A DNA stretch of 64,000 nucleotides from Leeuwenhoekiella parthenopeia (GTDB taxonomy: Bacteria; Bacteroidota; Bacteroidia; Flavobacteriales; Flavobacteriaceae): the NCBI RefSeq assembly GCF_020782115.1, contig NZ_JAJGMW010000002.1, positions 186,001 through 250,000 on the forward strand, given 5' to 3'. Of the stretch, positions 1 through 64,000 are shown in pieces. Every line of letters begins with the position of its first letter. Position 1 is the stretch's first letter. The position numbers were made by a program, and so were the translations under genes. The notes beneath the pieces were generated by a model that had not been told where the DNA came from, did not search any database, and saw only the letters and a list, made by a program, of their open reading frames with translations.

Positions 1-46
1 AAGAACGCCTATTTTTAAATTAACTTATAAACTTTAGTCTCGGGCT

Positions 47-994
47 ATGCCTCAAAATAAACTCAGTATCGCCTTTTACAACCTCGAAAACCTGTTTGAT
101 ACCATCAACGATCCCAATATTTTGGATGATGCGTTTACTCCAAAAGGGGAATTAGGCTGGAATGCTTCGCGCTATGCGGAAAAGCTTACTAAGTTGTCTC
201 GGGTTATTGCTAAAATTGGAAGGGCTGAAACAGGCAGCGCACCGGCTATTTTGGGTGTGGCAGAGGTCGAAAATAAAAAAGTTCTGCGCGATCTGGTTAC
301 TACCGAAGCTTTACAGCATCTGCATTACAATTTTGTACATCACAATTCGCCGGACGAGCGGGGTATTGATACGGCGCTGTTGTACCGGAAGGATGTTTTT
401 GAAGTTTTTGAAAGCCGAAGCTACAGCCTTCATATATCCAATGTTGAGGGTCTGCGCGATTACACCCGTGATATTTTATACGTTCACGGAAAGCTGGATG
501 CCATCGAAGTTTTTATTTTGGTCAATCACTGGCCGTCCCGCCGGGAAGGGGTTGAACTTTCTAATCCCAAACGCATCGCGGCTGCAAAACGAAACCGGGA
601 AATTATAGCCGAAATCAACGCGCGGCATCCTGAAGCCCGAATCCTGATTATGGGTGATTTCAATGATGATCCACAAAGTGAAGCGGTGCGCGAGTATTTG
701 GTGTCGACTGATTTTTACAATCCGATGATTTTCCTGCTTACCCGCTACGCAGGTTCGTTAACCCACCGCGGAGACTGGTATTTGTTTGACCAGATTATCC
801 TTTCACCCAACTGGATGAAAGCATACGACAACCCTTTGGAATATGTAAAGTCGGTCATCTACAACCCCGAATATCTAAAGGAACAGGAGGGCCGTTTTAA
901 AGGCAATCCCTTACGCACCTATGCCGGTGATAATTATCTGGGCGGCGCAAGCGACCACTTTCCGGTATATGTGGTGTTCAAAAAAGAAAATTAA
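47..994 (+). CDS. Endonuclease/exonuclease/phosphatase family protein (cytoplasmic paralog)
   Basis: This is a 315-residue member of the metal-dependent EEP hydrolase superfamily (DNase I/phosphodiesterase fold). Visible motifs are YNLENLFDT near the N-terminus, GVAEVEN (the metal-binding Glu region), NHWPSR, GDFNDDP (catalytic Asp/Asn pair) and SDHFPVY near the C-terminus (the general-base Asp-His). There is no signal peptide, so it is probably cytoplasmic. A closely similar but exported paralog is encoded at 11145-12206. Its stop overlaps the stop of the convergent DUF1456 gene by a few bases. The substrate cannot be read from the sequence: family members cut DNA, RNA, phospholipids or nucleotides. 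The family call is secure, the biological role is not. Confidence 0.85.
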   Translation: MPQNKLSIAFYNLENLFDTINDPNILDDAFTPKGELGWNASRYAEKLTKLSRVIAKIGRAETGSAPAILGVAEVENKKVLRDLVTTEALQHLHYNFVHHNSPDERGIDTALLYRKDVFEVFESRSYSLHISNVEGLRDYTRDILYVHGKLDAIEVFILVNHWPSRREGVELSNPKRIAAAKRNREIIAEINARHPEARILIMGDFNDDPQSEAVREYLVSTDFYNPMIFLLTRYAGSLTHRGDWYLFDQIILSPNWMKAYDNPLEYVKSVIYNPEYLKEQEGRFKGNPLRTYAGDNYLGGASDHFPVYVVFKKEN

Positions 995-1311
995 TCTGCC
1001 TTCTTGGGGTTGCTTTTTTTCTTTGATGGTGTTTTCTTGCCCCCGTCTTTTTTAAGGGTCGGTTTATCGGCTTTTGGTTTTTTTTCGGGCATCGGGCCAC
1101 GCATATGAATGACGAGACCATTAAGGAAATTCCGTAAAAACTGGTCGCCACATTCCACGTATTTGGGATGATTTTCATTTCTGAAAATAGCGCCAAGTTC
1201 ACTTTTGGTCACCGCAAAATCAACCAGGGCACAAATTTTTACAATATCATCATCCCGCAATTTAAGGGCGACACGTAGTTTTTTAAAAATATCATTGTTA
1301 GATAAGGCCAT
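991..1311 (-). CDS. DUF1456 (YehS-like) single-repeat protein with lysine-rich tail
   Basis: This is a 106-residue protein whose first 70 residues match the DUF1456 repeat, including the characteristic ECGDQFLRNFLNGL segment that closes the second repeat of E. coli YehS. YehS-type proteins normally carry two repeats (about 155 residues). Here only one is present, followed by a tail of roughly 35 residues rich in Lys, Pro and Ser. Such a tail could bind nucleic acid, but that is inference. The function of the family is unknown. The gene is convergent with the EEP gene and the stop codons overlap. Confidence 0.8.
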   Translation of the reverse strand: MALSNNDIFKKLRVALKLRDDDIVKICALVDFAVTKSELGAIFRNENHPKYVECGDQFLRNFLNGLVIHMRGPMPEKKPKADKPTLKKDGGKKTPSKKKSNPKKAD

Positions 1312-1369
1312 GACTTAATGTATTTAGCTTGTATTATCGATTTCAGATTACCGGGTAAAGGTAGAAATA

Positions 1370-1398
1370 AAAAACTCCTCATTTTCAGAGGAGTTTTT
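1370..1398 (-). terminator. Bidirectional intrinsic terminator
   Basis: A perfect inverted repeat AAAAACTCCTC / GAGGAGTTTTT flanks a 7-nt loop, giving a stem with A and T tracts on either side. It lies 46 bp beyond the stop of the DUF5723 gene and upstream of the DUF1456 start, so it probably ends DUF5723 transcription. Confidence 0.8.
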
Positions 1399-1444
1399 AG
1401 GTCGGCTAATAAATACGGGTTGTTTGAAGAGACGCTTATAGAGA

Positions 1445-2773
1445 TTATCTGCTTCGTTGATATATGGGCACTTTAAGGCCTACATATACATCTGCTCCTT
1501 TAGAGCTTTCAGAAATTAAATTTGTAAGAATCGTACTTGAGCCTAAAGTCAAAGGCCCTGCTCTAAGCCCAAATCCCCAGGCAAAACCATCATACTGTCT
1601 CATACTTAATGGCATGTAAGCACTAAACCATTTACTTTCAAAACGAGGCGAAAGTGTTGCTATATTAGCAATTCTACTGGCTTGTTGGGATTCAGGCGAA
1701 ACCAGTGATAGTGAGGTTTGCAGGTTCAAATAAAATTTATTTTTGAGATGGTAATCTGCTGCAATATGCATTGCTGTGGGCAAACTGATTTGTGCAGTTT
1801 CTACGGTCTCCTGACCATCAAAATTGTCGCGTAATATTTCATCAATACCTTTCTCATTAAACTCAGCTTCAGTAATGACTGCGTTAGTAGCAGAATAGTT
1901 GCCTATAGTGCTTTCATCATAATTTATAGAACCTAAATCTGTAACCGAAAGCCCTAATTTAAGTTTGTACTTATTGAGACCACGATTGCCCAGATTAGCG
2001 TTATCGGGTCGCCATTCATAAACCACTCCAAAATCTGCCCCAAAACCTGAAGAGGTATCTGTAAAGTCAAAATCCTCTTCATCTGTTGTTTGCCCGTAGT
2101 TTACGTTTCCGTTTACCGTAACATTTGCATTGGTAGAGGAATACTGGCCCGTAAGATTTGAAGAATTAAAAAATGCACCGCCACCACCGGCTAAATACTT
2201 TAAAGTTACTCCTCCTTTAAGAAAGTGAGATTCTTTGTCCATTAATACTCTTCCGTAGACTAAACCTACTTCGGCATAGGCGTGCAATGTTCCGTTAAGG
2301 TTGTTAAGGTCAAAAGTAAAATCTTCTTCAGAATCAAAATCGTCTGCGATGCGTTGAAAAAGTTCACCGTTTGCATTATGTAAATTGTAAATACCACGTA
2401 CACGTGTGATCAGACCCATACTACTTTTTGGATTCAGGTTAAACATAAACGAAGGTCCCATTACGTCTACATTTGAATAGAAATTGTTAGAATTTGTAGG
2501 ATTTAAATCAGCATCTTCTTCAAAATCAAATCCATCGTCGTTTGCATTAAGGCTGCTTGAACTGATGCCTGCATAATCGTTGCCAAAGCTTACCCCGGCC
2601 GAAACTAAATTGATATCTGCACGCATTCGTGAATCAAATACATTTGCAGGATTATACATGACCCCGTGAATGCCCGAATAGTTATCTATACGGTGGCCTA
2701 TATAATTTTGCGCTATGAGGTTTGTAGATAAAAAAATACTAAAAATCGCCAGAAAAAATAATTTTTGTTTCAT
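1445..2773 (-). CDS. DUF5723 family outer-membrane protein
   Basis: This is a 442-residue protein with a cleavable signal peptide (MKQKLFFLAIFSIFLS... ending near LIAQ). It then has an N-terminal segment typical of the Bacteroidetes DUF5723 family (NYSGIHGVMYNPANVFDSR) and many alternating-hydrophobicity strands that suggest a beta-barrel ending KVPIYQRSR. The ATG at 2773 is preferred to an in-frame TTG seven codons upstream because it begins exactly at the signal peptide. A -7 box TAATTTTG (2799-2792) and an operator-like element (2822-2839) precede it. The same element precedes the neighbouring two-component operon, so this gene may be a target of that system. The barrel's function is unknown. 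Confidence 0.85.
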   Translation of the reverse strand: MKQKLFFLAIFSIFLSTNLIAQNYIGHRIDNYSGIHGVMYNPANVFDSRMRADINLVSAGVSFGNDYAGISSSSLNANDDGFDFEEDADLNPTNSNNFYSNVDVMGPSFMFNLNPKSSMGLITRVRGIYNLHNANGELFQRIADDFDSEEDFTFDLNNLNGTLHAYAEVGLVYGRVLMDKESHFLKGGVTLKYLAGGGGAFFNSSNLTGQYSSTNANVTVNGNVNYGQTTDEEDFDFTDTSSGFGADFGVVYEWRPDNANLGNRGLNKYKLKLGLSVTDLGSINYDESTIGNYSATNAVITEAEFNEKGIDEILRDNFDGQETVETAQISLPTAMHIAADYHLKNKFYLNLQTSLSLVSPESQQASRIANIATLSPRFESKWFSAYMPLSMRQYDGFAWGFGLRAGPLTLGSSTILTNLISESSKGADVYVGLKVPIYQRSR

Positions 2774-2791
2774 AAGCTTAGGTATGTAATT

Positions 2792-2839
2792 CAAAATTAA
2801 AGGTTTGTATCTGAGCTAAAAATACCCAATATCTGGTAT
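2792..2839 (-). promoter_or_regulatory. Promoter and operator-like element upstream of DUF5723
   Basis: On the minus strand, a perfect Bacteroidetes -7 box TAATTTTG (2799-2792) is preceded, after 22 nt, by an 18-bp element at 2822-2839 (plus strand ATACCCAATATCTGGTAT) with ATACC/GGTAT half-sites. A 16/18 identical copy sits at 5939-5956 at the same distance from the -7-like box of the two-component operon. Confidence 0.6.
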
Positions 2840-2860
2840 TTTAGGATAATATTAAGAATT

Positions 2861-3487
2861 TTAAAAGTCATACTTGCGCTCCAGAGCATAGCGCAAAAGT
2901 TCGCCCTTTCCCTTTAGCTCCAGAATGCGCATCATATTTTTACGATGCGTATCTACAGTGTGTACACCTATAAAAAGTTCGTCTGCAATTTCACGGGAAG
3001 TTTTACCCAGGGCGATGTACCGCAGAATTTCAACCTGGCGTTTGGTAAGTAGTCCGCCTTTTTCGGAAGCGTTGTTTTCAGCCTCAATAAGACTTAGGTC
3101 GATTTGAGAATCAAAATAGGTTTCTCCTGAAGCTACTCTTTGAATGGCCTGTTTTAGGGTTTCAAGGCTTGAATTTTTAAGTACATAGCCCGAAGCGCCG
3201 GCATCGAGCATTTGCTTAATGGCTTCGGTCTGATCAAACATGCTAAAGGCGATCACACCGGTATCCGGAAGTTGATTTTTAATATGTTTTGTGGCTTCAA
3301 TGCCGTCCATTTTTGGCATTCGGATATCGGTTATGACCACATCTGGCTGGTATTTAAGTACCTGAGTAACCAGATCCTCCCCGTCATTTGCGGTGCAAAC
3401 CAACTTGATTTCTTCCTGCTCGGCCAGTAGTAAGCTGATGCCGTCTATAAGCGATTGATGATCTTCTCCTATTGCTAATTTAATCAT
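2861..3487 (-). CDS. NarL/LuxR-family response regulator
   Basis: This is a 208-residue two-component response regulator. Residues 1-120 form a receiver domain with the acidic pair in GEDHQ, phospho-acceptor Asp54 (in VVITDIRMPKMDG) and the conserved Lys in YVLKNSS. Residues 145-205 form a LuxR-type helix-turn-helix (LTKRQVEILRYIALGKTSREIADEL). It overlaps the upstream histidine kinase gene by 4 bp (ATGA), so the two are translationally coupled and are a cognate pair. Likely targets in the window are its own operon and the adjacent DUF5723 gene, which share an operator-like sequence. The signal is unknown. Confidence 0.93.
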   Translation of the reverse strand: MIKLAIGEDHQSLIDGISLLLAEQEEIKLVCTANDGEDLVTQVLKYQPDVVITDIRMPKMDGIEATKHIKNQLPDTGVIAFSMFDQTEAIKQMLDAGASGYVLKNSSLETLKQAIQRVASGETYFDSQIDLSLIEAENNASEKGGLLTKRQVEILRYIALGKTSREIADELFIGVHTVDTHRKNMMRILELKGKGELLRYALERKYDF

Positions 3488-5346
3488 AAGGGTAAGTCTA
3501 TAATTACAGAAGTTCCTTGACCGGGTTCAGATTCTATTTCTAAAGTTCCGTTGAGATGGGCTACGCGTTTATCAATGGCGTTTATACCCATACCTTCACT
3601 GCGTTTGCTGATTTGTCTGGGATCAAAGCCCACGCCATCATCTTCAACCATAATATTGAGTGAGTCGCCATGGTTTACAAGATGTATGGTGAGCGTTTTG
3701 GCCTGAGCGTGTTTGATCACATTAGTGATAAGTTCCTGGATGATGCGAAAGAGGCTTAATTCAAGACTGTTTTCGAGGCGGGTGTCCATTCCGTGGGCCT
3801 GTACATCTATTTGAAGCCCGTTTAACTGCGAGATTTTGTGCGCCAAATCTTTAAGGGCTTTAAGTAATCCCTGATTGGCAATCACCCCACTGTTCTTGGC
3901 GTGTGCAATGGTGCGTACTTTAGCATAAGCCTCATCAAGCAGTGTATTGGTTTTTTGATACAGATCTTCTGAAGGAGCGTTTTTAAGGGCTTCAAAGTGC
4001 ATACGTACATTTGTCATTAAAGCCCCAAGATCATCATGAAGTTCACCGGCTATACGGGCGCGTTCTATTTCCTGACCTTCAATCATGGCGTCTATACTGG
4101 CGAGTTCCTGATCTTTTAACAGATTAGATACTTTTTGCCGCTCCAGGTCTTTTTGCTGTTCTGCCAGTTTGCGCTTCTTTTGACTGTTTTTAAGAATTAA
4201 GGAGCCAATTATCAGGGCAATAAGCAATAATGAGCCTAATGTTATCGCAATGAATAGAAAGCGCTTTTTGTTTTGTTTTTCAATGATCAGATCATTCGCT
4301 TTTTTTTCGGTTTCGAGTTCTACCTGAAGTCTTGAAATCTCGAGCGAATTATCCCTGAAGTTGATATTGTGTCCGGCTTCTACGTAGGTTTTGTAATGTG
4401 CCAAAGCGAGAGAATCTTCACCCATACCTTCATAAAAGAGAGAGCGGTAATATTCAACAAAAAACCTGTTTTTCAGTGAGTCCTGCGGATTGTAGCAGCA
4501 AGAAGCCTCTTTCAATTTTTCTAGTGCGGAAGCAGAATTGCCCTGCCTGTGTTTTAAATAGGCCAGTTTAGTAATTGCAGAAAACCGACTATCCAGATAA
4601 TAGGGCAAATCACCCGACGCTTCAATTACTTTTTGATAGTAGAATTCTGATTTTTGATAATTTTCCTGAAGTTCATGGTACAATGCAATTTCAAGATATA
4701 GTTTGGGCAATAACTTGCAGTTGGCCTCAAGCTTTGGGATAAACTCCTCTAAAACGGAAGCATTTTTATAATAAACAGACTTGATGTCGATCTCCGAAGA
4801 GTAAAAAATCAATTCATAGATTTTGTGAAGAACGGTATCGTGCACATCTTCTATAAGATCGCGGTACCTATTTAAAAAAATGTCGTAGTTATTGTTATTT
4901 CGGGCGATTTCGTGATGAAAATACTGCAATATCGCGAGCAGTACCTGTTGTTGTAAAGGCTTATAGCCGGTTTGATCTGCCAGTTTTAAGGCTGAATAAA
5001 AATAAGGATAGGCCGCAGTGCGGTCTGAAGCAAAATAGAACGCATAATAACCCCGTGTAAGAAGACGCATGCTTTCCAGAAAAGGATCAGAAATTTCAGC
5101 AGACTCAACAATCTCACGGTAGTCTGAAGCATTTCCGGTAAAGCCTTCGTAAGTGAGATTTGCAAAATTCTCAAGAGCCGTTTGATAAACCGGGTTTTCT
5201 AGCTGTTCTATTTGAGAAAGCGCAGCAGCATATTCCAGCTCCTTAAGATTTTGAAAGTACGAATTTAATATATCCCGATTGGTTTGTTGCCCTGACGCAG
5301 TCAGGATCTTAAAAACTATAACAAAGCAGGGCAACAACAATCGCAT
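3484..5346 (-). CDS. TPR-containing HisKA_3 sensor histidine kinase
   Basis: This is a 620-residue membrane sensor kinase. It has a signal peptide (residues 1-19) and a periplasmic region of tetratricopeptide-like helical repeats to about residue 340, then one transmembrane helix (RFLFIAITLGSLLLIALIIG) and a coiled coil. A HisKA_3 dimerisation domain follows with phospho-acceptor His437 in GELHDDLGA, and then a HATPase_c domain (N box ELITNVIKHA, G1 VEDDGVGFD, G2 EGMGINAIDKR). It partners the downstream LuxR-type regulator. The upstream stop codon overlaps its ATG by one base (TAATG), so all three genes form one operon. TPR sensors of this type are common in Flavobacteriia. The ligand cannot be inferred. 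Confidence 0.92.
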   Translation of the reverse strand: MRLLLPCFVIVFKILTASGQQTNRDILNSYFQNLKELEYAAALSQIEQLENPVYQTALENFANLTYEGFTGNASDYREIVESAEISDPFLESMRLLTRGYYAFYFASDRTAAYPYFYSALKLADQTGYKPLQQQVLLAILQYFHHEIARNNNNYDIFLNRYRDLIEDVHDTVLHKIYELIFYSSEIDIKSVYYKNASVLEEFIPKLEANCKLLPKLYLEIALYHELQENYQKSEFYYQKVIEASGDLPYYLDSRFSAITKLAYLKHRQGNSASALEKLKEASCCYNPQDSLKNRFFVEYYRSLFYEGMGEDSLALAHYKTYVEAGHNINFRDNSLEISRLQVELETEKKANDLIIEKQNKKRFLFIAITLGSLLLIALIIGSLILKNSQKKRKLAEQQKDLERQKVSNLLKDQELASIDAMIEGQEIERARIAGELHDDLGALMTNVRMHFEALKNAPSEDLYQKTNTLLDEAYAKVRTIAHAKNSGVIANQGLLKALKDLAHKISQLNGLQIDVQAHGMDTRLENSLELSLFRIIQELITNVIKHAQAKTLTIHLVNHGDSLNIMVEDDGVGFDPRQISKRSEGMGINAIDKRVAHLNGTLEIESEPGQGTSVIIDLPL

Positions 5347-5885
5347 TAGATCAAAACTTCAAGCTCAGACATCATACACCGCGCTCCAGGAGCGAATAGG
5401 GCGGTTTTAGTTTTAGAATCTTTAGTGGTCAAATCATCATAGTCTGGTCTCGGCTTTGTAAAATGACCATCGCGGTAATAGCCTTCGATTTCAAAAACTC
5501 CGTGATTTATACCTTTTGGAAGTTTTTCTAAACGGCGTCTAAATACTAAAGTATCTGATTTCGATTTCCGAAACTTAGTCAGTTTTTTACATTTGATTTC
5601 CTTCGATATGTTTCCCAAAGCTTTAAGGTGTAAATCAATCTGCCCTGTAACTGAATTATAGATAACATCTTCCAGACCTATATTGAGTACTCCCTTGTAA
5701 TTTATAATATGACAGGTGATATCTTTGATCTCTCGTTCCTCCTTGTGGGTCCCAGCTTCAGTTTCTATAACTGCATAGACGGCGAAAAAAGTACCGTAGA
5801 GCTGTGATGCGTAAACCAGCTGGTTGAAAGTGTTAGAATTATCGCCTAGATAAACAATGCTCTTGTTGTTTTTAATTTTTTCCAT
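5346..5885 (-). CDS. Hypothetical protein, first gene of a two-component operon
   Basis: This is a 179-residue protein with no family I recognise, no signal peptide and no membrane segment. It begins MEKIKNNKSIVYLGDNS, is basic in the middle (KEIKCKKLTKFRKSKSD) and ends ARCMMSELEVLI. The composition looks like a soluble alpha/beta cytoplasmic protein. Its TAA overlaps the ATG of the sensor kinase by one base, and an operator-like element lies 54 bp upstream. It is therefore co-expressed with the kinase and regulator and may be an accessory or output protein of that system. No function is assigned. Confidence 0.7.
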   Translation of the reverse strand: MEKIKNNKSIVYLGDNSNTFNQLVYASQLYGTFFAVYAVIETEAGTHKEEREIKDITCHIINYKGVLNIGLEDVIYNSVTGQIDLHLKALGNISKEIKCKKLTKFRKSKSDTLVFRRRLEKLPKGINHGVFEIEGYYRDGHFTKPRPDYDDLTTKDSKTKTALFAPGARCMMSELEVLI

Positions 5886-5908
5886 AGTGGAAAGGTTTAT
5901 AGTTTTTC

Positions 5909-5956
5909 GAAATATAGAATTCTGGTGCTTTTGAGACTATACCCAATACCCGGTAT
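5909..5956 (-). promoter_or_regulatory. Promoter and operator-like element of the two-component operon
   Basis: On the minus strand, a -7-like box TATATTTC (5916-5909, 7 of 8 to TAnnTTTG) lies 22 nt from the element ATACCCAATACCCGGTAT (plus strand, 5939-5956). The element has ATACC/GGTAT half-sites separated by 8 bp. Both sequence and spacing match the DUF5723 promoter, suggesting autoregulation by the operon's own response regulator. Confidence 0.55.
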
Positions 5957-5958
5957 AT

Positions 5959-6618
5959 TTAATGTTGCAGCGTATCTATAGTCATCAATCCCTGCGCCTC
6001 TTTGACCTCCTGTTTTAAGTGATCGAGGTAGAGGATTCCGTTTAGATGATCTATTTCGTGCTGAAAAACCACCGCGGTAAAATCTTCAACCATTTCAATT
6101 TCGTGCGTGGCATCAGGCTTGTCGTATTCTACCATAATGGCATAGGCACGGCTTGAAAGTGTATCGCGCCTGCCGGGGATAGAAAGACAACCTTCGGGGC
6201 AATCCTGTTTTTTCCTGGAGTATTGTTTAATCACGGGATTGATGATAACTTCAAACGGAAAACCGTCTTTATCAAAACGCTGCACCCACGCGATATTTTT
6301 AAGAACACCCACTTGTGGCGCGGCAATGCCGGCACCCAGAGACAGGCTGTCGCGTACCGTGGCGTACATTCGGGCGATGAGGTTTTGAAGCACCGTGTCT
6401 TTGGGATCTACCTTTACATATTCGCTGGGGGTGCGCAGCAAAAGGGAATCACTTTCGTTAGTGATTTTAAAGACACGCATAGGCGTAAGCGAATCTGCAG
6501 CCATAATCAGGTTAACCTGTTCGGCATTGAATTGGGACGGAATTTCAGGTTGTTGCTTTTTAGTATCACAGGCCAAAAAGCAAACCATAAGTAACGAAAG
6601 GAGTATAGTTTTAGTCAA
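5959..6618 (-). CDS. Peptide deformylase-like lipoprotein
   Basis: This is a 219-residue protein with all three peptide deformylase motifs: GAGIAAPQ (residues 95-102), EGCLS (metal ligand Cys144) and QHEIDH (His187, Glu188, His191). Classical deformylase removes the formyl group from nascent methionine in the cytosol. Here the N-terminus is a lipoprotein signal (MTKTILLSLLMVCFLAC, lipobox Cys17), predicting a protein anchored outside the inner membrane. About 60 extra residues separate the lipobox from the catalytic domain. A second, cytosolic housekeeping deformylase is therefore expected elsewhere in the genome. A role in hydrolysing formylated peptides or other amides in the envelope is inference. 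Confidence 0.85.
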   Translation of the reverse strand: MTKTILLSLLMVCFLACDTKKQQPEIPSQFNAEQVNLIMAADSLTPMRVFKITNESDSLLLRTPSEYVKVDPKDTVLQNLIARMYATVRDSLSLGAGIAAPQVGVLKNIAWVQRFDKDGFPFEVIINPVIKQYSRKKQDCPEGCLSIPGRRDTLSSRAYAIMVEYDKPDATHEIEMVEDFTAVVFQHEIDHLNGILYLDHLKQEVKEAQGLMTIDTLQH

Positions 6619-6671
6619 AATCAGGGAGTTTTAGTTTCCTAAAAATAGCACTTTTACTCGGTATCAGATTT

Positions 6672-8075
6672 TTAATCTGCCGTAATGCTAATATTGTCAA
6701 GCTGATAGGTGCCGTCTGAAGCTTCAGCACCACTACCGGTATATCTAAAAGCCACGTAAGCGGTTTCGCCACTTGCACACGAAAGCCTTACAATCCCCGA
6801 ACTGTACCAGTCGCCAAAAAAATCCTGATCGCGTATCACAAAAGCATCTTCCAATACAAGCCAGGTGGCCTGCGTAATCCCCTCGGTAGTACCGTCCCAG
6901 TCGGAGCTAAAGAGTACGTCGAGCTCACTGTTATCGGCAAAACTGCTGCTCGTTTCAAACCGGATACGCACTTCGGAAAATGTAGTAAGATCTATAGACG
7001 GAGTGATCAACCAGCCCACACTCAAGGGGTTGCCCGATTGATACGAATCAATTCGTGCTGAAATCCCCTGCGAGGCATTCGTTCCTGTCGCGGTATACGC
7101 TTCCCAGGCCTGCGTGCCGTATTCGATAAAGTTCGTCCACCCGTTGCCCGTGATAAACGTATTGCGGGTTTGCGTCTGAAAGTTGTCTTTAAAGATCACC
7201 GTACCGCCTTCGGTTTCAGCGAGGCCGCACTGCAACTCCGCCGGGTCGCAGCGGTTTGCGCCGGAAAACGAAAGCGCCTCCACGGTATTGATGCGCAAAA
7301 TGTAAAAATCATCGTAAAAATCACGGGACAGAATGCCGCTGATGCTGCCGCGACCTTCCGGAAGGGCGACCGATTTAAATTTGGCAAAGGTACTGGTGCT
7401 GACTAAAGTCGTGCCGCGAGGCTCACAGGTTTCAAGCAGGCGTATGCCGTCAAATTCATCGTTGGCATCACCGGCAAAGGTTTTAGGGCTTTCGCCCAAA
7501 ACTTCCCGACGGTTAAACTGTGCATCATCAAGGCTGATGTACAAATTTTCCAGATCGGCAGAAAAGTTTGCAATTGTAACGGGCAACGGAATCAATTCGG
7601 CAACTTCGGTACTTCTAAAAACCGTTTTAGGAATCAGCGAAGCCGGAATTTCAGTAATCCCGTTCCCGTCACGAATGCCCAGTTGTACCACCCCATTTTC
7701 TTCGGCTACCGCCAGACCATCCAGCTTTACGTAGACTTTTCGCCCCGGTTCATAAACGGTATACAAAGCGTTTTGATTCAACTGCAGTGTAATGCCGGCA
7801 GTAGGATTTTCAGGAGCATCCTGAATGATGAGTTCCCGAAAAAAATTTCCCGCCACATCGCTGCTCGTGACATAGCCTGTGATGTAAGTATCTGTGTCAC
7901 TATAGCTGATGACCGGTTCGCTGCTTTGCGCAAGATTGCTCAAAACCGAGGCAATACTCACCGCCGTACCATCCGGTACGATTTCATTTTCGTTAGATTC
8001 GGGCACTTCAAACTCGGTTTCCACACAAGCCGTAAAAGCAAGTAGCGTGATGAGCTGGTAAAATATAGGTTTCAT
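6672..8075 (-). CDS. DUF5689 / choice-of-anchor J lipoprotein
   Basis: This is a 467-residue surface-type lipoprotein with a signal ending LLAFTAC. The N-terminal half (about 40-270) matches the DUF5689 pattern (ITGYVTSSDVAGNFFRELIIQD, an OB-like fold). The C-terminal part (about 290-465) is a beta-sandwich of the choice-of-anchor J type (FQTQTRNTFITGNGWTNF... ending YQLDNISI). It lies 146 bp downstream of the TonB-dependent receptor gene on the same strand, and such pairs are common in Bacteroidetes, so it may be the receptor's surface partner. The ligand is unknown. Confidence 0.8.
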   Translation of the reverse strand: MKPIFYQLITLLAFTACVETEFEVPESNENEIVPDGTAVSIASVLSNLAQSSEPVISYSDTDTYITGYVTSSDVAGNFFRELIIQDAPENPTAGITLQLNQNALYTVYEPGRKVYVKLDGLAVAEENGVVQLGIRDGNGITEIPASLIPKTVFRSTEVAELIPLPVTIANFSADLENLYISLDDAQFNRREVLGESPKTFAGDANDEFDGIRLLETCEPRGTTLVSTSTFAKFKSVALPEGRGSISGILSRDFYDDFYILRINTVEALSFSGANRCDPAELQCGLAETEGGTVIFKDNFQTQTRNTFITGNGWTNFIEYGTQAWEAYTATGTNASQGISARIDSYQSGNPLSVGWLITPSIDLTTFSEVRIRFETSSSFADNSELDVLFSSDWDGTTEGITQATWLVLEDAFVIRDQDFFGDWYSSGIVRLSCASGETAYVAFRYTGSGAEASDGTYQLDNISITAD

Positions 8076-8220
8076 CTAGTTAAATTTTATCAGGAATTAG
8101 GGTTCAGTTATTTAATTATTTAGGCGGGTAATGACCCTTATTTGCCAAATGCCCACTATGGGCTTTCATAAGCATTACTAAGTTTTAGTTTGTTTGTTAG
8201 CCTTTCGCGAAAGCAAAACT

Positions 8221-11094
8221 TCAAAAGCGTACATATACATTGACATAAAAAGTGGTTCCATAACCCGTAAAATAGCGGTTGCCAAAAAGCGGCAACTCCC
8301 GGTTGGATTCCTCGAGCAGACTGCGGTAATCACCCACTCGCGAATCTTCAAAACCGCCGGTTTTATAACGGGTATTTAAAAGATTGTTGACCAGGCCGAA
8401 AAACCCTATGGTGTAATCCTTCACCCGCCAGGATTTGCCACCCACGAGATTTACCAAATTGTACGGTGGTATTTTTTCCTGCTGAAGCAAAACACGGGCT
8501 TGTGCGGGGTCGTAGTCATTAAAGGGCAGTCCGTCAAAATCGGTACTAAAAGCGTCTGAACGCCGTAAGTAACTCACGTCAATATAGGCATCTGCAAAGC
8601 GGTTGAAGCTGGCGCCCAGCCACCAAAAGTCCGGATCGCGGTAGTCAAACCCCAGTTGATAGGCCTGCTCCGGGCCGTCGGCGACATGGTAATTGTTCAA
8701 TTTGACGTTGCCATCGCCGAAAATGACGGGTTGCTGCGCAAGCGTTGTGGTATAATAGACCTGTGGGTCTGAAGTGTATTGATAGTTTCCGTAAGCGGCT
8801 ACAGCTTTAAAAGTTAGCGTGGGTAAAGCTTTGAACTCCACTCCGAACTCTGCTCCCAGATTGCGGCGGTTGATGCCGGTCGTGATTTCCTGAACGAGGG
8901 CATTTCCCTGCTCGATTTGCGGGGACTGCAACGAACTTGTGTAGAAAAAAGACAATTCGCTGCCCCGTTTAAAATCGATGAGATAACCGGTGAGCCTGAG
9001 TTTGAGCGACGGACTTCGGTAGATGTAGCTGAGATCAAGATTGGTGATTTGCTCTGCGGAAGCCTCATCAATAATGTCGTTGTTTTGCCGGGCATTGGTA
9101 AACACGGTATTATAAGGCAGTGGCTGAGTGAGCAAACCGGCGTTGAGTAAGGCAAAGTGCTTACCACTGAATTTATAGGTAAGTCCGGCCTTGGCACTTG
9201 GCGTGAAAAATGCCACAGCATCACTTTTGCCCAAAGACCGGTTGCCGGGATAGTATCCGTTTTCATACAAGCCTTCGCGTTGATAGCGGGTTTGTTGCAG
9301 CTCGATAGCGGCATAGGCGTCTATTCGTTTTAGGGTGGCCTGCAGTTGCACAAAAGCCTGAAGTTCGCTGGCCAGTATCCTGTAATTATACTTGTAGCGG
9401 TCGCCTTCCTGCACGAGACGGTTTCGGTTTTGCAGGTCGCTTTGCGCCAGGTCTCCACCGGTTGTGGCATCATCTTCGGCAAAGCTGTCGATATCCAGCC
9501 AAATGCTTCCGCCTAGAAGATCGTCGAGCTCGGCGTAATTTTCACTCTTTAATCGCGTAGCCGAAAACCGCCCGGTGAGTTTCAGCTTTTGGGACAAATC
9601 GGTATTTAAAATCGAAGCGATTTGCAGCATTTGATCCTGATTTACATCATTCTGAATGGCGTAAACAGCATTAAGACCGGTTTCTGAAGCGACACGATTT
9701 GCCTGATACAATGCATCCCAGTCGAGCTGACCATACTCTACAAATGCCTCGCGGGCGAGATAGGCATTCTGGTAATTGGCTGCGGTAGGATTGGAGAAGC
9801 GCAGGAAATAGCCGGGTAGATTCTGATAATAATTGGGTGCCGGGTTGCGCGCACCGCCCAGAAATGTATCTGTGCCGTCTTCGGTTTTGACGAGGGTGCT
9901 TCCGGTGTTGTCAATACGCGAATTGCTTGTTTTTCCCCATTGATACGCTACACTGGTGGTAAGGGTATTACGCGAACTGAATTTCCAATGGTGCGAAAGG
10001 ATCACGAGGGGTTCGTCAATTCCGCGTAGGCGGGCATTGCGTATTTTTCCATCCTGATAACCCCAGTTGGGATTGTATTGATTGCCTTTGAGATCAAGCA
10101 CTTCCTGAGTCAGTGCTGTGCTGCGACCCCTGCGATTTGGGGTGTAAATGGCAGTTAGGTTAAGGCTGTGCTTTTCGGAAAGCTGTTTTTCAACCGCTGC
10201 AAAAAACGAATTGGCGTCATAAAGCGTTCCCTCAATATACCCTTCGTTACCAAATCGGCGCGATGCCAAAGTGGAATATGCCCAGCCGTTTTGCGACAAA
10301 CCGCTGTTGTAACTGGCCATAATGCGCCCGGTATAGCTGCGATTGGCTTGGGCATAAGACACCCGGCCACCGCGACCTAAAGAAGTGGCGTTCATATCAA
10401 AGTGCAGCGTACCTGCCGGGCCGCCAAAACTGTAATCACCGGGCGCGATGCCGGGAGTGAATTCGCGGTTGCGCATCACATCGTTAAGGCCGCCCCAGTT
10501 GCTCCATTGCGGTCTGCCGGTGCTCAGTTTGTTGAGCTTAATCCCGTTGATGAGCACACTGCTATACTGACTGTCAAGGCCACGCGGTCTGAAAAAGGTA
10601 CTGCTAAAATCAAAAGCGGCGGCATTACCAAAGGCATCATTGGTTGCGCTAAGCAGGGGCGAAAGTATATCGTCGCGCTGCTCTTCGTTGTTGAGTTGCA
10701 GGTCTGATAAACTGATTAAGGTGAGGTTTTGATTGGCTTCAGCAAGGTCGATCTCTAACGGAATGTAATCGAGTTCGATACTGCTCCCGGGATTGAGCGT
10801 CACCGGCAGCTGAAGACTGAAATAGCCCGAAGCGCTAAAGCTTAGGTTGTAATCTCCCGCTGGCAATTCGCCCGTAAGTTCAAAACTGCCGGAAGCATCG
10901 GTTGTGGTTTCAATCGATGTGCCGGTAAGCTGCACACGTACTTCAGGAATTCCTGCAGCGTTGGTCGCATCTTTTACACTTCCGCGAATGCGAAATTCCT
11001 GCCCCTGAGCGCATAAAACGCCCAACAGACAAAGGCCAAAAACCAAAAATTTGTACACAGTGAAAAAATTAGATTTTTCAGCGGGGGCGTACAC
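8221..11094 (-). CDS. TonB-dependent receptor with carboxypeptidase-regulatory-like domain
   Basis: This is an outer-membrane receptor of about 950 residues. After the signal peptide (ending near LLGVLCAQGQE) comes a carboxypeptidase-D regulatory-like domain (IRGSVKDATNAAGIPEVRV), then a plug (RPRGLDSQYSSVLINGIKLN) and a long beta-barrel ending in aromatic FYVNVYVRF. The first in-frame start is a GTG at 11094. A second GTG at 11058 would place the hydrophobic signal right at the N-terminus and is a plausible alternative. It is not a SusC-type protein, since no SusD follows. It probably imports a metal chelate, peptide or similar with the downstream DUF5689 lipoprotein. The substrate is not identifiable. 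Confidence 0.88.
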   Translation of the reverse strand: MYAPAEKSNFFTVYKFLVFGLCLLGVLCAQGQEFRIRGSVKDATNAAGIPEVRVQLTGTSIETTTDASGSFELTGELPAGDYNLSFSASGYFSLQLPVTLNPGSSIELDYIPLEIDLAEANQNLTLISLSDLQLNNEEQRDDILSPLLSATNDAFGNAAAFDFSSTFFRPRGLDSQYSSVLINGIKLNKLSTGRPQWSNWGGLNDVMRNREFTPGIAPGDYSFGGPAGTLHFDMNATSLGRGGRVSYAQANRSYTGRIMASYNSGLSQNGWAYSTLASRRFGNEGYIEGTLYDANSFFAAVEKQLSEKHSLNLTAIYTPNRRGRSTALTQEVLDLKGNQYNPNWGYQDGKIRNARLRGIDEPLVILSHHWKFSSRNTLTTSVAYQWGKTSNSRIDNTGSTLVKTEDGTDTFLGGARNPAPNYYQNLPGYFLRFSNPTAANYQNAYLAREAFVEYGQLDWDALYQANRVASETGLNAVYAIQNDVNQDQMLQIASILNTDLSQKLKLTGRFSATRLKSENYAELDDLLGGSIWLDIDSFAEDDATTGGDLAQSDLQNRNRLVQEGDRYKYNYRILASELQAFVQLQATLKRIDAYAAIELQQTRYQREGLYENGYYPGNRSLGKSDAVAFFTPSAKAGLTYKFSGKHFALLNAGLLTQPLPYNTVFTNARQNNDIIDEASAEQITNLDLSYIYRSPSLKLRLTGYLIDFKRGSELSFFYTSSLQSPQIEQGNALVQEITTGINRRNLGAEFGVEFKALPTLTFKAVAAYGNYQYTSDPQVYYTTTLAQQPVIFGDGNVKLNNYHVADGPEQAYQLGFDYRDPDFWWLGASFNRFADAYIDVSYLRRSDAFSTDFDGLPFNDYDPAQARVLLQQEKIPPYNLVNLVGGKSWRVKDYTIGFFGLVNNLLNTRYKTGGFEDSRVGDYRSLLEESNRELPLFGNRYFTGYGTTFYVNVYVRF

Positions 11095-11144
11095 AATCTA
11101 AAGTAGAAATTAATGTAACTTCATAAGGCTTATTTAGTTAGCCG

Positions 11145-12206
11145 ATGCGAAAAATTCGATTAAGTGTTTTGAGCCTGCTTTGCTGTAGCCTTTTTGAGGT
11201 GCTTTACGCCCAGGAACAGCGCGATTTTCAACTGGTCACGATTGCTTTCTACAATCTGGAAAACCTTTTTGATACCGAAAATGACCTGATCACGTTTGAC
11301 GACGACCGTACTCCTGACGGGAAAGATCACTGGACACCCGAAATCTACGCCGACAAACTCGCTAAAATGGCTGAGGTCCTGCGGCAAATAGGTCCGGATG
11401 AGACTACAGATCCTCCCGCACTTATTGGCGTTGCCGAAATTGAAAACCGAAAAGTGCTGGAAGCGCTGGTCACTCAAAACATCCTGAAAGCCTTTGATTA
11501 CGGGATTGTGCACTACGATTCGCCCGACCGGCGTGGGGTGGATGTGGCTTTGTTGTATCGAAAAAGTCTTTTTAAGCCTGTAAGCAGCAAAGCTTTTGAG
11601 CTTCCGCTTTACGATCCTGAAGAAAACAACAAACGTATATATACCCGCGACCAACTTTTGGTTAGCGGAGATTTGGCAGGCGAACGCGTGCATATTTTGG
11701 TGAATCACTGGCCTTCGCGAAGTGGGGGCGAGGAGCGCACCCGGCCCAGAAGGGAGGCTGCTGCAGCTTTAAACCGAAAAATCATCGATTCGATTTTGAG
11801 TGTGGAGCCCTATGCGAAGCTTGTAGGTATAGGGGATCTAAACGACGATCCAAAAGATGCCAGCCTCAAAAAGGTGTTGAAAACCAAAGGTAAAATTAAG
11901 CAAACCGGACTGCTTGATCTTTACAATCCGATGGAAGAATTGGCTAAACAAGGTCTGGGCAGTCTGGCCTACCGCGACAGCTGGAATTTGTTTGACCAAA
12001 TAATTATAAGTGCGGCCTGGCTGGAGCAGGATTATTCCGGGTTTAGTTTCTACAAAGCGGGAATTTTCAACAGGAAATTCTTGCAAACCCCATCGGGACC
12101 TTTTAAAGGTTATCCCTTTCGCAGTTTCGCCAACGGAAGCTATACCGGCGGATACAGCGATCATTTTCCGGTTTATGCATGTTTTGTGAGGGAAGTTAGG
12201 AAGTAG
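11145..12206 (+). CDS. Exported endonuclease/exonuclease/phosphatase family protein
   Basis: This 353-residue paralog of the EEP protein at 47-994 has the same motif series: YNLENLFDTENDL, GVAEIENRKVLEALVT, NHWPSR, GDLNDDP and SDHFPVYA. It differs by an N-terminal signal peptide (MRKIRLSVLSLLCCSLFEVLYAQ), so it should act outside the cytoplasm. It is divergent from the TonB receptor (50 bp apart) and overlaps the convergent YihY gene by 11 bp. Extracellular nucleic acid or phosphoester scavenging is a reasonable guess from the family, but the sequence does not decide the substrate. Confidence 0.87.
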   Translation: MRKIRLSVLSLLCCSLFEVLYAQEQRDFQLVTIAFYNLENLFDTENDLITFDDDRTPDGKDHWTPEIYADKLAKMAEVLRQIGPDETTDPPALIGVAEIENRKVLEALVTQNILKAFDYGIVHYDSPDRRGVDVALLYRKSLFKPVSSKAFELPLYDPEENNKRIYTRDQLLVSGDLAGERVHILVNHWPSRSGGEERTRPRREAAAALNRKIIDSILSVEPYAKLVGIGDLNDDPKDASLKKVLKTKGKIKQTGLLDLYNPMEELAKQGLGSLAYRDSWNLFDQIIISAAWLEQDYSGFSFYKAGIFNRKFLQTPSGPFKGYPFRSFANGSYTGGYSDHFPVYACFVREVRK

Positions 12207-13209
12207 CGTTGGTTTTCTCCTCTTCAGGATTGGTGGCTAATTCGATCGCTTTTTTTTTATCGGCTTCCAGTTGCTTTTCTTTTTTACGTAAAGCCTGCAT
12301 CTCTTCGGTATGGGCGAGTTTGGCGTGCGAACTGGGAACGATTCGGTGTTTTTTAACGATGGCATACTGCACGGTAATTTCGGCACCAAAAAACAAAATA
12401 AGACAGGTATAATTTACCCAAAGCAACACCAGTACAACAGAGGCGGCACCCCCATAAACCGATGCGGGATTGCTGCTCGAGAAGTAAATACCCAGTAAAC
12501 TTTCACCAATTAAAAACAGGATTGCGGTAATACTTGCGCCTAAAATCGTGGTTTTATATCCCATTTTTACATCGGGCAAAATTTTAAACATCGCGGCAAA
12601 CAGGCTTGCGATAAAAATAAACGAAACCAAAAACCTCAGAATATCAGCAAAAATCACGGTCACCTGAGGGGCAAAGTTGCTGAGGTATTCGGTAAAGATG
12701 TTGAGCAGCACGGTGACCACAAAAGCGACCAGCAACATAAAGCCAAGAACGAGTACCATCCCAAAAGCAATAGCCCGGTTGATGAGCATACGTTTGAAGT
12801 TTTGCTTTTTCTCGGTCACATTCCAGATGGTATTCATCGTTTTTTTCATCTGGAAGAATACTCCGGTAGCACCGTAAATTAAGGCAGCAATGCTGATGAT
12901 GAGCGTTATCCAGTTGTCGTTTTGCAGGGTCACGTTACTGATGATTTCTTCAATAGATTTTGCGACTTCGGGCGAAATAAAGCGCGCAATCTCATCGTGA
13001 ATACGTCCCTGTACGGCTTCGGCGCCAATAAACGTGCTGGCAATCGTGGTTACAATCATCAGCAGCGAGGGCAGCGAAAACAGCGTGTAATAGGCGATTA
13101 TCGCGCTCTTGGCGAAAGGATCGTTACGGTCCCAGGCTACATAAGTCTCCTTCAGAAAATTAAAAAGACTTTTAGCGTTTTTGGTAATGCGGCCGGTTAA
13201 ACTACTCAT
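12196..13209 (-). CDS. YihY/BrkB family inner-membrane protein
   Basis: This is a 337-residue polytopic membrane protein matching the YihY (formerly RNase BN) family. It has the N-terminal signature KETYVAWDRNDPFAKSAIIAYYTLFSLPSLLMIV, about six hydrophobic helices, and the family motif IYGATGVFFQMKKTMNTIWNV in the middle. The C-terminus is a charged, Lys/Glu-rich cytoplasmic tail. The old ribonuclease label for this family is known to be wrong, and its transport or envelope role is unsettled. Its start overlaps the stop of the upstream lipoprotein gene by 8 bp, so the two are coupled. Confidence 0.9.
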   Translation of the reverse strand: MSSLTGRITKNAKSLFNFLKETYVAWDRNDPFAKSAIIAYYTLFSLPSLLMIVTTIASTFIGAEAVQGRIHDEIARFISPEVAKSIEEIISNVTLQNDNWITLIISIAALIYGATGVFFQMKKTMNTIWNVTEKKQNFKRMLINRAIAFGMVLVLGFMLLVAFVVTVLLNIFTEYLSNFAPQVTVIFADILRFLVSFIFIASLFAAMFKILPDVKMGYKTTILGASITAILFLIGESLLGIYFSSSNPASVYGGAASVVLVLLWVNYTCLILFFGAEITVQYAIVKKHRIVPSSHAKLAHTEEMQALRKKEKQLEADKKKAIELATNPEEEKTNATS

Positions 13210-13648
13210 TGCCGATGTAAGGTATTAAGATGTAATCCAGCTCGTCAACACCTTTGATGCTTAGCGTGAGTTCGTCTGTGCGATCAGGATAGCTGCGCAG
13301 CAGAGTTGGGATCACGTTGCCGTTGTAATTTGCGGGAAGCTCTTTTTGAGTTTCCTCAAATTGCCGATCACAGGCTGCCGCGATTTTAGCATAATCATTG
13401 AGACTGATGTTGATTTCCTGATGGTAGCCTTCATCATCAAGACCATCAATAGTATCGTCTTCAGAAACCGGATCGTAAATAAATTTGTTTTGGCTTATGG
13501 CGTAGGTGTTGCCTTTCGTATCTATGTAGGTATAGGTGGGGGCGTTGGGTAAGGTTTTTTTGCTTGTGGTAAATCCGGGCGTGGCACCACAGCCGGTAAA
13601 AATTACCAGAATAAAAAGGCTGAAATAATATCGTATTGGAGTGCTCAC
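13202..13648 (-). CDS. Small hypothetical lipoprotein
   Basis: This is a 148-residue protein with a lipoprotein signal (RYYFSLFILVIFTGCGATPG, lipobox TGC). The mature region is acidic (SEDDTIDGLDDEGYHQEIN) and has no domain I recognise. It is translationally coupled to the downstream YihY gene (8-bp overlap), so it may work with that membrane protein. No function is assigned. Confidence 0.75.
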   Translation of the reverse strand: MSTPIRYYFSLFILVIFTGCGATPGFTTSKKTLPNAPTYTYIDTKGNTYAISQNKFIYDPVSEDDTIDGLDDEGYHQEINISLNDYAKIAAACDRQFEETQKELPANYNGNVIPTLLRSYPDRTDELTLSIKGVDELDYILIPYIGNE

Positions 13649-13724
13649 CAGGTATAGAGATTAGGTATCGAAATTACGAAAGCACCCGCAGCAACTTCTG
13701 GCGTTTAGGCTTAGTTTAACGTTT

Positions 13725-13758
13725 TTGGGTTCAACTTTCAGAAATAATTGTAGTTTTG
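13725..13758 (+). promoter_or_regulatory. Bacteroidetes-type promoter of the HupE/UreJ-like gene
   Basis: A perfect -7 box TAGTTTTG lies at 13751-13758, with a TTG -33 element at 13725-13727 (23-nt gap). The predicted transcription start is about 15-20 nt before the ATG at 13782. Confidence 0.55.
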
Positions 13759-13781
13759 ACAAACTTGAAAATACCCCCTAA

Positions 13782-14366
13782 ATGTCAGACTTCTGGTTCT
13801 ATTTTAAGATTGGTCTCGAGCACGTACTCGATTACAAGGCCTACGATCACGTGCTTTTCCTTATTGTACTCACCGTTCCTTATGTATTTAAAGACTGGAA
13901 GCGTGTGTTTTTACTGGTAACGCTGTTTACTCTGGGTCATACGGTATCCTTACTATTGGCAACATACGGTGTGGTGAGCGTAAACCGAAACATTATCGAG
14001 TTCCTCATACCGGTCACCATTTTTGTGGCAGCATTATATAACGTGTTTACCGCCGGAAAGGGCGCCAACAAAGACAAACTGGGCGTGTTACTTATTACCG
14101 CGCTGTTCTTCGGCCTTATTCACGGTCTGGGATTCTCTTCGTTTTTTGTACAGCTTACCGCGCATTTATCAAGCCGATTGCTTCCGCTTGCCGAGTTTGC
14201 ACTGGGTATCGAAGCGGCTCAGCTTATCATTGTACTCATTGTGCTTATCCTGGGATTTTTGGGACAAACGATTTTTCGGTTTTCAAGACGCGACTGGATG
14301 CTTTTTATTTCAGCGGTGGTAATCGGGATGGTAATACCTATGTTAATAGCGAATTATCCGTGGTAA
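13782..14366 (+). CDS. HupE/UreJ family membrane protein
   Basis: This is a 194-residue protein with about six transmembrane helices and the conserved His-containing segments of HupE/UreJ proteins: HVLFLIVLTVPYVF, FTLGHTVSLLL and the signature FGLIHGLGFSSFF. Family members are implicated in metal (nickel or cobalt) movement next to hydrogenase or urease genes, but neither is present here. The substrate is therefore open. It is a single gene with its own promoter, 91 bp before the dCMP deaminase gene. Confidence 0.82.
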   Translation: MSDFWFYFKIGLEHVLDYKAYDHVLFLIVLTVPYVFKDWKRVFLLVTLFTLGHTVSLLLATYGVVSVNRNIIEFLIPVTIFVAALYNVFTAGKGANKDKLGVLLITALFFGLIHGLGFSSFFVQLTAHLSSRLLPLAEFALGIEAAQLIIVLIVLILGFLGQTIFRFSRRDWMLFISAVVIGMVIPMLIANYPW

Positions 14367-14457
14367 ACTATGTTTTTTGGGATGAGAAGCAGACTAAGTT
14401 TTTTATCTTCGCAAGCTCAAAGAATCGCACACCTGAAGTGCAGGTATCTAAATATTT

Positions 14458-14898
14458 ATGCCTTCAATTACAAAAGACAAACAGCTCAAATACGATATTG
14501 CATACTTACGTATGGCCCGGGAATGGGCTAAACTTTCCTATTGTCAGCGCAAGCAGGTTGGGGCACTTATTGTAAAGGATAAAATGATCATTTCAGACGG
14601 GTACAACGGTACACCTACCGGTTTTGAAAATATTTGCGAGGATGACGAAGGCTATACCAAATGGTATGTGCTTCACGCCGAGGCAAATGCCATTTTAAAA
14701 GTTGCCTCTTCCACCCAATCCTGTAACGGAGCTACCTTATACATCACGCTTTCGCCCTGTCCCGAATGCAGCAAACTGGTGCATCAGGCCGGGATCAAAC
14801 GCGTGGTGTATCACGTAGGCTATAAAGATCCCAGCGGAATTGATTTTTTACGAAAAGCCGGAGTAGATGTGGTGTGTATAGAAAACATTGACGCGTAA
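14458..14898 (+). CDS. comEB: dCMP/cytidine deaminase family protein (ComEB-like)
   Basis: This is a 146-residue zinc deaminase. The zinc-binding and catalytic motif is HAEANA (His73, proton shuttle Glu75) together with SPCPEC (Cys101, Cys104). The overall pattern (N-terminal MAREWAKLSYCQRKQVGALIVKD, and DGYNGTPTGFENICED) is that of dCMP deaminases, which make dUMP for thymidylate synthesis. Its TAA overlaps the ATG of the S41 protease gene by one base, so the two are co-translated. Confidence 0.88.
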   Translation: MPSITKDKQLKYDIAYLRMAREWAKLSYCQRKQVGALIVKDKMIISDGYNGTPTGFENICEDDEGYTKWYVLHAEANAILKVASSTQSCNGATLYITLSPCPECSKLVHQAGIKRVVYHVGYKDPSGIDFLRKAGVDVVCIENIDA

Positions 14899-16484
14899 TG
14901 GGAGGCTATCAAAAAAAGTACCTGCCCATTTTTTTCTGCATCGCAGTTGTGATAGGCATCGCTATTGGTAGTAAACTCAATTATGGCGCTGCATCTTCAA
15001 CGATTTTAGGCGGAAATTCAAAAAAGGAAAAGCTTAACCGGCTCATTGACTACATCGATTATGAGTATGTAGATCCTATAAATACAGATAGTATTGTTGA
15101 CGTTACGGTAAACGGAATATTAGAAAATCTCGATCCGCACTCGGTTTATATTCCTCCAAGCGAGCTTCAGGAAATCACCGAAAGTATGAAGGGTGATTTT
15201 GTAGGTATAGGTATAAGCTTTTACGATTATAACGATACCATAACCGTTACCCGTGCGCTGCCCGGTGGTCCCAGTGAAAAAGTGGGCATTCGGGGTGGAG
15301 ACCGCATCATAGCTGCCGACGGGAAGTCGCTTACCGGTCGAACCGTCATAAGCGATACGGTTGTGAACCAGCTCAAAGGTAAGGCGGGCACGCTTGTAAA
15401 TCTTACCGTGCTCAGACCCGGAACAGATAATCTGCTCAATTTTAAAGTAAAACGCGATGTGGTGCCGCTTAAGAGTGTTGACGCGTTCTATATGCTCACC
15501 GATACGTTGGGCTATATCAAGGTTAATCGCTTCGCGGAAAGTACGCCTGACGAATTTCACGCCGCCTTGCAGAATTTAAAACGAAAGGGAGCCAAAGAAC
15601 TGGTTCTTGATTTGCGCGGAAACCCGGGAGGTTATATTTCGGCAGCAGAAAAAGTAGCAGACGAATTTCTGGAAGATGACAAGCTTATTTTATTTACCAA
15701 AAATAAAACCGGAAAGATTGAAAATACCTTTGCAACGGGTGAGGGCGATTTTGAGACGGGACAGGTTTATGTACTCATCAACGAGAACTCGGCCTCTGCC
15801 AGTGAAATCGTAGCCGGTGCCCTGCAGGATAACGACCGCGGTGTTATTGTGGGAAGAAGGTCTTTTGGTAAAGGGCTTGTGCAGCGTGAAATGGATCTTG
15901 GAGACGGCAGCGCTGTGCGTCTTACGATTGCCCGTTATTACACGCCTACCGGAAGAAGCATACAGCGCCCTTACGATGAAGGTAATCAGGCGTATTATGA
16001 AGACTACCTGAAACGCTATAAAAACGGGGAGATGCAAAGTGTAGACAGCATCAGCACGGCAGACAGTTTAAGGTATGTGACCCCAAAAGGGAAAGTGGTG
16101 TACGGCGGCGGCGGTATTATTCCTGATGTTTTTATACCGAAGGATACCAATTACGAGAAAGAAGCCATCATCTACGCGTTGCGCTCGGGTGCTATGTCGC
16201 GTTTTGTTTTTGAGTTGCTTGAGAAACGCCGCGTGTATTACAACAGTCTTTCGTATGCGACTTTTGAGCAGGACGTCGATATTACCGATGCAGATGTGAC
16301 CGCTTTCGTAGGATATCTCAATGACCGTAATTTAAAAATCCGGATAAAAGATTACAAAAACGATTTAAAGCGTTATATTAAAGCCGTGATGGCTCAACAG
16401 CTTTTTGGTAATACTATTTATGAAAAGCTGATTAACGATGAAGATCCTGCCATTGCTAAAATTAAGGAGTTAAGCCGTAGTTGA
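14898..16484 (+). CDS. S41 family C-terminal processing peptidase
   Basis: This is a 528-residue serine protease of the CtpA/Prc type. It has an N-terminal signal/anchor helix (residues 7-25), a PDZ domain at about 85-165 (GIGISFYDYND, GGPSEKVGIRGGDRI), and a catalytic domain with Ser300 in SASASEIVAGALQD and general-base Lys325 in SFGKGLVQ. Exported, it degrades or trims proteins from their C-termini in the periplasm. It is the second gene of a small operon after dCMP deaminase, and a 97-residue membrane protein follows after 1 bp. Confidence 0.93.
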   Translation: MGGYQKKYLPIFFCIAVVIGIAIGSKLNYGAASSTILGGNSKKEKLNRLIDYIDYEYVDPINTDSIVDVTVNGILENLDPHSVYIPPSELQEITESMKGDFVGIGISFYDYNDTITVTRALPGGPSEKVGIRGGDRIIAADGKSLTGRTVISDTVVNQLKGKAGTLVNLTVLRPGTDNLLNFKVKRDVVPLKSVDAFYMLTDTLGYIKVNRFAESTPDEFHAALQNLKRKGAKELVLDLRGNPGGYISAAEKVADEFLEDDKLILFTKNKTGKIENTFATGEGDFETGQVYVLINENSASASEIVAGALQDNDRGVIVGRRSFGKGLVQREMDLGDGSAVRLTIARYYTPTGRSIQRPYDEGNQAYYEDYLKRYKNGEMQSVDSISTADSLRYVTPKGKVVYGGGGIIPDVFIPKDTNYEKEAIIYALRSGAMSRFVFELLEKRRVYYNSLSYATFEQDVDITDADVTAFVGYLNDRNLKIRIKDYKNDLKRYIKAVMAQQLFGNTIYEKLINDEDPAIAKIKELSRS

Positions 16485-16485
16485 T

Positions 16486-16779
16486 ATGATTATCATCGCA
16501 TCTATTTTCGTGTTTTGCATCGCTGCTGTTTTTCGTTTGCTTGATAACAGTGCCGGCATCCTCATCTCAAACGGGATTTCGGTGAGTCCGTTTTACCTCT
16601 CGAGACGGGAGATAAAAGAACAGATGAAAAAAATAAGTGATAAGTCACTGCGCAGAAAGCTAAAGCGAACCCTCTTTTTTCAAAGGCTGCACAAGCTGTT
16701 CCTTATTCTGGCTATAGCCACTTTTGTTGTAGGGATTGTTTATGAATTCTTCAATCCCACACTAGTCTCCTTACTGTAG
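16486..16779 (+). CDS. Small hypothetical two-helix membrane protein
   Basis: This is a 97-residue protein with a hydrophobic helix at residues 1-15, a basic central segment (REIKEQMKKISDKSLRRKLKR) and a second helix (LFLILAIATFVVGIVYEF). It begins one base after the S41 protease stop, so it is probably co-transcribed. No family is recognised. Confidence rests on operon spacing and clear membrane topology. Confidence 0.6.
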   Translation: MIIIASIFVFCIAAVFRLLDNSAGILISNGISVSPFYLSRREIKEQMKKISDKSLRRKLKRTLFFQRLHKLFLILAIATFVVGIVYEFFNPTLVSLL

Positions 16780-16785
16780 GCGCAA

Positions 16786-17001
16786 TTAGCGTTTTGCAGA
16801 ACGTGCTTTTCTGTTTTTTTCGGCAATTTTTCGCGAAAGCATCAAAATGACCAGTAACAAAGCTGCACACAGGCAAGCTGCTACCGAAATGACAGCGACC
16901 ATACTGTCTCCCGCCAGGGGTGCGGCATAGTCAATTTTGGTAAGGTTAAAAATAAGTAGCGCGCCGGCCAATCCCAGCAAGATATAAAGAGCAATTTTCA
17001 T
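16786..17001 (-). CDS. Small hypothetical membrane protein
   Basis: This is a 71-residue protein with two transmembrane helices (ALYILLGLAGALLIFNL and VAVISVAACLCAALLLVILM) and a short basic C-terminal tail (RKIAEKNRKARSAKR). It is convergent with the preceding gene, with only 6 bp between stops. It resembles the many small Flavobacteriia membrane proteins of unknown role. Confidence 0.6.
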   Translation of the reverse strand: MKIALYILLGLAGALLIFNLTKIDYAAPLAGDSMVAVISVAACLCAALLLVILMLSRKIAEKNRKARSAKR

Positions 17002-17060
17002 AGTTAACGTATTGCGGTTCCGTGCGGTGTTGAGCTGAAGGCTTATTTATATTCAGATCT

Positions 17061-17633
17061 TTAGAATAGTCCTTGAATATTTGTGGTAAACAGCTTTACC
17101 GCCATTGCCAGCAAAATTACGCCAAAGATCTTGCGTATGATGCTAATTCCCTGTTTTCCCAGAATTTTTCCGATTTTTCCTGAAGCTTTCAGAACCAGAT
17201 ACACAAATAAAATATTGATAATTATGGCAACGATGATGTTTTCAACCTCGTATTCAGCGCGAAGCGAAAGCAGGGAGGTCATCGTACCTGCGCCTGCCAC
17301 AAGCGGAAAAGCCAGAGGTACCACACTGGCGGTTTCGGGCGCATCATCTTTATACAATTGAATTCCTAAAATCATTTCGAGGGCGATAAAGAAGATGATA
17401 AATGCCCCGGCAACGGCAAATGAGTTTACATCAATACCTATAAGATTCAGAATTTCTTTCCCGATAAACAGAAACATAACCATAAGTGCTGCCGCTACAA
17501 TAGAAGCCTTCTCACTCTGAATGTGGCCTACTTTTTCGCGTAAGCCAATGATAATAGGGATACTGCCTATGATGTCAATAATGGCAAACAAAATCATGGT
17601 TGCCGTTGCGATTTCTTTAATGTCGAAGTTCAT
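17061..17633 (-). CDS. marC: MarC family integral membrane protein
   Basis: This is a 190-residue protein with six predicted helices. It shows MarC/UPF0056 signatures such as FAIIDIIGSIPIIIGL near the N-terminus, the repeat-like GAFIIFFIALEMILG, and PLAFPLVAGAGTMTSLLSL. Despite the name, the family is not needed for multiple antibiotic resistance, and the transported substrate is unknown. It is a monocistronic gene. Confidence 0.9.
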   Translation of the reverse strand: MNFDIKEIATATMILFAIIDIIGSIPIIIGLREKVGHIQSEKASIVAAALMVMFLFIGKEILNLIGIDVNSFAVAGAFIIFFIALEMILGIQLYKDDAPETASVVPLAFPLVAGAGTMTSLLSLRAEYEVENIIVAIIINILFVYLVLKASGKIGKILGKQGISIIRKIFGVILLAMAVKLFTTNIQGLF

Positions 17634-17839
17634 ACCTGTGCTTCTTTTTTTGAGGGCGCAAAATTACGGCTATTTCTTTGAATATTAATCAGTTTTGGGT
17701 TTAGATTTAACAAATACTTAGTCTCGTAAAGTCAAACTTAAACTGAAATAAATTCCGGGTAATTATACTTGGGTTAAGTTGTGGTATTTACCGGGTTATA
17801 CTTAAGCCTTAAGTAATATAAGTATTCTCACCTAAAACG

Positions 17840-17847
17840 TATCTTTG
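17840..17847 (+). promoter_or_regulatory. -7 promoter box close to the DUF3109 start
   Basis: TATCTTTG matches TAnnTTTG perfectly and ends only 4 nt before the ATG at 17852. Initiation at the usual distance from a -7 box would give a leaderless or nearly leaderless mRNA. No clear TTG -33 element is visible. Confidence 0.5.
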
Positions 17848-17851
17848 CGGC

Positions 17852-18433
17852 ATGTTTCAGATAGATAAAACCATAGTTTCAGAAGAAGTCATACAGAAGG
17901 ATTTTGTGTGTAATCTTTCAGCCTGTAAAGGCGAATGTTGTATTGCCGGAGAAGCAGGTGCGCCCCTCGAGCCCGATGAGGTTGCTATTTTAAAAGCTAT
18001 TTACCCTAAGGTGAAGCCGTTTTTAAGACCCGAAGGGATAAAAGCCATCGAAGAGCAGGGTACGCATATCAAAACCGATCTTGACGAACTCGAGACCCCG
18101 CTGGTAAACGGTGCAGAGTGCGCTTACGTTACCTTTACCAAAGATGGCGTGGCTTCCTGCGGTATCGAAGATGCGTATAATGCCGGCGAGGTAGATTTTA
18201 GAAAACCCATTTCCTGTCATTTATACCCCGTGCGTTTGCAGGAGTATTCCAGATTTACCGCGGTAAATTACCACAAATGGCCTATTTGTGACGATGCATG
18301 CACACTGGGTAAAGAACTGCAGGTGCCGGTTTACAAGTTTACCAAAGATGCTCTGATCCGTAAATTTGGTGAAGCATGGTACGAGGAACTTGAGGCGGTG
18401 GCCGACCATTTCAGAAAAGAGGATGCAGAGTAA
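17852..18433 (+). CDS. DUF3109 family cysteine-rich protein
   Basis: This is a 193-residue protein with the DUF3109 cysteine pattern: VCNLSACKGECCIAGEAGAPL near the N-terminus, PISCHLYPVR in the middle and WPICDDAC later. The clustered Cys residues suggest an Fe-S or zinc site, related to the YkgJ-type cysteine cluster. It is conserved across Bacteroidetes and of unknown function. The downstream aminotransferase gene overlaps its 3' end by 11 bp, so they are probably one transcript. Confidence 0.87.
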   Translation: MFQIDKTIVSEEVIQKDFVCNLSACKGECCIAGEAGAPLEPDEVAILKAIYPKVKPFLRPEGIKAIEEQGTHIKTDLDELETPLVNGAECAYVTFTKDGVASCGIEDAYNAGEVDFRKPISCHLYPVRLQEYSRFTAVNYHKWPICDDACTLGKELQVPVYKFTKDALIRKFGEAWYEELEAVADHFRKEDAE

Positions 18434-19559
18434 ACTTCCGGGCGATCAGGCTTCGATATTTGCCGAAATGACCGGCCTTGCTGTTGAGCATAACGCGCTT
18501 AACCTGTCTCAGGGTTTTCCGGGTTTCTCACCAGACCCGGTATTGATTGATTTGGTGAGTAAGGCTATGCGAGACGGCTACAATCAATACGCGCCGCCTG
18601 CGGGTCATTTACGCTTACGCGAAAAGATTAGCGAACTTATTGCTGATTTACGGGGAAAAATTTACGATCCCGAACACGAAATCAATCTGACAGTAGGTGC
18701 TTCGGAAGCTCTTTATGTAGCGATTACGGCATTTGTACATCCCGGAGATGAAGTCATCGTGCTCAAGCCTGCTTTTGACTGTTATGAACCAACCATCAAA
18801 TTACAGGGAGCTACTCCGGTTCCCGTTCAGCTGGAAGCACCTTACCTACAAATCGATTGGAATGCCGTTGCCAATGCGGTCACCTCAAAAACCCGAATGA
18901 TCATCATCAACAATCCGCATAACCCAGGCGGAATGGTCTTTAAAGATTCAGATTTAAAGCAGTTAGAAGCGATTGTTAGGGATACTAACATTTTGATTTT
19001 AAGCGACGAGGTATATGAGCATATGGTTTTTGACGGAAGAGTTCACCGGAGTGCAGCTTCCTATCCCGGCATTGCCGAGCGGGCGTTGATCACGGCTTCT
19101 TTTGGAAAAACCTTTCACACCACGGGTTGGAAAATGGGATATTGTCTGGCGCCAAAAGACTTGATGCGAGAATTTAGAAAAGTACATCAAAATCTGGTTT
19201 TCAGCATTCACCATCCTACCCAAATTGCCTTGGCGCAATACCTGGAAGAACCGAAGCATTATTTGGGCTTATCTGAGTTTTATCAGGCTAAGCGGGATAC
19301 GTTTCTAAATGCATTAAATCAAAGCCGTTTTACTTATACTCCGGCAGAAGGAGCGTACTTTCAGATCATGGATTACAGCGCCATTACCGATGAGCCCGCA
19401 GTTGATTTTGCCAAACGCCTAACCCGCGAACATAAACTCGCGAGTATACCGGTTTCGGTATTTAATGTAAACCACCGCGATGATCATTTGCTTCGGTTTT
19501 GTTTTGCAAAAGCAGAAAAAGACTTGCTAAAAGCAGCAGAAATCCTAAATTCGATCTAG
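18423..19559 (+). CDS. Methionine-type class I/II aminotransferase
   Basis: This is a 378-residue PLP-dependent aminotransferase, fold type I. Visible features are the substrate loop LNLSQGFPGFSPDP, the cofactor-contact stretch NNPHNPGG, the Asp/Tyr region SDEVYEHMVFD, and the Schiff-base Lys in SFGKTFHTTGWKMGY. The pattern is closest to YbdL/methionine aminotransferases of the methionine salvage type, which transaminate methionine and aromatic amino acids. The ATG at 18423 is chosen because the conserved N-terminus starts there. An upstream in-frame TTG lies within the DUF3109 gene. It is the last backbone gene before the tRNA-Arg locus. Confidence 0.87.
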   Translation: MQSKLPGDQASIFAEMTGLAVEHNALNLSQGFPGFSPDPVLIDLVSKAMRDGYNQYAPPAGHLRLREKISELIADLRGKIYDPEHEINLTVGASEALYVAITAFVHPGDEVIVLKPAFDCYEPTIKLQGATPVPVQLEAPYLQIDWNAVANAVTSKTRMIIINNPHNPGGMVFKDSDLKQLEAIVRDTNILILSDEVYEHMVFDGRVHRSAASYPGIAERALITASFGKTFHTTGWKMGYCLAPKDLMREFRKVHQNLVFSIHHPTQIALAQYLEEPKHYLGLSEFYQAKRDTFLNALNQSRFTYTPAEGAYFQIMDYSAITDEPAVDFAKRLTREHKLASIPVSVFNVNHRDDHLLRFCFAKAEKDLLKAAEILNSI

Positions 19560-19564
19560 CAAAC

Positions 19565-19622
19565 GGCCTCGTGGTTCAATGGATAGAAAGGCCCCGAAGC
19601 GTCGGGGTCCTAAACTTTAGAT
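19565..19622 (+). pseudogene. tRNA-Arg relic (5' half) with a GC-rich palindrome inserted
   Basis: Bases 19565-19588 match the first 24 bases of the intact tRNA-Arg at 19652 (21/24), and 19608-19622 match its anticodon loop and 3' stem exactly (TCCTAAACTTTAGAT). Between them the 5' anticodon stem is replaced by a short palindrome (CCCCGA-AGCG-TCGGGG, 19592-19607). The T-arm and acceptor 3' strand are missing. A matching 3' half with a similar palindrome lies at 58336-58387. Confidence 0.75.
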
Positions 19623-19651
19623 TTTTAGGGAAATAATGTAACATACAAATT

Positions 19652-19723
19652 GGCCTCATAGTTCAACGGATAGAATAGAAGTTTCCTAAACTTTAGATCC
19701 AGGTTCGATTCCTGGTGAGGCTA
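19652..19723 (+). tRNA. tRNA-Arg (anticodon CCT)
   Basis: A 72-nt cloverleaf can be drawn by hand. The acceptor stem is GGCCTCA/TGAGGCT with discriminator A, and the D arm is GTTC-AACGGATA-GAAT. The anticodon arm is GAAGT-TTCCTAA-ACTTT with anticodon CCT at positions 34-36. The T arm is CCAGG-TTCGATT-CCTGG. The 3' CCA is not encoded. It decodes AGG arginine codons. An integrase gene starts 216 bp downstream, and its 3' end is duplicated at 58311-58333, so it is the apparent integration site of the island. Confidence 0.92.
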
Positions 19724-19724
19724 C
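19702..19724 (+). repeat. attL-like repeat (tRNA-Arg 3' end)
   Basis: The last 22 bases of tRNA-Arg plus one following base form the left copy of the 23-bp repeat. The right copy, at 58311-58333, differs at two positions. This fits integrase-mediated insertion at a tRNA 3' end, where the element restores the tRNA. Confidence 0.65.
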
Positions 19725-19938
19725 GAAGTAGGTTTTAGACTACATCAGATAAACGTTAAAATAATGATATACAGCGTTTTAATATTTTTTGACATTTTTT
19801 GATTTTAATTGAATTTGTGCTTTTCGTCGCGCAGATCGTCAACATTTTGTCAACAAAAATTATCGATTGATTTAGTCTTTTATCTACATATCACTGATTT
19901 GACTTTCGCAAACATGTTTCATTTAAACACGTCAAATC

Positions 19939-21177
19939 ATGAGAACTACTTCAACATTTTCAGTCCTATTTTGGGTCTATGAGCAAAGAGCCAAAAATGG
20001 AGAAGCTCCGGTATACGCCCGTATATCTATTGATAACAAGAAACTGAACATCAGTTTAAAGCGAAAGGTAATCCTCTCTTTGTGGGATTCTCGGGCCCAG
20101 CGATTAACAGGAACAGATGCTTTTTCGTTAGAATTAAATGAATTTTTGGATCAGGAATATTCAAGGCTCTTTCAATGCTATCAGGAATTACGTATTGAAG
20201 GCAAGCTTAGAACAGTTGAGAATATCAAAAAGAAATACTTTGGAGAAGAAGGAAAACTCTATTCCCTAGAAGATATATTTGAATACCACAACACCACCTG
20301 CTTTTCCAAACTAAGCCCTAATACTTCACGGCTCTATATAACCAGCCAGAATTATGTACGCAGGTTCATCAAAAAGGAATACAATAGAACAGATTATTAC
20401 CTGCAGGAATTGGACTATAGCTTTGTTATCAGGTTCGACAATTTCCTGAGGTTGACAAAATCAAACACTCATAAGAGAAATTTACAGCATAACGCGGTAA
20501 TGAAGCATATACAACGTTTAAAGAAAATGGTTTCTTTAGCACATCGTTTGGAATGGATCAACAAAAACCCCTTTCTTAATTTTAAGTCTACGCTCGAGCC
20601 TCGAGAGCGGACTTTTTTATCGGCAGAAAACTTTAAAAAAATTGAGAAGATTGATCTTAAATCTAACCGACTTTCACGAGTGAGGGATTTATTTATTTTC
20701 AGTTGTTATACAGGAATAAGTTATGGTGATCTAGTATTATTGAAGTCTGATAATCTTACAATAGGAGTTAATGGAAAACTATGGATTGTAACCCGGAGAA
20801 TGAAAAACGGCAATTCAGTAAAAGTTCCCCTTTTAAAGAAGGCCATTACTATATTGGATAAATACAAAAATGATATAGCGTGTGAAATCACCCAAACCTT
20901 ACTGCCTAAAATTTCGAATCAAAAGGTTAATCAATATCTAAAAGAAATCGCTGAATTGTGTGAAATAAGTCAGGATGTTACTTTTCATTTAGCCAGACAT
21001 ACTTTCGCTACTACAGTAGCATTATCTAACGGCATGCCCATAGAAACCGTTTCTAAGATTTTGGGGCATAAAAAATTATCGACGACACAAATTTATGCTA
21101 AGGTCGTTGAGCGAAAATTAGGAGATGATATGGATTATTTAGAGCTTAAGATAGAACGAGTGGAAGCTAAAAACTGA
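19939..21177 (+). CDS. Tyrosine recombinase/integrase of Bacteroidetes type
   Basis: This is a 412-residue site-specific recombinase. The N-terminal arm-binding region (FSVLFWVYEQRAKNGEAPVYARISIDN) and a SAM-like core-binding domain (about 110-210) precede a catalytic domain with HLARHTFAT (His-x-x-Arg), GHKKLSTTQIYAKV (second His and nucleophilic Tyr). The position of the first catalytic Arg reads TGISYGDL, with no Arg, as reported for the CTnDOT integrase. It lies 216 bp downstream of tRNA-Arg and points into the island. It probably integrated the element using the tRNA 3' end. Confidence 0.92.
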   Translation: MRTTSTFSVLFWVYEQRAKNGEAPVYARISIDNKKLNISLKRKVILSLWDSRAQRLTGTDAFSLELNEFLDQEYSRLFQCYQELRIEGKLRTVENIKKKYFGEEGKLYSLEDIFEYHNTTCFSKLSPNTSRLYITSQNYVRRFIKKEYNRTDYYLQELDYSFVIRFDNFLRLTKSNTHKRNLQHNAVMKHIQRLKKMVSLAHRLEWINKNPFLNFKSTLEPRERTFLSAENFKKIEKIDLKSNRLSRVRDLFIFSCYTGISYGDLVLLKSDNLTIGVNGKLWIVTRRMKNGNSVKVPLLKKAITILDKYKNDIACEITQTLLPKISNQKVNQYLKEIAELCEISQDVTFHLARHTFATTVALSNGMPIETVSKILGHKKLSTTQIYAKVVERKLGDDMDYLELKIERVEAKN

Positions 21178-22813
21178 AGCGCTTTTGAGTCTTAAAGAAT
21201 ATAAAGGAACCGGCATAGAAAAGATGATAATTAGACTGCTTCATTCGTGTCATTTCAACGAGTTTAGGAGGCCAACCTCCTGAACTGTACAGTAAAATTT
21301 GAAAGACTATTTTTAAATGCTACATTAAATATGTTCACAAATAAAATAGGAATTGGTAATTAAAATCACTCCTACAAAATTGACAGCATCGAAGTAAAAA
21401 GCTGCCATTTTAAGTAGCGTAGCGAATGTAAAATGAGTAGCAAGAGGGTAACACGCTGCGCGATGTTACAGATGCATAACTCATTTTATTTCAGCACTTT
21501 ATATTTGGTAATTCTGCTTGTTTTTCAACAATTTGCGACAAATCCACTTTTAAGCCCTGTAAACAGGCAGATTTTTGCGACAAATCTTATTTAAATAGGA
21601 ATAAAGAAGGGAAATTTAGATAGTCCTCACCACATTCCCCTGCACTGAGTTTCGGGGAAAGAGGTTCGTTCAGAAAGCCTTGAACACAGGTCAAAAAGGT
21701 CAATTTTACTGTATCAAATTATGTTAGCCATTTTTGACCTGAGTTCGCCGGGACATCCTAACCATAAATGGACAATCTTTAACTTTCGTGATTTATTTCC
21801 TATTTCAAAAACTCACTACAGCATACCTTTTTTGATAGAAAAAATACAGGATTCTAAATTAGTCGGGCGCATAAACCGGTCGGCTATGCCCTCCTATTTA
21901 TAGCCCTTTTCTAATTTAAAATCCTGAGGGTAACAGCTATCAAAAAAGGTATTGCGACGGCTCTGGAGGAAGTAAATGAAACATCAAAAACCTGTATGCG
22001 TTTTGATCTACAATACTATTTCAGTTGAGCAAAAAAGGATTTGCTCAAGATGAAATAAGTAAATGGTTTAGTCCCCTACATTAAATAGGGGTTTCGTCAC
22101 TTAACAAATCCTTAGTTTTACCGATAAATTGTGTTCCAAAGTTCGGAATGATTTTAATAGCTATCCTGATAACATTTGCTAAATCTATAAAAGTGTTAAC
22201 TCTACTTTTTTTATTAGTTTCTCAAAGTGTCCTTTTTCAAATCTTTCTTAAACGGTTCAATTGTAGTCTTAAAGTTTTTTCAGTAAGAATTTAAACTTCC
22301 TCCAAATTTTGGTGAAATATTCAATTTCCTATGATTCTCTCTGACTTAATTTTTTAAACAGTTTTAACCTCCCTGAATGCTAAACGCCCTTACTGTAATA
22401 CCTTATAAATATTACTTTATTGCAGATTTGTATAATTTCTTCAGATTTTGCGGATATTTCAAAAAGCTAAAATCTCGTATCCAGCTATCCAAAGAATTTT
22501 ACCTTATCCGTAAATACTATTATTTTTTATACGAGGCAGCCCATTTTGAAATTCTTTGACCAGAATTATTCTTAAAGATTTAATATAATAAATTTCCAAG
22601 TTCTCTTCTATACTGCTAAACTTTTGTAGGTTTTTTTTCTAAATACTATTGGATTGAATATGCCTATATAGGAAAAGGCAGATTCAGAAAAGAAAAAACA
22701 TAGAATAGAGTCAAGATTTTATTAAACATATACATCTTTATTATTATACTCGAATTAAAAGGCGGTATCAGACTATTTTCAAGTTGTTGTCAGCCTTAAG
22801 TTTAACATACATT
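21178..22813 (+). other. AT-rich island left end, no recognisable gene
   Basis: These 1.6 kb between the integrase and the DUF5722 gene hold no open frame with recognisable protein character. The short frames present have random-looking composition. The only clear structure is the inverted repeat at 21823-21952. Smaller hairpin-like repeats occur near 21685-21740. The region looks like decayed DNA, but I cannot identify what it came from. Confidence 0.55.
21823..21952. repeat. Long imperfect inverted repeat (130 bp)
   Basis: Outer arms ATACCTTTTTTGATAG (21823-21838) and CTATCAAAAAAGGTAT (21937-21952) are perfect complements. Inner arms AGGATTCTAAATTAG (21848-21862) and CTAATTTAAAATCCT (21911-21925) pair at 14 of 15 positions. 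GGGC.ATA/TATGCCC adds a further short stem in the loop. The layout fits a small non-autonomous element or a structured RNA. No target-site duplication was established. Confidence 0.6.
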
Positions 22814-25800
22814 CTAGTCAATCATCAGGCGCTTGGAGAATGATTTTCCATTTACAGAGCCTTTAAGGATGTAAATACCGGTTTGAAGTACCGGCAGGTT
22901 TAGTTGCAATTCCTGAGTTTCCTGAAGCAGAGCCTGAGCTTCAGTAGTATTACCCTGATAATCCAGAATAGAAAATGCTCCAAAAGCCTCAATAGGTTCT
23001 TCCCAATACAAAATGGTCTGAGCTCTGGCCGGGTTTGGAGCTATTCGGCCCAAATCCTGAGTATCCTCATCATTGCTTACCGGGTTTGCGGGACCGGGTT
23101 CTACGCCCCAAATCAACTCGCCATCCCAATATACCGTGATTTTATCGGTTTGTGTGAAGCTGCTGAAGTCTGCATAGCTATAATCGTCTCGCTCATCAAA
23201 TGGAGACGGATTTTCTTTTTCGATTTTCATGCGCAGCTCCTGCGAGTTACCCAATGCAGGGAGGCTTGCATTTGCACCAAATGTCAACTCCAGATAGTGA
23301 TCTGCACCATCCCGATTTTCTGCAAGTGTGGTAAAGTTTCCGAAGAAGTCTTTTTTATTGAAAATCCCGGTTTGCTCAGCCTTAAATACCATACCCGTTG
23401 TGTTCTCGGCTGTAAACCAATAACGCAGGCTTAGGCGTTCCATATTCACAGACGCATCCAATTCGTTTTGAAGTATGAGATGAGGGCGTATCTTATTGCT
23501 TTCTGTTTTTTCCTTATCTCCATCTCTGTAATTCACGATAATGAAAGGCGCCACGACCTCAGTTTCTTCGGAATAGCAGGAAAGTTGACCATCATCCAGA
23601 AGGGCTGCAACTCTATACGTATAACGGGTTCCCGGTTGTACGCCCTGGTGCACATAAGTGGTTGCGTCAGCAGCCACCTGATCGAGAATGCTAAAGTCAT
23701 CGTTGCCACTTTTCACTTCAATTTGATAGCCATTGGTTTCGGCAAGATTGCTGGCCCAGCTTATTTCAATCTGATCTGGAGCAATTCCTCTAGAATCTAC
23801 TCCCGCAAAAGCTTCCAGACTTATCACTAAATCCAGATCACTAGTCACCTGCAACACGGATTCATCGAGAACAGCCGAGCCTTTCAGTATTTGATAAGGC
23901 TGATCTACATTAGAGGCTACGTTATAAAAGATAAGGCTACCGTCTTCCTGAGGTTTTTTGTATTCCCCGTTAAAGGCAACCAGAAGGGCATCGAGCGAAG
24001 CATTACAACCCTCAATACGCATAGTAACTGTATGCGGTGTAGTTTCGGTAGCTACACTGTCGTAAATTTCAGACCAGTCATCTATGCCAATAATGGCTTT
24101 ATAGGGTTCAAAAAAGGCGTCTTCATTGGCTGTGCCAGCAGCTTCCCAAACATACCAGCCTTCCTTTTTCTGATCAAAACCTTCTACAGTACCTTCCTGT
24201 ACCGTCCATAAGCCAAATAGAAGTCCGGCTTCATTGGGGTTATCTACCCAGCGGTGTAATTGAATATTTTCAATGGCAGGTAATCGGTTATTTGTTTTCT
24301 TCCAAAAATAAGCAAGTGCAGCTGCCTGTGTGGTCTCATTGGCATTAGCGTTTCGTTCGGTATTTGAGCTAAAACCATTTTCTGATAGTAAAATAGTGCG
24401 CACCTTTTTACCATTATAAAGCACCTCTTTTTGACGTACATAGGCATCAATCATCTCCAGGTTGCGGGGCGTGATTTGCGGGGTATTAAAATTGAACTGA
24501 GTTTGCGCCGGAGCATCATTCCATACCAACGGATTAAAAAGATTGGTAGGATACGAATGCCAGCCTATTCCCCACTCGTAATCACCTTCTTTTTGGCTAA
24601 GCTCAACCAGAGTTGCCAAAACATCTTTTGACCTAAAATTGGCATCGCTCACCGCTTTACTGTTAAAGTGTTTGGTGTACGAACCGAAGACTTTGGCTGC
24701 AGGATTGTGTTTGCGAATGGTATAATGTACCATACGCATCGATCTGTCGTAGATCTGTGTGTAGAGATCAACCGGTTTTTGCCCGGCGTGCGTCCATGAG
24801 GTATGCGCGTCAACCTCGTTGTGAATAATCCATTGATCCAGACGGCCAAATTGCTTATCGGGTCTGCTGTAGCGCTGTGCCAAAAAGTCGATCATTGCCG
24901 TGTAATATTCTATTCCTTCGGGCGTAGTTACGTTGGCCATGCTGTAAAGACCCAGTGAAGCATCAGGATGCGTAAAAATGCGATCCAGATCTGGATTGGC
25001 AATACTTATAGGAATCAGCAAAACTACAGAGGCTTTGATGTCTGCATCACTTAGTGCCTTAAGTCTTGAATCGAGATTGCCTACAAAATTGGCGTTGATG
25101 TTGTAAACCTTGCCGTTAAACTCGTGGGTGAGTGCACTGGGATTAAGGCTGAAAACACCATTAAGCAGCAGATTGATTTTCATACTGGTAATATCCAGAT
25201 CGGTTAGGTCTGAGAAATTAGGCAAGGTGTTGGGAGTTAGACCATCAAGTCCCTTTACGCTTCGAGCTTTGTCCTCCGGAAGGTTATTTAGCGCGGCAGC
25301 ACTTATATTGGTCGGCCATTTTAAATTAGAAACCAGGTTGGTAGCCGAAGCATCGTCACTGTCAACCAGTACCCAACGGGAGTACAGGCGATCGCGATTA
25401 TGATCACCTGCGGCTTCAAAACGCGGAAACTCGAGTTTAAAAGTTTGGTCAACGAGTTCGACCGGCGTAATCGTGGTCAATCCTTTGGCATCAAAGCCGT
25501 AAAGATCTGCAGTAGCTTCAGCAAGAAAGAGCGGCGAAGTACCAGCCGCTGTACCACTTACAATAACCTGATCCTGTGTTATCACAACGTCTGTCACTGC
25601 ATTTTCAAAAGTGGTATCCAGATACGCCTGAAAGCTTGCATCAAGGGCGCGACTTACAAATTTGTCGCTGGTTTGTTCTTCAACCAGCTCTTGGGCTGTA
25701 GGCTTTCTTAGCGTAATGTTGCGAATAAACAGGCTTTTTTCCTCGTTTTCATTTCGCCCAAAATCAAAGCGAAACTGGTTCCAGTTTTTAGTCTGAAAGT

Positions 25801-27019
25801 TGTCAACCAGTAATCTGGGATTGATGGTTACGGGGGTCCAGTCTGCTGCTGCCGGTAATACGTCTGCAGTAAAGCTTTGCTGCCCGGTTAAAGGAGGTGC
25901 AAAGAATACCTGAAGTTCATTGTACGCAGCTTCGGCTTTATACTCAAAAGTAAGAATATAGGTTTCTTCAATATCGTAACGTACTTCAACCGGCTTGCTC
26001 AAAATCCAAGGATCATTTGCTTCGGTGTCGAGTTGATACGAGCCGTCTGCCAATTCGGTAGCAGTTAAAAACGGACTGGTACGATTGACATCCAGTTCAA
26101 TTGCAAATTGTTCTTCAACTTTTAAGGCAGGTTTTTCGGCATTTGTGGGTTCGCGTAAAACCAGATTGGACACGGTGATATTCTGCCCGGGGCTTCTCCC
26201 AAAATCAAAGCGCAACTGATCGTAATATTGATCCCATGCAGATGCCGCAACAGGTAGGATTAAGGTATAAATTTTTGGCGTGCTACTGGCAGGAATGGAT
26301 CCCAGTTGAATGCGTCGATCTGGGCTGGGAGGAAAGCCATAAAACAAATCAAAAAAATCAATTCCGGTGGATGAAGTATATTCAAAACTCAGTACCACAG
26401 TTTGCTCGGGATCGTAAACAGGGATGGGATCTGTGTACACGTAAGGGTCGTTGCCTAAAGTGTTGATGCTGAAGGTTTCTGCAGGATCTTCGGTAATGGC
26501 CATTTGATTGCGTTGCTCAGGATTGAGGCTCACGGGCACTACTTCGCCGGCTTCAGCCGACCGAATTACCAGATTGGTAATCGTAATGGTTTGCCCCGCA
26601 CTGCGCCCCAAATCGAGTCGTAAACTGTCGTAAAAGGTATCCCAGTTGGTCACTTCATACTTCATAAAAGCCTTAAAAGTGGTGAACTCGGTAGTGGGAG
26701 CGAGGCTGCCAAAATCGATACGACGGGTTGCCGGACTGATGGGTCTGCCGTAAAAAATCTGAAAATTATCCAGACCTTCGGTAGCGATGTAATCAAAACT
26801 GATGACATAGACGGCGCTGGGATCGTAGGCCGAAATAGGCCTGGTGATCACCCAGGGATCAGCTCCCTGTGTGGTGATTTCATAGGTTCCCGAAGAAACC
26901 TCGGTTAGGTTCATCTGGTTTTTCAAACCAGGATTGAGCTCAAGCGATATCGTTTGCGAGCTCACCATTGCCGGAATACCCAAAGTAAACAGCAGGATTA
27001 GATGTAGAAGTCTTTTCAT
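22814..27019 (-). CDS. Secreted DUF5722-type putative glycoside hydrolase with CBM3-like module and T9SS tail
   Basis: This 1401-residue multidomain secreted protein has a signal peptide (1-21) and three tandem beta-sandwich repeats of about 130-145 residues (about 22-445), each with a GADPWVITRPI-like motif. A catalytic-looking domain (about 450-1000) resembles what I recall as DUF5722. It contains IIHNEVDAHTSW (Glu735) and LLSENGFSS (Glu880), the spacing and contexts of acid/base and nucleophile in clan GH-A (beta/alpha)8 enzymes. Then come a fibronectin-III-like domain (about 1065-1150) and a CBM3-like module (NKIRPHLILQNELDAS, LRYWFT, DYSYADFSSF, WDGELIWGVEPG). The C-terminus is a type IX secretion sorting domain (IAPNPARAQTILYWEEP ... 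SFSKRLMID). It is the last gene of a seven-gene operon with sulfatases and rhamnosidases, and is probably the extracellular depolymerase. Enzyme activity is inferred. Confidence 0.8.
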   Translation of the reverse strand: MKRLLHLILLFTLGIPAMVSSQTISLELNPGLKNQMNLTEVSSGTYEITTQGADPWVITRPISAYDPSAVYVISFDYIATEGLDNFQIFYGRPISPATRRIDFGSLAPTTEFTTFKAFMKYEVTNWDTFYDSLRLDLGRSAGQTITITNLVIRSAEAGEVVPVSLNPEQRNQMAITEDPAETFSINTLGNDPYVYTDPIPVYDPEQTVVLSFEYTSSTGIDFFDLFYGFPPSPDRRIQLGSIPASSTPKIYTLILPVAASAWDQYYDQLRFDFGRSPGQNITVSNLVLREPTNAEKPALKVEEQFAIELDVNRTSPFLTATELADGSYQLDTEANDPWILSKPVEVRYDIEETYILTFEYKAEAAYNELQVFFAPPLTGQQSFTADVLPAAADWTPVTINPRLLVDNFQTKNWNQFRFDFGRNENEEKSLFIRNITLRKPTAQELVEEQTSDKFVSRALDASFQAYLDTTFENAVTDVVITQDQVIVSGTAAGTSPLFLAEATADLYGFDAKGLTTITPVELVDQTFKLEFPRFEAAGDHNRDRLYSRWVLVDSDDASATNLVSNLKWPTNISAAALNNLPEDKARSVKGLDGLTPNTLPNFSDLTDLDITSMKINLLLNGVFSLNPSALTHEFNGKVYNINANFVGNLDSRLKALSDADIKASVVLLIPISIANPDLDRIFTHPDASLGLYSMANVTTPEGIEYYTAMIDFLAQRYSRPDKQFGRLDQWIIHNEVDAHTSWTHAGQKPVDLYTQIYDRSMRMVHYTIRKHNPAAKVFGSYTKHFNSKAVSDANFRSKDVLATLVELSQKEGDYEWGIGWHSYPTNLFNPLVWNDAPAQTQFNFNTPQITPRNLEMIDAYVRQKEVLYNGKKVRTILLSENGFSSNTERNANANETTQAAALAYFWKKTNNRLPAIENIQLHRWVDNPNEAGLLFGLWTVQEGTVEGFDQKKEGWYVWEAAGTANEDAFFEPYKAIIGIDDWSEIYDSVATETTPHTVTMRIEGCNASLDALLVAFNGEYKKPQEDGSLIFYNVASNVDQPYQILKGSAVLDESVLQVTSDLDLVISLEAFAGVDSRGIAPDQIEISWASNLAETNGYQIEVKSGNDDFSILDQVAADATTYVHQGVQPGTRYTYRVAALLDDGQLSCYSEETEVVAPFIIVNYRDGDKEKTESNKIRPHLILQNELDASVNMERLSLRYWFTAENTTGMVFKAEQTGIFNKKDFFGNFTTLAENRDGADHYLELTFGANASLPALGNSQELRMKIEKENPSPFDERDDYSYADFSSFTQTDKITVYWDGELIWGVEPGPANPVSNDEDTQDLGRIAPNPARAQTILYWEEPIEAFGAFSILDYQGNTTEAQALLQETQELQLNLPVLQTGIYILKGSVNGKSFSKRLMID

Positions 27020-27068
27020 AAAAATTGGTTTGGTTTGTTAATTAAACATATTAGTCAAAGCGGTCAAA

Positions 27069-28568
27069 TTAGGGTTTCATCTGTTGCAGAAATGTAAGTA
27101 GTTGATCGGTATAGCGCTCCTGTAATTCAGTTACCGAAGCTTTTCCGTATAAGTCATTCCATTCCCGGGGATCTTCAGCGAGGTTATAGAACTCACCGGT
27201 TATGATCGCGTCCCGCGAGTAGGCTGAGGTTTTGTCTTTTCGTTCTAAAACCAAAATGAGTTTGTGATTTTCGGTACGCCACATAAATGCCGCTTCACCC
27301 TCACGCTCGTGCAATGCCGAAAAACTAGCCGGTTTAGTGGCCTCCTTGAGGAGATTACTTCCCGGTAATGGCTTGTTTTGCGGTATTCCGGCGAGTTCAA
27401 GCAGGGTGGGTAAAATGTCCACATTTTCGGTGGGGCGTTTAGAAACACTGCCTTTTTGTACAGCTTCGGGTAGGGCATTTCCGGCTAAAATAAGCGGAAC
27501 GCGTACACTGCTTTCATATAAATTGTATTTGTTAAAACGGTAATAGTGCTCTCCCAGCATTTCACCGTGGTCTGATGTATAAACAATGATGGCGTTGTCC
27601 AGCAATCCTTTTTTTCGCAAAGCGCGTAAGGTCCTGCCCATCATATCATCTATCCAGGTCACATTGGCGTAGTAACGCATGGTCATAAGTTTCCAATCTT
27701 CGTCAGTAGCATTTTTCCAGTACTCTTCATACAGATCCCGGCGATTGACACCTTTAGCGTGGGGAGAATAGTCCTCATCCCAGGGGGGTTGCTGGGCATA
27801 GGTGATTTCGTCAAGATCGTATAAATCTTCGTAACCCTCAGGTACGTTATGCCCGGCGTGGGGCTTCATATAGCTCAGATAGAAAAACAAGGGGCGCTCG
27901 TCTTCCCGTTTTTCAATATACTCCAGCGCGCGGTCTGTGATCCAGCCATCGCGATGTTCAGACTCAGGGAGTTTGCTGGTAAAACCCAGATATCCCAGAT
28001 TGTTTTCTTCTCCGGGCCCCATAGCGGCGACCTCGGCGTCGTATCGCGCTTTAGCTTCAGGATTGAGTTCGGCCATACTTTTACCTCCTTTTTCGGGGAT
28101 TTCTGAAGTATAACGGGTCTCAAAACCACGGGTGTCTGTCTTGTACCTACCCCAATGCGTTTTACCAAAACCTGCAGTTTCATATCCTGAATCTTTAAAA
28201 TATTGGGCCATGGTTTTACCCGGCAATAATGAATCTGCCACACCACCGCTGTTGCGATACACCCCGGTTTGATTGGGATAAAGGCCAAACATAATGCTGT
28301 TGCGGCTGGGCACACACATAGGAGCCTGGCATACCGCTTCGCGAAAGAAAACACCATTTTTAGCGAGACTGTCTAGCGTGGGCGTTTTTATAATTGAATC
28401 TACAATCCCAAGCGCATCCCAGCGGTGTTGATCGTCCATAATAAATATGATATTGGGACGCTTGGATTGAGCAGTTGTGTTTTTCGCAGGAGTGGTGGTT
28501 TGCTCTTTACAACCGGTGAAAAAAAGACTTACTGCAAGAAGGGTATAGGTAAAAAGGCGTATCGTCAT
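27069..28568 (-). CDS. S1 family sulfatase, lipoprotein
   Basis: This is a 499-residue formylglycine sulfatase. It has a lipoprotein signal (LLAVSLFFTGC), an N-terminal metal site FIMDDQHRWDALG, the sulfatase signature Cys85-V-P-S-R (Cys converted to formylglycine), and a second metal motif TSDHGEMLGEHY. It hydrolyses sulfate esters, probably from rhamnose-containing oligosaccharides given the operon. The gene follows the next sulfatase upstream with a 2-bp gap and precedes the DUF5722 gene by 49 bp. Substrate position (2-O, 3-O or 4-O sulfate) cannot be read from the sequence. Confidence 0.93.
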   Translation of the reverse strand: MTIRLFTYTLLAVSLFFTGCKEQTTTPAKNTTAQSKRPNIIFIMDDQHRWDALGIVDSIIKTPTLDSLAKNGVFFREAVCQAPMCVPSRNSIMFGLYPNQTGVYRNSGGVADSLLPGKTMAQYFKDSGYETAGFGKTHWGRYKTDTRGFETRYTSEIPEKGGKSMAELNPEAKARYDAEVAAMGPGEENNLGYLGFTSKLPESEHRDGWITDRALEYIEKREDERPLFFYLSYMKPHAGHNVPEGYEDLYDLDEITYAQQPPWDEDYSPHAKGVNRRDLYEEYWKNATDEDWKLMTMRYYANVTWIDDMMGRTLRALRKKGLLDNAIIVYTSDHGEMLGEHYYRFNKYNLYESSVRVPLILAGNALPEAVQKGSVSKRPTENVDILPTLLELAGIPQNKPLPGSNLLKEATKPASFSALHEREGEAAFMWRTENHKLILVLERKDKTSAYSRDAIITGEFYNLAEDPREWNDLYGKASVTELQERYTDQLLTFLQQMKP

Positions 28569-28570
28569 AA

Positions 28571-30049
28571 TTATCGGGTTTGCTGTCTGGTTTTGATCTG
28601 GAGCGGGTCGTTTGCCAGATCTCCGGTTTCTTTGCGCCAGGTTGCCATTTTTTCGCGAAAGCGTTTTAATATAGCAGTATGGGCTTGGGAATCAGCCAGA
28701 TTTTCTAGCTGAAAGGGATCATTTTGCATATCGTAAAGTTCTTCTGCCGGTCTGCCTGATTCTAAAGTTTGCAACAGCTTATAGGCTTGTGGATGGGTTT
28801 CTTTTGCCTGAAGCGTGGCTGTATAACTGAGATTTCCCCAGCCCTGTTGCTGTCTCAGGTCTGCCGGAAGCACATAGGCTTTAGCGGGCATCAGGTTTAA
28901 AATGTAATAGTACCGCCCATCAAAAGCCGCGCGACTAGGATAGTGCTCGTCGCGTGGAGGGCCGTGGGAATTGTGTTCCCCAAAAACATATTCCCGGTCT
29001 TCGATTTCATTTTGTTTTCCGGCTAAAATGCCCCATAACGACTTACCCTGAACCTGATTAGGGATGGGTAGTTCGGCAAAATCCAGAAGGGTAGGCATAA
29101 GGTCTATTAGCGACACCAGTGCATCGGTTTGTTTGTTTTGGATCACTCCCGGGCCGCTTACAATTAAGGGAACGTGAAGCCCGGCGTAATATGCCGAAGC
29201 TTTAGCGCGGTGATATGCCATCCCCTGATCGCTGGTGTAAATAACCAAAGTGTTTTGATCCAGATTGTTGTTTTTTAGCGTTTCTAAAATGGCACCCGCG
29301 CAGGCATCTGCAAGTTGTACAGAACCGTAATACTGTTGTAAATCTTCACGCATAAGCGGGGTGTCTGCCAGAAACCCGGGAACTGCGATAGCATTCTTAT
29401 CGGGTAAAAACCCGGGAAAGCGTTTCATATGCGAGCCAAAAGGCCTGTGAGGAGCCGCAATATTCGCCTGAATGAAAAAGGGCTGTCCACCGGCGGCTGT
29501 GATGAAATTTTGTATTTCGCTCTTGTAAGCTTCGGGATCGTTATGCACGTCGCTGCGCCCGTTGTAGGGAAATTTCCACGGCGGACTCATATGAAACTTT
29601 TGAGTAATGGCGGTATAGTAGCCGTTTTCCTGTAGTATTTCAGGAAGGGTTTTGAGGTATTCGTGAATGCCTACTTCGTCAATGTGTGTGCCGGCTTTGG
29701 TAAATTCTACATCAGGGTCTGCCAGACTGGGCGTAATCGTATTGCGCCAATGCCCGTTTGCGTGAGGATACATCCCCGTCATAATACTGCTGCGACTGGG
29801 AGAGCAGGAAGGCACAACCGCAAAAGCATTAGTAAAAAGCACACTCTTTTTTGCCAAAGCATCCACGTGAGGAGTTTTAATGCCCGGAGTACCTAAAACC
29901 GAGAGGTGTGCACTCTGGTCGTCTGTAAGAATTAATACGATATTTAAAGGTTTGGACGGCTGGGTATCTTGCGCATGATAGGGGTTTTGGATGCCGGGAA
30001 ATACCAGCAACCAAATGAGCAAGACGAAAAAGCATTTACCGTTCTGCAT
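28571..30049 (-). CDS. S1 family sulfatase (sulfamidase-like subgroup)
   Basis: This is a 492-residue sulfatase with a signal peptide (FFVLLIWLLVFPGIQ). The metal-binding LILTDDQSAHLSVLG is followed by the signature Cys82-S-P-S-R in VVPSCSPSRSSIMTG. The C-terminal metal motif is TSDQGMAYHRAK, with Gln where many sulfatases have His, as in the heparan-sulfamidase-like branch. It lies in the middle of the PUL operon, with 3 bp to the upstream sulfatase and 2 bp to the next. It probably acts in the periplasm on oligosaccharides imported by SusCD. Confidence 0.92.
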   Translation of the reverse strand: MQNGKCFFVLLIWLLVFPGIQNPYHAQDTQPSKPLNIVLILTDDQSAHLSVLGTPGIKTPHVDALAKKSVLFTNAFAVVPSCSPSRSSIMTGMYPHANGHWRNTITPSLADPDVEFTKAGTHIDEVGIHEYLKTLPEILQENGYYTAITQKFHMSPPWKFPYNGRSDVHNDPEAYKSEIQNFITAAGGQPFFIQANIAAPHRPFGSHMKRFPGFLPDKNAIAVPGFLADTPLMREDLQQYYGSVQLADACAGAILETLKNNNLDQNTLVIYTSDQGMAYHRAKASAYYAGLHVPLIVSGPGVIQNKQTDALVSLIDLMPTLLDFAELPIPNQVQGKSLWGILAGKQNEIEDREYVFGEHNSHGPPRDEHYPSRAAFDGRYYYILNLMPAKAYVLPADLRQQQGWGNLSYTATLQAKETHPQAYKLLQTLESGRPAEELYDMQNDPFQLENLADSQAHTAILKRFREKMATWRKETGDLANDPLQIKTRQQTR

Positions 30050-30052
30050 CTG

Positions 30053-31609
30053 CTAATCAATTTGAATTTTTGTTGGATGACGCAAGCCACCATCTTGTTT
30101 CCCGATCGAACCACTATCATACATTGATGGATCGAAGGCGGGATTTTTGGGAGGTATAATCGTACCGGCATCCGTAAGATGTTCTGTGATGTAGGTGTTG
30201 AGTTCATCAACTTTCTCCGGGTAGGTGCTGGCAAGGTTATTGGTTTCGCCGATATCCCACTTGAGGTTAAAGAGCAGAAATTCGTCTTCAAAATCAGCTC
30301 CATTCTTAAAGAGGCGAATCAGCTTCCAATCTCCATCATTTACAGCTACAGATGGTGGTAACCAGTCTGGAACTCCTGGATCGTGAGGGAAGTAGGTGAT
30401 TACTGGCTTTCGTTTAAAGGCTTCGCCTTTAAGTACCGGTGTAAGGTTAACGCCGTCAATCCTATAATCTTCGGGTACTTCCAGGCCTAAATGTTCAACC
30501 AGCGTCGGGTAGAAGTCGGTAGATTGAATGAGCGCATCGGTTGTGGTACCGGGGTTTGTAAGGCCCGGCCATACGACCACGCAGGGAACGCGTATCCCGC
30601 CTTCATACATAGTCGCTTTGCCTCCTTTGAGTGGCGTATTACTGGTAGGCGGAGTCAGAAATTTTTCGCCGTTAGGCAGGCTTTCCACAATACCGTTGTA
30701 CATATTGCCGCCATTATCACTAAAAAAGATGATGATGGTATTGTCTGCTATTCCCAGACGATCAATCTCGTCCAGTAAACGTCCTACCGCATCATCAAGC
30801 GAATGAACCATAGCCGCGTAAGTGGGTGAATGCTGAAGGTTTTCAAAATCAACCTGAGTGCGGTAATAATCGATGTAAGTTTCTTTAGCATCAAAAGGCG
30901 CGTGTACCGAAAATTGCCAATAATTCATAAAAAAAGGCTTGTCACGATCCTGTTTTTGCATCCAGTGTACCGCTTCTTCTGCCATGCGATCTTCGATGTG
31001 TTCTTTTGGATAATTTTCCTTAAAGTCTTTAAACTTCCAGGGAGCGACAAAACTCCCTGCCGGGCCAGGTCCCTGCCAATGCGGGATGTCCAGGTCAAAA
31101 CCGTGCTGAAGGGGTGTATAGGGCTCCAGTCCTAAGTGCCATTTTCCGAAATGAGCTGTAGCATAACCTGCTGATTTGACCAGTTTGCCTAAAGTAGGCA
31201 GGCTCGTATCCAGCCTTGTGACCGATTGCGGAATGATTACTTTTTTACCCGGAGCTGATTTTTCAGGATAGGTTTCTTTGAGCCGAACTTCAGGCAGATG
31301 CGCCTGTGGGGCTGTAACACCATTGCGCGCAGGGGTTTGCCCGGTGAGTATACTGGCTCGGGTAGGTGAGCATAAGGGCGATGCCGCATAAGCCCGATTA
31401 AAGGTTAAGCCTCTTGCCGCCAGCCTTTCAATATTGGGCGTCTGGTAAAAACTGGTAGTGCCATAAAGCGTGGTGTCACTCCAGCCCAGATCATCTGCTA
31501 GAATAAAAACCACGTTCATGGGTTTGTTTTCCTGAGCCTGAGCCTGTAAACACAGCGCTGTAAAAAAGAAGATTGAAAGAATCGTATTTTTTAGAAATGG
31601 GATCATCAT
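30053..31609 (-). CDS. S1 family sulfatase (arylsulfatase A-like)
   Basis: This is a 518-residue sulfatase with a signal peptide ending near CLQAQAQE. It has FILADDLGWSDTTLYG (metal Asp pair), Cys80-S-P-T-R in SPLCSPTRASILTGQ, HFGKWHLG (active-site Lys/His) and FFSDNGGNMYNG (Asp-Asn metal ligands). The start ATG overlaps the stop of the GH78-like gene by 4 bp (ATGA), so translation is coupled to the rhamnosidase. This supports removal of sulfate from rhamnosyl residues as its job. The exact linkage is unknown. Confidence 0.93.
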   Translation of the reverse strand: MMIPFLKNTILSIFFFTALCLQAQAQENKPMNVVFILADDLGWSDTTLYGTTSFYQTPNIERLAARGLTFNRAYAASPLCSPTRASILTGQTPARNGVTAPQAHLPEVRLKETYPEKSAPGKKVIIPQSVTRLDTSLPTLGKLVKSAGYATAHFGKWHLGLEPYTPLQHGFDLDIPHWQGPGPAGSFVAPWKFKDFKENYPKEHIEDRMAEEAVHWMQKQDRDKPFFMNYWQFSVHAPFDAKETYIDYYRTQVDFENLQHSPTYAAMVHSLDDAVGRLLDEIDRLGIADNTIIIFFSDNGGNMYNGIVESLPNGEKFLTPPTSNTPLKGGKATMYEGGIRVPCVVVWPGLTNPGTTTDALIQSTDFYPTLVEHLGLEVPEDYRIDGVNLTPVLKGEAFKRKPVITYFPHDPGVPDWLPPSVAVNDGDWKLIRLFKNGADFEDEFLLFNLKWDIGETNNLASTYPEKVDELNTYITEHLTDAGTIIPPKNPAFDPSMYDSGSIGKQDGGLRHPTKIQID

Positions 31610-33363
31610 TCTATAATTTTAAGTCCGTCTGGCGCTTCAAGGTCTGTGATAATTCCATCTGGGGTTGCTGTGTGTTTTACACGCAGAATGCCAAATTTGG
31701 TCGGGAATGTGCCTTCAGCAAATTCCAGATCACCTAAGTGTGGTTCAATTTTTACGGTGTTTCCGCCATCCATCACGTGTATGCCCAGGACATATTGAGT
31801 AAGCCAGGGAGTGGGACCGCTTGCCCAGCCGTGAGCCAGACTGTGCCTGAAGCCTATATAACAAAACTCACCAAAGTCACCGTGAATATCATTTTCATCA
31901 GCCGGGGTTAGCTCATCAATGCGGCTGCTGTTTGTTACATCCAGAATGTCAAAATCTTCCCAGAACGTGGTAGCGCCCAGATCGAGCATGCCGCCCCAAT
32001 AGGTGCGTATGACATCAAGGGCACCGTCATAATCTTCGGCTTTTGCCATTGCTTCCAGAATATAATACCCGTAAAAGGTTGACATACGTTGTACGCCGTC
32101 TTTTTTAAGAATTTCGGTATTGGTCTTTTTGGCATCTGCCAGATCTGCAAGTGCCATCAGTGCCGCAGCCTGCTTTGAGGTGTTTCCTTCCGGAATGTGT
32201 TTTTTAAGACGCCGGGCTACGTTTGTGTATTTTTTAGCCAAATCGGGTTTGTCATAAATTTCCATGATTTCGCTTCCGGCTTCAAAAGTCATTACCATCA
32301 TAGCCTGCAACCCGGCGTGAATCGCTTTGGGCTGTACGCTGGTAGGCCAGTCCAGAAAGCGACCGCCGTTCAGCTTTTCGGCATTATTTTCATCAATAAA
32401 CGTGCTGAGCTGATCGAGCAAATTGATCATATAGGTCTCCTGCTCCTTGAGGTAGGCCAGGTCGCCGTGGTAATCGTACCAGTTTTTATGAATTAAAATC
32501 CACCACATCGAATACGAACTAATCGTATTCATCCATTGCGGTAGCGGATGTTGATCCCGGGCAAGATCGAGACTTTTGGGCACCACTTCATTGGGGCCAA
32601 AAACGGTATTAATAGTCATCACTTCGGGATGCATATCGCCTACCCAAACCAGACGATCACGTTTTATACCATCCCACAGATAACTTTGCATATTGAGGTG
32701 AACCGTGTATGCGCCTACCTTCCAGATTTCATTAAGGCGTGGGTCACTGCTGTTAAAAGATCCCAGATACGGAATGTCTCTATATACAAAAGCAGCTTCA
32801 ATAGATTTAATTGGAGCATTTTGATCGCCTTCAACCACGTCGAGTCTTACAAAACGAAAACCGGTTTCACCAACCTCGATACTTCCCAACCAGGGTACCT
32901 CGACGATAAAATCACGCAGCGAATGTTCGTTGGTGGCATTTTGCTCCCCACCAATATCAGACATGGCCTCACCTACCGATTCGCCAAACCGCACGCGTAA
33001 TTTCAGCGGAGTCTTATCGGGTCTGATGCCCATTGAGATTTTGAGCCCTCCGTGAATTTCTTTGCCGTAATCCAATAAAATTCCGGGTTTGTGATCGTCT
33101 ATGCTGATAAACCGGGTAAGATTTTGATCATTAACCGCCACCTGTCCGTTTCCCTTTACCAGCAGCTGTTGGGTGTTTTGTAAATACGTGCCGGTGGTAT
33201 CTGTTTGCCAAACTATGCGCTGGGGCGTCAAATACACCTTAGACAATTCGCTGGTGCGTAATCGTGTGTTGGCGGCTTCTTCAAATACAGGAGGAAGTTG
33301 CGCTTGTGCGTTGCACGAAAGCAAAATCAGATAAACAGGAAGGATTATTTTGAGTAGTTTCAT
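31606..33363 (-). CDS. GH78-like alpha-L-rhamnosidase
   Basis: This is a 585-residue exported protein (signal ending CNAQAQ) with an N-terminal beta-sandwich (about 25-200) and an (alpha/alpha)6 barrel. The GH78 fingerprint region reads WDGIKRDRLVWVGDMHPE, aligning with DCPQRERLGWxGD of Bacillus RhaB. The position of the proposed general acid Glu is Asp236 here. Glu469 in TTFWEDFD matches the base region, and SLAHGWASGPTPWL is the usual C-terminal motif. At 585 residues it is much shorter than typical GH78 proteins (about 900), lacking extra beta domains. It probably releases terminal alpha-L-rhamnose. It is coupled by 4 bp to the following sulfatase gene. Confidence 0.85.
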   Translation of the reverse strand: MKLLKIILPVYLILLSCNAQAQLPPVFEEAANTRLRTSELSKVYLTPQRIVWQTDTTGTYLQNTQQLLVKGNGQVAVNDQNLTRFISIDDHKPGILLDYGKEIHGGLKISMGIRPDKTPLKLRVRFGESVGEAMSDIGGEQNATNEHSLRDFIVEVPWLGSIEVGETGFRFVRLDVVEGDQNAPIKSIEAAFVYRDIPYLGSFNSSDPRLNEIWKVGAYTVHLNMQSYLWDGIKRDRLVWVGDMHPEVMTINTVFGPNEVVPKSLDLARDQHPLPQWMNTISSYSMWWILIHKNWYDYHGDLAYLKEQETYMINLLDQLSTFIDENNAEKLNGGRFLDWPTSVQPKAIHAGLQAMMVMTFEAGSEIMEIYDKPDLAKKYTNVARRLKKHIPEGNTSKQAAALMALADLADAKKTNTEILKKDGVQRMSTFYGYYILEAMAKAEDYDGALDVIRTYWGGMLDLGATTFWEDFDILDVTNSSRIDELTPADENDIHGDFGEFCYIGFRHSLAHGWASGPTPWLTQYVLGIHVMDGGNTVKIEPHLGDLEFAEGTFPTKFGILRVKHTATPDGIITDLEAPDGLKIIE

Positions 33364-33388
33364 AAGTAATTTGCATTAATAAGGCCTG

Positions 33389-36300
33389 TTAGAGCTTGAG
33401 GTAATTAGGGTATTTCAACCGGAGTTTTACGGGTCCCTGAAGGCCGGAAGGCATCAATTTATTTGCTGTAGAATACGGATTGTTTAGCGTCCAGGTTTTT
33501 TTGTCTGCAGCTTCCAAGCGGCTGTCACCAATGAGTTGGTTTACCCAAAGGTTTGTAACTTCAATCTCAAGACGGTTAGTTCCCGCTTTGAGTGCGTCTG
33601 TGATATCTAATTCCCATGGCGCCGTCCACAGTCCGCCGATAAAGATGTCATTGACTTTTATGTTTGCAAAAACTTCAGCTTTTTCGAGACTTAGGAAGAT
33701 GCTGCCAGATTGCGGAAGGCTATCCAACTCAAAAGTCTGCGTATAGGTTGCAGTACCCGAAAAATACCGAAGATCGTCCTGCTCCAGTTGCGTCCAGTCA
33801 ACCAGAGAATCCATCTCGATACGCGTGTCTATGCCTATTTTCTCATTTTTGAACTCCACATTCCAGGGATTGGTAAGACTTAAAATATCCTGAACAGGTG
33901 CATTGGATTGGGATTGTATTGCGGCTAATTCTTCATTTGAAAAGACGATAAATCCACTTTCGGCTGGTGCCAGAGTTAGCTGCACCTGAGTACGACCCTC
34001 CTCCTGTGTGAATTGGGTAAGGTAGCGGGCATTACCCGTAACCAAATCCCAAAACTGCGGTTTTAAATCGCTTACGCGAAAAGACGCCGTGAATGTTTGA
34101 GTCGAATCGCTTTGATTGGTAAGAAAATAAATCTCGTGGTCAGGCAAGGTTCGGTGCGTCCATAAAACCGGGACATCGCCCGAAAGTTCAACATCCTGAG
34201 GTGTGTTGATCTGCTGAAGAGCCCTGGCGAGATCGCCTCTTTTAAAGACAGATCCTTTACCAAAGCTGATGGGAGCATTATCTGTATTCGCGGTATTTCC
34301 CCAAAGCTCCTGGGCCAGTTGCTGCACGCGCTCATCTGCCGAACCGTAGTTCTCAAGACTTGGCGATTTTACAGGTGGATTGCCCATAATAACGGCTCCC
34401 TGAGAAACCAGTTCCTTTATTTTTTCTAAAAGCTGAGGTCGCATGGTTTCGCGATTGGGTAATACCAAAATGCGGTAAGACATCCCATCGGGTAAGGTAA
34501 TACGCCCGTCTTTTACCGTAGCATCGCGCAACAAAACCTCTGCATTGATGTAGTCAAAGGAGTAGCCTTTGGGGAGTTCAGGATCTGTAACGCCGGTCAT
34601 TTTAGGGGCGTCCTCGCCAATAAAGTAGGCGATATCTGCCACATACAAACCTTGCTGCAGCATAACCTGAGCCCGGCGTTCATAATCAATCCAGGGTTTT
34701 GATTGGGTAAACCAGGTGTTGTGCCGGTTAAATTCGGTGCCAAACCACGTGTTTACACCGGGGATACTGTCTTGATAAGGCTGTTCTATATAAACGTGGA
34801 ATACCCGGTGGTTTATACCTTCGGTATAACTCCAGTCTCCTCGTTTTTTAAGTTCGCCGGGATGCCGCTGAAACGGGCGCTGAGCTGCGGTAAAGGATTC
34901 TGCAGATACCTGATTCTTTCCATAAATATGAGCTGCCGAGGAAGCTGCTTTACATTCAATACTCCCCAGGTCACCTTCCGCCCAAAATTCTCCACCTATC
35001 AAATGCGATTGCCCGCCATAGGTTAAAAATTCAGAAGGAAAACCCCAATGGCCATAATTTTCAAGCCACAGTTGCAAGCCGTTTTCTTCACAAAGTTCGC
35101 GCATTCCGCCTACATATTCATACGCAACACGGTCTGCAACCAGTCTTCTTAAATCCCATAAAAAGCGATTGGATTCTTCTACCGAATTGACAATGCGACC
35201 GGTAATTACCGGAAGCCAGGGTTTGGGATCATAGCCATAGGTTTCTTTAAACGGAATTTCTAAATCATAGGTCCAGTTTTGACCACCGGTTTCATAGCTG
35301 TCTGCCACCACATATTTAAAGGCTTTCTTATCTGCGGCAGGCAGATCTTTTAAAATGCGGCCTATAAAGCCATCAAAATGCTGCTTTAATGCCGCTTTAT
35401 TGATTTTATCTACGTCATAGCCCGAAGCATTTTCGGCAGCCGGGGCATTTTTAACACCTGTGGGAACCATTCCCATTCTCAGGATGGTCCATTCACCTTC
35501 GGGCACATCCCAGGTGAGTGTACCGTCTGACGCCAGATTCGAGCTGAGATCCTGTATCTGAATGGTTTGAATAACGTATGCGCTTTCGGGTTCTATCTGA
35601 GCAGGCCAACGGTAAGCATCATCTAGTGGAAGCGGGGTCTGGTGCATTTTACCCAGCTGTTTTTCTATTGCAAATTCCAATACCGGATGTGTTTGTAAAG
35701 CGACTTCAGCAATGCCGTATTCCTGAGCATTTCGGGTAGGTGAGATATTGGTCAATTCCAGTTTAAAATGGGTTGCGGTAACTGCCGGAAACGAGACGCT
35801 TACGGGTGGATATGCAATAAAACCTACGGTTTCCATATCGTTACTACGATCAAAGCGGAAGCTGCGCACCTCTTCCCAATCACCGGCAACCTGCGCTAGC
35901 AATTTGGCCTGCATCACAAAAGTGGAGCGGGAGGGTGTAATGCTCAAACTGCGTAAGGTGACCGGTTGTTTTGACCTAAAATCAAGGTTTAAAGCTTTAA
36001 GGCCTTTAAGTGAAAGGACCGTAGTCGTGTTCCGATCTGTAATTTTTTGAAGGTTTGTTATGGAAGGCGTAGCTGAAATGGAAAAATCAACCGGAGCCTG
36101 ATCTGGTGTTTCCATTTTGGGAAAGGCCAAAAGGCTCACATCCTGAAAATCAGCCGGGGTTTGCAGTTTTTGGGAGAAACGAGCAGGGCCGGTTACAATA
36201 ATTTCATCAGCCTTGAGATAGCGCATAGAATTACGGGCATCGTTCCACGGTCCGCCAGACTGGCTCCAACCCGGACTGTTAAATAACCCAATGTCAACAC

Positions 36301-36676
36301 CCAGACGAGCACCTTCACTGATAGCATGCCGGGTAAGGCGTTCCCATTCTTCGCTGAGCACCGGGACCTGGCCATCTTCAGTTACATTAGGCAAGTAGAT
36401 GTTACCAATTAAAGCAGCACCTATACCTACCTCGGCCATGGCCTCCAGATCTTTGGTGATTCCTTCTTCAGAAATGTGATTGTTTATCCAATACCAGTAT
36501 AACCACGGCTTTTTGTCTGTAGGCGGATTCTTAAAATCCTGCAGCAATTGCGCGGTGGTTATTGAATTTTCAGCCTCAGCAGGTGATGCTGTATCCTCAC
36601 ATGCCTGAAGCGTGAGTACCATCAAGCAGAGCACTGCAAAACGTAAAAAGGAATGTTGACCAAAGGGTATTCTCAT
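33389..36676 (-). CDS. GH106-like alpha-L-rhamnosidase, lipoprotein
   Basis: This is a 1095-residue protein of the GH106 type. The N-terminal barrel begins with FKNPPTDKKPWLYWYWINNHISEEGITKDLEAM, a hallmark of the family, followed by NSPGWSQSGGPW. The middle has VVADSYETGGQNWTYD and LWLENYGHWGFPSEFLTYGG, with probable catalytic acids. The C-terminal jelly-roll (FANIKVNDIFIGGLWTAPWELD) is typical of these enzymes. A lipoprotein signal (CLMVLTLQAC) predicts membrane anchoring. The ATG at 36676 is chosen over one 19 codons upstream because it starts directly at the signal and lies 7 bp after the upstream sulfatase stop. It acts with the GH78-like enzyme on rhamnosyl linkages. Confidence 0.87.
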   Translation of the reverse strand: MRIPFGQHSFLRFAVLCLMVLTLQACEDTASPAEAENSITTAQLLQDFKNPPTDKKPWLYWYWINNHISEEGITKDLEAMAEVGIGAALIGNIYLPNVTEDGQVPVLSEEWERLTRHAISEGARLGVDIGLFNSPGWSQSGGPWNDARNSMRYLKADEIIVTGPARFSQKLQTPADFQDVSLLAFPKMETPDQAPVDFSISATPSITNLQKITDRNTTTVLSLKGLKALNLDFRSKQPVTLRSLSITPSRSTFVMQAKLLAQVAGDWEEVRSFRFDRSNDMETVGFIAYPPVSVSFPAVTATHFKLELTNISPTRNAQEYGIAEVALQTHPVLEFAIEKQLGKMHQTPLPLDDAYRWPAQIEPESAYVIQTIQIQDLSSNLASDGTLTWDVPEGEWTILRMGMVPTGVKNAPAAENASGYDVDKINKAALKQHFDGFIGRILKDLPAADKKAFKYVVADSYETGGQNWTYDLEIPFKETYGYDPKPWLPVITGRIVNSVEESNRFLWDLRRLVADRVAYEYVGGMRELCEENGLQLWLENYGHWGFPSEFLTYGGQSHLIGGEFWAEGDLGSIECKAASSAAHIYGKNQVSAESFTAAQRPFQRHPGELKKRGDWSYTEGINHRVFHVYIEQPYQDSIPGVNTWFGTEFNRHNTWFTQSKPWIDYERRAQVMLQQGLYVADIAYFIGEDAPKMTGVTDPELPKGYSFDYINAEVLLRDATVKDGRITLPDGMSYRILVLPNRETMRPQLLEKIKELVSQGAVIMGNPPVKSPSLENYGSADERVQQLAQELWGNTANTDNAPISFGKGSVFKRGDLARALQQINTPQDVELSGDVPVLWTHRTLPDHEIYFLTNQSDSTQTFTASFRVSDLKPQFWDLVTGNARYLTQFTQEEGRTQVQLTLAPAESGFIVFSNEELAAIQSQSNAPVQDILSLTNPWNVEFKNEKIGIDTRIEMDSLVDWTQLEQDDLRYFSGTATYTQTFELDSLPQSGSIFLSLEKAEVFANIKVNDIFIGGLWTAPWELDITDALKAGTNRLEIEVTNLWVNQLIGDSRLEAADKKTWTLNNPYSTANKLMPSGLQGPVKLRLKYPNYLKL

Positions 36677-36683
36677 AATGATT

Positions 36684-38060
36684 TTATTTTTTTGCAGCTT
36701 CCTGAAGCTGAAGATATCGTTTTCGTTTGGCATTCAGCATATCGGCATATTCCGAATTTTTAATCTGATTGCTGGTTTCGTTAGGGTCTATGCTTAGGTC
36801 ATAGAGTTCTTCATAATCGTATTCAGGATATTTGATGTACTTGATGTTGGGATCCAGGACACCCGTAGTAACAGGTAAAGCAGGACTACCCATAAAACTG
36901 TGCTCATAGTAAAAGTCTTTGCGTGATTGTCGCTTTTCTGCATCAAGCAGACTTATTCCCTGCATGGCATCAGGCACTTTTAGACCGGCTAACTCCAGGA
37001 TGGTAGGGGCAATGTCAATATTAAGTGCTATATCTTCAGACTTTTGAGCACGATTCACATTGCGGGGATCGTAAATAAACAAGGGGACCCGTACAGACTC
37101 CTCGTGAGCAAACCATTTGCCGGCAAGGCCATGTTCTCCCAGATACATCCCATTATCGCCCATAAAGATGATGATGGTGTTATCCTCCAGATTTTGTTCT
37201 TTCAACAGGCGATTGAGATCTCCTACCACATCGTCAACACCGGTTATAAGGCGGTAATAATTTTTTACACTTTCCTGAAATTTTTCAGGGGTATCAAAAC
37301 GCAGTTTCCAACGCTCCCGGGCAATGTTTTTTTCGTCTTTAAAAAAATAGGGCAACGCGTCGTAATACTGCGAAGCCGCGGTAGTAGGTAACGCAATCTG
37401 TGCCGCACTGTACAGATCCTGATATTCTTTTTTGGGAATGAATTGTCTGGGATCACCATCCTGAACATGGGGTGCTTTAAAACTTACCGAAAGACAAAAA
37501 GGTTTGTCTGCAGCCTGTTTAATAAATTCCTGTATTTTCGTATTCACAAGGTCTGTGTGATGAATGGAGTCCCCTGCTTGATCAAACATTTCATATTTGG
37601 GCTGACTCAATGAAGAACCTGCCCAGTAATTAAATAGGGTGTCGGGATGTTTTTTAGGATTACCCACACCAAATTTGCCTACAAACCCCAGATAATACCC
37701 TGAGTCTTTAAGAAGTGCGGGATAGGTTTGGGCTAGGGCATTTGCTCCTAAGGAAGTATTAAAATCAGCTATACCGTGCTTAGACAAATACTGCCCGGTA
37801 AGTATACTTGCCCGGCTAACCATACAGATAGACGTGGTGACGTATGCATTTTTAAAGTAAAGCGCATGTTTGGCCAGACTATCGAGATGTGGGGTTTGAA
37901 TGATGCTATTTCCGGCGAAGCCCAGAGCATCCCAGCGTTGATCATCGGTAAGCAGAAAGATAATATTTGGCCGTTTTTTTTCTTCTAAAGAATCTGTTTT
38001 GCAGGCCATTAGGATTCCGCATAGGAAAACGAAAAGCAAGGCTGAAATAACTTTTTTCAT
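36684..38060 (-). CDS. S1 family sulfatase with unusual CMVSR motif, first gene of PUL operon
   Basis: This is a 458-residue lipoprotein sulfatase (lipobox GILMAC). It has FLLTDDQRWDALGFAG, IIFMGDNGMYLGEHGLAGKW, and a signature that reads Cys79-M-V-S-R in TTSICMVSRASILTGQ. The consensus for formylglycine formation is C-x-P/A-x-R, so Val at the third position is notable, though the rest of the motif and active site are intact. It heads a seven-gene minus-strand operon (38060 to 22814) behind an ACAG-repeat operator and a -7-like box TCTTTTTG. Confidence 0.9.
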   Translation of the reverse strand: MKKVISALLFVFLCGILMACKTDSLEEKKRPNIIFLLTDDQRWDALGFAGNSIIQTPHLDSLAKHALYFKNAYVTTSICMVSRASILTGQYLSKHGIADFNTSLGANALAQTYPALLKDSGYYLGFVGKFGVGNPKKHPDTLFNYWAGSSLSQPKYEMFDQAGDSIHHTDLVNTKIQEFIKQAADKPFCLSVSFKAPHVQDGDPRQFIPKKEYQDLYSAAQIALPTTAASQYYDALPYFFKDEKNIARERWKLRFDTPEKFQESVKNYYRLITGVDDVVGDLNRLLKEQNLEDNTIIIFMGDNGMYLGEHGLAGKWFAHEESVRVPLFIYDPRNVNRAQKSEDIALNIDIAPTILELAGLKVPDAMQGISLLDAEKRQSRKDFYYEHSFMGSPALPVTTGVLDPNIKYIKYPEYDYEELYDLSIDPNETSNQIKNSEYADMLNAKRKRYLQLQEAAKK

Positions 38061-38082
38061 AAAACAAAAACTATATACGGTC

Positions 38083-38131
38083 CAAAAAGAACCTTTTTTT
38101 CAGAAAGAATCATCCTGTACTGTACTGTATC
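38083..38131 (-). promoter_or_regulatory. ACAG-repeat operator and -7 box of the sulfatase/rhamnosidase operon
   Basis: The minus strand reads ATACAGTACAGTACAGGAT (operator ending at 38112). After exactly 21 nt it reads TCTTTTTG (38090-38083), 7 of 8 to TAnnTTTG. The same element and spacing occur before susC, the 699-residue DUF5722 gene and the rhamnose operon. The start codon is 52 bp downstream of the operator. Confidence 0.7.
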
Positions 38132-38237
38132 ATTTTTAGGGCTGAACTATAAATACCTTAATAATTAAAATAAAATAAGACTTCCGTTGAAGTTTAATCA
38201 GCTAATGCAATCGATTGTTATAGAAAATGTAAAACCA

Positions 38238-38284
38238 AACAGGAGAGTACAGGATAGAGGTTGTAAACGAGGTTGTTAATATTG
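38238..38284 (+). promoter_or_regulatory. ACAG-repeat operator and -7 box of susCD
   Basis: The plus strand reads AAACAGGAGAGTACAGGAT, ending at 38255, then 21 nt, then TAATATTG (38277-38284, 7 of 8 to TAnnTTTG). The susC ATG follows at 38349, giving a 5' leader of about 60 nt. The middle repeat is degenerate (GGAGAG) compared with the other copies. Confidence 0.6.
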
Positions 38285-38348
38285 TTTTAAAATCCGAAAT
38301 CGTTATCGCTACTGAAAATCGGGTTTGTTAATTCTTAAACCAATCAAC

Positions 38349-41300
38349 ATGAAATTAAAACAACTTAAAAAAATCTCAAGGCATGCACTGCTTTTGTGTT
38401 TTGCTTTCACTTTAACAGGCATGTATGCGCAATCGCAGATTACAGGAGTGGTTTCTACTTCAGATGGCCAGGTCCTTCCGGGAGTAAACGTAGTTGAAAA
38501 AGGGACAAACAACGGTGTGGTGACAGACTTTGATGGTAAGTATCAAATCACGACTCAGTCAGCTAATGCCGTATTGGTTTTCTCTTTCGTAGGTTTTGAG
38601 ACTTTAGAGCTGCCTGTAAATGGACAACAGCTTGTAAACGCCACAATGACCGCAGATGAGCAGAGCCTTCAGGAGGTGGTTGTTGTAGGTTATGGTGCTC
38701 AAAAACGTACAGACATAACCGGCTCAGTCAGTTCTGTGGAAGGCGAAGATCTTGAAAAGGCAGTTTATAATACTGTTGATCAATTGCTACAGGGTAGAAG
38801 TGCCGGGGTTCAGGTAACTTCTTCTTCGGGAGAGCCGGGCGCTAACAGCAGCGTGCGAATTCGTGGAAACAACTCACTTTCAGCAGATAATTCGCCCTTA
38901 TATGTCGTTGATGGTATTCCTTTAAGTGGAACCCCTCAGTTAAATCCGCAGGACATTGAAAGCCTCGAAGTTTTAAAAGATGCTTCGGCTACAGCCATTT
39001 ACGGTTCCCGAGGTGCCAATGGTGTAATTTTGGTTACTACCAAAAGAGGACAGGTTGGGAAAGCTACCGTGAGTGTTTATCAAAATATTACTTTGTCTGA
39101 AACCCGCAAAACCTATGAGGTTTTACAGGGACAACAATATGCGGAGTTTAGAAATGAAGCTATTGCAGATCTAAGACCCAATGATGCGCCACCATTTCCC
39201 AACCCAGAGCAATATGCCGGTACAGGTTTCAATTGGCAGGATGAAATTCTTAGAACCGGAATACGCTCAGAATATGGCGTTAACGTAAATGGTGGCGAGG
39301 AGCGCACCCGTTATTTTGTTTCAGCAAACCTTTTGGAAGATAAAGGTATTGTAGTAGGCTCCAATTACCGTAGAGGTACCTTTAGAACCAATCTTGATAC
39401 TAAACTTTTCAATGATAAAATGGGAATTAAAGTGCGTCTCAACGGTTCTCACGTTCAGAATAACCGGGCTATCACAAGCTCCAGAGCCTTCCCTGCAGGA
39501 GCAGGACCTATATTCTATTCGTACACGGCAGAGCCTATTGTGCCTTCTCGAGATTATGCAGGAATTACAGGTGAAGGACAACAGTTTTTTAACCCGTATC
39601 TGGAAGCTACTGCCAAGGATGACCGTAATTATGTAACAGATCTTTTCGCCAGTACCGAACTATCTTATAAAATCACTCCAGAATTAACCTATACCTTTAA
39701 TGGAGGTTTAAACTTTACCTTCAATAACCGGGATATTTATACCCCTTCCAATGTTGGTGCTGGTATTGATCTTAATGGTTTGGCCCAATTGAGCCAAAAT
39801 CGCAGCTACGATTACATTACCAGTAATTATTTGACCTATAAAAATCTTTTTGCCGAAAATCATGATATCACTGCTACCGCAGGGGTTGAGTATAGTGAAT
39901 TCAATAATATTGCCAGCAACTCCAGGGTGAATAATTTTCCTATTGAGGCTTTAGGTGTTAACGATGTAGGTAGTGCAACAGGTGATCCTACTATAGGAAG
40001 TGGCCGCAACAGAAGTGTAATTCAGTCTGGTTTCTTTAGATTGAATTATGCCTTTGACAGCCGCTATTTGTTAACTGCTACTATACGTGCAGACGGTTCA
40101 TCACGATTTGCTCAAAACGAAAAATGGGGTTATTTTCCATCGGCTGCATTGGGATGGAGAGTTTCAGAAGAAGCATTTCTTAAAGACAGCAAGACCATTT
40201 CAAATTTAAAATTTAGAGCATCTATTGGGGAAACAGGTACTCAATCTTTACCTCCCTATCAGTCTCTGGCTCGCTACGGCAGCTCTTTTTACGGTACCGG
40301 GCAGACCTTAAATCTTGCATTATTCCCCGTAAGTGTCGAAAACCCTAACCTCAAATGGGAGACTACAAGACAAACAGATATAGGTATTGATCTGGGCTTG
40401 TTTCAAAACAGGGTCAACATCACAGCAGACTATTTTAAAAAGGAAACCTTCGACCTACTTGCAGTAGTGCCATTGCCAGATCAGGTGGGTTACCCATCTT
40501 ATCAGGGAAACTTCGGTAGTATTGAAAATAAAGGTTTTGAATTTGCGATAGATTTTACGCCTGTTCAGAACGAAAATTTCAGCTGGAGTAGTAATTTCAA
40601 TGTTACCTTTATTAAAAATACGGTGCTCGAACTTTTTAATGACATTGATCGTTTTGGGCCCGGACTGGGACAAAATGTATTTGGCAATGGGCATTTATAC
40701 AGACCGGGAGAAGAATTTGGTCTATTCTATGGTTTAAAGGCGGTAGGTCTTATTCAGGAAAGTGATTTCGATGCTGATGGCAATCCACTCTTTGCACCAC
40801 GCAATGGCGTAACTCAATTGGGAAGCTGGAAGTTTGAAGACGTTGGCGGAGGAGAAGACGGTGCTCCCGATGGGATTATAACCAATGAAGACCGTCAGGT
40901 TATAGGGAATCCAAACCCTGATTATACATTTGGCTGGGTGAATGATTTCTACTACAAAAATTTTAACCTCAATATTTTTATTCAGGGTTCTGTAGGAAAT
41001 GATATTTACAATACCATAGGTACTGTTTTGGGATCTGGATTTCAAAATAACGAATCCTATAAAAACCAGACAGTTGACTGGTATTTAAATCGCTGGACAC
41101 CAGACAACCCTACCAATGATATCAGATACCCTTCTATAAATAGTGAGTCGCCACCGGTTGCAAACTATATGGTTGAGGATGGTAGTTACATACGTTTACA
41201 AAGCGTTTCGCTGCGTTATAATATTCCAATGGAAAACAGCAATACGTTTTCTGGAATTGAGGTGTATGGCACAGCAACCAATTTGTTTACCATAACAGAT

Positions 41301-41420
41301 TATAGCGGTATTGATCCTGAGGTGAGTTCGCTTGGAGGAAATACACTGGCTCCTGGGGTAGATCTTGGTGTATATCCCAGACAGAGAGGTTATACCATGG
41401 GTGTGAATTTTAGATTTTAG
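38349..41420 (+). CDS. susC: SusC/RagA family TonB-linked outer-membrane transporter
   Basis: This is a 1023-residue outer-membrane glycan importer. It has a signal peptide (ending LTGMYAQ), a carboxypeptidase-regulatory-like domain (ITGVVSTSDGQVLPGVNVVEKG), the SusC signature VVVVGYGAQKRTDITGSVSS, a plug (RIRGNNSLSADNSPLYVVDG) and a 22-strand barrel ending MGVNFRF. The ATG at 38349 is used because the upstream in-frame codon at 38325 is only a TTG. SusC forms the TonB-powered channel under the SusD lid. The pair should import sulfated rhamno-oligosaccharides into the periplasm. susD follows after 20 bp. Confidence 0.95.
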   Translation: MKLKQLKKISRHALLLCFAFTLTGMYAQSQITGVVSTSDGQVLPGVNVVEKGTNNGVVTDFDGKYQITTQSANAVLVFSFVGFETLELPVNGQQLVNATMTADEQSLQEVVVVGYGAQKRTDITGSVSSVEGEDLEKAVYNTVDQLLQGRSAGVQVTSSSGEPGANSSVRIRGNNSLSADNSPLYVVDGIPLSGTPQLNPQDIESLEVLKDASATAIYGSRGANGVILVTTKRGQVGKATVSVYQNITLSETRKTYEVLQGQQYAEFRNEAIADLRPNDAPPFPNPEQYAGTGFNWQDEILRTGIRSEYGVNVNGGEERTRYFVSANLLEDKGIVVGSNYRRGTFRTNLDTKLFNDKMGIKVRLNGSHVQNNRAITSSRAFPAGAGPIFYSYTAEPIVPSRDYAGITGEGQQFFNPYLEATAKDDRNYVTDLFASTELSYKITPELTYTFNGGLNFTFNNRDIYTPSNVGAGIDLNGLAQLSQNRSYDYITSNYLTYKNLFAENHDITATAGVEYSEFNNIASNSRVNNFPIEALGVNDVGSATGDPTIGSGRNRSVIQSGFFRLNYAFDSRYLLTATIRADGSSRFAQNEKWGYFPSAALGWRVSEEAFLKDSKTISNLKFRASIGETGTQSLPPYQSLARYGSSFYGTGQTLNLALFPVSVENPNLKWETTRQTDIGIDLGLFQNRVNITADYFKKETFDLLAVVPLPDQVGYPSYQGNFGSIENKGFEFAIDFTPVQNENFSWSSNFNVTFIKNTVLELFNDIDRFGPGLGQNVFGNGHLYRPGEEFGLFYGLKAVGLIQESDFDADGNPLFAPRNGVTQLGSWKFEDVGGGEDGAPDGIITNEDRQVIGNPNPDYTFGWVNDFYYKNFNLNIFIQGSVGNDIYNTIGTVLGSGFQNNESYKNQTVDWYLNRWTPDNPTNDIRYPSINSESPPVANYMVEDGSYIRLQSVSLRYNIPMENSNTFSGIEVYGTATNLFTITDYSGIDPEVSSLGGNTLAPGVDLGVYPRQRGYTMGVNFRF

Positions 41421-41440
41421 AACAAGAAAAAACAACGATT

Positions 41441-42931
41441 ATGAAAAATATAGTTATAATACTTATAGGTCTTCTGACCTTGTCGGCTTGTGAAAGTTTA
41501 GAGGAAACACCTTTTGATTTTCTTTCGGCAGATAACCTGTATCGCAACGAGGCCGACGTTGATTTGGCACTGTTTGGGGTGTATTCCTCATTAAATACCG
41601 CCAATCACGATTTATGGTACTTTATGTCCACATCAGGACCCGGAGAGAGTGTAACCACCCGATTTAATGGTGGAAACCAACTCTTTCTTGCAGGTTTGAA
41701 CTTCAATCCCACACTTGCCCACGGCGTGTGGTGGAGTAATTTTTACAGAGGTATTAACAGAGCAAACGCCGTTATTGCCAATGTACCCGGAGTAGGTCTT
41801 GAAGAAAGTCTTGCTGAGCAAAAAATTGCTGAAGCGCGTTTTCAGCGGGCCTTCTTTTATTTTAATTTGGTGAAATGGTTTGGAGGTGTACCCCTCTATT
41901 TGGAAGAGACTACCAATTTTTCTGAAGAAGTAATTTTTAAGCCCAGAAACACTACCGAAGAAGTCTATGCAGCCATCATTGAAGATCTCCAATATGCAGA
42001 GACGCGTTTGCCTGCAACTTGGGATGCGGCTAATTTTGGTCGTGCGACTTCAGGTGCAGCAAAAGGGTTTCTAGGAAAAGTGTACTTGCATATGGCAGGT
42101 AAGCCTTTAGAACAAACCGATAAGTATGCCCTTGCAGCGGCCAAGCTGAAGGAAGTTGTAGATTCTGGAGTTTATGCCTTGCAGCCCGATTTTGGTTCGA
42201 TATTTACTTTAGAAAATGAGCGAAATAACGAGTTGATTTTTGTTAGACCCAATGTGGAAGACGATGCTGCCGGAACGGTACTTACGTTTTTTGCCGGTCC
42301 ACCCAACACGCCATTTGCCAATAGAAACGGGCAATACCAGTTTGGCTTCTCCCTTGCTTTTTACAATTCATTTAGTCCAGATGATAAGAGACGCGATGTA
42401 ACCATGCAGTACACGTATATCGACGCTAATGGCAGGTCGATCACGTATAACAGCCCCAGCAACCCGCAATTACCTCAAGGAGGTTACAGAGAGCCGGGTG
42501 GTGTGGCTTTAGGCAAACTCAAAGATGCTCAAAATGACGTATCTCCGTTTGCCCACGATAATGATATTATTTATATGCGTTATGCAGATATATTACTGAT
42601 GCTTGCAGAAGCTTTAAATGAATCCAATCAGGCAGCAGCGGCTCTTCCTTATTTAAAGTTGGTAAGGGATCGTGCAGGTTTGCCCGTTGTTTCTACAACA
42701 GATAGAGCTGCTTTAAGAGCAATAATTAAGCAGGAGCGCAAATGGGAACTTGCAGGAGAGTATCAGGAATATGGGGATTTACAGCGCTGGGGAGATATTC
42801 AGGCTTCTATTGCTAATAATGCAGCATCAAGACGCATTGGTGTCACCTACGATCCAAAGATGGAATTGTTACCCATTCCACAGGGTCAGCTTGATGATAA
42901 CCCTAACTTAACTCAAAACCCCGGGTATTAA
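41441..42931 (+). CDS. susD: SusD/RagB family glycan-binding lipoprotein
   Basis: This is a 496-residue outer-membrane surface lipoprotein (lipobox LTLSAC, Cys17) with a helical TPR-type SusD fold. The N-terminal ETPFDFLSADNLYRNEADVDLALFGVYS and C-terminal WGDIQ...LLPIPQGQLDDNPNLTQNPGY are the family's standard beginning and end. It captures oligosaccharides and covers the SusC channel encoded immediately upstream. Its position between the operator-controlled susC promoter and a sulfatase gene ties it to the same substrate. Confidence 0.95.
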   Translation: MKNIVIILIGLLTLSACESLEETPFDFLSADNLYRNEADVDLALFGVYSSLNTANHDLWYFMSTSGPGESVTTRFNGGNQLFLAGLNFNPTLAHGVWWSNFYRGINRANAVIANVPGVGLEESLAEQKIAEARFQRAFFYFNLVKWFGGVPLYLEETTNFSEEVIFKPRNTTEEVYAAIIEDLQYAETRLPATWDAANFGRATSGAAKGFLGKVYLHMAGKPLEQTDKYALAAAKLKEVVDSGVYALQPDFGSIFTLENERNNELIFVRPNVEDDAAGTVLTFFAGPPNTPFANRNGQYQFGFSLAFYNSFSPDDKRRDVTMQYTYIDANGRSITYNSPSNPQLPQGGYREPGGVALGKLKDAQNDVSPFAHDNDIIYMRYADILLMLAEALNESNQAAAALPYLKLVRDRAGLPVVSTTDRAALRAIIKQERKWELAGEYQEYGDLQRWGDIQASIANNAASRRIGVTYDPKMELLPIPQGQLDDNPNLTQNPGY

Positions 42932-42961
42932 TAAAACTTTAGTCTAATTATTGATTTTCAG

Positions 42962-42994
42962 GGGGCATTGCTTTTGAGGCTTGCCCCTTAATTT
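42962..42994 (+). terminator. Weak stem-loop between susD and the next sulfatase
   Basis: GGGGCA (42962-42967) pairs with TGCCCC (42982-42987), followed by TTAATTTTAT. The T run is poor, so this is probably a partial terminator or attenuator that lowers sulfatase expression relative to susCD. Alternatively it protects the susCD mRNA 3' end. Confidence 0.4.
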
Positions 42995-43007
42995 TATATA
43001 GGATCGT

Positions 43008-44522
43008 ATGCATTTCAAGAATCGAATTTTTCTCTTTTTTTTGGTCCTGGTGGGTGTTTGGAGTTGCAAAAACCAAAACGCAACCCCATCCCCTGAAACA
43101 ACTGCTGCTCAAAAGCCCAATTTGTTGATTGTGTTGTCAGACCAACACTCGTATGATATGTTGGGAACCTACGGCAACAGGCAGATCAAAAGCCCCAATC
43201 TGGATGCTTTTGCAAATGAAGGAATACGTTTTAATAATGCGTTTTCAAACCAGCCGGTTTGTACGCCTTTTCGGGGGATGATTATGAGCGGTATGCAACC
43301 GCTTAAAAACGGAGCCTTTATCAATGATGCTCCCTTGTTACCCAATAAGACCAAACTTTTAGCCCAAATCTTAAAGGAGCAGGGCTATCAAACTGCCTAT
43401 ATAGGGAAGTGGCATTTGCTGGGTGGTGAGCGCGACCGGCCGGTACCGGAAGGCGAACTGCGCTATGGTTTTGACACCTTGCTGACCAATAATTGCCATG
43501 TAGATTTTAGACCGGGTCATGCCTTTTTCTGGAATAATCAGGGAGAGAAAGAATATTTTGACAAATGGGAAGTGTATGGGCAGACAGACCAGGCGCTGGC
43601 TTATCTGGACAGTATAGACAAGTCTAAACCCTTTGCGTTGATTGTATCCTGGCATCCTCCACACGACTGGGGCAAGTTTAAAGGAGAAGATGGTAAAATG
43701 CATTACCGTTATGATACGATGGACGAACTAATGGCTCTCTACGATCGCGACAGTATTGAGATGCGTCCCGGGATTGAACCCACTCCAGACCGCAAACGTA
43801 TGTATCACGGGTATATGGCGATGGTGAGTGGCGTAGATAAGGCCTTTGGTCAATTAACAGCCAAGCTTGACGAGTTGGGAATCGCCGAGAATACCCTGAC
43901 GCTGTTTTCTGCCGATCACGGCGATATGCTGGAGTCGCACAATGCGATTTTACCCAAGCAGTATCCTCACGATTACTCCAATCACATCCCTTTATTGATG
44001 CGTTTTCCTAAAAAGCTACGGGCCGGTACAGATACCAACCTGCTTTTTGGCGCATTGGACATTATGCCAACGATTTTGGGCCTTATGGATATTGAGACAG
44101 ACCAGAAGTATGACGGTAAGGATCATTCTGATGCTCTTGTAAACGGGAAGGAAGATGTGGTTGACTATGTGCCTTTATGGTTGTACCGAAGGGGAGTTGC
44201 CAACAACAACAATTGGCGGGGTGTGGTTACCAAAGATTTTACGTTTGCGATGGGACGAGGTAAAGACTCTATACCGCTTACCAATGTTTTATACGACCGA
44301 AACAACGATCCCTATCAGCTCAATAATTTGTTTTATGACGAAAACTACCGTGCAAAACGCGACAGTCTTGAACAACTTACCCGTAGCTGGATGAAAACCT
44401 ATAATGATGCTTTTTATGGGGCGGAAGAATTTACGGAGATCAGGCCACCGGAAACCTGGATGTACAACTATACTAAAAGTCCGTACGAGTTATTTGCCGA
44501 GCGAGAGCAGGCAATGAATTAA
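43008..44522 (+). CDS. S1 family sulfatase, lipoprotein, downstream of susCD
   Basis: This is a 504-residue sulfatase with a lipoprotein signal (FLVLVGVWSC). It contains LIVLSDQHSYDMLGTYG (metal site with Ser-Asp), Cys85-T-P-F-R in NQPVCTPFRGMIMSG, YIGKWHLLGG and FSADHGDMLESHNA. It follows susD on the same strand after 76 bp containing a weak hairpin, so it is probably transcribed from the susC promoter. A strong terminator follows. It should act on the same sulfated rhamnan, but the target position is unknown. Confidence 0.92.
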   Translation: MHFKNRIFLFFLVLVGVWSCKNQNATPSPETTAAQKPNLLIVLSDQHSYDMLGTYGNRQIKSPNLDAFANEGIRFNNAFSNQPVCTPFRGMIMSGMQPLKNGAFINDAPLLPNKTKLLAQILKEQGYQTAYIGKWHLLGGERDRPVPEGELRYGFDTLLTNNCHVDFRPGHAFFWNNQGEKEYFDKWEVYGQTDQALAYLDSIDKSKPFALIVSWHPPHDWGKFKGEDGKMHYRYDTMDELMALYDRDSIEMRPGIEPTPDRKRMYHGYMAMVSGVDKAFGQLTAKLDELGIAENTLTLFSADHGDMLESHNAILPKQYPHDYSNHIPLLMRFPKKLRAGTDTNLLFGALDIMPTILGLMDIETDQKYDGKDHSDALVNGKEDVVDYVPLWLYRRGVANNNNWRGVVTKDFTFAMGRGKDSIPLTNVLYDRNNDPYQLNNLFYDENYRAKRDSLEQLTRSWMKTYNDAFYGAEEFTEIRPPETWMYNYTKSPYELFAEREQAMN

Positions 44523-44527
44523 GCCAG

Positions 44528-44560
44528 AAAAAACCTGAAATGTATGTTTCAGGTTTTTTT
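44528..44560 (+). terminator. Strong bidirectional intrinsic terminator
   Basis: An A-tract stem AAACCTGAAA / TTTCAGGTTT with a 6-nt loop is followed by a T run. It closes the plus-strand susCD-sulfatase unit and can also terminate the converging sulfatase/DUF5722 operon. Confidence 0.85.
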
Positions 44561-44593
44561 ATATCGGTTTGAAGGCGAAAACCTCAAGACTGC

Positions 44594-46270
44594 CTAATTC
44601 ATCAAATTTCTAAAAGGTGTTTTTCGCGTTTCCTTATCGGGCTGATAATCTGGGTTTAGCTGCGGAAGGTATCTGGACTCCACATTTTGCTTCAGCCAGT
44701 TTTTTAGATCCTGAAACAAGCTTTGCGCCCGTTCCGGTTCCAGTTGGGCCAGGTCGTTTTGTTCATAGGGATCCTGCTCCAGATTGTACAGGTGCAGGCG
44801 GCCGTACCAGTCAAATATCAATTTATAATCGCCTTTGCGCACTGCAGAATGTGGTGTGAGCGGCAATTTGTCGTAGGGGCTGTTGTAAATGACATTAAAA
44901 GGATAATGCCAGTAGTGTGTTGTTTTGGTATAGGTGTTTTCCCTATTGTTGGGATCTTTCAGTAAGCCCCAGAGGCTTTGCCCATCGAGCTCGCTGAGGT
45001 TTGGGATTTCGTGCTGAGCCGCTTCAAGCAAAGTTGGGAAGATATCGGTCACATCTACCGGCGTGCTGACCCATTGGTTGGCGGGGATGTGATTCTTCCA
45101 CCTAAAAACCAGGGGAACCCGTATTCCGCCTTCCGTAAGCATAGCTTTTCCGCCTAAAAAAGGAGCGTTGTCTGTACCATCACCCTTGGGCGTAAGCTTT
45201 GAATCAATCCCGCCATTGTCTGACATAAATATTACCAGGGTGTTTTCTTCAAGACCGGTTTCTTTCAGCTTTTGCAAAATTGCGCCCACAGAGCGATCCA
45301 TACTTTTTACCATTGCGGCATAAACAGGATCTTTGTGATTGTTCCAACCCCGGGTACTTTTCGACTTAAAATAATCAACAGCATCGGTCTCTCCCTGATA
45401 AGGTGCGTGTACCGCAAAATGCGAAAAGTAAAGCAAAAAGGGTTTTTGGCTTGCATGTGCCTGCTCCTCAATAAAGTTTAAGGTCTGCTGCGTAAGATCA
45501 TTGGTAAGATAGTCTTCACCCGTATGGGTTCCTGAATCTCCAATCTCCCAGATTTCCTGCGGAATTTTTGGAAATGCCCGGGTTGCGGTATTGTCCCAGT
45601 TTGCACGCCAGTTGAAATAGGCCGAACCCCCGCCGTCAAAATAAGCCAGGGTTTTAAAGCCATTATCAGCAGGCTGGTAACCTTTGGCACCAAATCCGCC
45701 AATATGCCATTTCCCTATAAATGCCGAAGTGTAGGAAGGGAGCGCTTCGGCAAAAGTGACTTCATCTTTGCTATCATCAATAGTCGTTCCTGTAGGCAAT
45801 GCGGCATTAGAGGTGGCGTTTTTCCAGGCTTGCTCGATGCTTATGGCATCTTCGTGAGCTAAAACATCGTGTGCATAATATCCTTCCGGTACCGGTAGAT
45901 TTTGATTGTAATACGTCGGTCTAAGCGGCATTGCAGTGGTAAAACCCAAACGGGCTGCATATTTGCCGGTAAGTATGCTGGCCCGGGTAGGCGAGCATAA
46001 GGGGTTTGCATAGGCTTGTGAAAAAGCGGTGCCTTCCGCGATTAGGCGATCCAGATTTGGCGTCTCGTAATACATCTCGGCTGTATCTACTTTGGTAAAA
46101 TACTGCGCATAAGCCTGAGCATCTACAATACCAAAATCATCTGCCAGAATCAAAATAATATTTGGCCGTAGAGTAATGGTATTTTCCGTTTGCGCTTCCT
46201 GCCTGTTGGTATTTTGACACGAAACAAATACCAGGAGCAAATAAATAAGGAAGTTATGCTTTGCTTTCAT
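44594..46270 (-). CDS. S1 family sulfatase, lipoprotein (arylsulfatase A-like)
   Basis: This is a 558-residue sulfatase with a lipoprotein signal (LLLVFVSC). Visible motifs are LILADDFGIVDAQAY (metal Asp pair), Cys92-S-P-T-R in NPLCSPTRASILTGKY, FIGKWHIGG and FMSDNGGIDSK (metal Asp-Asn). It overlaps the upstream 699-residue DUF5722 gene by 4 bp, so the two enzymes are made together. The DUF5722 protein may cut where this sulfatase exposes or removes a sulfate. The operon is driven by the ACAG-repeat promoter at 48388-48436. Confidence 0.93.
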   Translation of the reverse strand: MKAKHNFLIYLLLVFVSCQNTNRQEAQTENTITLRPNIILILADDFGIVDAQAYAQYFTKVDTAEMYYETPNLDRLIAEGTAFSQAYANPLCSPTRASILTGKYAARLGFTTAMPLRPTYYNQNLPVPEGYYAHDVLAHEDAISIEQAWKNATSNAALPTGTTIDDSKDEVTFAEALPSYTSAFIGKWHIGGFGAKGYQPADNGFKTLAYFDGGGSAYFNWRANWDNTATRAFPKIPQEIWEIGDSGTHTGEDYLTNDLTQQTLNFIEEQAHASQKPFLLYFSHFAVHAPYQGETDAVDYFKSKSTRGWNNHKDPVYAAMVKSMDRSVGAILQKLKETGLEENTLVIFMSDNGGIDSKLTPKGDGTDNAPFLGGKAMLTEGGIRVPLVFRWKNHIPANQWVSTPVDVTDIFPTLLEAAQHEIPNLSELDGQSLWGLLKDPNNRENTYTKTTHYWHYPFNVIYNSPYDKLPLTPHSAVRKGDYKLIFDWYGRLHLYNLEQDPYEQNDLAQLEPERAQSLFQDLKNWLKQNVESRYLPQLNPDYQPDKETRKTPFRNLMN

Positions 46271-48366
46271 TCGGTTATGGGTTTTTCGTAGCGTATTTCG
46301 TTCCAGTTTTCAATACCAATCAGTTTTTTATAAGGGTCAAAAACCGCATCTTCCTGGTTTGTGCCAAAAGCCTGATACACAAACCAAACCGGTTTTTTCG
46401 CGCCGGGCTGTTCTTCATCATCCGGAAAGCGTCTCAAACCAATACGCAGGCCGCCTTCTCTACGATTGTCCTGCCAGTTGTGATATTGAAAGCCCTTAAT
46501 CGCATCCAGATACTTAATTTTTTTCAAGGCATAGGCCATTCCTGCTGCCTGTTCGTCAAGATCCTGAGAGGAATAAGTGGGCGAGTTCGTTCCATTCTCA
46601 GAAAGGTAAATGATGCGCGTTTTGCCTTTGTAAAGCATTTCGGGCCGTTTGGCCCAGGCTGCCAAAACTTCAATATTCTTAAAGGTGATGAGTTGGGTGT
46701 TAAAATCAAAACTCACTTTTTTATCGAGCCAGGTCTTGGGTTCCCTTAGCGATTCGGGATAGGGATGTTGCGCGATAGCCCACTCAAAATTTCCTTCGGC
46801 ATCAGAGTAGCTTACCAAAAGATTCAAGAGGTCTTTAGAATGGTAAAACATATTATTGGAGGTCCAGTTCCAGTAATGTGTAAGCGAAATAAACACCTGA
46901 GCATTGGGATTGTATTTGCGGGCGATCAGGTAGGTAAGGCGCATCGATTTGTGATACAAATCCATAAAAACAGTTTTGGTTTTATCACCGGCATTGGTCC
47001 ATACCCACCCGGCGTCAACCTCATTGTGAATGATGTAGTGGTGAATGCGACCAAATTTACCGTCTGGTCTGCTGTAGCGCTGGGCCAGAAAGTCGTTGAT
47101 GGCACTGTAGTAGGTGATGCCTTGGGCACTGGTCACGTCTGGCATCGCATAAATCCCGGCCGGATCGCAGTCGGGATGCTGCAGGGCTTCCCCAATTTTT
47201 TTATCGGGGGATTGGCTTGCTTTGGCAACAAGCAGAATTGCAGAAACTTCAATATCGAGCGCGAATGCTTTTTGCATCGTGCGGTCGTATTTATCGAGCT
47301 GCTCTTTGTTAACGTAATAGGTTTTCCCCAAATACTCAAAAGGCACATTTTCTGCGGAAGCTTGGGATCTAAAAAGTCCGTTAATCCAAATATTTACCGT
47401 AACACTATTGATGCCCAGATCTTCCAGGTCTGAAGAAGGCGCCTGGCGATCTGCACTGTAACCGCCCAGACCTTTAATGGTTTTGGGTTTTAAGTAGTCA
47501 TAAGTGTATTGCGGCACGACCGAATCGGTATATCGCGCGTGAGAAAGCGGGTTTGCTGTTGTGGGTTCTACTAAAATCCAACGGGACAGCAATCGATCCT
47601 GAAGCGCTCCGGCTACTTTATGATAGCGGGGAATTTCAGCTTTAAAAATGCCATTATTGGGCCTTATTATTTTAGTGAAATGCGCTGTTTTAAAATCGGT
47701 AACATGTTCGTGCAGCGGAATTTCAGCCAATAAAACCTTTGCTTTTCCGGAGATGGTTCCGGTGATTTCTATGACCTCCTCTTTGGCGAGTACCTGTGTG
47801 ATCTGGCCTTCATAGCTGGTGTTGAGGTAACTTTCTATAGCTGCCTGTAATTGAAGTTCCTGCTGTTTTTTGGCCTGTTTTTCTGCCTCAATCGCCTTCT
47901 CGCGCTCCGATTGCGCACGTATTTGGAGGTTTCTAATTTGAATGGTTAGTCCGGGAGCGGTTCCAAAATCAATTCGTAACGAATCGCCTTTTTTCCCCCA
48001 GTTGCTGATTTTTTCGGTGAGGTCTATTCTAATTGGCACCCAGCCTTCTGTAGAGCCTATGTCGCGTAGGGTGACGGGCTCTTCTCCCGGATTTATGGGA
48101 TAGGTGTAAACCTGCAAAACATCAATCCCGGTAGGACAGAAATACTCAAACGCAAGTTGATTTTGATTGGCCTCTAACCCCTGAGTAAGAGGTAATGACA
48201 CAATATAGGGATCAGAGCCTGTGGTGGTAATTTCATAAACCGATGCATCCTCGGTCACCGATAACTCGTGAGTCTGATTGAGATTGAGTTGTAAAGCCAG
48301 ACCAGCATCCTGAGACCAGGCCAGATGTAGAAAAAGAAAAATGCCAAGAGAGAGTAAGCCGCGCAT
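46267..48366 (-). CDS. DUF5722-type putative glycoside hydrolase (short form)
   Basis: This 699-residue exported protein (signal MRGLLSLGIFLFLHLAWSQ) has one beta-sandwich repeat (about 25-150) of the kind found three times in the 1401-residue paralog. A charged helical linker (EREKAIEAEKQAKKQQ) and the DUF5722-type domain follow. Candidate catalytic pair: Glu449 in IIHNEVDAGWVW and Glu590 in YLSENGTNS, 141 residues apart (145 in the paralog). There is no T9SS tail, CBM3 or FnIII, so it probably stays in the periplasm and cuts oligosaccharides. It shares 4 bp with the following sulfatase. The hydrolase role is inferred from motifs and neighbourhood. Confidence 0.8.
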   Translation of the reverse strand: MRGLLSLGIFLFLHLAWSQDAGLALQLNLNQTHELSVTEDASVYEITTTGSDPYIVSLPLTQGLEANQNQLAFEYFCPTGIDVLQVYTYPINPGEEPVTLRDIGSTEGWVPIRIDLTEKISNWGKKGDSLRIDFGTAPGLTIQIRNLQIRAQSEREKAIEAEKQAKKQQELQLQAAIESYLNTSYEGQITQVLAKEEVIEITGTISGKAKVLLAEIPLHEHVTDFKTAHFTKIIRPNNGIFKAEIPRYHKVAGALQDRLLSRWILVEPTTANPLSHARYTDSVVPQYTYDYLKPKTIKGLGGYSADRQAPSSDLEDLGINSVTVNIWINGLFRSQASAENVPFEYLGKTYYVNKEQLDKYDRTMQKAFALDIEVSAILLVAKASQSPDKKIGEALQHPDCDPAGIYAMPDVTSAQGITYYSAINDFLAQRYSRPDGKFGRIHHYIIHNEVDAGWVWTNAGDKTKTVFMDLYHKSMRLTYLIARKYNPNAQVFISLTHYWNWTSNNMFYHSKDLLNLLVSYSDAEGNFEWAIAQHPYPESLREPKTWLDKKVSFDFNTQLITFKNIEVLAAWAKRPEMLYKGKTRIIYLSENGTNSPTYSSQDLDEQAAGMAYALKKIKYLDAIKGFQYHNWQDNRREGGLRIGLRRFPDDEEQPGAKKPVWFVYQAFGTNQEDAVFDPYKKLIGIENWNEIRYEKPITE

Positions 48367-48387
48367 ACAGATTATTTTAGTTGTTCT

Positions 48388-48436
48388 CTAAAATAACCTT
48401 TCCCGGCAGGATTTGTATCCTGTGCTGTCTTGTTAC
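48388..48436 (-). promoter_or_regulatory. ACAG-repeat operator and -7 box of the DUF5722/sulfatase operon
   Basis: The minus strand reads TAACAAGACAGCACAGGAT (ending at 48417), then 21 nt, then TATTTTAG (48395-48388, 7 of 8 to TAnnTTTG). The ATG at 48366 is 51 bp beyond the operator. The arrangement matches the other three promoters of the locus. Confidence 0.65.
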
Positions 48437-48445
48437 GTTTTCGAT

Positions 48446-49492
48446 TTAAACCGAATTGCGCTCTACATATTTGAACACATTTTTGACCCGCTCTTTTTTG
48501 TTTTTAAGCACCATATATGCAGCTGTCTCGCCCATAGCTTTAAAATCGGTGCTGATTACGGTTATACCCAGCAACTCCTTGAGCGGCGTTTCATTATAAG
48601 AAATAACGCCAATGTCTTTACCCATCGTAAGATTGCGGGCGCGTATTTGACGCACCAGATTAACCAGATCCATCTCTTCAATGATAATATACACGTCTTT
48701 GCTCTCAAATTCCATGTCTTCATAGAGTTCGTCGAGAATCTCAAAGTCAAAGTTGTATTTCTGGCAGAAGTGTTTAAACCCGTGTACAATGCGGCGTGGG
48801 TAGGGATGAATACTTTTGGAAGGATAGACCAGAATGAGGCGGTCGTATTTTTTTATCTTTTCGATACCTTCTTCCAAAGCCCTAAAAATATCTTCTTTAA
48901 AATCCTGATAGATCGCGCCGTAATCTCCTTTGATTTCAGGCTTTATGTTATCTACCATGAGCAGGCGATCTTTTGGTATTAATTCGAGCGCTTTTAATAC
49001 TTCTGGAGTGTAACTCACGTGATTGAGGTCGCTGTCTTTAAAATGCGGCATAATCACATAATAATTGTAGGCCCCCACATTTTTCTCGATGGCATTTACA
49101 AAAAGCGACTCTTCACAATGGTAAATAAACAGGTTTACGTGGGCATTGATCCCCATCGCATTTACAAAATGATTGTAGATCATCATCTTGTAGGAGCTGG
49201 GTTTGTTGATTAAGAAAAACACATTGATTTTAGAAATCAAATCGGTTTTTGCGGTATAATAACCTTTGCCTTTTACAGAGATGATGATTTTTCGCTCCTT
49301 GAGTATTTTATAGGCTTTTTCAACAGTATCCCGGCTTAGATAGGCCGATTCGCCAAGCTCGTTGATAGAAGGTATTTTTTGCCCAACTTTCAACTTGCCG
49401 CTAGATATGTCCTGTATTATTGAATCTACAATTTGTTTGTATTTGGGGATTCTTGAATCTTCATTAATGTAAATTTCAATACCTGTTGACAT
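48446..49492 (-). CDS. GntR-type transcriptional regulator with sugar-binding-like domain
   Basis: This 348-residue regulator has a GntR winged helix (residues 1-75: IPKYKQIVDSIIQDISSGKLKVGQKIPSINELGE, LSRDTVEKAYKILKERKII). Its effector domain (about 90-340) resembles LacI/periplasmic-binding folds rather than the usual FadR, HutC or MocR types (DIGVISYNETPLKELLGITVISTDFKAMGETAAYMVL). Bacteroidetes use this architecture to control sugar operons. It sits between the DUF5722/sulfatase operon and the divergent rhamnose operon, and it is the only regulator in the island. It is therefore the best candidate for the ACAG-repeat operators. The effector is probably L-rhamnose or a pathway intermediate. 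Confidence 0.9.
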   Translation of the reverse strand: MSTGIEIYINEDSRIPKYKQIVDSIIQDISSGKLKVGQKIPSINELGESAYLSRDTVEKAYKILKERKIIISVKGKGYYTAKTDLISKINVFFLINKPSSYKMMIYNHFVNAMGINAHVNLFIYHCEESLFVNAIEKNVGAYNYYVIMPHFKDSDLNHVSYTPEVLKALELIPKDRLLMVDNIKPEIKGDYGAIYQDFKEDIFRALEEGIEKIKKYDRLILVYPSKSIHPYPRRIVHGFKHFCQKYNFDFEILDELYEDMEFESKDVYIIIEEMDLVNLVRQIRARNLTMGKDIGVISYNETPLKELLGITVISTDFKAMGETAAYMVLKNKKERVKNVFKYVERNSV

Positions 49493-49537
49493 AAATTGGC
49501 TTCAGTGGTTAGTTGTAAATTTCTGTTTAAAAGCGCC

Positions 49538-49554
49538 CTAACTGTACAGCATAG
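49538..49554. promoter_or_regulatory. Partial ACAG-type operator before the GntR gene
   Basis: CTAACTGTACAGCATAG resembles the central part of the locus operator (12 of 14 to ACAGTACAGCACAG) and contains the palindrome CTGTACAG. It lies 46 bp before the GntR start but is oriented toward the rhamnose operon. Autoregulation or cooperative binding with the site at 49602-49620 is inferred. Confidence 0.45.
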
Positions 49555-49601
49555 TGCTTCCAGTAAAATTAGACAAAAGATACACTTAATGAAATATTAT
49601 C

Positions 49602-49649
49602 TTACAGTACAGCACAGGATGCACTCCTTGTTTTCAACATCTATTTTTG
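49602..49649 (+). promoter_or_regulatory. ACAG-repeat operator and -7 box of the rhamnose operon
   Basis: TTACAGTACAGCACAGGAT (49602-49620) is followed after 21 nt by a perfect -7 box TATTTTTG (49642-49649). The ATG is at 49682. The operator occupies the place where a -33 element would be, as at the other promoters in the locus. Confidence 0.72.
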
Positions 49650-49681
49650 GTTACAGATGCGTTTAATCAAGATAAAATAGA

Positions 49682-51778
49682 ATGGAAAAAACTTTTAATC
49701 ACGTAGATTACTTGTGGGATGAGGAACATGCTGCAGCTTTGGGCGATGACCAGGTCGCACTTTTTTTATACCGCTCCAATATTCTGGGCGCAGACCTTAG
49801 AATTACCAATTACGGTGGAGGTAACACCAGCTGTAAAACCCTGGAAAAAGATCCACTTACCAATGAAGAGGTAGAAGTCATGTGGGTAAAAGGTTCTGGT
49901 GGTGATATCGGCACGCTTACCCGAGCCGGGATTGCCGGCCTGTACACCAAACGTCTTAGAAACTTAAAAAACGTTTACGGAGGTCTGGAAGATGAAGATC
50001 GCATGGTAGGCTTATTCAACCATTGTATTTATGACCTGGATTCTAAAGCGCCATCGATTGATACGCCGCTTCACGGCCTATTACCTTTTAAACATATAGA
50101 TCATTTACACCCCGATGCGCTTATCGCCATTGCAGCTGCCGAAGACAGCGAGCGCATTACCAAAGAAATTTGGGGAGATACTATGGGTTGGGTGCCCTGG
50201 CAGCGTCCCGGTTTTGATCTGGGACTTCAGCTCGAGAAATGTCTTAACGAAAATCCCGGTATTCGCGGTATTGTTTTAGGCAGTCACGGTCTTTTCACCT
50301 GGGGCGACACTTCTTACGAATGCTACATCAACAGCCTGGAGGTAATTGAAAAAGCTTCGGCTTATATAGAACAAAAAGTAAAAGAAAATGGCAGTGTCTT
50401 TGGCGGTCAAAAGGTAGAAAGTTTACCGGCTGCGCAGCGTAAAGATCAGGCTGCAAAACTGATGCCGCTCCTACGCGGTCTCGCTTCTTCAGAAAGCCGA
50501 ATGATAGGCCATTTTACAGACAGCAATACCGTACTTCAATTTATAAACAGCAACGATCTGGAGCGTTTGGCGCCTATGGGTACCTCCTGTCCCGATCACT
50601 TTTTGCGTACCAAAATTCAACCTTTGGTGCTAGAATTAGATAAAAACGCAAACCTCGATGATACGCAGTCCGTTTTAGACCAACTCAATCCGGCATTTGA
50701 AAAATACCGCCAGGAGTACCGGGAATATTACGAGAACTGCAAGCACGACAACAGCCCTGCTATGCGTGATCCCAATCCGGTGATCATTATTTACCCGGGA
50801 GTGGGAATGTTCAGCTTTGCGAAAAACAAACAAACCACACGTGTTGCCAGTGAGTTTTACATCAACGCCATCAATGTGATGCGCGGTGCCGAAGCCATCA
50901 CCAATTATACTTCCCTGCCGCGTCAGGAAGCTTTTGATATTGAATACTGGTTGCTTGAAGAGGCTAAACTGCAACGTATGCCAAAAGAACAACCGCTTTC
51001 GCGCAAGGTAGCTATCGTTACCGGCGCCGCCGGTGGAATTGGTAAAGCAATCGCCGACAAACTGGTGGCTGAAGGAGCTAATGTGGTCCTAACCGATATG
51101 AGTGAGGAAGCTTTACAGGAAGCCGTTGCCACCTATAAAAAAGATCAGGTTGCAGGCGCTGTATGTGATGTTACCAGTGAAGAAGCCATTAAAAAAGCCT
51201 ATAAAAAGGCCTGTTTAGAATTTGGTGGTGTTGACATCATCATTCATTCTGCCGGTCTGGCCATTTCAAAACCTTTGGAAGAAACCTCTCAAAAAGATTG
51301 GGATTTACTGCAAAATGTACTCGTAAAAGGTCAGTTTTTAATGGCTCAGGAAGGGGTTGCCATCATGCGCAAGCAAGGTCTGGGCGGTGATATTGTGAAT
51401 ATCGCCAGTAAAAATGGTCTGGTTTCAGGGCCTAACAACGTGGGCTATGGTACTGCCAAAGCCGCGCAGCAACATATGACCCGACTTCTGGCTGCCGAAC
51501 TGGGCGAAGATAAAATTCGCGTAAACACCGTAAACCCAGACGGCGTAATCGTGGGTAGTAAAATCTGGGAAGGCGCCTGGGCCGAAGGCCGCGCCAAAGC
51601 CTATGGTATCGACGTAAAAGACCTGCCGGCACACTATGCCAAACGCAACCTGCTTAATGAAATCATCCTGCCAGATGATATAGCCGATGGCGTTTTTGCC
51701 TGTGTAGGGGTGCTTCAAAAAAGTACCGGAAATACCATCAACGTAGATGGTGGTATGGCCAATGCTTTTGTACGTTAA
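49682..51778 (+). CDS. rhaEW: Bifunctional L-rhamnulose-1-phosphate aldolase / L-lactaldehyde dehydrogenase
   Basis: This is a 698-residue fusion. Residues 1-430 are a class II aldolase (SGGDIGTLTRAGIAGLYTKRL; His-rich HGLLPFKHIDHLHPDA metal site; GSHGLFTWG). Residues 440-698 are a short-chain dehydrogenase (VAIVTGAAGGIGKAIADKL nucleotide-binding loop; catalytic Tyr589 and Lys593 in YGTAKAAQ). By precedent of RhaEW proteins, the aldolase makes DHAP and L-lactaldehyde from L-rhamnulose-1-phosphate, and the dehydrogenase oxidises lactaldehyde to L-lactate. First gene of the five-gene rhamnose operon. A stem-loop separates it from rhaI. Confidence 0.9.
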   Translation: MEKTFNHVDYLWDEEHAAALGDDQVALFLYRSNILGADLRITNYGGGNTSCKTLEKDPLTNEEVEVMWVKGSGGDIGTLTRAGIAGLYTKRLRNLKNVYGGLEDEDRMVGLFNHCIYDLDSKAPSIDTPLHGLLPFKHIDHLHPDALIAIAAAEDSERITKEIWGDTMGWVPWQRPGFDLGLQLEKCLNENPGIRGIVLGSHGLFTWGDTSYECYINSLEVIEKASAYIEQKVKENGSVFGGQKVESLPAAQRKDQAAKLMPLLRGLASSESRMIGHFTDSNTVLQFINSNDLERLAPMGTSCPDHFLRTKIQPLVLELDKNANLDDTQSVLDQLNPAFEKYRQEYREYYENCKHDNSPAMRDPNPVIIIYPGVGMFSFAKNKQTTRVASEFYINAINVMRGAEAITNYTSLPRQEAFDIEYWLLEEAKLQRMPKEQPLSRKVAIVTGAAGGIGKAIADKLVAEGANVVLTDMSEEALQEAVATYKKDQVAGAVCDVTSEEAIKKAYKKACLEFGGVDIIIHSAGLAISKPLEETSQKDWDLLQNVLVKGQFLMAQEGVAIMRKQGLGGDIVNIASKNGLVSGPNNVGYGTAKAAQQHMTRLLAAELGEDKIRVNTVNPDGVIVGSKIWEGAWAEGRAKAYGIDVKDLPAHYAKRNLLNEIILPDDIADGVFACVGVLQKSTGNTINVDGGMANAFVR

Positions 51779-51800
51779 ATTTTAATTGAATGGTTTAGAA

Positions 51801-51835
51801 GGTTAGGAATCTTAAGTACTTTGAGGTTCCTAACC
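51801..51835 (+). other. Intercistronic stem-loop between rhaEW and rhaI
   Basis: GGTTAGGAA (51801-51809) and TTCCTAACC (51827-51835) form a perfect 9-bp stem with a 17-nt loop. No T run follows, so it is not a classical terminator. It may stabilise the rhaEW mRNA end or adjust expression of downstream genes. Confidence 0.5.
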
Positions 51836-51857
51836 AACCTAAGCTAAAACTTTACTT

Positions 51858-53138
51858 ATGAAGATTCAAAAACAGCAACTCGAAGACCTCAATAAAAAGG
51901 GTCTCGAAAACCATACTTCACACTTCGATTTTTTAGCTCAATCGTTATCGAAATCGGGCGTTAAGGTAGATTCGGTAATTGGGAAACTGGCCGATTTTCA
52001 GGTGGCCATTCCCAGCTGGGCTTTAGGCGCCGGTGGCACCCGTTTTGGTCGATTTTCATTCAGCGGTGAGCCTGCCTCACTGGATCAAAAGATCGAAGAT
52101 ATAGGGCTTATACACAGTCTTACGCAAACGGCCGGGGCCGTGTCTTTACATATTCCGTGGGATGTGCCAAACGATTACAATGCGATTAAAGAACTCGCTG
52201 CAAACCACAAGATCAAATTTGATGCGGTAAACAGCAATACCTTTCAGGACCAAAAAAATCAAAAGGAATCTTACAAATACGGTTCGCTAAGCAATACCAG
52301 TGCAGCAGTACGCGAGCAAGCCATTGCTCACAACAAGGAAGTAGTTGAGATTGGCAACAAATTAGGTTCTAAAGCGCTTACGGTATGGCTTGCTGACGGC
52401 TCGTCGTTTCCGGGGCAAAACAATTTCCAGACCGCACTTACGCATACCCAAAACAGCCTGATTTCGATTTACGAGGATATGCCAGCAGACTGGAAACTCT
52501 ATATCGAATACAAACCTTACGAGCCTAATTTTTACAGTACCGTTATTCAGGATTGGGGTACTTCGCTGATGCTGGCAAACGGCTGCGGCGACCGGGCTTA
52601 TACCCTGGTAGATCTGGGCCATCACTTGCCCAATACCAATATCGAACAAATCGTTTCGGTATTGATGCTGAAAGGCAAACTGGGTGGTTTTCACTTCAAC
52701 GACAGTAAATACGGCGATGACGATCTTACCGTGGGCAGCATAAAACCGTATGCACTGTTCCTCATTTTTAATGAACTCGTGTACGGGATGCAAAACAACA
52801 CCCAAAACCCGGAATTGGGTTGGATGATCGATGCCAGTCACAACGTAAAAGACCCCTTAGAAGATTTAATACAATCGCTGGAAGCCATTCAGGAAGCTTA
52901 TGCTAAAGCTTTGCTTATCGATCAACAGGCTTTAAAAACCGCTCAGGAAGCACACGATGTGACGGCCTGCCAGGAACTTTTACAACACGCCTACCGTACC
53001 GATGTGCGCCCGCTTATTCGTGAGGCCCGTTTGCGTCACGGTGGCGCGCTTCATCCTATTGATGCCTATCGCGCACTCGACGTACGTAAAAACCTAATTA
53101 AAGAACGGGGTAATAAAACGGTAGCAACCGGACTTTAA
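51858..53138 (+). CDS. rhaI: L-rhamnose isomerase (RhaI type)
   Basis: This is a 426-residue TIM-barrel sugar isomerase of the RhaI type rather than E. coli RhaA. Conserved segments include FQVAIPSWALGAGGTRFGRF, LWIEYKPYEPNFYS-like metal ligand region (here YIEYKPYEPNFYSTV), DLGHHLPNTNIEQIV and GGFHFNDSKYGDDDL. These hold the Glu/Asp/His metal ligands of the xylose-isomerase-like fold. It converts L-rhamnose to L-rhamnulose, the first pathway step. Second gene of the operon, 79 bp after rhaEW, with rhaB following after 17 bp. Confidence 0.92.
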   Translation: MKIQKQQLEDLNKKGLENHTSHFDFLAQSLSKSGVKVDSVIGKLADFQVAIPSWALGAGGTRFGRFSFSGEPASLDQKIEDIGLIHSLTQTAGAVSLHIPWDVPNDYNAIKELAANHKIKFDAVNSNTFQDQKNQKESYKYGSLSNTSAAVREQAIAHNKEVVEIGNKLGSKALTVWLADGSSFPGQNNFQTALTHTQNSLISIYEDMPADWKLYIEYKPYEPNFYSTVIQDWGTSLMLANGCGDRAYTLVDLGHHLPNTNIEQIVSVLMLKGKLGGFHFNDSKYGDDDLTVGSIKPYALFLIFNELVYGMQNNTQNPELGWMIDASHNVKDPLEDLIQSLEAIQEAYAKALLIDQQALKTAQEAHDVTACQELLQHAYRTDVRPLIREARLRHGGALHPIDAYRALDVRKNLIKERGNKTVATGL

Positions 53139-53155
53139 TCTGCAACAGCATCCTG

Positions 53156-54529
53156 ATGAAGAAAACGGTAACGGCCATATTTGACATAGGTAAAACCAAT
53201 AAGAAGTTTTTTCTCTTTGATGAAGACTTTCAGGAGGTGTATCGCGAGTATGTTCAGTTTGAAGAAATTGAAGATGAAGACGGGCATCCTACCGAAGATC
53301 TTTCCGCTTTGCGCAATTGGCTGAAAAGTGTTTTTGACCGTATTCTAAAAACCGAAAACTACGACATCAGGGCGATAAACTTTTCGTCTTATGGGGCCAG
53401 TCTGGTGCATCTGGACGAAAACCGCGAGGTGATTTTCCCGATGTATAATTATACCAAAAGCATTCCGCAGGAAATCATCGATTCGTTTTACGAAAAATAC
53501 GGACCCGAAGCGAAGTTTCACCAAAAAACAGGCACTTCAAGCGCCGGAATGCTCAATGCCGGGATGCAATTGTATTGGATGAAACACACAAAACCTGAAG
53601 TGTTTGCTAAAATACGCTACAGCCTGCATTTACCGCAATACCTCAGTTATGTGTTTACGGGAATTCCGCTGAGTGAATACACCAGCATAGGCTGTCATAC
53701 CGGCCTTTGGGACTTTGAGAAAAAGGACTATCACGACTGGGTCTATGCCGAAAAAATAGATCAACTGCTTCCGCCGATTGTTTCTACCGAAACGAGCATC
53801 AATATGAATTACAACGGCAAGCGTATTAAAATCGGGGTGGGTATTCACGACAGCAGTGCGGCCCTTTTGCCCTATGTGCGTAGCCTGAACAAACCGTTTA
53901 TACTCATATCAACCGGTACCTGGAGCATTTCGCTTAATCCCTTTACCGACAGCTTGCTTACCAAACAGGATGTTGCAGACGATTGCATCAATTATATGCG
54001 TATCAACGGAAAACCCGTTAAATCGGCGCGTTTATTTTTGGGGAAAGAATACAGCATACAGGTTGAAAAACTGGCCAAACATTATGGGGTAGATGCAGAC
54101 TATCACAAGCAGGTCGTCTTTGACCCCGAGATGCACTACGAGATTCATAAAGACTTTGAAAACCTGTTTCATTGGGAAACGATTGCAGACCCAAATATGC
54201 CTCCCAAAACCGTGTTGCGCTACACCACTTTTGAGCACGCCTATCATCATCTTATGATGGAGCTCGTGTTGTTGCAGGTTGCGAGTATCAAAAGCGCCAA
54301 AGGCGCGATGGCTATTGAAAAGCTTTTTGTGGATGGCGGTTTTAGCGACAACGAGGTGTATATACAACTGCTTTCGCATCATTTTAGAACGATGGAACTG
54401 CGTACCACAGACTCCTCGCTGGGATCTGCTCTGGGAGCTGCGATTTGCATTTCAGATACGCAATTGAATTCAAAATTTTTGAAGAAAAACTACTCGATGA
54501 AGAAGCATACCCCCTTTATCGTAAACTAA
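53156..54529 (+). CDS. rhaB: FGGY family carbohydrate kinase, probable L-rhamnulokinase
   Basis: This is a 457-residue sugar kinase with the ribokinase/hexokinase/actin fold. The N-terminal phosphate-1 motif is TAIFDIGKTNKKFFLFDE, the middle has STGTWSISLNPF, and the C-terminal adenosine motif is LFVDGGFSDNEVYIQLL. Between isomerase and aldolase genes it should phosphorylate L-rhamnulose to L-rhamnulose-1-phosphate. Similar kinases act on L-fuculose, and the assignment here rests on context. The FMN-dependent lactate dehydrogenase gene starts 5 bp later. Confidence 0.87.
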   Translation: MKKTVTAIFDIGKTNKKFFLFDEDFQEVYREYVQFEEIEDEDGHPTEDLSALRNWLKSVFDRILKTENYDIRAINFSSYGASLVHLDENREVIFPMYNYTKSIPQEIIDSFYEKYGPEAKFHQKTGTSSAGMLNAGMQLYWMKHTKPEVFAKIRYSLHLPQYLSYVFTGIPLSEYTSIGCHTGLWDFEKKDYHDWVYAEKIDQLLPPIVSTETSINMNYNGKRIKIGVGIHDSSAALLPYVRSLNKPFILISTGTWSISLNPFTDSLLTKQDVADDCINYMRINGKPVKSARLFLGKEYSIQVEKLAKHYGVDADYHKQVVFDPEMHYEIHKDFENLFHWETIADPNMPPKTVLRYTTFEHAYHHLMMELVLLQVASIKSAKGAMAIEKLFVDGGFSDNEVYIQLLSHHFRTMELRTTDSSLGSALGAAICISDTQLNSKFLKKNYSMKKHTPFIVN

Positions 54530-54534
54530 AAACT

Positions 54535-55683
54535 ATGGCAAATTCCTTTGATACAGCCTATCCTTCTGTTGACGATTTAAGAACCAAAGCAAAAAGCCGA
54601 GTTCCCGCTTTTGCCTTTGAATATCTGGACGGAGGTTGCAATGAAGACGTGAGCATCAGGCGCAACACCTCTGAAATTCGCGAGGTACAATTGCAGCCAC
54701 GTTACCTCAATAATTATGGCGAAAGTTCTACCAAAACCAAAGTTTTGGGGATGGAGTTTGACGCGCCTTTTGGGATCGCTCCGGTAGGTTTGCAGGGATT
54801 GATGTGGCCCAATTCGCCCGCGATATTGGCTAAAGCAGCCCACAAGCATAATATTCCGTTTATCCTGAGTACGGTAACAACGATGGATATTGAAAAAGCC
54901 AGCGAACTCACCGAAGGTAATGCCTGGTTTCAGCTTTACAATCCGGTTGAAGATGTAGTCCGCAACGATATTATAGACCGTGCGCAGGCAGCAGGTTGCC
55001 CGGTTCTGGTCTTGTTGTGTGATGTACCTACTTTTGGTTTTCGCCCGCGGGATTTTAAAAACGGATTAGCGCTTCCGCCCAAAATGTCTGTGCGCAACAT
55101 TATGCAAATTCTGGGTAAACCCAGATGGGCCTACAATACGCTCAAATACGGGCAGCCTTCTTTTGAAAACCTTAAACCCTACACGCCCGAAGGTTTAAAT
55201 CTAAAACAACTGGGAGCCTTTATGGATCGCACCTTTTCGGGGAAACTCAACGAAGAAAAAATCAAACCCATCCGCGACCGCTGGAAGGGTAAACTGGTGC
55301 TAAAAGGGGTGCAATCCCTACAGGATACTCAGGATGCAATACGTATGGGCTTTGACGGTATTATCGTTTCCAACCACGGTGGCCGCCAGCTCGATGCAGC
55401 CCAATCTACCATTAACTCCTTAAAGGAAATCGCCGCAACCTATGGCGATCAGATCGAGGTGATGATGGACAGCGGCCTGCGTTCTGGTCCCGATATCGCT
55501 CGTGCGATGGCTTGCGGTGCCAAATTTACCTTTATGGGCCGCTCCTTTATGTACGGTTGCGGCGCCTTGGGTGATAAAGGTGGCGATCATACCATAAGTA
55601 TGCTCAAAACCCAATTTAAACAAGTAATGGATCAACTGGTTTGCGAGCGAGTCGAAGACCTGCCCAAACACCTAATAACCTAA
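54535..55683 (+). CDS. lldD: FMN-dependent L-lactate dehydrogenase (alpha-hydroxyacid oxidase family)
   Basis: This is a 382-residue TIM-barrel flavoenzyme. It has the N-terminal AFEYLDGGCNEDVSIRRN, FGIAPVGLQGLMWP, the FMN-binding LVLKGVQS and the active-site motif VSNHGGRQLD (catalytic His), then MMDSGLRSGPDIARAMACGA. It oxidises L-lactate to pyruvate and passes electrons to quinone or oxygen. In this operon it consumes the L-lactate made by RhaEW, completing rhamnose to DHAP plus pyruvate. The ATG at 54535 is chosen because the family N-terminus starts there, and an earlier in-frame start overlaps rhaB. The permease gene follows after 3 bp. Confidence 0.9.
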   Translation: MANSFDTAYPSVDDLRTKAKSRVPAFAFEYLDGGCNEDVSIRRNTSEIREVQLQPRYLNNYGESSTKTKVLGMEFDAPFGIAPVGLQGLMWPNSPAILAKAAHKHNIPFILSTVTTMDIEKASELTEGNAWFQLYNPVEDVVRNDIIDRAQAAGCPVLVLLCDVPTFGFRPRDFKNGLALPPKMSVRNIMQILGKPRWAYNTLKYGQPSFENLKPYTPEGLNLKQLGAFMDRTFSGKLNEEKIKPIRDRWKGKLVLKGVQSLQDTQDAIRMGFDGIIVSNHGGRQLDAAQSTINSLKEIAATYGDQIEVMMDSGLRSGPDIARAMACGAKFTFMGRSFMYGCGALGDKGGDHTISMLKTQFKQVMDQLVCERVEDLPKHLIT

Positions 55684-55686
55684 TCT

Positions 55687-57108
55687 ATGTCACAATACAA
55701 CCAGGAAGAAGAAGCCATTGAGGCCATTGCCGGCGGCGAATTTGAACGCGAACGCGTACCCCAGTCTAAACTTCAAAGCTGGAAAGCCTTTTTAGGAATG
55801 TACGCCGGGGAGCACGCGGCAGGTACCGAGTTTGTTATTGGACCCTTGTTTTTAACTACCGGTGTAAGCGCTTTTGACCTGATTGTGGGCTTGCTCATAG
55901 GTAACCTTATGGCTGTGCTGAGCTGGCGTTTTTTAACGGCGGAAATCGGTACCAAATTCAGATACACGCTTTATTTTCATCTGGAGAAAATTTGCGGTAC
56001 CCGTCTGGTGACCGCCTATAATCTGGCAAACGGAGTCCTGTTTTGTTTCCTGGCTGGGGCGATGATCACCGTATCGGCCACCGCGGTTGGGATCCCTTTT
56101 GATATGGAAATGCCCAAACTTACCGATACCACGCCCAACAGTCTCACCTGGGTCGTCATTGTGATTGCCATAGGCGCGGTGATTTCGATTATTGCTGCAA
56201 AAGGCTACAATACGGTGGCTAAAGCGGCAAACTGGATGTCGCCCGTAATCGTACTGGCGTTTATCGCCTGCGGGGTGGTGGCACTCAGCCAACTGGAAGT
56301 ACGCAGTTTTACCGATTTTTGGAATATCTGGGGCGAAGGCAGTGAGCCATTTCCGGGGCAAATTAAATATACCTTTTGGCATGTAGTCTTGTGGTCCTGG
56401 TTTGCCAATGCCGCGATGCACATTGGGATGTCTGATCTTTCGGTGTTTCGCTTTGCGAAAAAAGCCAGCTCAGGCTGGACGACCGCTGCCGGAATTTACA
56501 TAGGCCATTACGTTGCCTGGATCGCCGCAGCTCTGTTGTATGCCGTTTATCTTAAATCACCCGAAGCCCAAGCGATGCTGAGCGGTGGGGAAGCACCTTC
56601 GGTAGCTCCCGGTCCGTTAGCCTATAACGCCATTGGAATTTTTGGCATTATTGCCGTAATCCTTGCGGGTTGGACCACCGCAAATCCCACGATTTACCGT
56701 GCCGGTCTTGCCTTTCAGGCCATTACCCCCAAACTGTCTACCTTTTGGGTAACCATTATCGCCGGAACGGTTGCAACCATCGCCGGTCTGTTTCCCGCCT
56801 TTGCCATGAAACTCTTGGGCTTTGTCGCCCTCTACGGCTTTATTCTGGCACCCATAGGAGCCATCATCGTGTTTGAGTACTTCTTTGGCAAACAAGCCGG
56901 AATCCAATCCTTTTACGCAGAAAAAAGCGGAATCAAATTCAATTGGGCGGTTTTTGCAGCCTGGGCATTGAGTTTTGGGGTTTTCTATTTTATTTCGCTG
57001 GAATACGATGTATTCCTGTCGTTCCTCACCTTACCCGCGTGGATCAGTTGCGGAATTTTATTTTTAATCTTTAGTAGGCTTTTCAGAAGAGGCAAAGTGC
57101 TGAAGTAG
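55687..57108 (+). CDS. NCS1-type permease, candidate L-rhamnose transporter
   Basis: This is a 473-residue inner-membrane protein with about 12 helices. Its layout and motifs resemble nucleobase:cation symporter-1 (cytosine/purine permease) proteins: GPLFLTTGVSAFDLIVGLLIGNLMAVLSW near helix 2, PSPVIVLA-like break in helix 6 (here NWMSPVIVLAFIACG), and ILAGWTTANPTIYRAGLAFQAI in the middle. Known NCS1 members carry nucleobases, allantoin or hydantoins, not sugars. As the last gene of the rhamnose operon, and with no other inner-membrane sugar importer nearby, it is a candidate L-rhamnose (or rhamnose derivative) symporter. That is inference from context. Confidence 0.8.
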   Translation: MSQYNQEEEAIEAIAGGEFERERVPQSKLQSWKAFLGMYAGEHAAGTEFVIGPLFLTTGVSAFDLIVGLLIGNLMAVLSWRFLTAEIGTKFRYTLYFHLEKICGTRLVTAYNLANGVLFCFLAGAMITVSATAVGIPFDMEMPKLTDTTPNSLTWVVIVIAIGAVISIIAAKGYNTVAKAANWMSPVIVLAFIACGVVALSQLEVRSFTDFWNIWGEGSEPFPGQIKYTFWHVVLWSWFANAAMHIGMSDLSVFRFAKKASSGWTTAAGIYIGHYVAWIAAALLYAVYLKSPEAQAMLSGGEAPSVAPGPLAYNAIGIFGIIAVILAGWTTANPTIYRAGLAFQAITPKLSTFWVTIIAGTVATIAGLFPAFAMKLLGFVALYGFILAPIGAIIVFEYFFGKQAGIQSFYAEKSGIKFNWAVFAAWALSFGVFYFISLEYDVFLSFLTLPAWISCGILFLIFSRLFRRGKVLK

Positions 57109-58310
57109 TAAACTAAGGATTTTTTTTGGGAAATGTTCAAAAATACTTGTTCTGTAAATACGTCGAATTATTATCTAAGTTACTATTTTACATAAGTAGA
57201 AATTTATTCGAAAAAATAATTCTTGCAGCGAATAAACAAAATGAAGTATTGATCTAAAAGCTTTTAAAAGTTACGTCTAATTTGTAAGAGAAGGACATTT
57301 CCTGAGCTGATGAAATTGTATCATTAAATTAACTTTCTGTTTGAATAAAATCAAGCCAGCAGTGAACAATTAATTGCGTTGAAAAGCTACGTTTAAATTA
57401 AATTTGGGATGTACGAATCCTATATCAATATATAAAATAAGAGATATTATTTGTTTGATTTATTCTACAATGGCCTATTCTTTAGCAAAAATGATCTCTC
57501 AAATAAATGGACTTGTTGTATTGATATAATCGAGTTTAATACGCTGGATAGGTTTGAAATGGTTTTATATATTTTTTCTCTGCGCTTATAACAGAAATTA
57601 TATGTGATTTCTTCTAAAAATTATATCCAAAAAGAGCTTTAAGTCTATAATCCCTGATAGTAAGTTAATTAAGTTCAATTCGTAAAATGAAGAATAGCAT
57701 AGTGATATGTATTTATACTATTGAAATTGAAGCTAATCTTTTAAGCTGATCCAAAGGAGGTCATAATAATTTATTATAAGTCTCAAAAACTTATAAAGTA
57801 GGTTATTAAATTATGTAGTTTATGTTCATTTAGTCAATATTGTTTTGAAAATTCCATCCGAATAGAGGAGTTTGTCTCTTTCAATTTAAAAAGGCTTACT
57901 TTCAAAAGTGTTACAGAAAATTTGCTCAATTACTAGTTGTAATAGGTTATCAACAATATGTTTTATGAAGAACTGGAAAAGTTCAAAATGAAATGAACTA
58001 CAAACGAATAAAATACTTTAGGCAATAGCAATTGATTACTCTTAGGATTTAGCAGCTAAAAATCCTTTGTATTTTAAGACGAGGGGCTTAGAACACAGTA
58101 AACGCTATGAAATAAACTTTGATGACTAAATCCTTTTGCTTGTATTTTTAGTGTACCAGTGTCTTGATTGAGGGATTTAAGTTATCCGTTATTTTAAAAT
58201 GTTTAAATTTGTTTTGAAAGTTGGTAATCAGATGCCTGCAAATTCGCACATCGTCAACAGAAAATGGACTAATGTGACAATCCCTTATGATTATGCAGGT
58301 CTGGGGCTTG
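57109..58310 (+). other. AT-rich island right end, no recognisable gene
   Basis: About 1.2 kb of strongly AT-rich sequence follows the permease stop. No open frame with protein-like composition is seen. A Shine-Dalgarno-like AAAGGAGGT (57753-57761) has no reading frame behind it. The region ends at the tRNA-Arg 3' repeat. It is probably decayed island DNA. Confidence 0.55.
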
Positions 58311-58333
58311 GGTTCTATCCCTGGTGAGGCTAC
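58311..58333 (+). repeat. attR-like repeat (tRNA-Arg 3' end copy)
   Basis: This 23-bp sequence matches 19702-19724 at 21 positions, including the perfect 14-bp core CCTGGTGAGGCTAC. It lacks the rest of the tRNA, as expected for the distal end of an element integrated into a tRNA 3' end. Confidence 0.65.
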
Positions 58334-58335
58334 AA

Positions 58336-58387
58336 AGATCCAGGTTCCCCTCCCGACGCATCGGGACTTCGGGGCTGGTGAGGCTAC
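58336..58387 (+). pseudogene. tRNA-Arg relic (3' half) with GC-rich palindrome inserted
   Basis: AGATCCAGGTTC (58336-58347) and CTGGTGAGGCTAC (58375-58387) are exact pieces of the tRNA-Arg variable/T-arm and acceptor 3' strand. The T-loop between them is replaced by a GC-rich insert that includes the palindrome TCCCGA-CGCA-TCGGGA (58351-58366). It is the complementary half of the relic at 19565-19622. Confidence 0.7.
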
Positions 58388-58490
58388 AATAACTTCTCTT
58401 AAAATGACTCATCCTGATTGATGCCGGATATATGAAGCTTCAATCAGGACGAATCCGAACATTTGCGCTCTTCGTAAGGTAATGAGGAAT

Positions 58491-59765
58491 TTAGTTTTTA
58501 AAACTGTGTTTAAATAATTCCGGATTAATTACCAGCATCGCCCAGCCCCAGTTGTTGGTATTGTCGGCAGTCGTTCCACCTTTAATGAGGCTCATGCTTT
58601 CTGAAGCAAACATGTGTGAATACCCCAATTGCAGCTTGACGTTTTTAAGAAGCGGTTGGGTGTAAACCAAATCAATTTCGGTCCCCAGATACGAATCGGC
58701 ATCATTAGCAAGCGTTGCATTAGCGGCAAAATAATGGGCGGCAAGCATTAGATTAGACTGTTCTCCGGTTTGAAAGGTAGCACTCGCGTGCAAATCGTTT
58801 AAACCTACCGAATTGGCATGGTTGCCCACATAAAAATAGTCCATCAGACCATTAAATTTGTGGTTGGTACCATACAGCGGGAAGAAAGAACGGCGGTCTG
58901 TACTGCCCTGATCTGAGCCACTCAACAATTCGGCACCTATCCCAAGAGTCGTTTTGCCGGTCTTATAAGCTGCATCAAGTGCAAGCTGATAGGCAGACAG
59001 GCTTTGATCCACGGGATAGGCATCACCAAATTGATAGTAAGCGCTTCCGGTTATAGCCAGCGCTTGTATAGGAAAACTGAAATAGGTACCCAGCGTATGG
59101 GTATAGTAAACGCCATCGGGCTGGGTGCGTTCGATATCACTAAACCCCTGAAAACCGGTGTTAAGAGCCAGAATACTTAAGCTCGATTTTTCCCAGCTTT
59201 TCTTAAAATAGGCGTATTGAAGACTTTTGTAGGTAAAGTAACCGGGAACATCATAGACGTTGCCCAGAAAGGGTTCGCCCTGCTGGCTAAATGCAAAACC
59301 CAAATCAAGCATAAGCCCCTCTTTTTTATACTTTAATAGTGCGGCATCGTGAAAACGTCCCTGCATCGCCCAGTCGAGACCGCCAAATATGCGCTGGTCG
59401 TCATAGGCAATAACCTGTCTTCCCAATTTGGTCGACCAGTTGGTCCCCAGTTTAAGTTCTGCCCAGGCCTGAAAAAGCATAAAGGAGTCGTTGCCATCTG
59501 ATGGCAAAATCTGGCGGGTATCGCCCCAGGTGCTCACATCCTGAAAAGCCACAAAGAGTTTAAGGGCTTCTGCGTCATAGCTGAAGTTAAGCCGCGCACG
59601 TTGTCTTACAAAAGCTGCTGGCTCGGCATCGTCTGGAAAAAGGCTTCCAAAACCATGTCGGTATTCAAAGCGCTGCCTCAAATCGGCGTCCAGTTTAAAT
59701 TCCTGTGCAGTCAGGCTTATGGGGCTTAGACATAAAAAGAAGAATACAAGTTTTAATGTTCTCAT
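58491..59765 (-). CDS. Alginate-export-type outer-membrane porin of a nitrate assimilation cluster
   Basis: This is a 424-residue protein with a signal peptide (LVFFFLCLSPISLTAQ) and a beta-barrel pattern typical of the AlgE-like alginate export domain: LDADLRQRFEYRHGFG, FVRQRARLNFSYDAEALKLFVAFQDV, LGRQVIAYDDQRIFGGLDW. The ATG at 59765 starts directly at the signal peptide. A perfect -7 box TATCTTTG (59797-59790) precedes it. It is divergent from the siroheme gene and next to nitrate/nitrite reductase genes, so it probably lets nitrate or nitrite through the outer membrane. Alginate transport is unlikely despite the domain name. Confidence 0.82.
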   Translation of the reverse strand: MRTLKLVFFFLCLSPISLTAQEFKLDADLRQRFEYRHGFGSLFPDDAEPAAFVRQRARLNFSYDAEALKLFVAFQDVSTWGDTRQILPSDGNDSFMLFQAWAELKLGTNWSTKLGRQVIAYDDQRIFGGLDWAMQGRFHDAALLKYKKEGLMLDLGFAFSQQGEPFLGNVYDVPGYFTYKSLQYAYFKKSWEKSSLSILALNTGFQGFSDIERTQPDGVYYTHTLGTYFSFPIQALAITGSAYYQFGDAYPVDQSLSAYQLALDAAYKTGKTTLGIGAELLSGSDQGSTDRRSFFPLYGTNHKFNGLMDYFYVGNHANSVGLNDLHASATFQTGEQSNLMLAAHYFAANATLANDADSYLGTEIDLVYTQPLLKNVKLQLGYSHMFASESMSLIKGGTTADNTNNWGWAMLVINPELFKHSFKN

Positions 59766-59789
59766 GGCTTTCAGGTGTTTTTGTGCGAC

Positions 59790-59913
59790 CAAAGATATTC
59801 AAGAAATCAAATATTAAGTATATATACTTAATAAAATGTTCTATCAAACCGTATTTTTATGAAAACACCTAAATAAAGACTAATTAATTACGTATATAAA
59901 CGTATTAATACGT
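59790..59913. promoter_or_regulatory. Divergent nitrate-cluster regulatory region with two palindromes
   Basis: A 22-bp perfect palindrome at 59812-59833 (core TTAAGTATATATACTTAA) lies 15 bp from the porin -7 box TATCTTTG (59797-59790). A 14-bp perfect palindrome ACGTATTAATACGT lies at 59900-59913, toward cobA. They are candidate operators for nitrogen control of the divergent genes. No regulator gene is in the window. Confidence 0.5.
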
Positions 59914-59956
59914 AGTTTTTTATATATTTACAATATAACTTTTAAGTAGTATCGTC

Positions 59957-60721
59957 ATGAAGATTCCCAAACTTGTATTAATTGGTGCCGGTCCCGGTGA
60001 TCCCGAACTCATTACCTTAAAAGCCGTTAAGGCGCTCAAAGAAGCCGAAGTGATCCTCTACGATGCCCTGGTAAATCCGGAGCTTTTAGACTATGCAAAA
60101 CCCGAAGCCGAACTCATTTTTGTGGGTAAACGCAAGGGCTGTTATGCCTATGCTCAGGATCAGATACACGAGCTTATTGTGCAACGCGCTTATGCCAAAG
60201 GGCTGGTGGTGCGCTTAAAAGGAGGTGATCCTTTTGTATTTGGAAGAGGCTCTGAGGAGCAGGAGTTTGCTTTACAACACAAGTTAGAGGTCGAAGTTAT
60301 ACCGGGCATATCTTCAAGTATGGCGGTACCGGCACTGCAGAATATTCCGCTTACGCAACGCGGGCAGGCCGAAAGCTTCTGGGTAATTACCGGAACCACC
60401 CGGGACCACAGCCTTTCAGACGATATCAAATTGGCCGCAAAAAGCAATGCCACGGTAATTGTGCTTATGGGCACAGCCAAACTCGATGAGATTGTTGCGG
60501 TTTTTAAAGCGGAAGGCAAGCATGATCTGCCGGTTGCCATCATTCAAAACGGAACGCGAAAAGACGAACGGGTGGGAATAGGAACTGTACAAACCATAGC
60601 CGAAGTTTATCAAAATCTAAAGCTGGGTAATCCTGCAATCATTGTTTTGGGGCATGTGGTAGCTCACCGGGCTAAACTTCAAAACCTGCTTCAGGAGCAG
60701 GAGTTGAGCGTGCAGGTTTAG
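59957..60721 (+). CDS. cobA: Uroporphyrinogen-III C-methyltransferase (siroheme synthesis)
   Basis: This is a 254-residue SUMT. It has the N-terminal LVLIGAGPGDPELITLKAVKAL, the middle RLKGGDPFVFGRGSEE and PGISSSMAVPALQNIPLTQRG, and VIVLMGTAKLDEI, all signature stretches of the CobA/CysG methylase domain. It uses S-adenosylmethionine to methylate uroporphyrinogen III at C2 and C7, giving precorrin-2 for siroheme, the cofactor of nitrite reductase. There is no fused uroporphyrinogen synthase or CysG dehydrogenase domain. It is convergent with the rubredoxin fusion gene (4-bp overlap of ends) within the nitrate assimilation cluster. Confidence 0.93.
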   Translation: MKIPKLVLIGAGPGDPELITLKAVKALKEAEVILYDALVNPELLDYAKPEAELIFVGKRKGCYAYAQDQIHELIVQRAYAKGLVVRLKGGDPFVFGRGSEEQEFALQHKLEVEVIPGISSSMAVPALQNIPLTQRGQAESFWVITGTTRDHSLSDDIKLAAKSNATVIVLMGTAKLDEIVAVFKAEGKHDLPVAIIQNGTRKDERVGIGTVQTIAEVYQNLKLGNPAIIVLGHVVAHRAKLQNLLQEQELSVQV

Positions 60722-62157
60722 AGCGCTTCGGTCAGCTGGGTGATTTTTACAAAATCATCCTTTGGCCCTTCACATAGCGAACACCGGTAATCTTCGGGCA
60801 ACGACTCAAATGCTACGCCGGGCTTTATATTTTGCAACGCATCTCCATAGCGTACATCGTAAAGCGTCATACACGCATTGCACTGGTAAACCTCGACTTC
60901 AGTTTTGGGCTTTTCATCTGTAATTTCAGGTTTTTCGGTACGTGTGGTGTTGCCCAGATTTTCAAAGTAAAGCCGGCTTAGTTCCATAAGCAAACCGGGC
61001 AATTCTGCCTGATCCACATCCTGAACGTAAACGACGTATTCGCGGGTATTGGGGTCAAAATCCCGCGCATAGGTGATGTTAAAGGTGTCGCGGTAGGCAA
61101 AGTCTGCCGGGATGTTTTCAGCTTTATTAACTTCAATAACAATCGAGGTAAAGTAGTATTTACTACTTAGGTATTCGGTTATGCCAAAGGTCAATCCGTA
61201 GGTGCTGATGTCGTTTTTGTTGAATTCGTTGACCAAAAATTCCTTCAGCCGAAGGGCTTTATCATTGGCCACAGGCACATGCCAGTTAAGCTCAAGCATA
61301 CTGTGGCGTACATTTATACCGAAAAGACCCAGAAATTTTTCCCATTTCAGCTTATCCTCTGCAGGAATTCCTTTTACAATAAAGGATTTAAAGGGAGTAA
61401 GCGAGATTTTACCTATTTGAGATTCGGTACATAAATCGCAAAGGGCTTTTAAAAAAGCGATATCGTAGCGGTTATTTCTCCAGTACAAACCCAGCCAGTA
61501 ATTGCCCGAAGCCAATCGGTTCATTCCCTCGTAATAGGGAAAAGGCTGAAAGTCTACCTGCAGTGCCTGAGAGATGGTTCTGCTGTTTAGGCTTATCGAA
61601 TCGATCACCAGATCAAATACCATGGTGGCGTTACCGGGTTCTTCGCGCAGCAGTTTTTCTATAGTTAGAGCAATGCGGGCCAGATCCCAGCTGTAAATCA
61701 AAACCGGGTAGAGTTGCTGTTCTTCCCAATGCGGTAACCTTAGGTACAGGTACCAGTAATCTTCGTGTTCTGAAGCGATAAAGTTAAGATGCCCCGTAAA
61801 CAGCGGAACGAGCCTTTGCCGGGGATCGGTGATATTGATCTTAAGTTTTGGGCTGTCCTGAAACTGCTCCAGAATATACAAATACCGGTCTGCGGTAAGC
61901 CATGCTGTGCTGCCAAAAATTCCGCTTGAGACATACGAAGACACAATGTTTTCAACACCTTCGCTGTGTGCGGGTACGACTTCCAGATTTTCGGTTTTGA
62001 AATCTTTTTTTTGATCTTCGCTCAGAAACAAAATGTCCTGCCGGGAGCCAAAGGCAATTGTAGATAAGCCGTTGCGCTCAGCCACTTCAAGAATGCTCTT
62101 TAATTCACCCGGGGCAAGCACCCCGCCTTTTACGATGACTCTGGAATAGTTTTTCAT
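60718..62157 (-). CDS. Nitrite/sulfite-reductase-like protein fused to C-terminal rubredoxin
   Basis: This is a 479-residue protein. The N-terminal half has ferredoxin-reductase-half-domain-like segments (YSRVIVKGGVLAPGELKSILEVAERNGLSTIAFGSRQDILF) as in nitrite/sulfite reductases, but I see no C-x5-C plus C-x3-C set that would hold a siroheme/[4Fe-4S] pair. The last 50 residues are a rubredoxin: VYQCNACMTLYD and YRCSLCEGPKDDF (two C-x2-C knuckles). The ATG at 62157 overlaps the stop of the nitrate reductase gene by 4 bp, so it is co-translated. It is probably an electron-transfer or assembly partner of nitrate/nitrite reduction. Enzymatic nitrite reduction by it alone is doubtful. Confidence 0.78.
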   Translation of the reverse strand: MKNYSRVIVKGGVLAPGELKSILEVAERNGLSTIAFGSRQDILFLSEDQKKDFKTENLEVVPAHSEGVENIVSSYVSSGIFGSTAWLTADRYLYILEQFQDSPKLKINITDPRQRLVPLFTGHLNFIASEHEDYWYLYLRLPHWEEQQLYPVLIYSWDLARIALTIEKLLREEPGNATMVFDLVIDSISLNSRTISQALQVDFQPFPYYEGMNRLASGNYWLGLYWRNNRYDIAFLKALCDLCTESQIGKISLTPFKSFIVKGIPAEDKLKWEKFLGLFGINVRHSMLELNWHVPVANDKALRLKEFLVNEFNKNDISTYGLTFGITEYLSSKYYFTSIVIEVNKAENIPADFAYRDTFNITYARDFDPNTREYVVYVQDVDQAELPGLLMELSRLYFENLGNTTRTEKPEITDEKPKTEVEVYQCNACMTLYDVRYGDALQNIKPGVAFESLPEDYRCSLCEGPKDDFVKITQLTEAL

Positions 62158-64000
62158 GACACAGATTGGGTTGATTCGGTTAAGAGTTCGCGAACTTCTG
62201 TTTTGCAGCTTCCGCAGCCCAGGCCGGCGCCGGTTTTGTTGCAAAGTGCCGTAAAATCGGTACAGCCGCCTGCGATGGCATCGGCGATATTGCCTGCTCC
62301 CACCTGACTGCACGAGCACACCAGGCGCCCCAGGACCGGAGCTTGTTTGGCACTGCCGCGCAGCAATTGATCGCGTTTTTCGGCAAGTTCAATTTTGCTG
62401 TCAATCAGGTTTTTAAATTCGGCAAATTCTTTCTTATCGCCCATAAGCACAGCGCCCACCAGCAAATCATCTTTGATGATGCACTTTTTGTAATAATTGC
62501 GGGCCACATCCATAAAAATTACCTCCTCATAATCGGGGTCGTTTTTAGGGATGCTGATAGTGCCAATGCTGCAGAGATCAAGATCTTCAAATTTAAGGAT
62601 GTTCATAGGCACCGAACCTTCATAGGAAGTGCTGATATCACCGGATAAGTAATTGGCCAGGATTGCTGCCTGCTCTTCGGCAGCAGCGGTGATCCCAAAA
62701 GTCTGATTGCGAAACTCGGCTATTTCCCCCAGTGCAAAAACCGAAGGATCTGAGGTTTGCAAAAATTCATTGACCTTTACGCCCCGTCCCATAACAAGAC
62801 CGGCTTTGCGGGCAATCTCAATGTTGGGCTGGGTGCCAATGGCATAGACAATGGCGTGCGCTTCGATCAGCTTACCGCTCTTTAGGGTCACCTCGAGGGT
62901 TTTGGGTTCGTCGCCCGGAAAAACGGTGCTTACCTCGTTGTCAAAATAGACCGATATACCGCGCCGCTGCACATCAAGAGCCAGCAAGCGACTGGCAACG
63001 GTGTCAAGCTGGCGTTCCATCAGGTAGGAGGAGCGTTGCACGATGGTAATATTTACCTGTTTATGTCTTAATGAGGCTGCCAGTTCGAGCCCAAGGAGGC
63101 CGCCGCCTACAAGGACCACACGCTGCTGCTCCGGCGGAATGCCTGTTTTCGCCAGGTAATCCTTAAAACGGTCGGCATCTTCCTTATCGCGCATCGTAAA
63201 GCGACCCTCCAGATCCAGGCGTGCGTCAGGCGGAACAAAAGCACGGCTTCCGGTAGCCAGGATAAGTTTGTCGTAGGTGTGGTAAATGCCGCGGCTGTCT
63301 TTTAGGGTTCGGGATTCCCGGTCAATCTGTACGACCGGGTTTCCGGAATGGATTTTAATGTTCAGGGCTTTGAGCTGATGACTTTTGGCCTTGAGGAGTT
63401 GTTCCCAACTGAGTGCTTCGGTGATGTATTCGGGCAGTAAAACACGGTTGTAAAACGGATGCTCTTCCTTCGAAAAAACGCTTATTTGATCGTCTTTATT
63501 CAGGTCGCGGTAATTCTGTACAAACCGAAACGCAGCGGCTCCCGAGCCTACCACCACAATTTTCTCCGGTTTCTTTTGGTATCGGGCAACCTTCACCGCC
63601 GTAAACTTAAAATCGGGTTCCTTGCTCTGCGGGTCAACCATATTCTGAGTCAGGTTGTTGGTGCGGTTGAGACTGGAGTTGAGTTTTTTACCCCAATGCA
63701 TCGGTAAAAATACAACTCCCTTGCGTATGCTGTCGGTAAGCCGGGCGGTCACCCGTACGTTACCGTTCTCGCTGCTTACTTCGCAGAGATTGCCTTCGCG
63801 TATGTTGAGGGCGAAAGCATCAGCGGGATGAATTTCAAGCACGGGTTTGGGATAATGGGTACGTAAGCGGGAAACCTTGCCCGTTTTGGTCATCGTATGC
63901 CATTGATCGCGCACCCTGCCCGTGGTAAGTATAAACGGAAAAGCCGCGCTGGGTTTTATCGAACGGTTCGTTACCGTTGCCGGAATATTAAAAACGGCCT
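62154..64000 (-). CDS. Assimilatory nitrate reductase fused to NirB-like FAD module (5' end outside window)
   Basis: The reading frame is open to the right edge, so only the C-terminal part (about 615 residues) is seen. It starts in the molybdopterin-dinucleotide-binding domain of nitrate reductase (FILTTGRVRDQWHTMTKTG, then LEIHPADAFALNIREG). A NirB-type FAD/NAD(P) reductase follows (KIVVVGSGAAAFRFVQNY, VVLVGGGLLGLELAASLR, YAIGTQPN). It ends in a BFD-type [2Fe-2S] domain (VCSCSQVGAGNIADAI, GLGCGSCK). The fusion lets NAD(P)H electrons reach the molybdenum site within one polypeptide. The rubredoxin-fusion gene overlaps its stop by 4 bp. Confidence 0.88.
   Translation of the reverse strand, partial: AVFNIPATVTNRSIKPSAAFPFILTTGRVRDQWHTMTKTGKVSRLRTHYPKPVLEIHPADAFALNIREGNLCEVSSENGNVRVTARLTDSIRKGVVFLPMHWGKKLNSSLNRTNNLTQNMVDPQSKEPDFKFTAVKVARYQKKPEKIVVVGSGAAAFRFVQNYRDLNKDDQISVFSKEEHPFYNRVLLPEYITEALSWEQLLKAKSHQLKALNIKIHSGNPVVQIDRESRTLKDSRGIYHTYDKLILATGSRAFVPPDARLDLEGRFTMRDKEDADRFKDYLAKTGIPPEQQRVVLVGGGLLGLELAASLRHKQVNITIVQRSSYLMERQLDTVASRLLALDVQRRGISVYFDNEVSTVFPGDEPKTLEVTLKSGKLIEAHAIVYAIGTQPNIEIARKAGLVMGRGVKVNEFLQTSDPSVFALGEIAEFRNQTFGITAAAEEQAAILANYLSGDISTSYEGSVPMNILKFEDLDLCSIGTISIPKNDPDYEEVIFMDVARNYYKKCIIKDDLLVGAVLMGDKKEFAEFKNLIDSKIELAEKRDQLLRGSAKQAPVLGRLVCSCSQVGAGNIADAIAGGCTDFTALCNKTGAGLGCGSCKTEVRELLTESTQSVS

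Follow-up and report, generated by a model that had tools for sequence, protein, structure and literature searches.

Green seaweeds such as Monostroma contain rhamnan sulfate, a polymer under study for medical use, and a 2025 paper urges the isolation of rhamnan sulfate-degrading bacteria and the characterisation of their enzymes (PMC12500386). An enzyme that opens the rhamnan sulfate chain is not named among the literature matches listed. The stretch of Leeuwenhoekiella parthenopeia DNA analysed here (64,000 nucleotides, further called the window) encodes two proteins of the DUF5722 family amid sulfatase and rhamnosidase-like genes, and thereby raises the question whether these proteins could make the first cut in such a polymer. 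'DUF5722' itself is not mentioned in the literature searched. One study predicts 'ulvan/rhamnan' loci, with the term 'DUF' absent from its main text (PMC12313589), and a Pontiella strain with 56 rhamnosidase genes is described elsewhere, the genes being said to suggest rhamnans as a substrate (PMC7356697).

Two members of a Pfam family without assigned function

The original prediction had named the family DUF5722. The name is right, since both proteins far exceed the PF18989 cut-off of 30.5 bits: P0001 scores 354.4 bits (E = 1e-105) and P0002 416.9 bits (E = 1e-124). The Pfam model, to which no function is assigned, is covered over nearly its full length in both, and neither differs from the family. 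No DUF5722 gene other than these two was detected in the host genome. The two proteins share 35% identity over about 690 aligned residues and are members of different subfamilies, here called type A (P0001) and type B (P0002). Their features are the following:

22814..27019, minus strand: P0001, type A, 1401 aa (ORF and Pfam)
25682..26956, minus strand: three tandem N-terminal domains of P0001 of about 140 aa each (residues 22-157, 158-298 and 303-446)
24065..25270, minus strand: DUF5722 barrel of P0001, residues 584-985 (Pfam and AF2 model)
24815..24817, minus strand: codon for Glu735, the putative acid/base immediately behind strand 4 (motif, conservation, model and GH5 alignment)
24380..24382, minus strand: codon for Glu880, the putative nucleophile within strand 7 (motif, conservation, model and GH5 alignment)
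23558..23794, minus strand: fn3 of P0001, residues 1076-1154 (Pfam)
23285..23512, minus strand: CBM3 of P0001, residues 1170-1245 (Pfam)
22820..23038, minus strand: type IX secretion (T9SS) C-terminal sorting domain of P0001, residues 1328-1400 (profile matches)
46267..48366, minus strand: P0002, type B, 699 aa (ORF and Pfam)
46294..47496, minus strand: DUF5722 barrel of P0002, residues 291-691 (Pfam and AF2 model)
47020..47022, minus strand: codon for Glu449, the putative acid/base (residue 431 in the model, following strand 425-428)
46597..46599, minus strand: codon for Glu590, the putative nucleophile (residue 572 in the model, within strand 568-573)

P0001 comprises three N-terminal repeats, a beta domain, the DUF5722 barrel, fn3, CBM3 and a T9SS sorting tail, in this order, while P0002 consists of a signal-peptide-like start, one N-terminal domain, a beta domain and the barrel. 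The repeats of P0001 are 24-42% identical to each other and have no Pfam match. PDB chains of CBM3 align with P0001 as far as residues 1159-1311, and the sorting domain is matched by two profiles (30.5 bits with a Pfam cut-off of 27, and 26.5 bits with a cut-off of 23). Among the six type A relatives scanned, five carry CBM3 (L025 does not), and the sorting tail scores above the Pfam cut-off in one, below it in two and is not found in three. Searched by sequence against the PDB, P0001 matches CBM3 and fn3 chains only and P0002 has no match. The profile of alignment A2 (see below) retrieved a CRISPR protein as its sole PDB match (E = 1.2), which was regarded as chance.

Predicted fold and putative catalytic glutamates

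The two motifs on which the original prediction was built, NEVD (Glu735 in P0001, Glu449 in P0002) and SENG (Glu880 and Glu590), are each present once per protein, and the spacing of 145 and 141 residues between the two Glu is exact. Both Glu are invariant in all 30 rows of alignment A2 (the two window proteins and 28 of 32 relatives) and in 32/32 rows of alignment A3 (the two window proteins and 30 of 32 relatives). A3 leaves out L009, in which both motifs are present and which nearly duplicates L008 (Algibacter lectus, with a type B gene), and L033, in which a contig end cuts the frame ahead of the second Glu. Both motifs also occur in each of the four DUF5722 proteins encoded by genome G103. 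The relatives were collected with two peptide patterns, neither of which includes either Glu. The N, H, Y and W residues around the catalytic Glu are likewise invariant (32/32), the His-Asn before the first Glu being so partly by construction because one search pattern ended in IIHN. Further invariant acids are Asp650, Glu811, Asp926 and Glu930 (P0001 numbering).

The AF2 models of P0001 residues 575-1000 (pLDDT 92.7, pTM 0.91) and of P0002 from residue 19 on (pLDDT 91.9, pTM 0.84) show the arrangement that had been anticipated, a barrel in which the two Glu sit at strands 4 and 7. The eight barrel strands of P0001 follow each other in order, and those of P0002 in a matching order. HNE stands immediately after strand 4 in the P0001 model, and model residue Glu306 lies within strand 302-307, aligned with the GH5 nucleophile position. 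Judged by their titles, the best 50 of 525 Foldseek matches of the DUF5722 barrel (E ≤ 0.001) are GH-A folds, with a best E value of 3.3e-12 and a TM score of about 0.5. Together with the GH5 profile comparison below, the models and this fold search lend support to the predicted placement in clan GH-A. It is very probable that P0001 and P0002 cut sugar chains, as enzymes of a well-known structural class. By motif and modelled position, the first Glu would serve as acid/base and the second as nucleophile.

Two alternatives arise from the same fold search. Klotho, a barrel protein of the clan that is not known to be an enzyme, is among the listed matches, which would suit a role of P0001 and P0002 without catalysis, with the GH-A barrel serving to bind carbohydrate or as a scaffold. 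Against such a role, which we regard as highly improbable, stands the invariance of both Glu and of the N, H, Y and W around them in 32/32 rows. The second alternative concerns the bond that is cut. The majority of the Foldseek matches listed are, by their titles, enzymes of beta-D linkages, the beta linkage being the usual stereochemistry for clan GH-A, and GH2 beta-glucuronidases stand at the top for the whole P0002 model. P0001 and P0002 might thus be GH-A hydrolases of another linkage, e.g., that of a beta-linked residue (glucuronic acid, xylose or glucose) that forms part of a rhamnose-rich polymer or is attached to it. The DUF5722 loci without a rhamnose gene would also fit this alternative. 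We consider it unlikely in view of the gene neighbourhoods described below.

Neither P0001 nor P0002 matches PF00150 (GH5), PF01229 (GH39) or PF02836 (GH2 catalytic domain) at E ≤ 0.1. In profile comparisons, GH5 scores 37.27, and none of 60 block-shuffled controls exceeds 23.67. The hhalign probabilities, low in absolute terms, are 29% for GH5 and 3% for GH39, and at most 0.3% for six profiles of other families. In the GH5 alignment, which places both Glu on the catalytic pair of GH5, the NE, H-x-Y and SE of DUF5722 fall on NE, H-x-Y and TE, respectively, and the strand-8 Trp residues coincide; except for the Ser, the DUF5722 residues in these pairs are invariant in 32/32 rows. The GH39 profile is marginal, with a score of 28.15 versus 27.13 for the best shuffle (0/60 as high). 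The GH42 and GH2 profiles were set aside as homology evidence because shuffles equal their scores: the GH42 alignment spans 71 columns, misses the strand-4 Glu and is equalled by 3/60 shuffles, and the GH2 score (17.71) lies below the shuffled median (18.32), is equalled by 35/60 shuffles and is no better than that of unrelated controls.

Gene neighbourhoods and the probable substrate

The genes around the two copies are the following:

27069-28568, 28571-30049 and 30053-31609, minus strand: three S1 sulfatases (Pfam)
31606..33363, minus strand: GH78 alpha-L-rhamnosidase-like protein
33389..36733, minus strand: GH106 alpha-L-rhamnosidase-like protein (Pfam, E = 3e-208)
36684..38060, minus strand: S1 sulfatase (Pfam)
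38325..42931, plus strand: SusC/SusD pair
43008..44522, plus strand: S1 sulfatase (Pfam)
44594..46270, minus strand: S1 sulfatase, with a 4-base overlap with the P0002 gene
48446..49492, minus strand: GntR-type regulator with a periplasmic-binding-protein-like domain
49682..57108, plus strand: rhamnose catabolism genes

The last group comprises a rhamnulose-1-phosphate aldolase/dehydrogenase that exceeds its curated cut-offs, isomerase-, kinase- and lactate-dehydrogenase-like proteins whose best matches fall below theirs, and one unclassified transporter-like protein. The sulfatase that overlaps the P0002 gene has a 59-63% identical counterpart close downstream of DUF5722 in 9/10 Flavobacteriaceae loci (L003-L012). 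In PDB searches, the best matches of the sulfatases are carrageenan, glycosaminoglycan or other sulfatases, which do not fix the sulfate position. The host bacterium seems to use sulfated rhamnose polymers as food. Among the 18 ORFs of at least 300 aa between 22814 and 57108, lyase, uronic-acid, xylose and glucose enzyme families have no match, which argues against the alternative of another linkage. The DUF5722 barrels are the sole glycosidase-like unnamed domains in this set. The original prediction had called them the only candidates for an endo-acting rhamnanase; they do stand alone as candidates in this set, but the linkage and the internal cut do not follow from this.

GH106 occurs within 40 kb of DUF5722 in 10/15 genomes versus 0.96 expected, an expectation that is too high because the gene numbers of G397 and G405 were one too many. 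The corresponding Poisson-binomial P of 2e-10 assumes random placement and is therefore unfair for clustered genes, for which GH16 and GH43 are the better comparison. Counted by eye from the listed positions, GH16 lies within 40 kb in 1/15 genomes (G405, a gene with an in-frame stop) and GH43 in 3/15, omitting a broken frame of G399 below the cut-off at 15 kb from DUF5722. This stronger clustering of GH106 again speaks against another linkage. G103 has the same cluster, in which each of the six sulfatases as well as GH78, GH106, RhaD/I/K and the regulator has a counterpart, together with four DUF5722 genes, a BNR_4 protein and a GH43. The clustering of DUF5722 with rhamnosidase and rhamnose-catabolism genes lends partial support to the endo-rhamnanase role in the original prediction.

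The association was not seen at every DUF5722 locus. A scripted neighbour scan, which included short contigs and overlooked L020 despite a GH106 at 1.9 kb, found neither a rhamnose gene nor an S1 sulfatase at 17/32 DUF5722 loci, including 6/7 loci outside a Bacteroidota assignment. At L006 and L007 the RhaD hits, dehydrogenases of 259 aa, are probably spurious, but both loci count via GH78 anyway; GH78 is represented at L011 and L015 by short frames of 153 and 285 aa, and a 153-aa GH78-like frame at the edge of L032 (51% identity) was not counted. At two Proteiniphilum loci DUF5722 is paired with GH127, and at one of these also with GH20. Action on rhamnose polymers may not be universal among DUF5722 proteins.

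For the window proteins, cleavage of a rhamnose polymer is likely. With reasonable though not high confidence, we propose that P0001 and P0002 are retaining GH-A hydrolases that cut the backbone of a sulfated rhamnose-rich polysaccharide, with Glu735/449 as acid/base and Glu880/590 as nucleophile. Family, fold, strand positions, conservation, the GH5-like profile and gene clustering provide the computed support, and it is the retention, the roles of the Glu, the substrate, the endo action and the location that we infer. P0001, predicted to be exported via the type IX system and equipped with CBM3 and repeated N-terminal domains, would probably make the first cuts outside the cell, and SusC/D would import the pieces. 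P0002 would probably shorten oligosaccharides in the periplasm alongside the sulfatases and the GH78 and GH106 proteins, with rhamnose entering the RhaI/RhaK/RhaD route. More tentatively, DUF5722 may represent an unassigned GH-A family of retaining endo-alpha-L-rhamnanases, type A acting extracellularly on rhamnan sulfate and type B in the periplasm on sulfated oligosaccharides.

Type B probably meets imported pieces only, because P0002 has neither a sorting-tail nor a CBM match in Pfam and its signal-peptide-like start contains no Cys among the first 35 residues. The same features would suit one or both proteins being exo-acting or oligosaccharide-specific, type B trimming imported oligosaccharides from an end while the polymer is opened otherwise; in the G103 cluster, the BNR_4 protein and GH43 could attack it. 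The CBM3 and T9SS tail of P0001, however, look suited to a polymer at the cell surface, and the cluster already holds the GH78 and GH106 rhamnosidases for exo action, which makes this explanation improbable in our view.

If P0001 and P0002 do open the rhamnan sulfate chain, this would provide a hydrolytic first step for rhamnan sulfate, for which the literature matches listed name no depolymerase, and a case of a GH-A barrel acting on an alpha-L-pyranoside. DUF5722 would then be a tool to produce defined rhamnan oligosaccharides and a marker gene of rhamnan use in metagenomes. Two subfamilies and two catalytic Glu leave the claim open to direct testing.

Relation to known glycosidases

With the GH78 and GH106 alpha-L-rhamnosidases, which are exo-acting and inverting, DUF5722 shares the locus and probably the substrate. 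GH106 is an unrelated sequence family with a profile probability of 0.06% versus DUF5722, and GH78 is presumably unrelated as well. The phage tailspike endorhamnosidase of GH90 cuts rhamnose-containing chains internally; by this general description it is set apart from the DUF5722 barrel by its beta-helix fold. The GH2 beta-glucuronidases 6d8g and 5uj6, the best whole-length matches of P0002, resemble it in having beta-sandwich domains ahead of the barrel, which is the domain order of GH2, but differ across the whole P0002 chain (TM score 0.31, rmsd about 20). GH5 is similar in its barrel and in the register of NE, H-x-Y, E and W (strands 4, 6, 7 and 8, respectively), while the distance to this part of clan GH-A shows in the TM score of about 0.5 and the 10-15% identity to the Foldseek matches listed. 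The chains 4zn2, 9g17 and 5bx9, which we take to be GH39 (4zn2 presumably being PslG), rank third, fifth and sixth in Foldseek with the DUF5722 barrel, and in the alignment with the GH39 profile NE stands opposite NE and SE opposite TE. Most GH-A enzymes act on beta-D or alpha-L-arabino linkages, and the alpha-L-iduronidase of GH39 is a precedent within the clan for the cleavage of an alpha-L-pyranoside.

Two DUF5722 proteins with a predicted catalytic barrel

Two proteins encoded in the window match the Pfam family DUF5722 (PF18989) almost end to end, confirming their naming in the original prediction, and they are the only copies found in this genome:

22814-27019, minus strand: P0001 (type A), open reading frame of 1401 aa with Glu735 and Glu880
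46267-48366, minus strand: P0002 (type B), open reading frame of 699 aa with Glu449 and Glu590

NEVD and SENG each occur once per protein, and the glutamates predicted at 735/880 and 449/590, with spacings of 145 and 141 residues, were all borne out in both reading frames. The genome_contigs collection, described as covering 84,980 species, was scanned with two short peptide patterns. This gave 113 matches and, from these, 32 DUF5722 relatives, all carrying a pattern, as relatives with neither escape the scan. Their hosts are Flavobacteriaceae, Bacteroidales and other Bacteroidota, Verrucomicrobiota, Planctomycetota and Armatimonadota. The family is uncommon: among 395 genomes sampled from the phylum, only two carry it, one of them the genome studied here. 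Both glutamates are invariant in alignments of 30 (A2) and 32 rows (A3) of window proteins and relatives. A3 likewise shows no variation at the strand 6 H-x-Y, the strand 8 Trp and the His-Asn preceding the first Glu; as one of the search patterns has the IIHN before this Glu as its end, the conservation of the His-Asn is partly built in. The VD after the first Glu varies (IQ, VN and AD also occur), as do the S and N flanking the second (TEQ and TEN are among the variants), and the names NEVD and SENG are therefore narrower than the truly conserved part.

AlphaFold2 modeled P0002 from residue 19 (30 rows) with a pLDDT of 91.9 and a pTM of 0.84, and the P0001 barrel alone (32 rows) with values of 92.7 and 0.91. 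In the latter model, strands 15-18, 38-44, 88-94, 155-158, 202-207, 242-246, 302-307 and 342-347 were taken as the barrel; Glu161 (Glu735) follows strand 4 and Glu306 (Glu880) lies within strand 7. A confident model thus contains the barrel with glutamates at strands 4 and 7 that had been proposed as a structural check. In Foldseek searches of the PDB, GH2 beta-glucuronidases rank first for whole P0002 (E 4.1e-13, TM 0.31, rmsd about 20), while beta-galactosidases, beta-glycosidases, PslG and mannanases rank highest for the barrel (best E 3.3e-12, TM about 0.5); the family numbers of these entries are presumed from their titles. The AlphaFold2 barrel, the Foldseek matches and a GH5 profile alignment support the earlier placement of both proteins in clan GH-A.

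Gene clusters and the link with rhamnose genes

Between 22814 and 57108, 18 open reading frames of at least 300 aa were surveyed. Besides the DUF5722 pair, they encode six S1 sulfatases, GH78, GH106, SusC, SusD and a GntR-type regulator, together with rhamnulose phosphate aldolase/dehydrogenase, rhamnose isomerase-like, kinase-like and lactate-dehydrogenase-like proteins and the following candidate L-rhamnose importer:

55687-57108, plus strand: transporter-like protein, hydrophobic, with no Pfam or NCBIfam match

The P0002 gene shares 4 bases with the sulfatase gene at 44594-46270, a 59-63% identical counterpart of which lies close downstream in nine of ten Flavobacteriaceae loci (L003-L012; the L003 sequence stops after its DUF5722 gene). 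A protein of another family of unknown function, DUF5723, is encoded outside the cluster (1445-2794). A similar cluster of about 63 kb occurs in G103, a genome of the same bacterial family, with counterparts of all six sulfatases (60-71% identity), the transporter (81%), GH78, GH106, RhaD/I/K, LldD and the regulator, four DUF5722 genes (two of each type), and SusC and SusD proteins 31-38% identical to those of the window. It additionally carries another GH78, another sulfatase, GH43, and, at positions 1129-2655, 16482-17870 and 17876-19219 of locus L127, a BNR_4 protein, a 3-keto-disaccharide hydrolase and a GFO_IDH_MocA oxidoreductase, the last three hinting at an extra, oxidative step. Reading frames of about 565 aa, both without a Pfam match, adjoin type B genes in two loci (L126:17626-19320 and L012:11341-13041).

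The association was quantified in 15 DUF5722 genomes, namely G000, G103 and the genomes of those 13 of the 32 loci whose contigs exceed 100 kb. In ten of them, GH106 and DUF5722 are no more than 40 kb apart (0.96 expected under random placement), and in eight no more than 21 kb (0.53 expected); of the remaining five, four carry GH106 on other contigs only and one lacks it. Counted by eye from listed places, the controls GH16 and GH43 lie within 40 kb in one and three genomes, with 61 and 127 matches overall, compared to 61 for GH106. In a scripted scan of the 32 loci, 12 had a gene for a rhamnosidase or for rhamnose catabolism, 11 had an S1 sulfatase and 15 had one or the other; the remaining 17, among them six of the seven loci not assigned to Bacteroidota, showed neither. 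Several contigs are short, but the substrate range of the family may be wider than rhamnan. Two Proteiniphilum loci (L018 and L028) each contain two DUF5722 genes adjoining a GH127-type protein; L018 also has a GH20-type protein and two reading frames without a family. No rhamnosidase was found at either locus, and these enzymes possibly act on a different substrate. In another genome (G405, around 625500-634500 on contig C5), the intact gene has near it a DUF5722 remnant of 95 aa and a GH16 frame interrupted by a stop codon, suggesting local gene decay.

Subfamilies, accessory domains and a possible division of labor

A tree was built from 36 barrels, comprising the A3 rows and the four G103 sequences. 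In it, the seven sequences previously labelled type A, including P0001, split from all others (support 100/99). CBM3, named as cellulose-binding, is located at 23285-23512 in this rhamnan-type cluster; it occurs in P0001 and five of six type A relatives scanned, and was not found in the sixth, L025. The T9SS tail exceeds the Pfam cut-off in P0001 (30.5 bits versus 27) and L037, falls below it in L029 (25.9) and L038 (24.2), and gave no match at E 0.001 in L030, L032 and L025. An N-terminal beta domain of about 140 aa without a Pfam match, a candidate binding module, occurs three times in P0001 (25682-26956) and once in P0002 (47899-48309), and seems to align in most A2 rows. The N-terminus of P0002 is hydrophobic, with no Cys within its first 35 residues.

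Family membership, predicted fold, residue positions and gene clustering were computed; the substrate, an endo mode of action, the stereochemistry and the location are inferred. In the best reading, type A would start outside the cell and type B would follow in the periplasm. The mechanism would be a retaining double displacement, with Glu735/449 as putative acid/base and Glu880/590 as putative nucleophile. Rhamnan specificity, for which the original prediction named both proteins as candidates, is a good guess. The term 'DUF5722' occurred in none of the open-access papers searched, and a prior family assignment is possible.

Relation to known glycoside hydrolase families

A3 was compared by hhalign with small profiles built from loci of other genomes (Table).

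Table. Comparison of A3 with family profiles; for GH39 and GH42, the stronger matches (8 of 15 and 6 of 24 fetched sequences) were retained.
Family; sequences; score; probability; block-shuffled A3
GH5; 24; 37.27; 29%; 0/60 reach real score (maximum 23.67)
GH39; 8; 28.15; 3%; 0/60 (maximum 27.13)
GH42; 6; 27.97; 2.4%; 3/60
GH2; 24; 17.71; 0.15%; 35/60

GH2 performs no better than six other families (GH106, S1 sulfatase, RhaI, SusC, RhaK and LldD), since their probabilities reach up to 0.3%. The structure-free GH5 alignment pairs HNE/YNE, WHSY/LHFY, LSEN/VTEF and HRW/CNW (DUF5722/GH5), and that with GH39 pairs HNE/WNE and LSE/YTE. In GH5 and GH39, the Glu of NEP and the Glu of TE form the catalytic pair. 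These alignments support the predicted assignment of the glutamates to strands 4 and 7 independently of the AlphaFold2 models. Pfam detects no named GH catalytic domain in P0001 or P0002, and by this test they are therefore not members of GH5, GH39 or GH2. An alpha-L-pyranoside is an unusual substrate for clan GH-A, for which the GH39 alpha-L-iduronidase sets a precedent.
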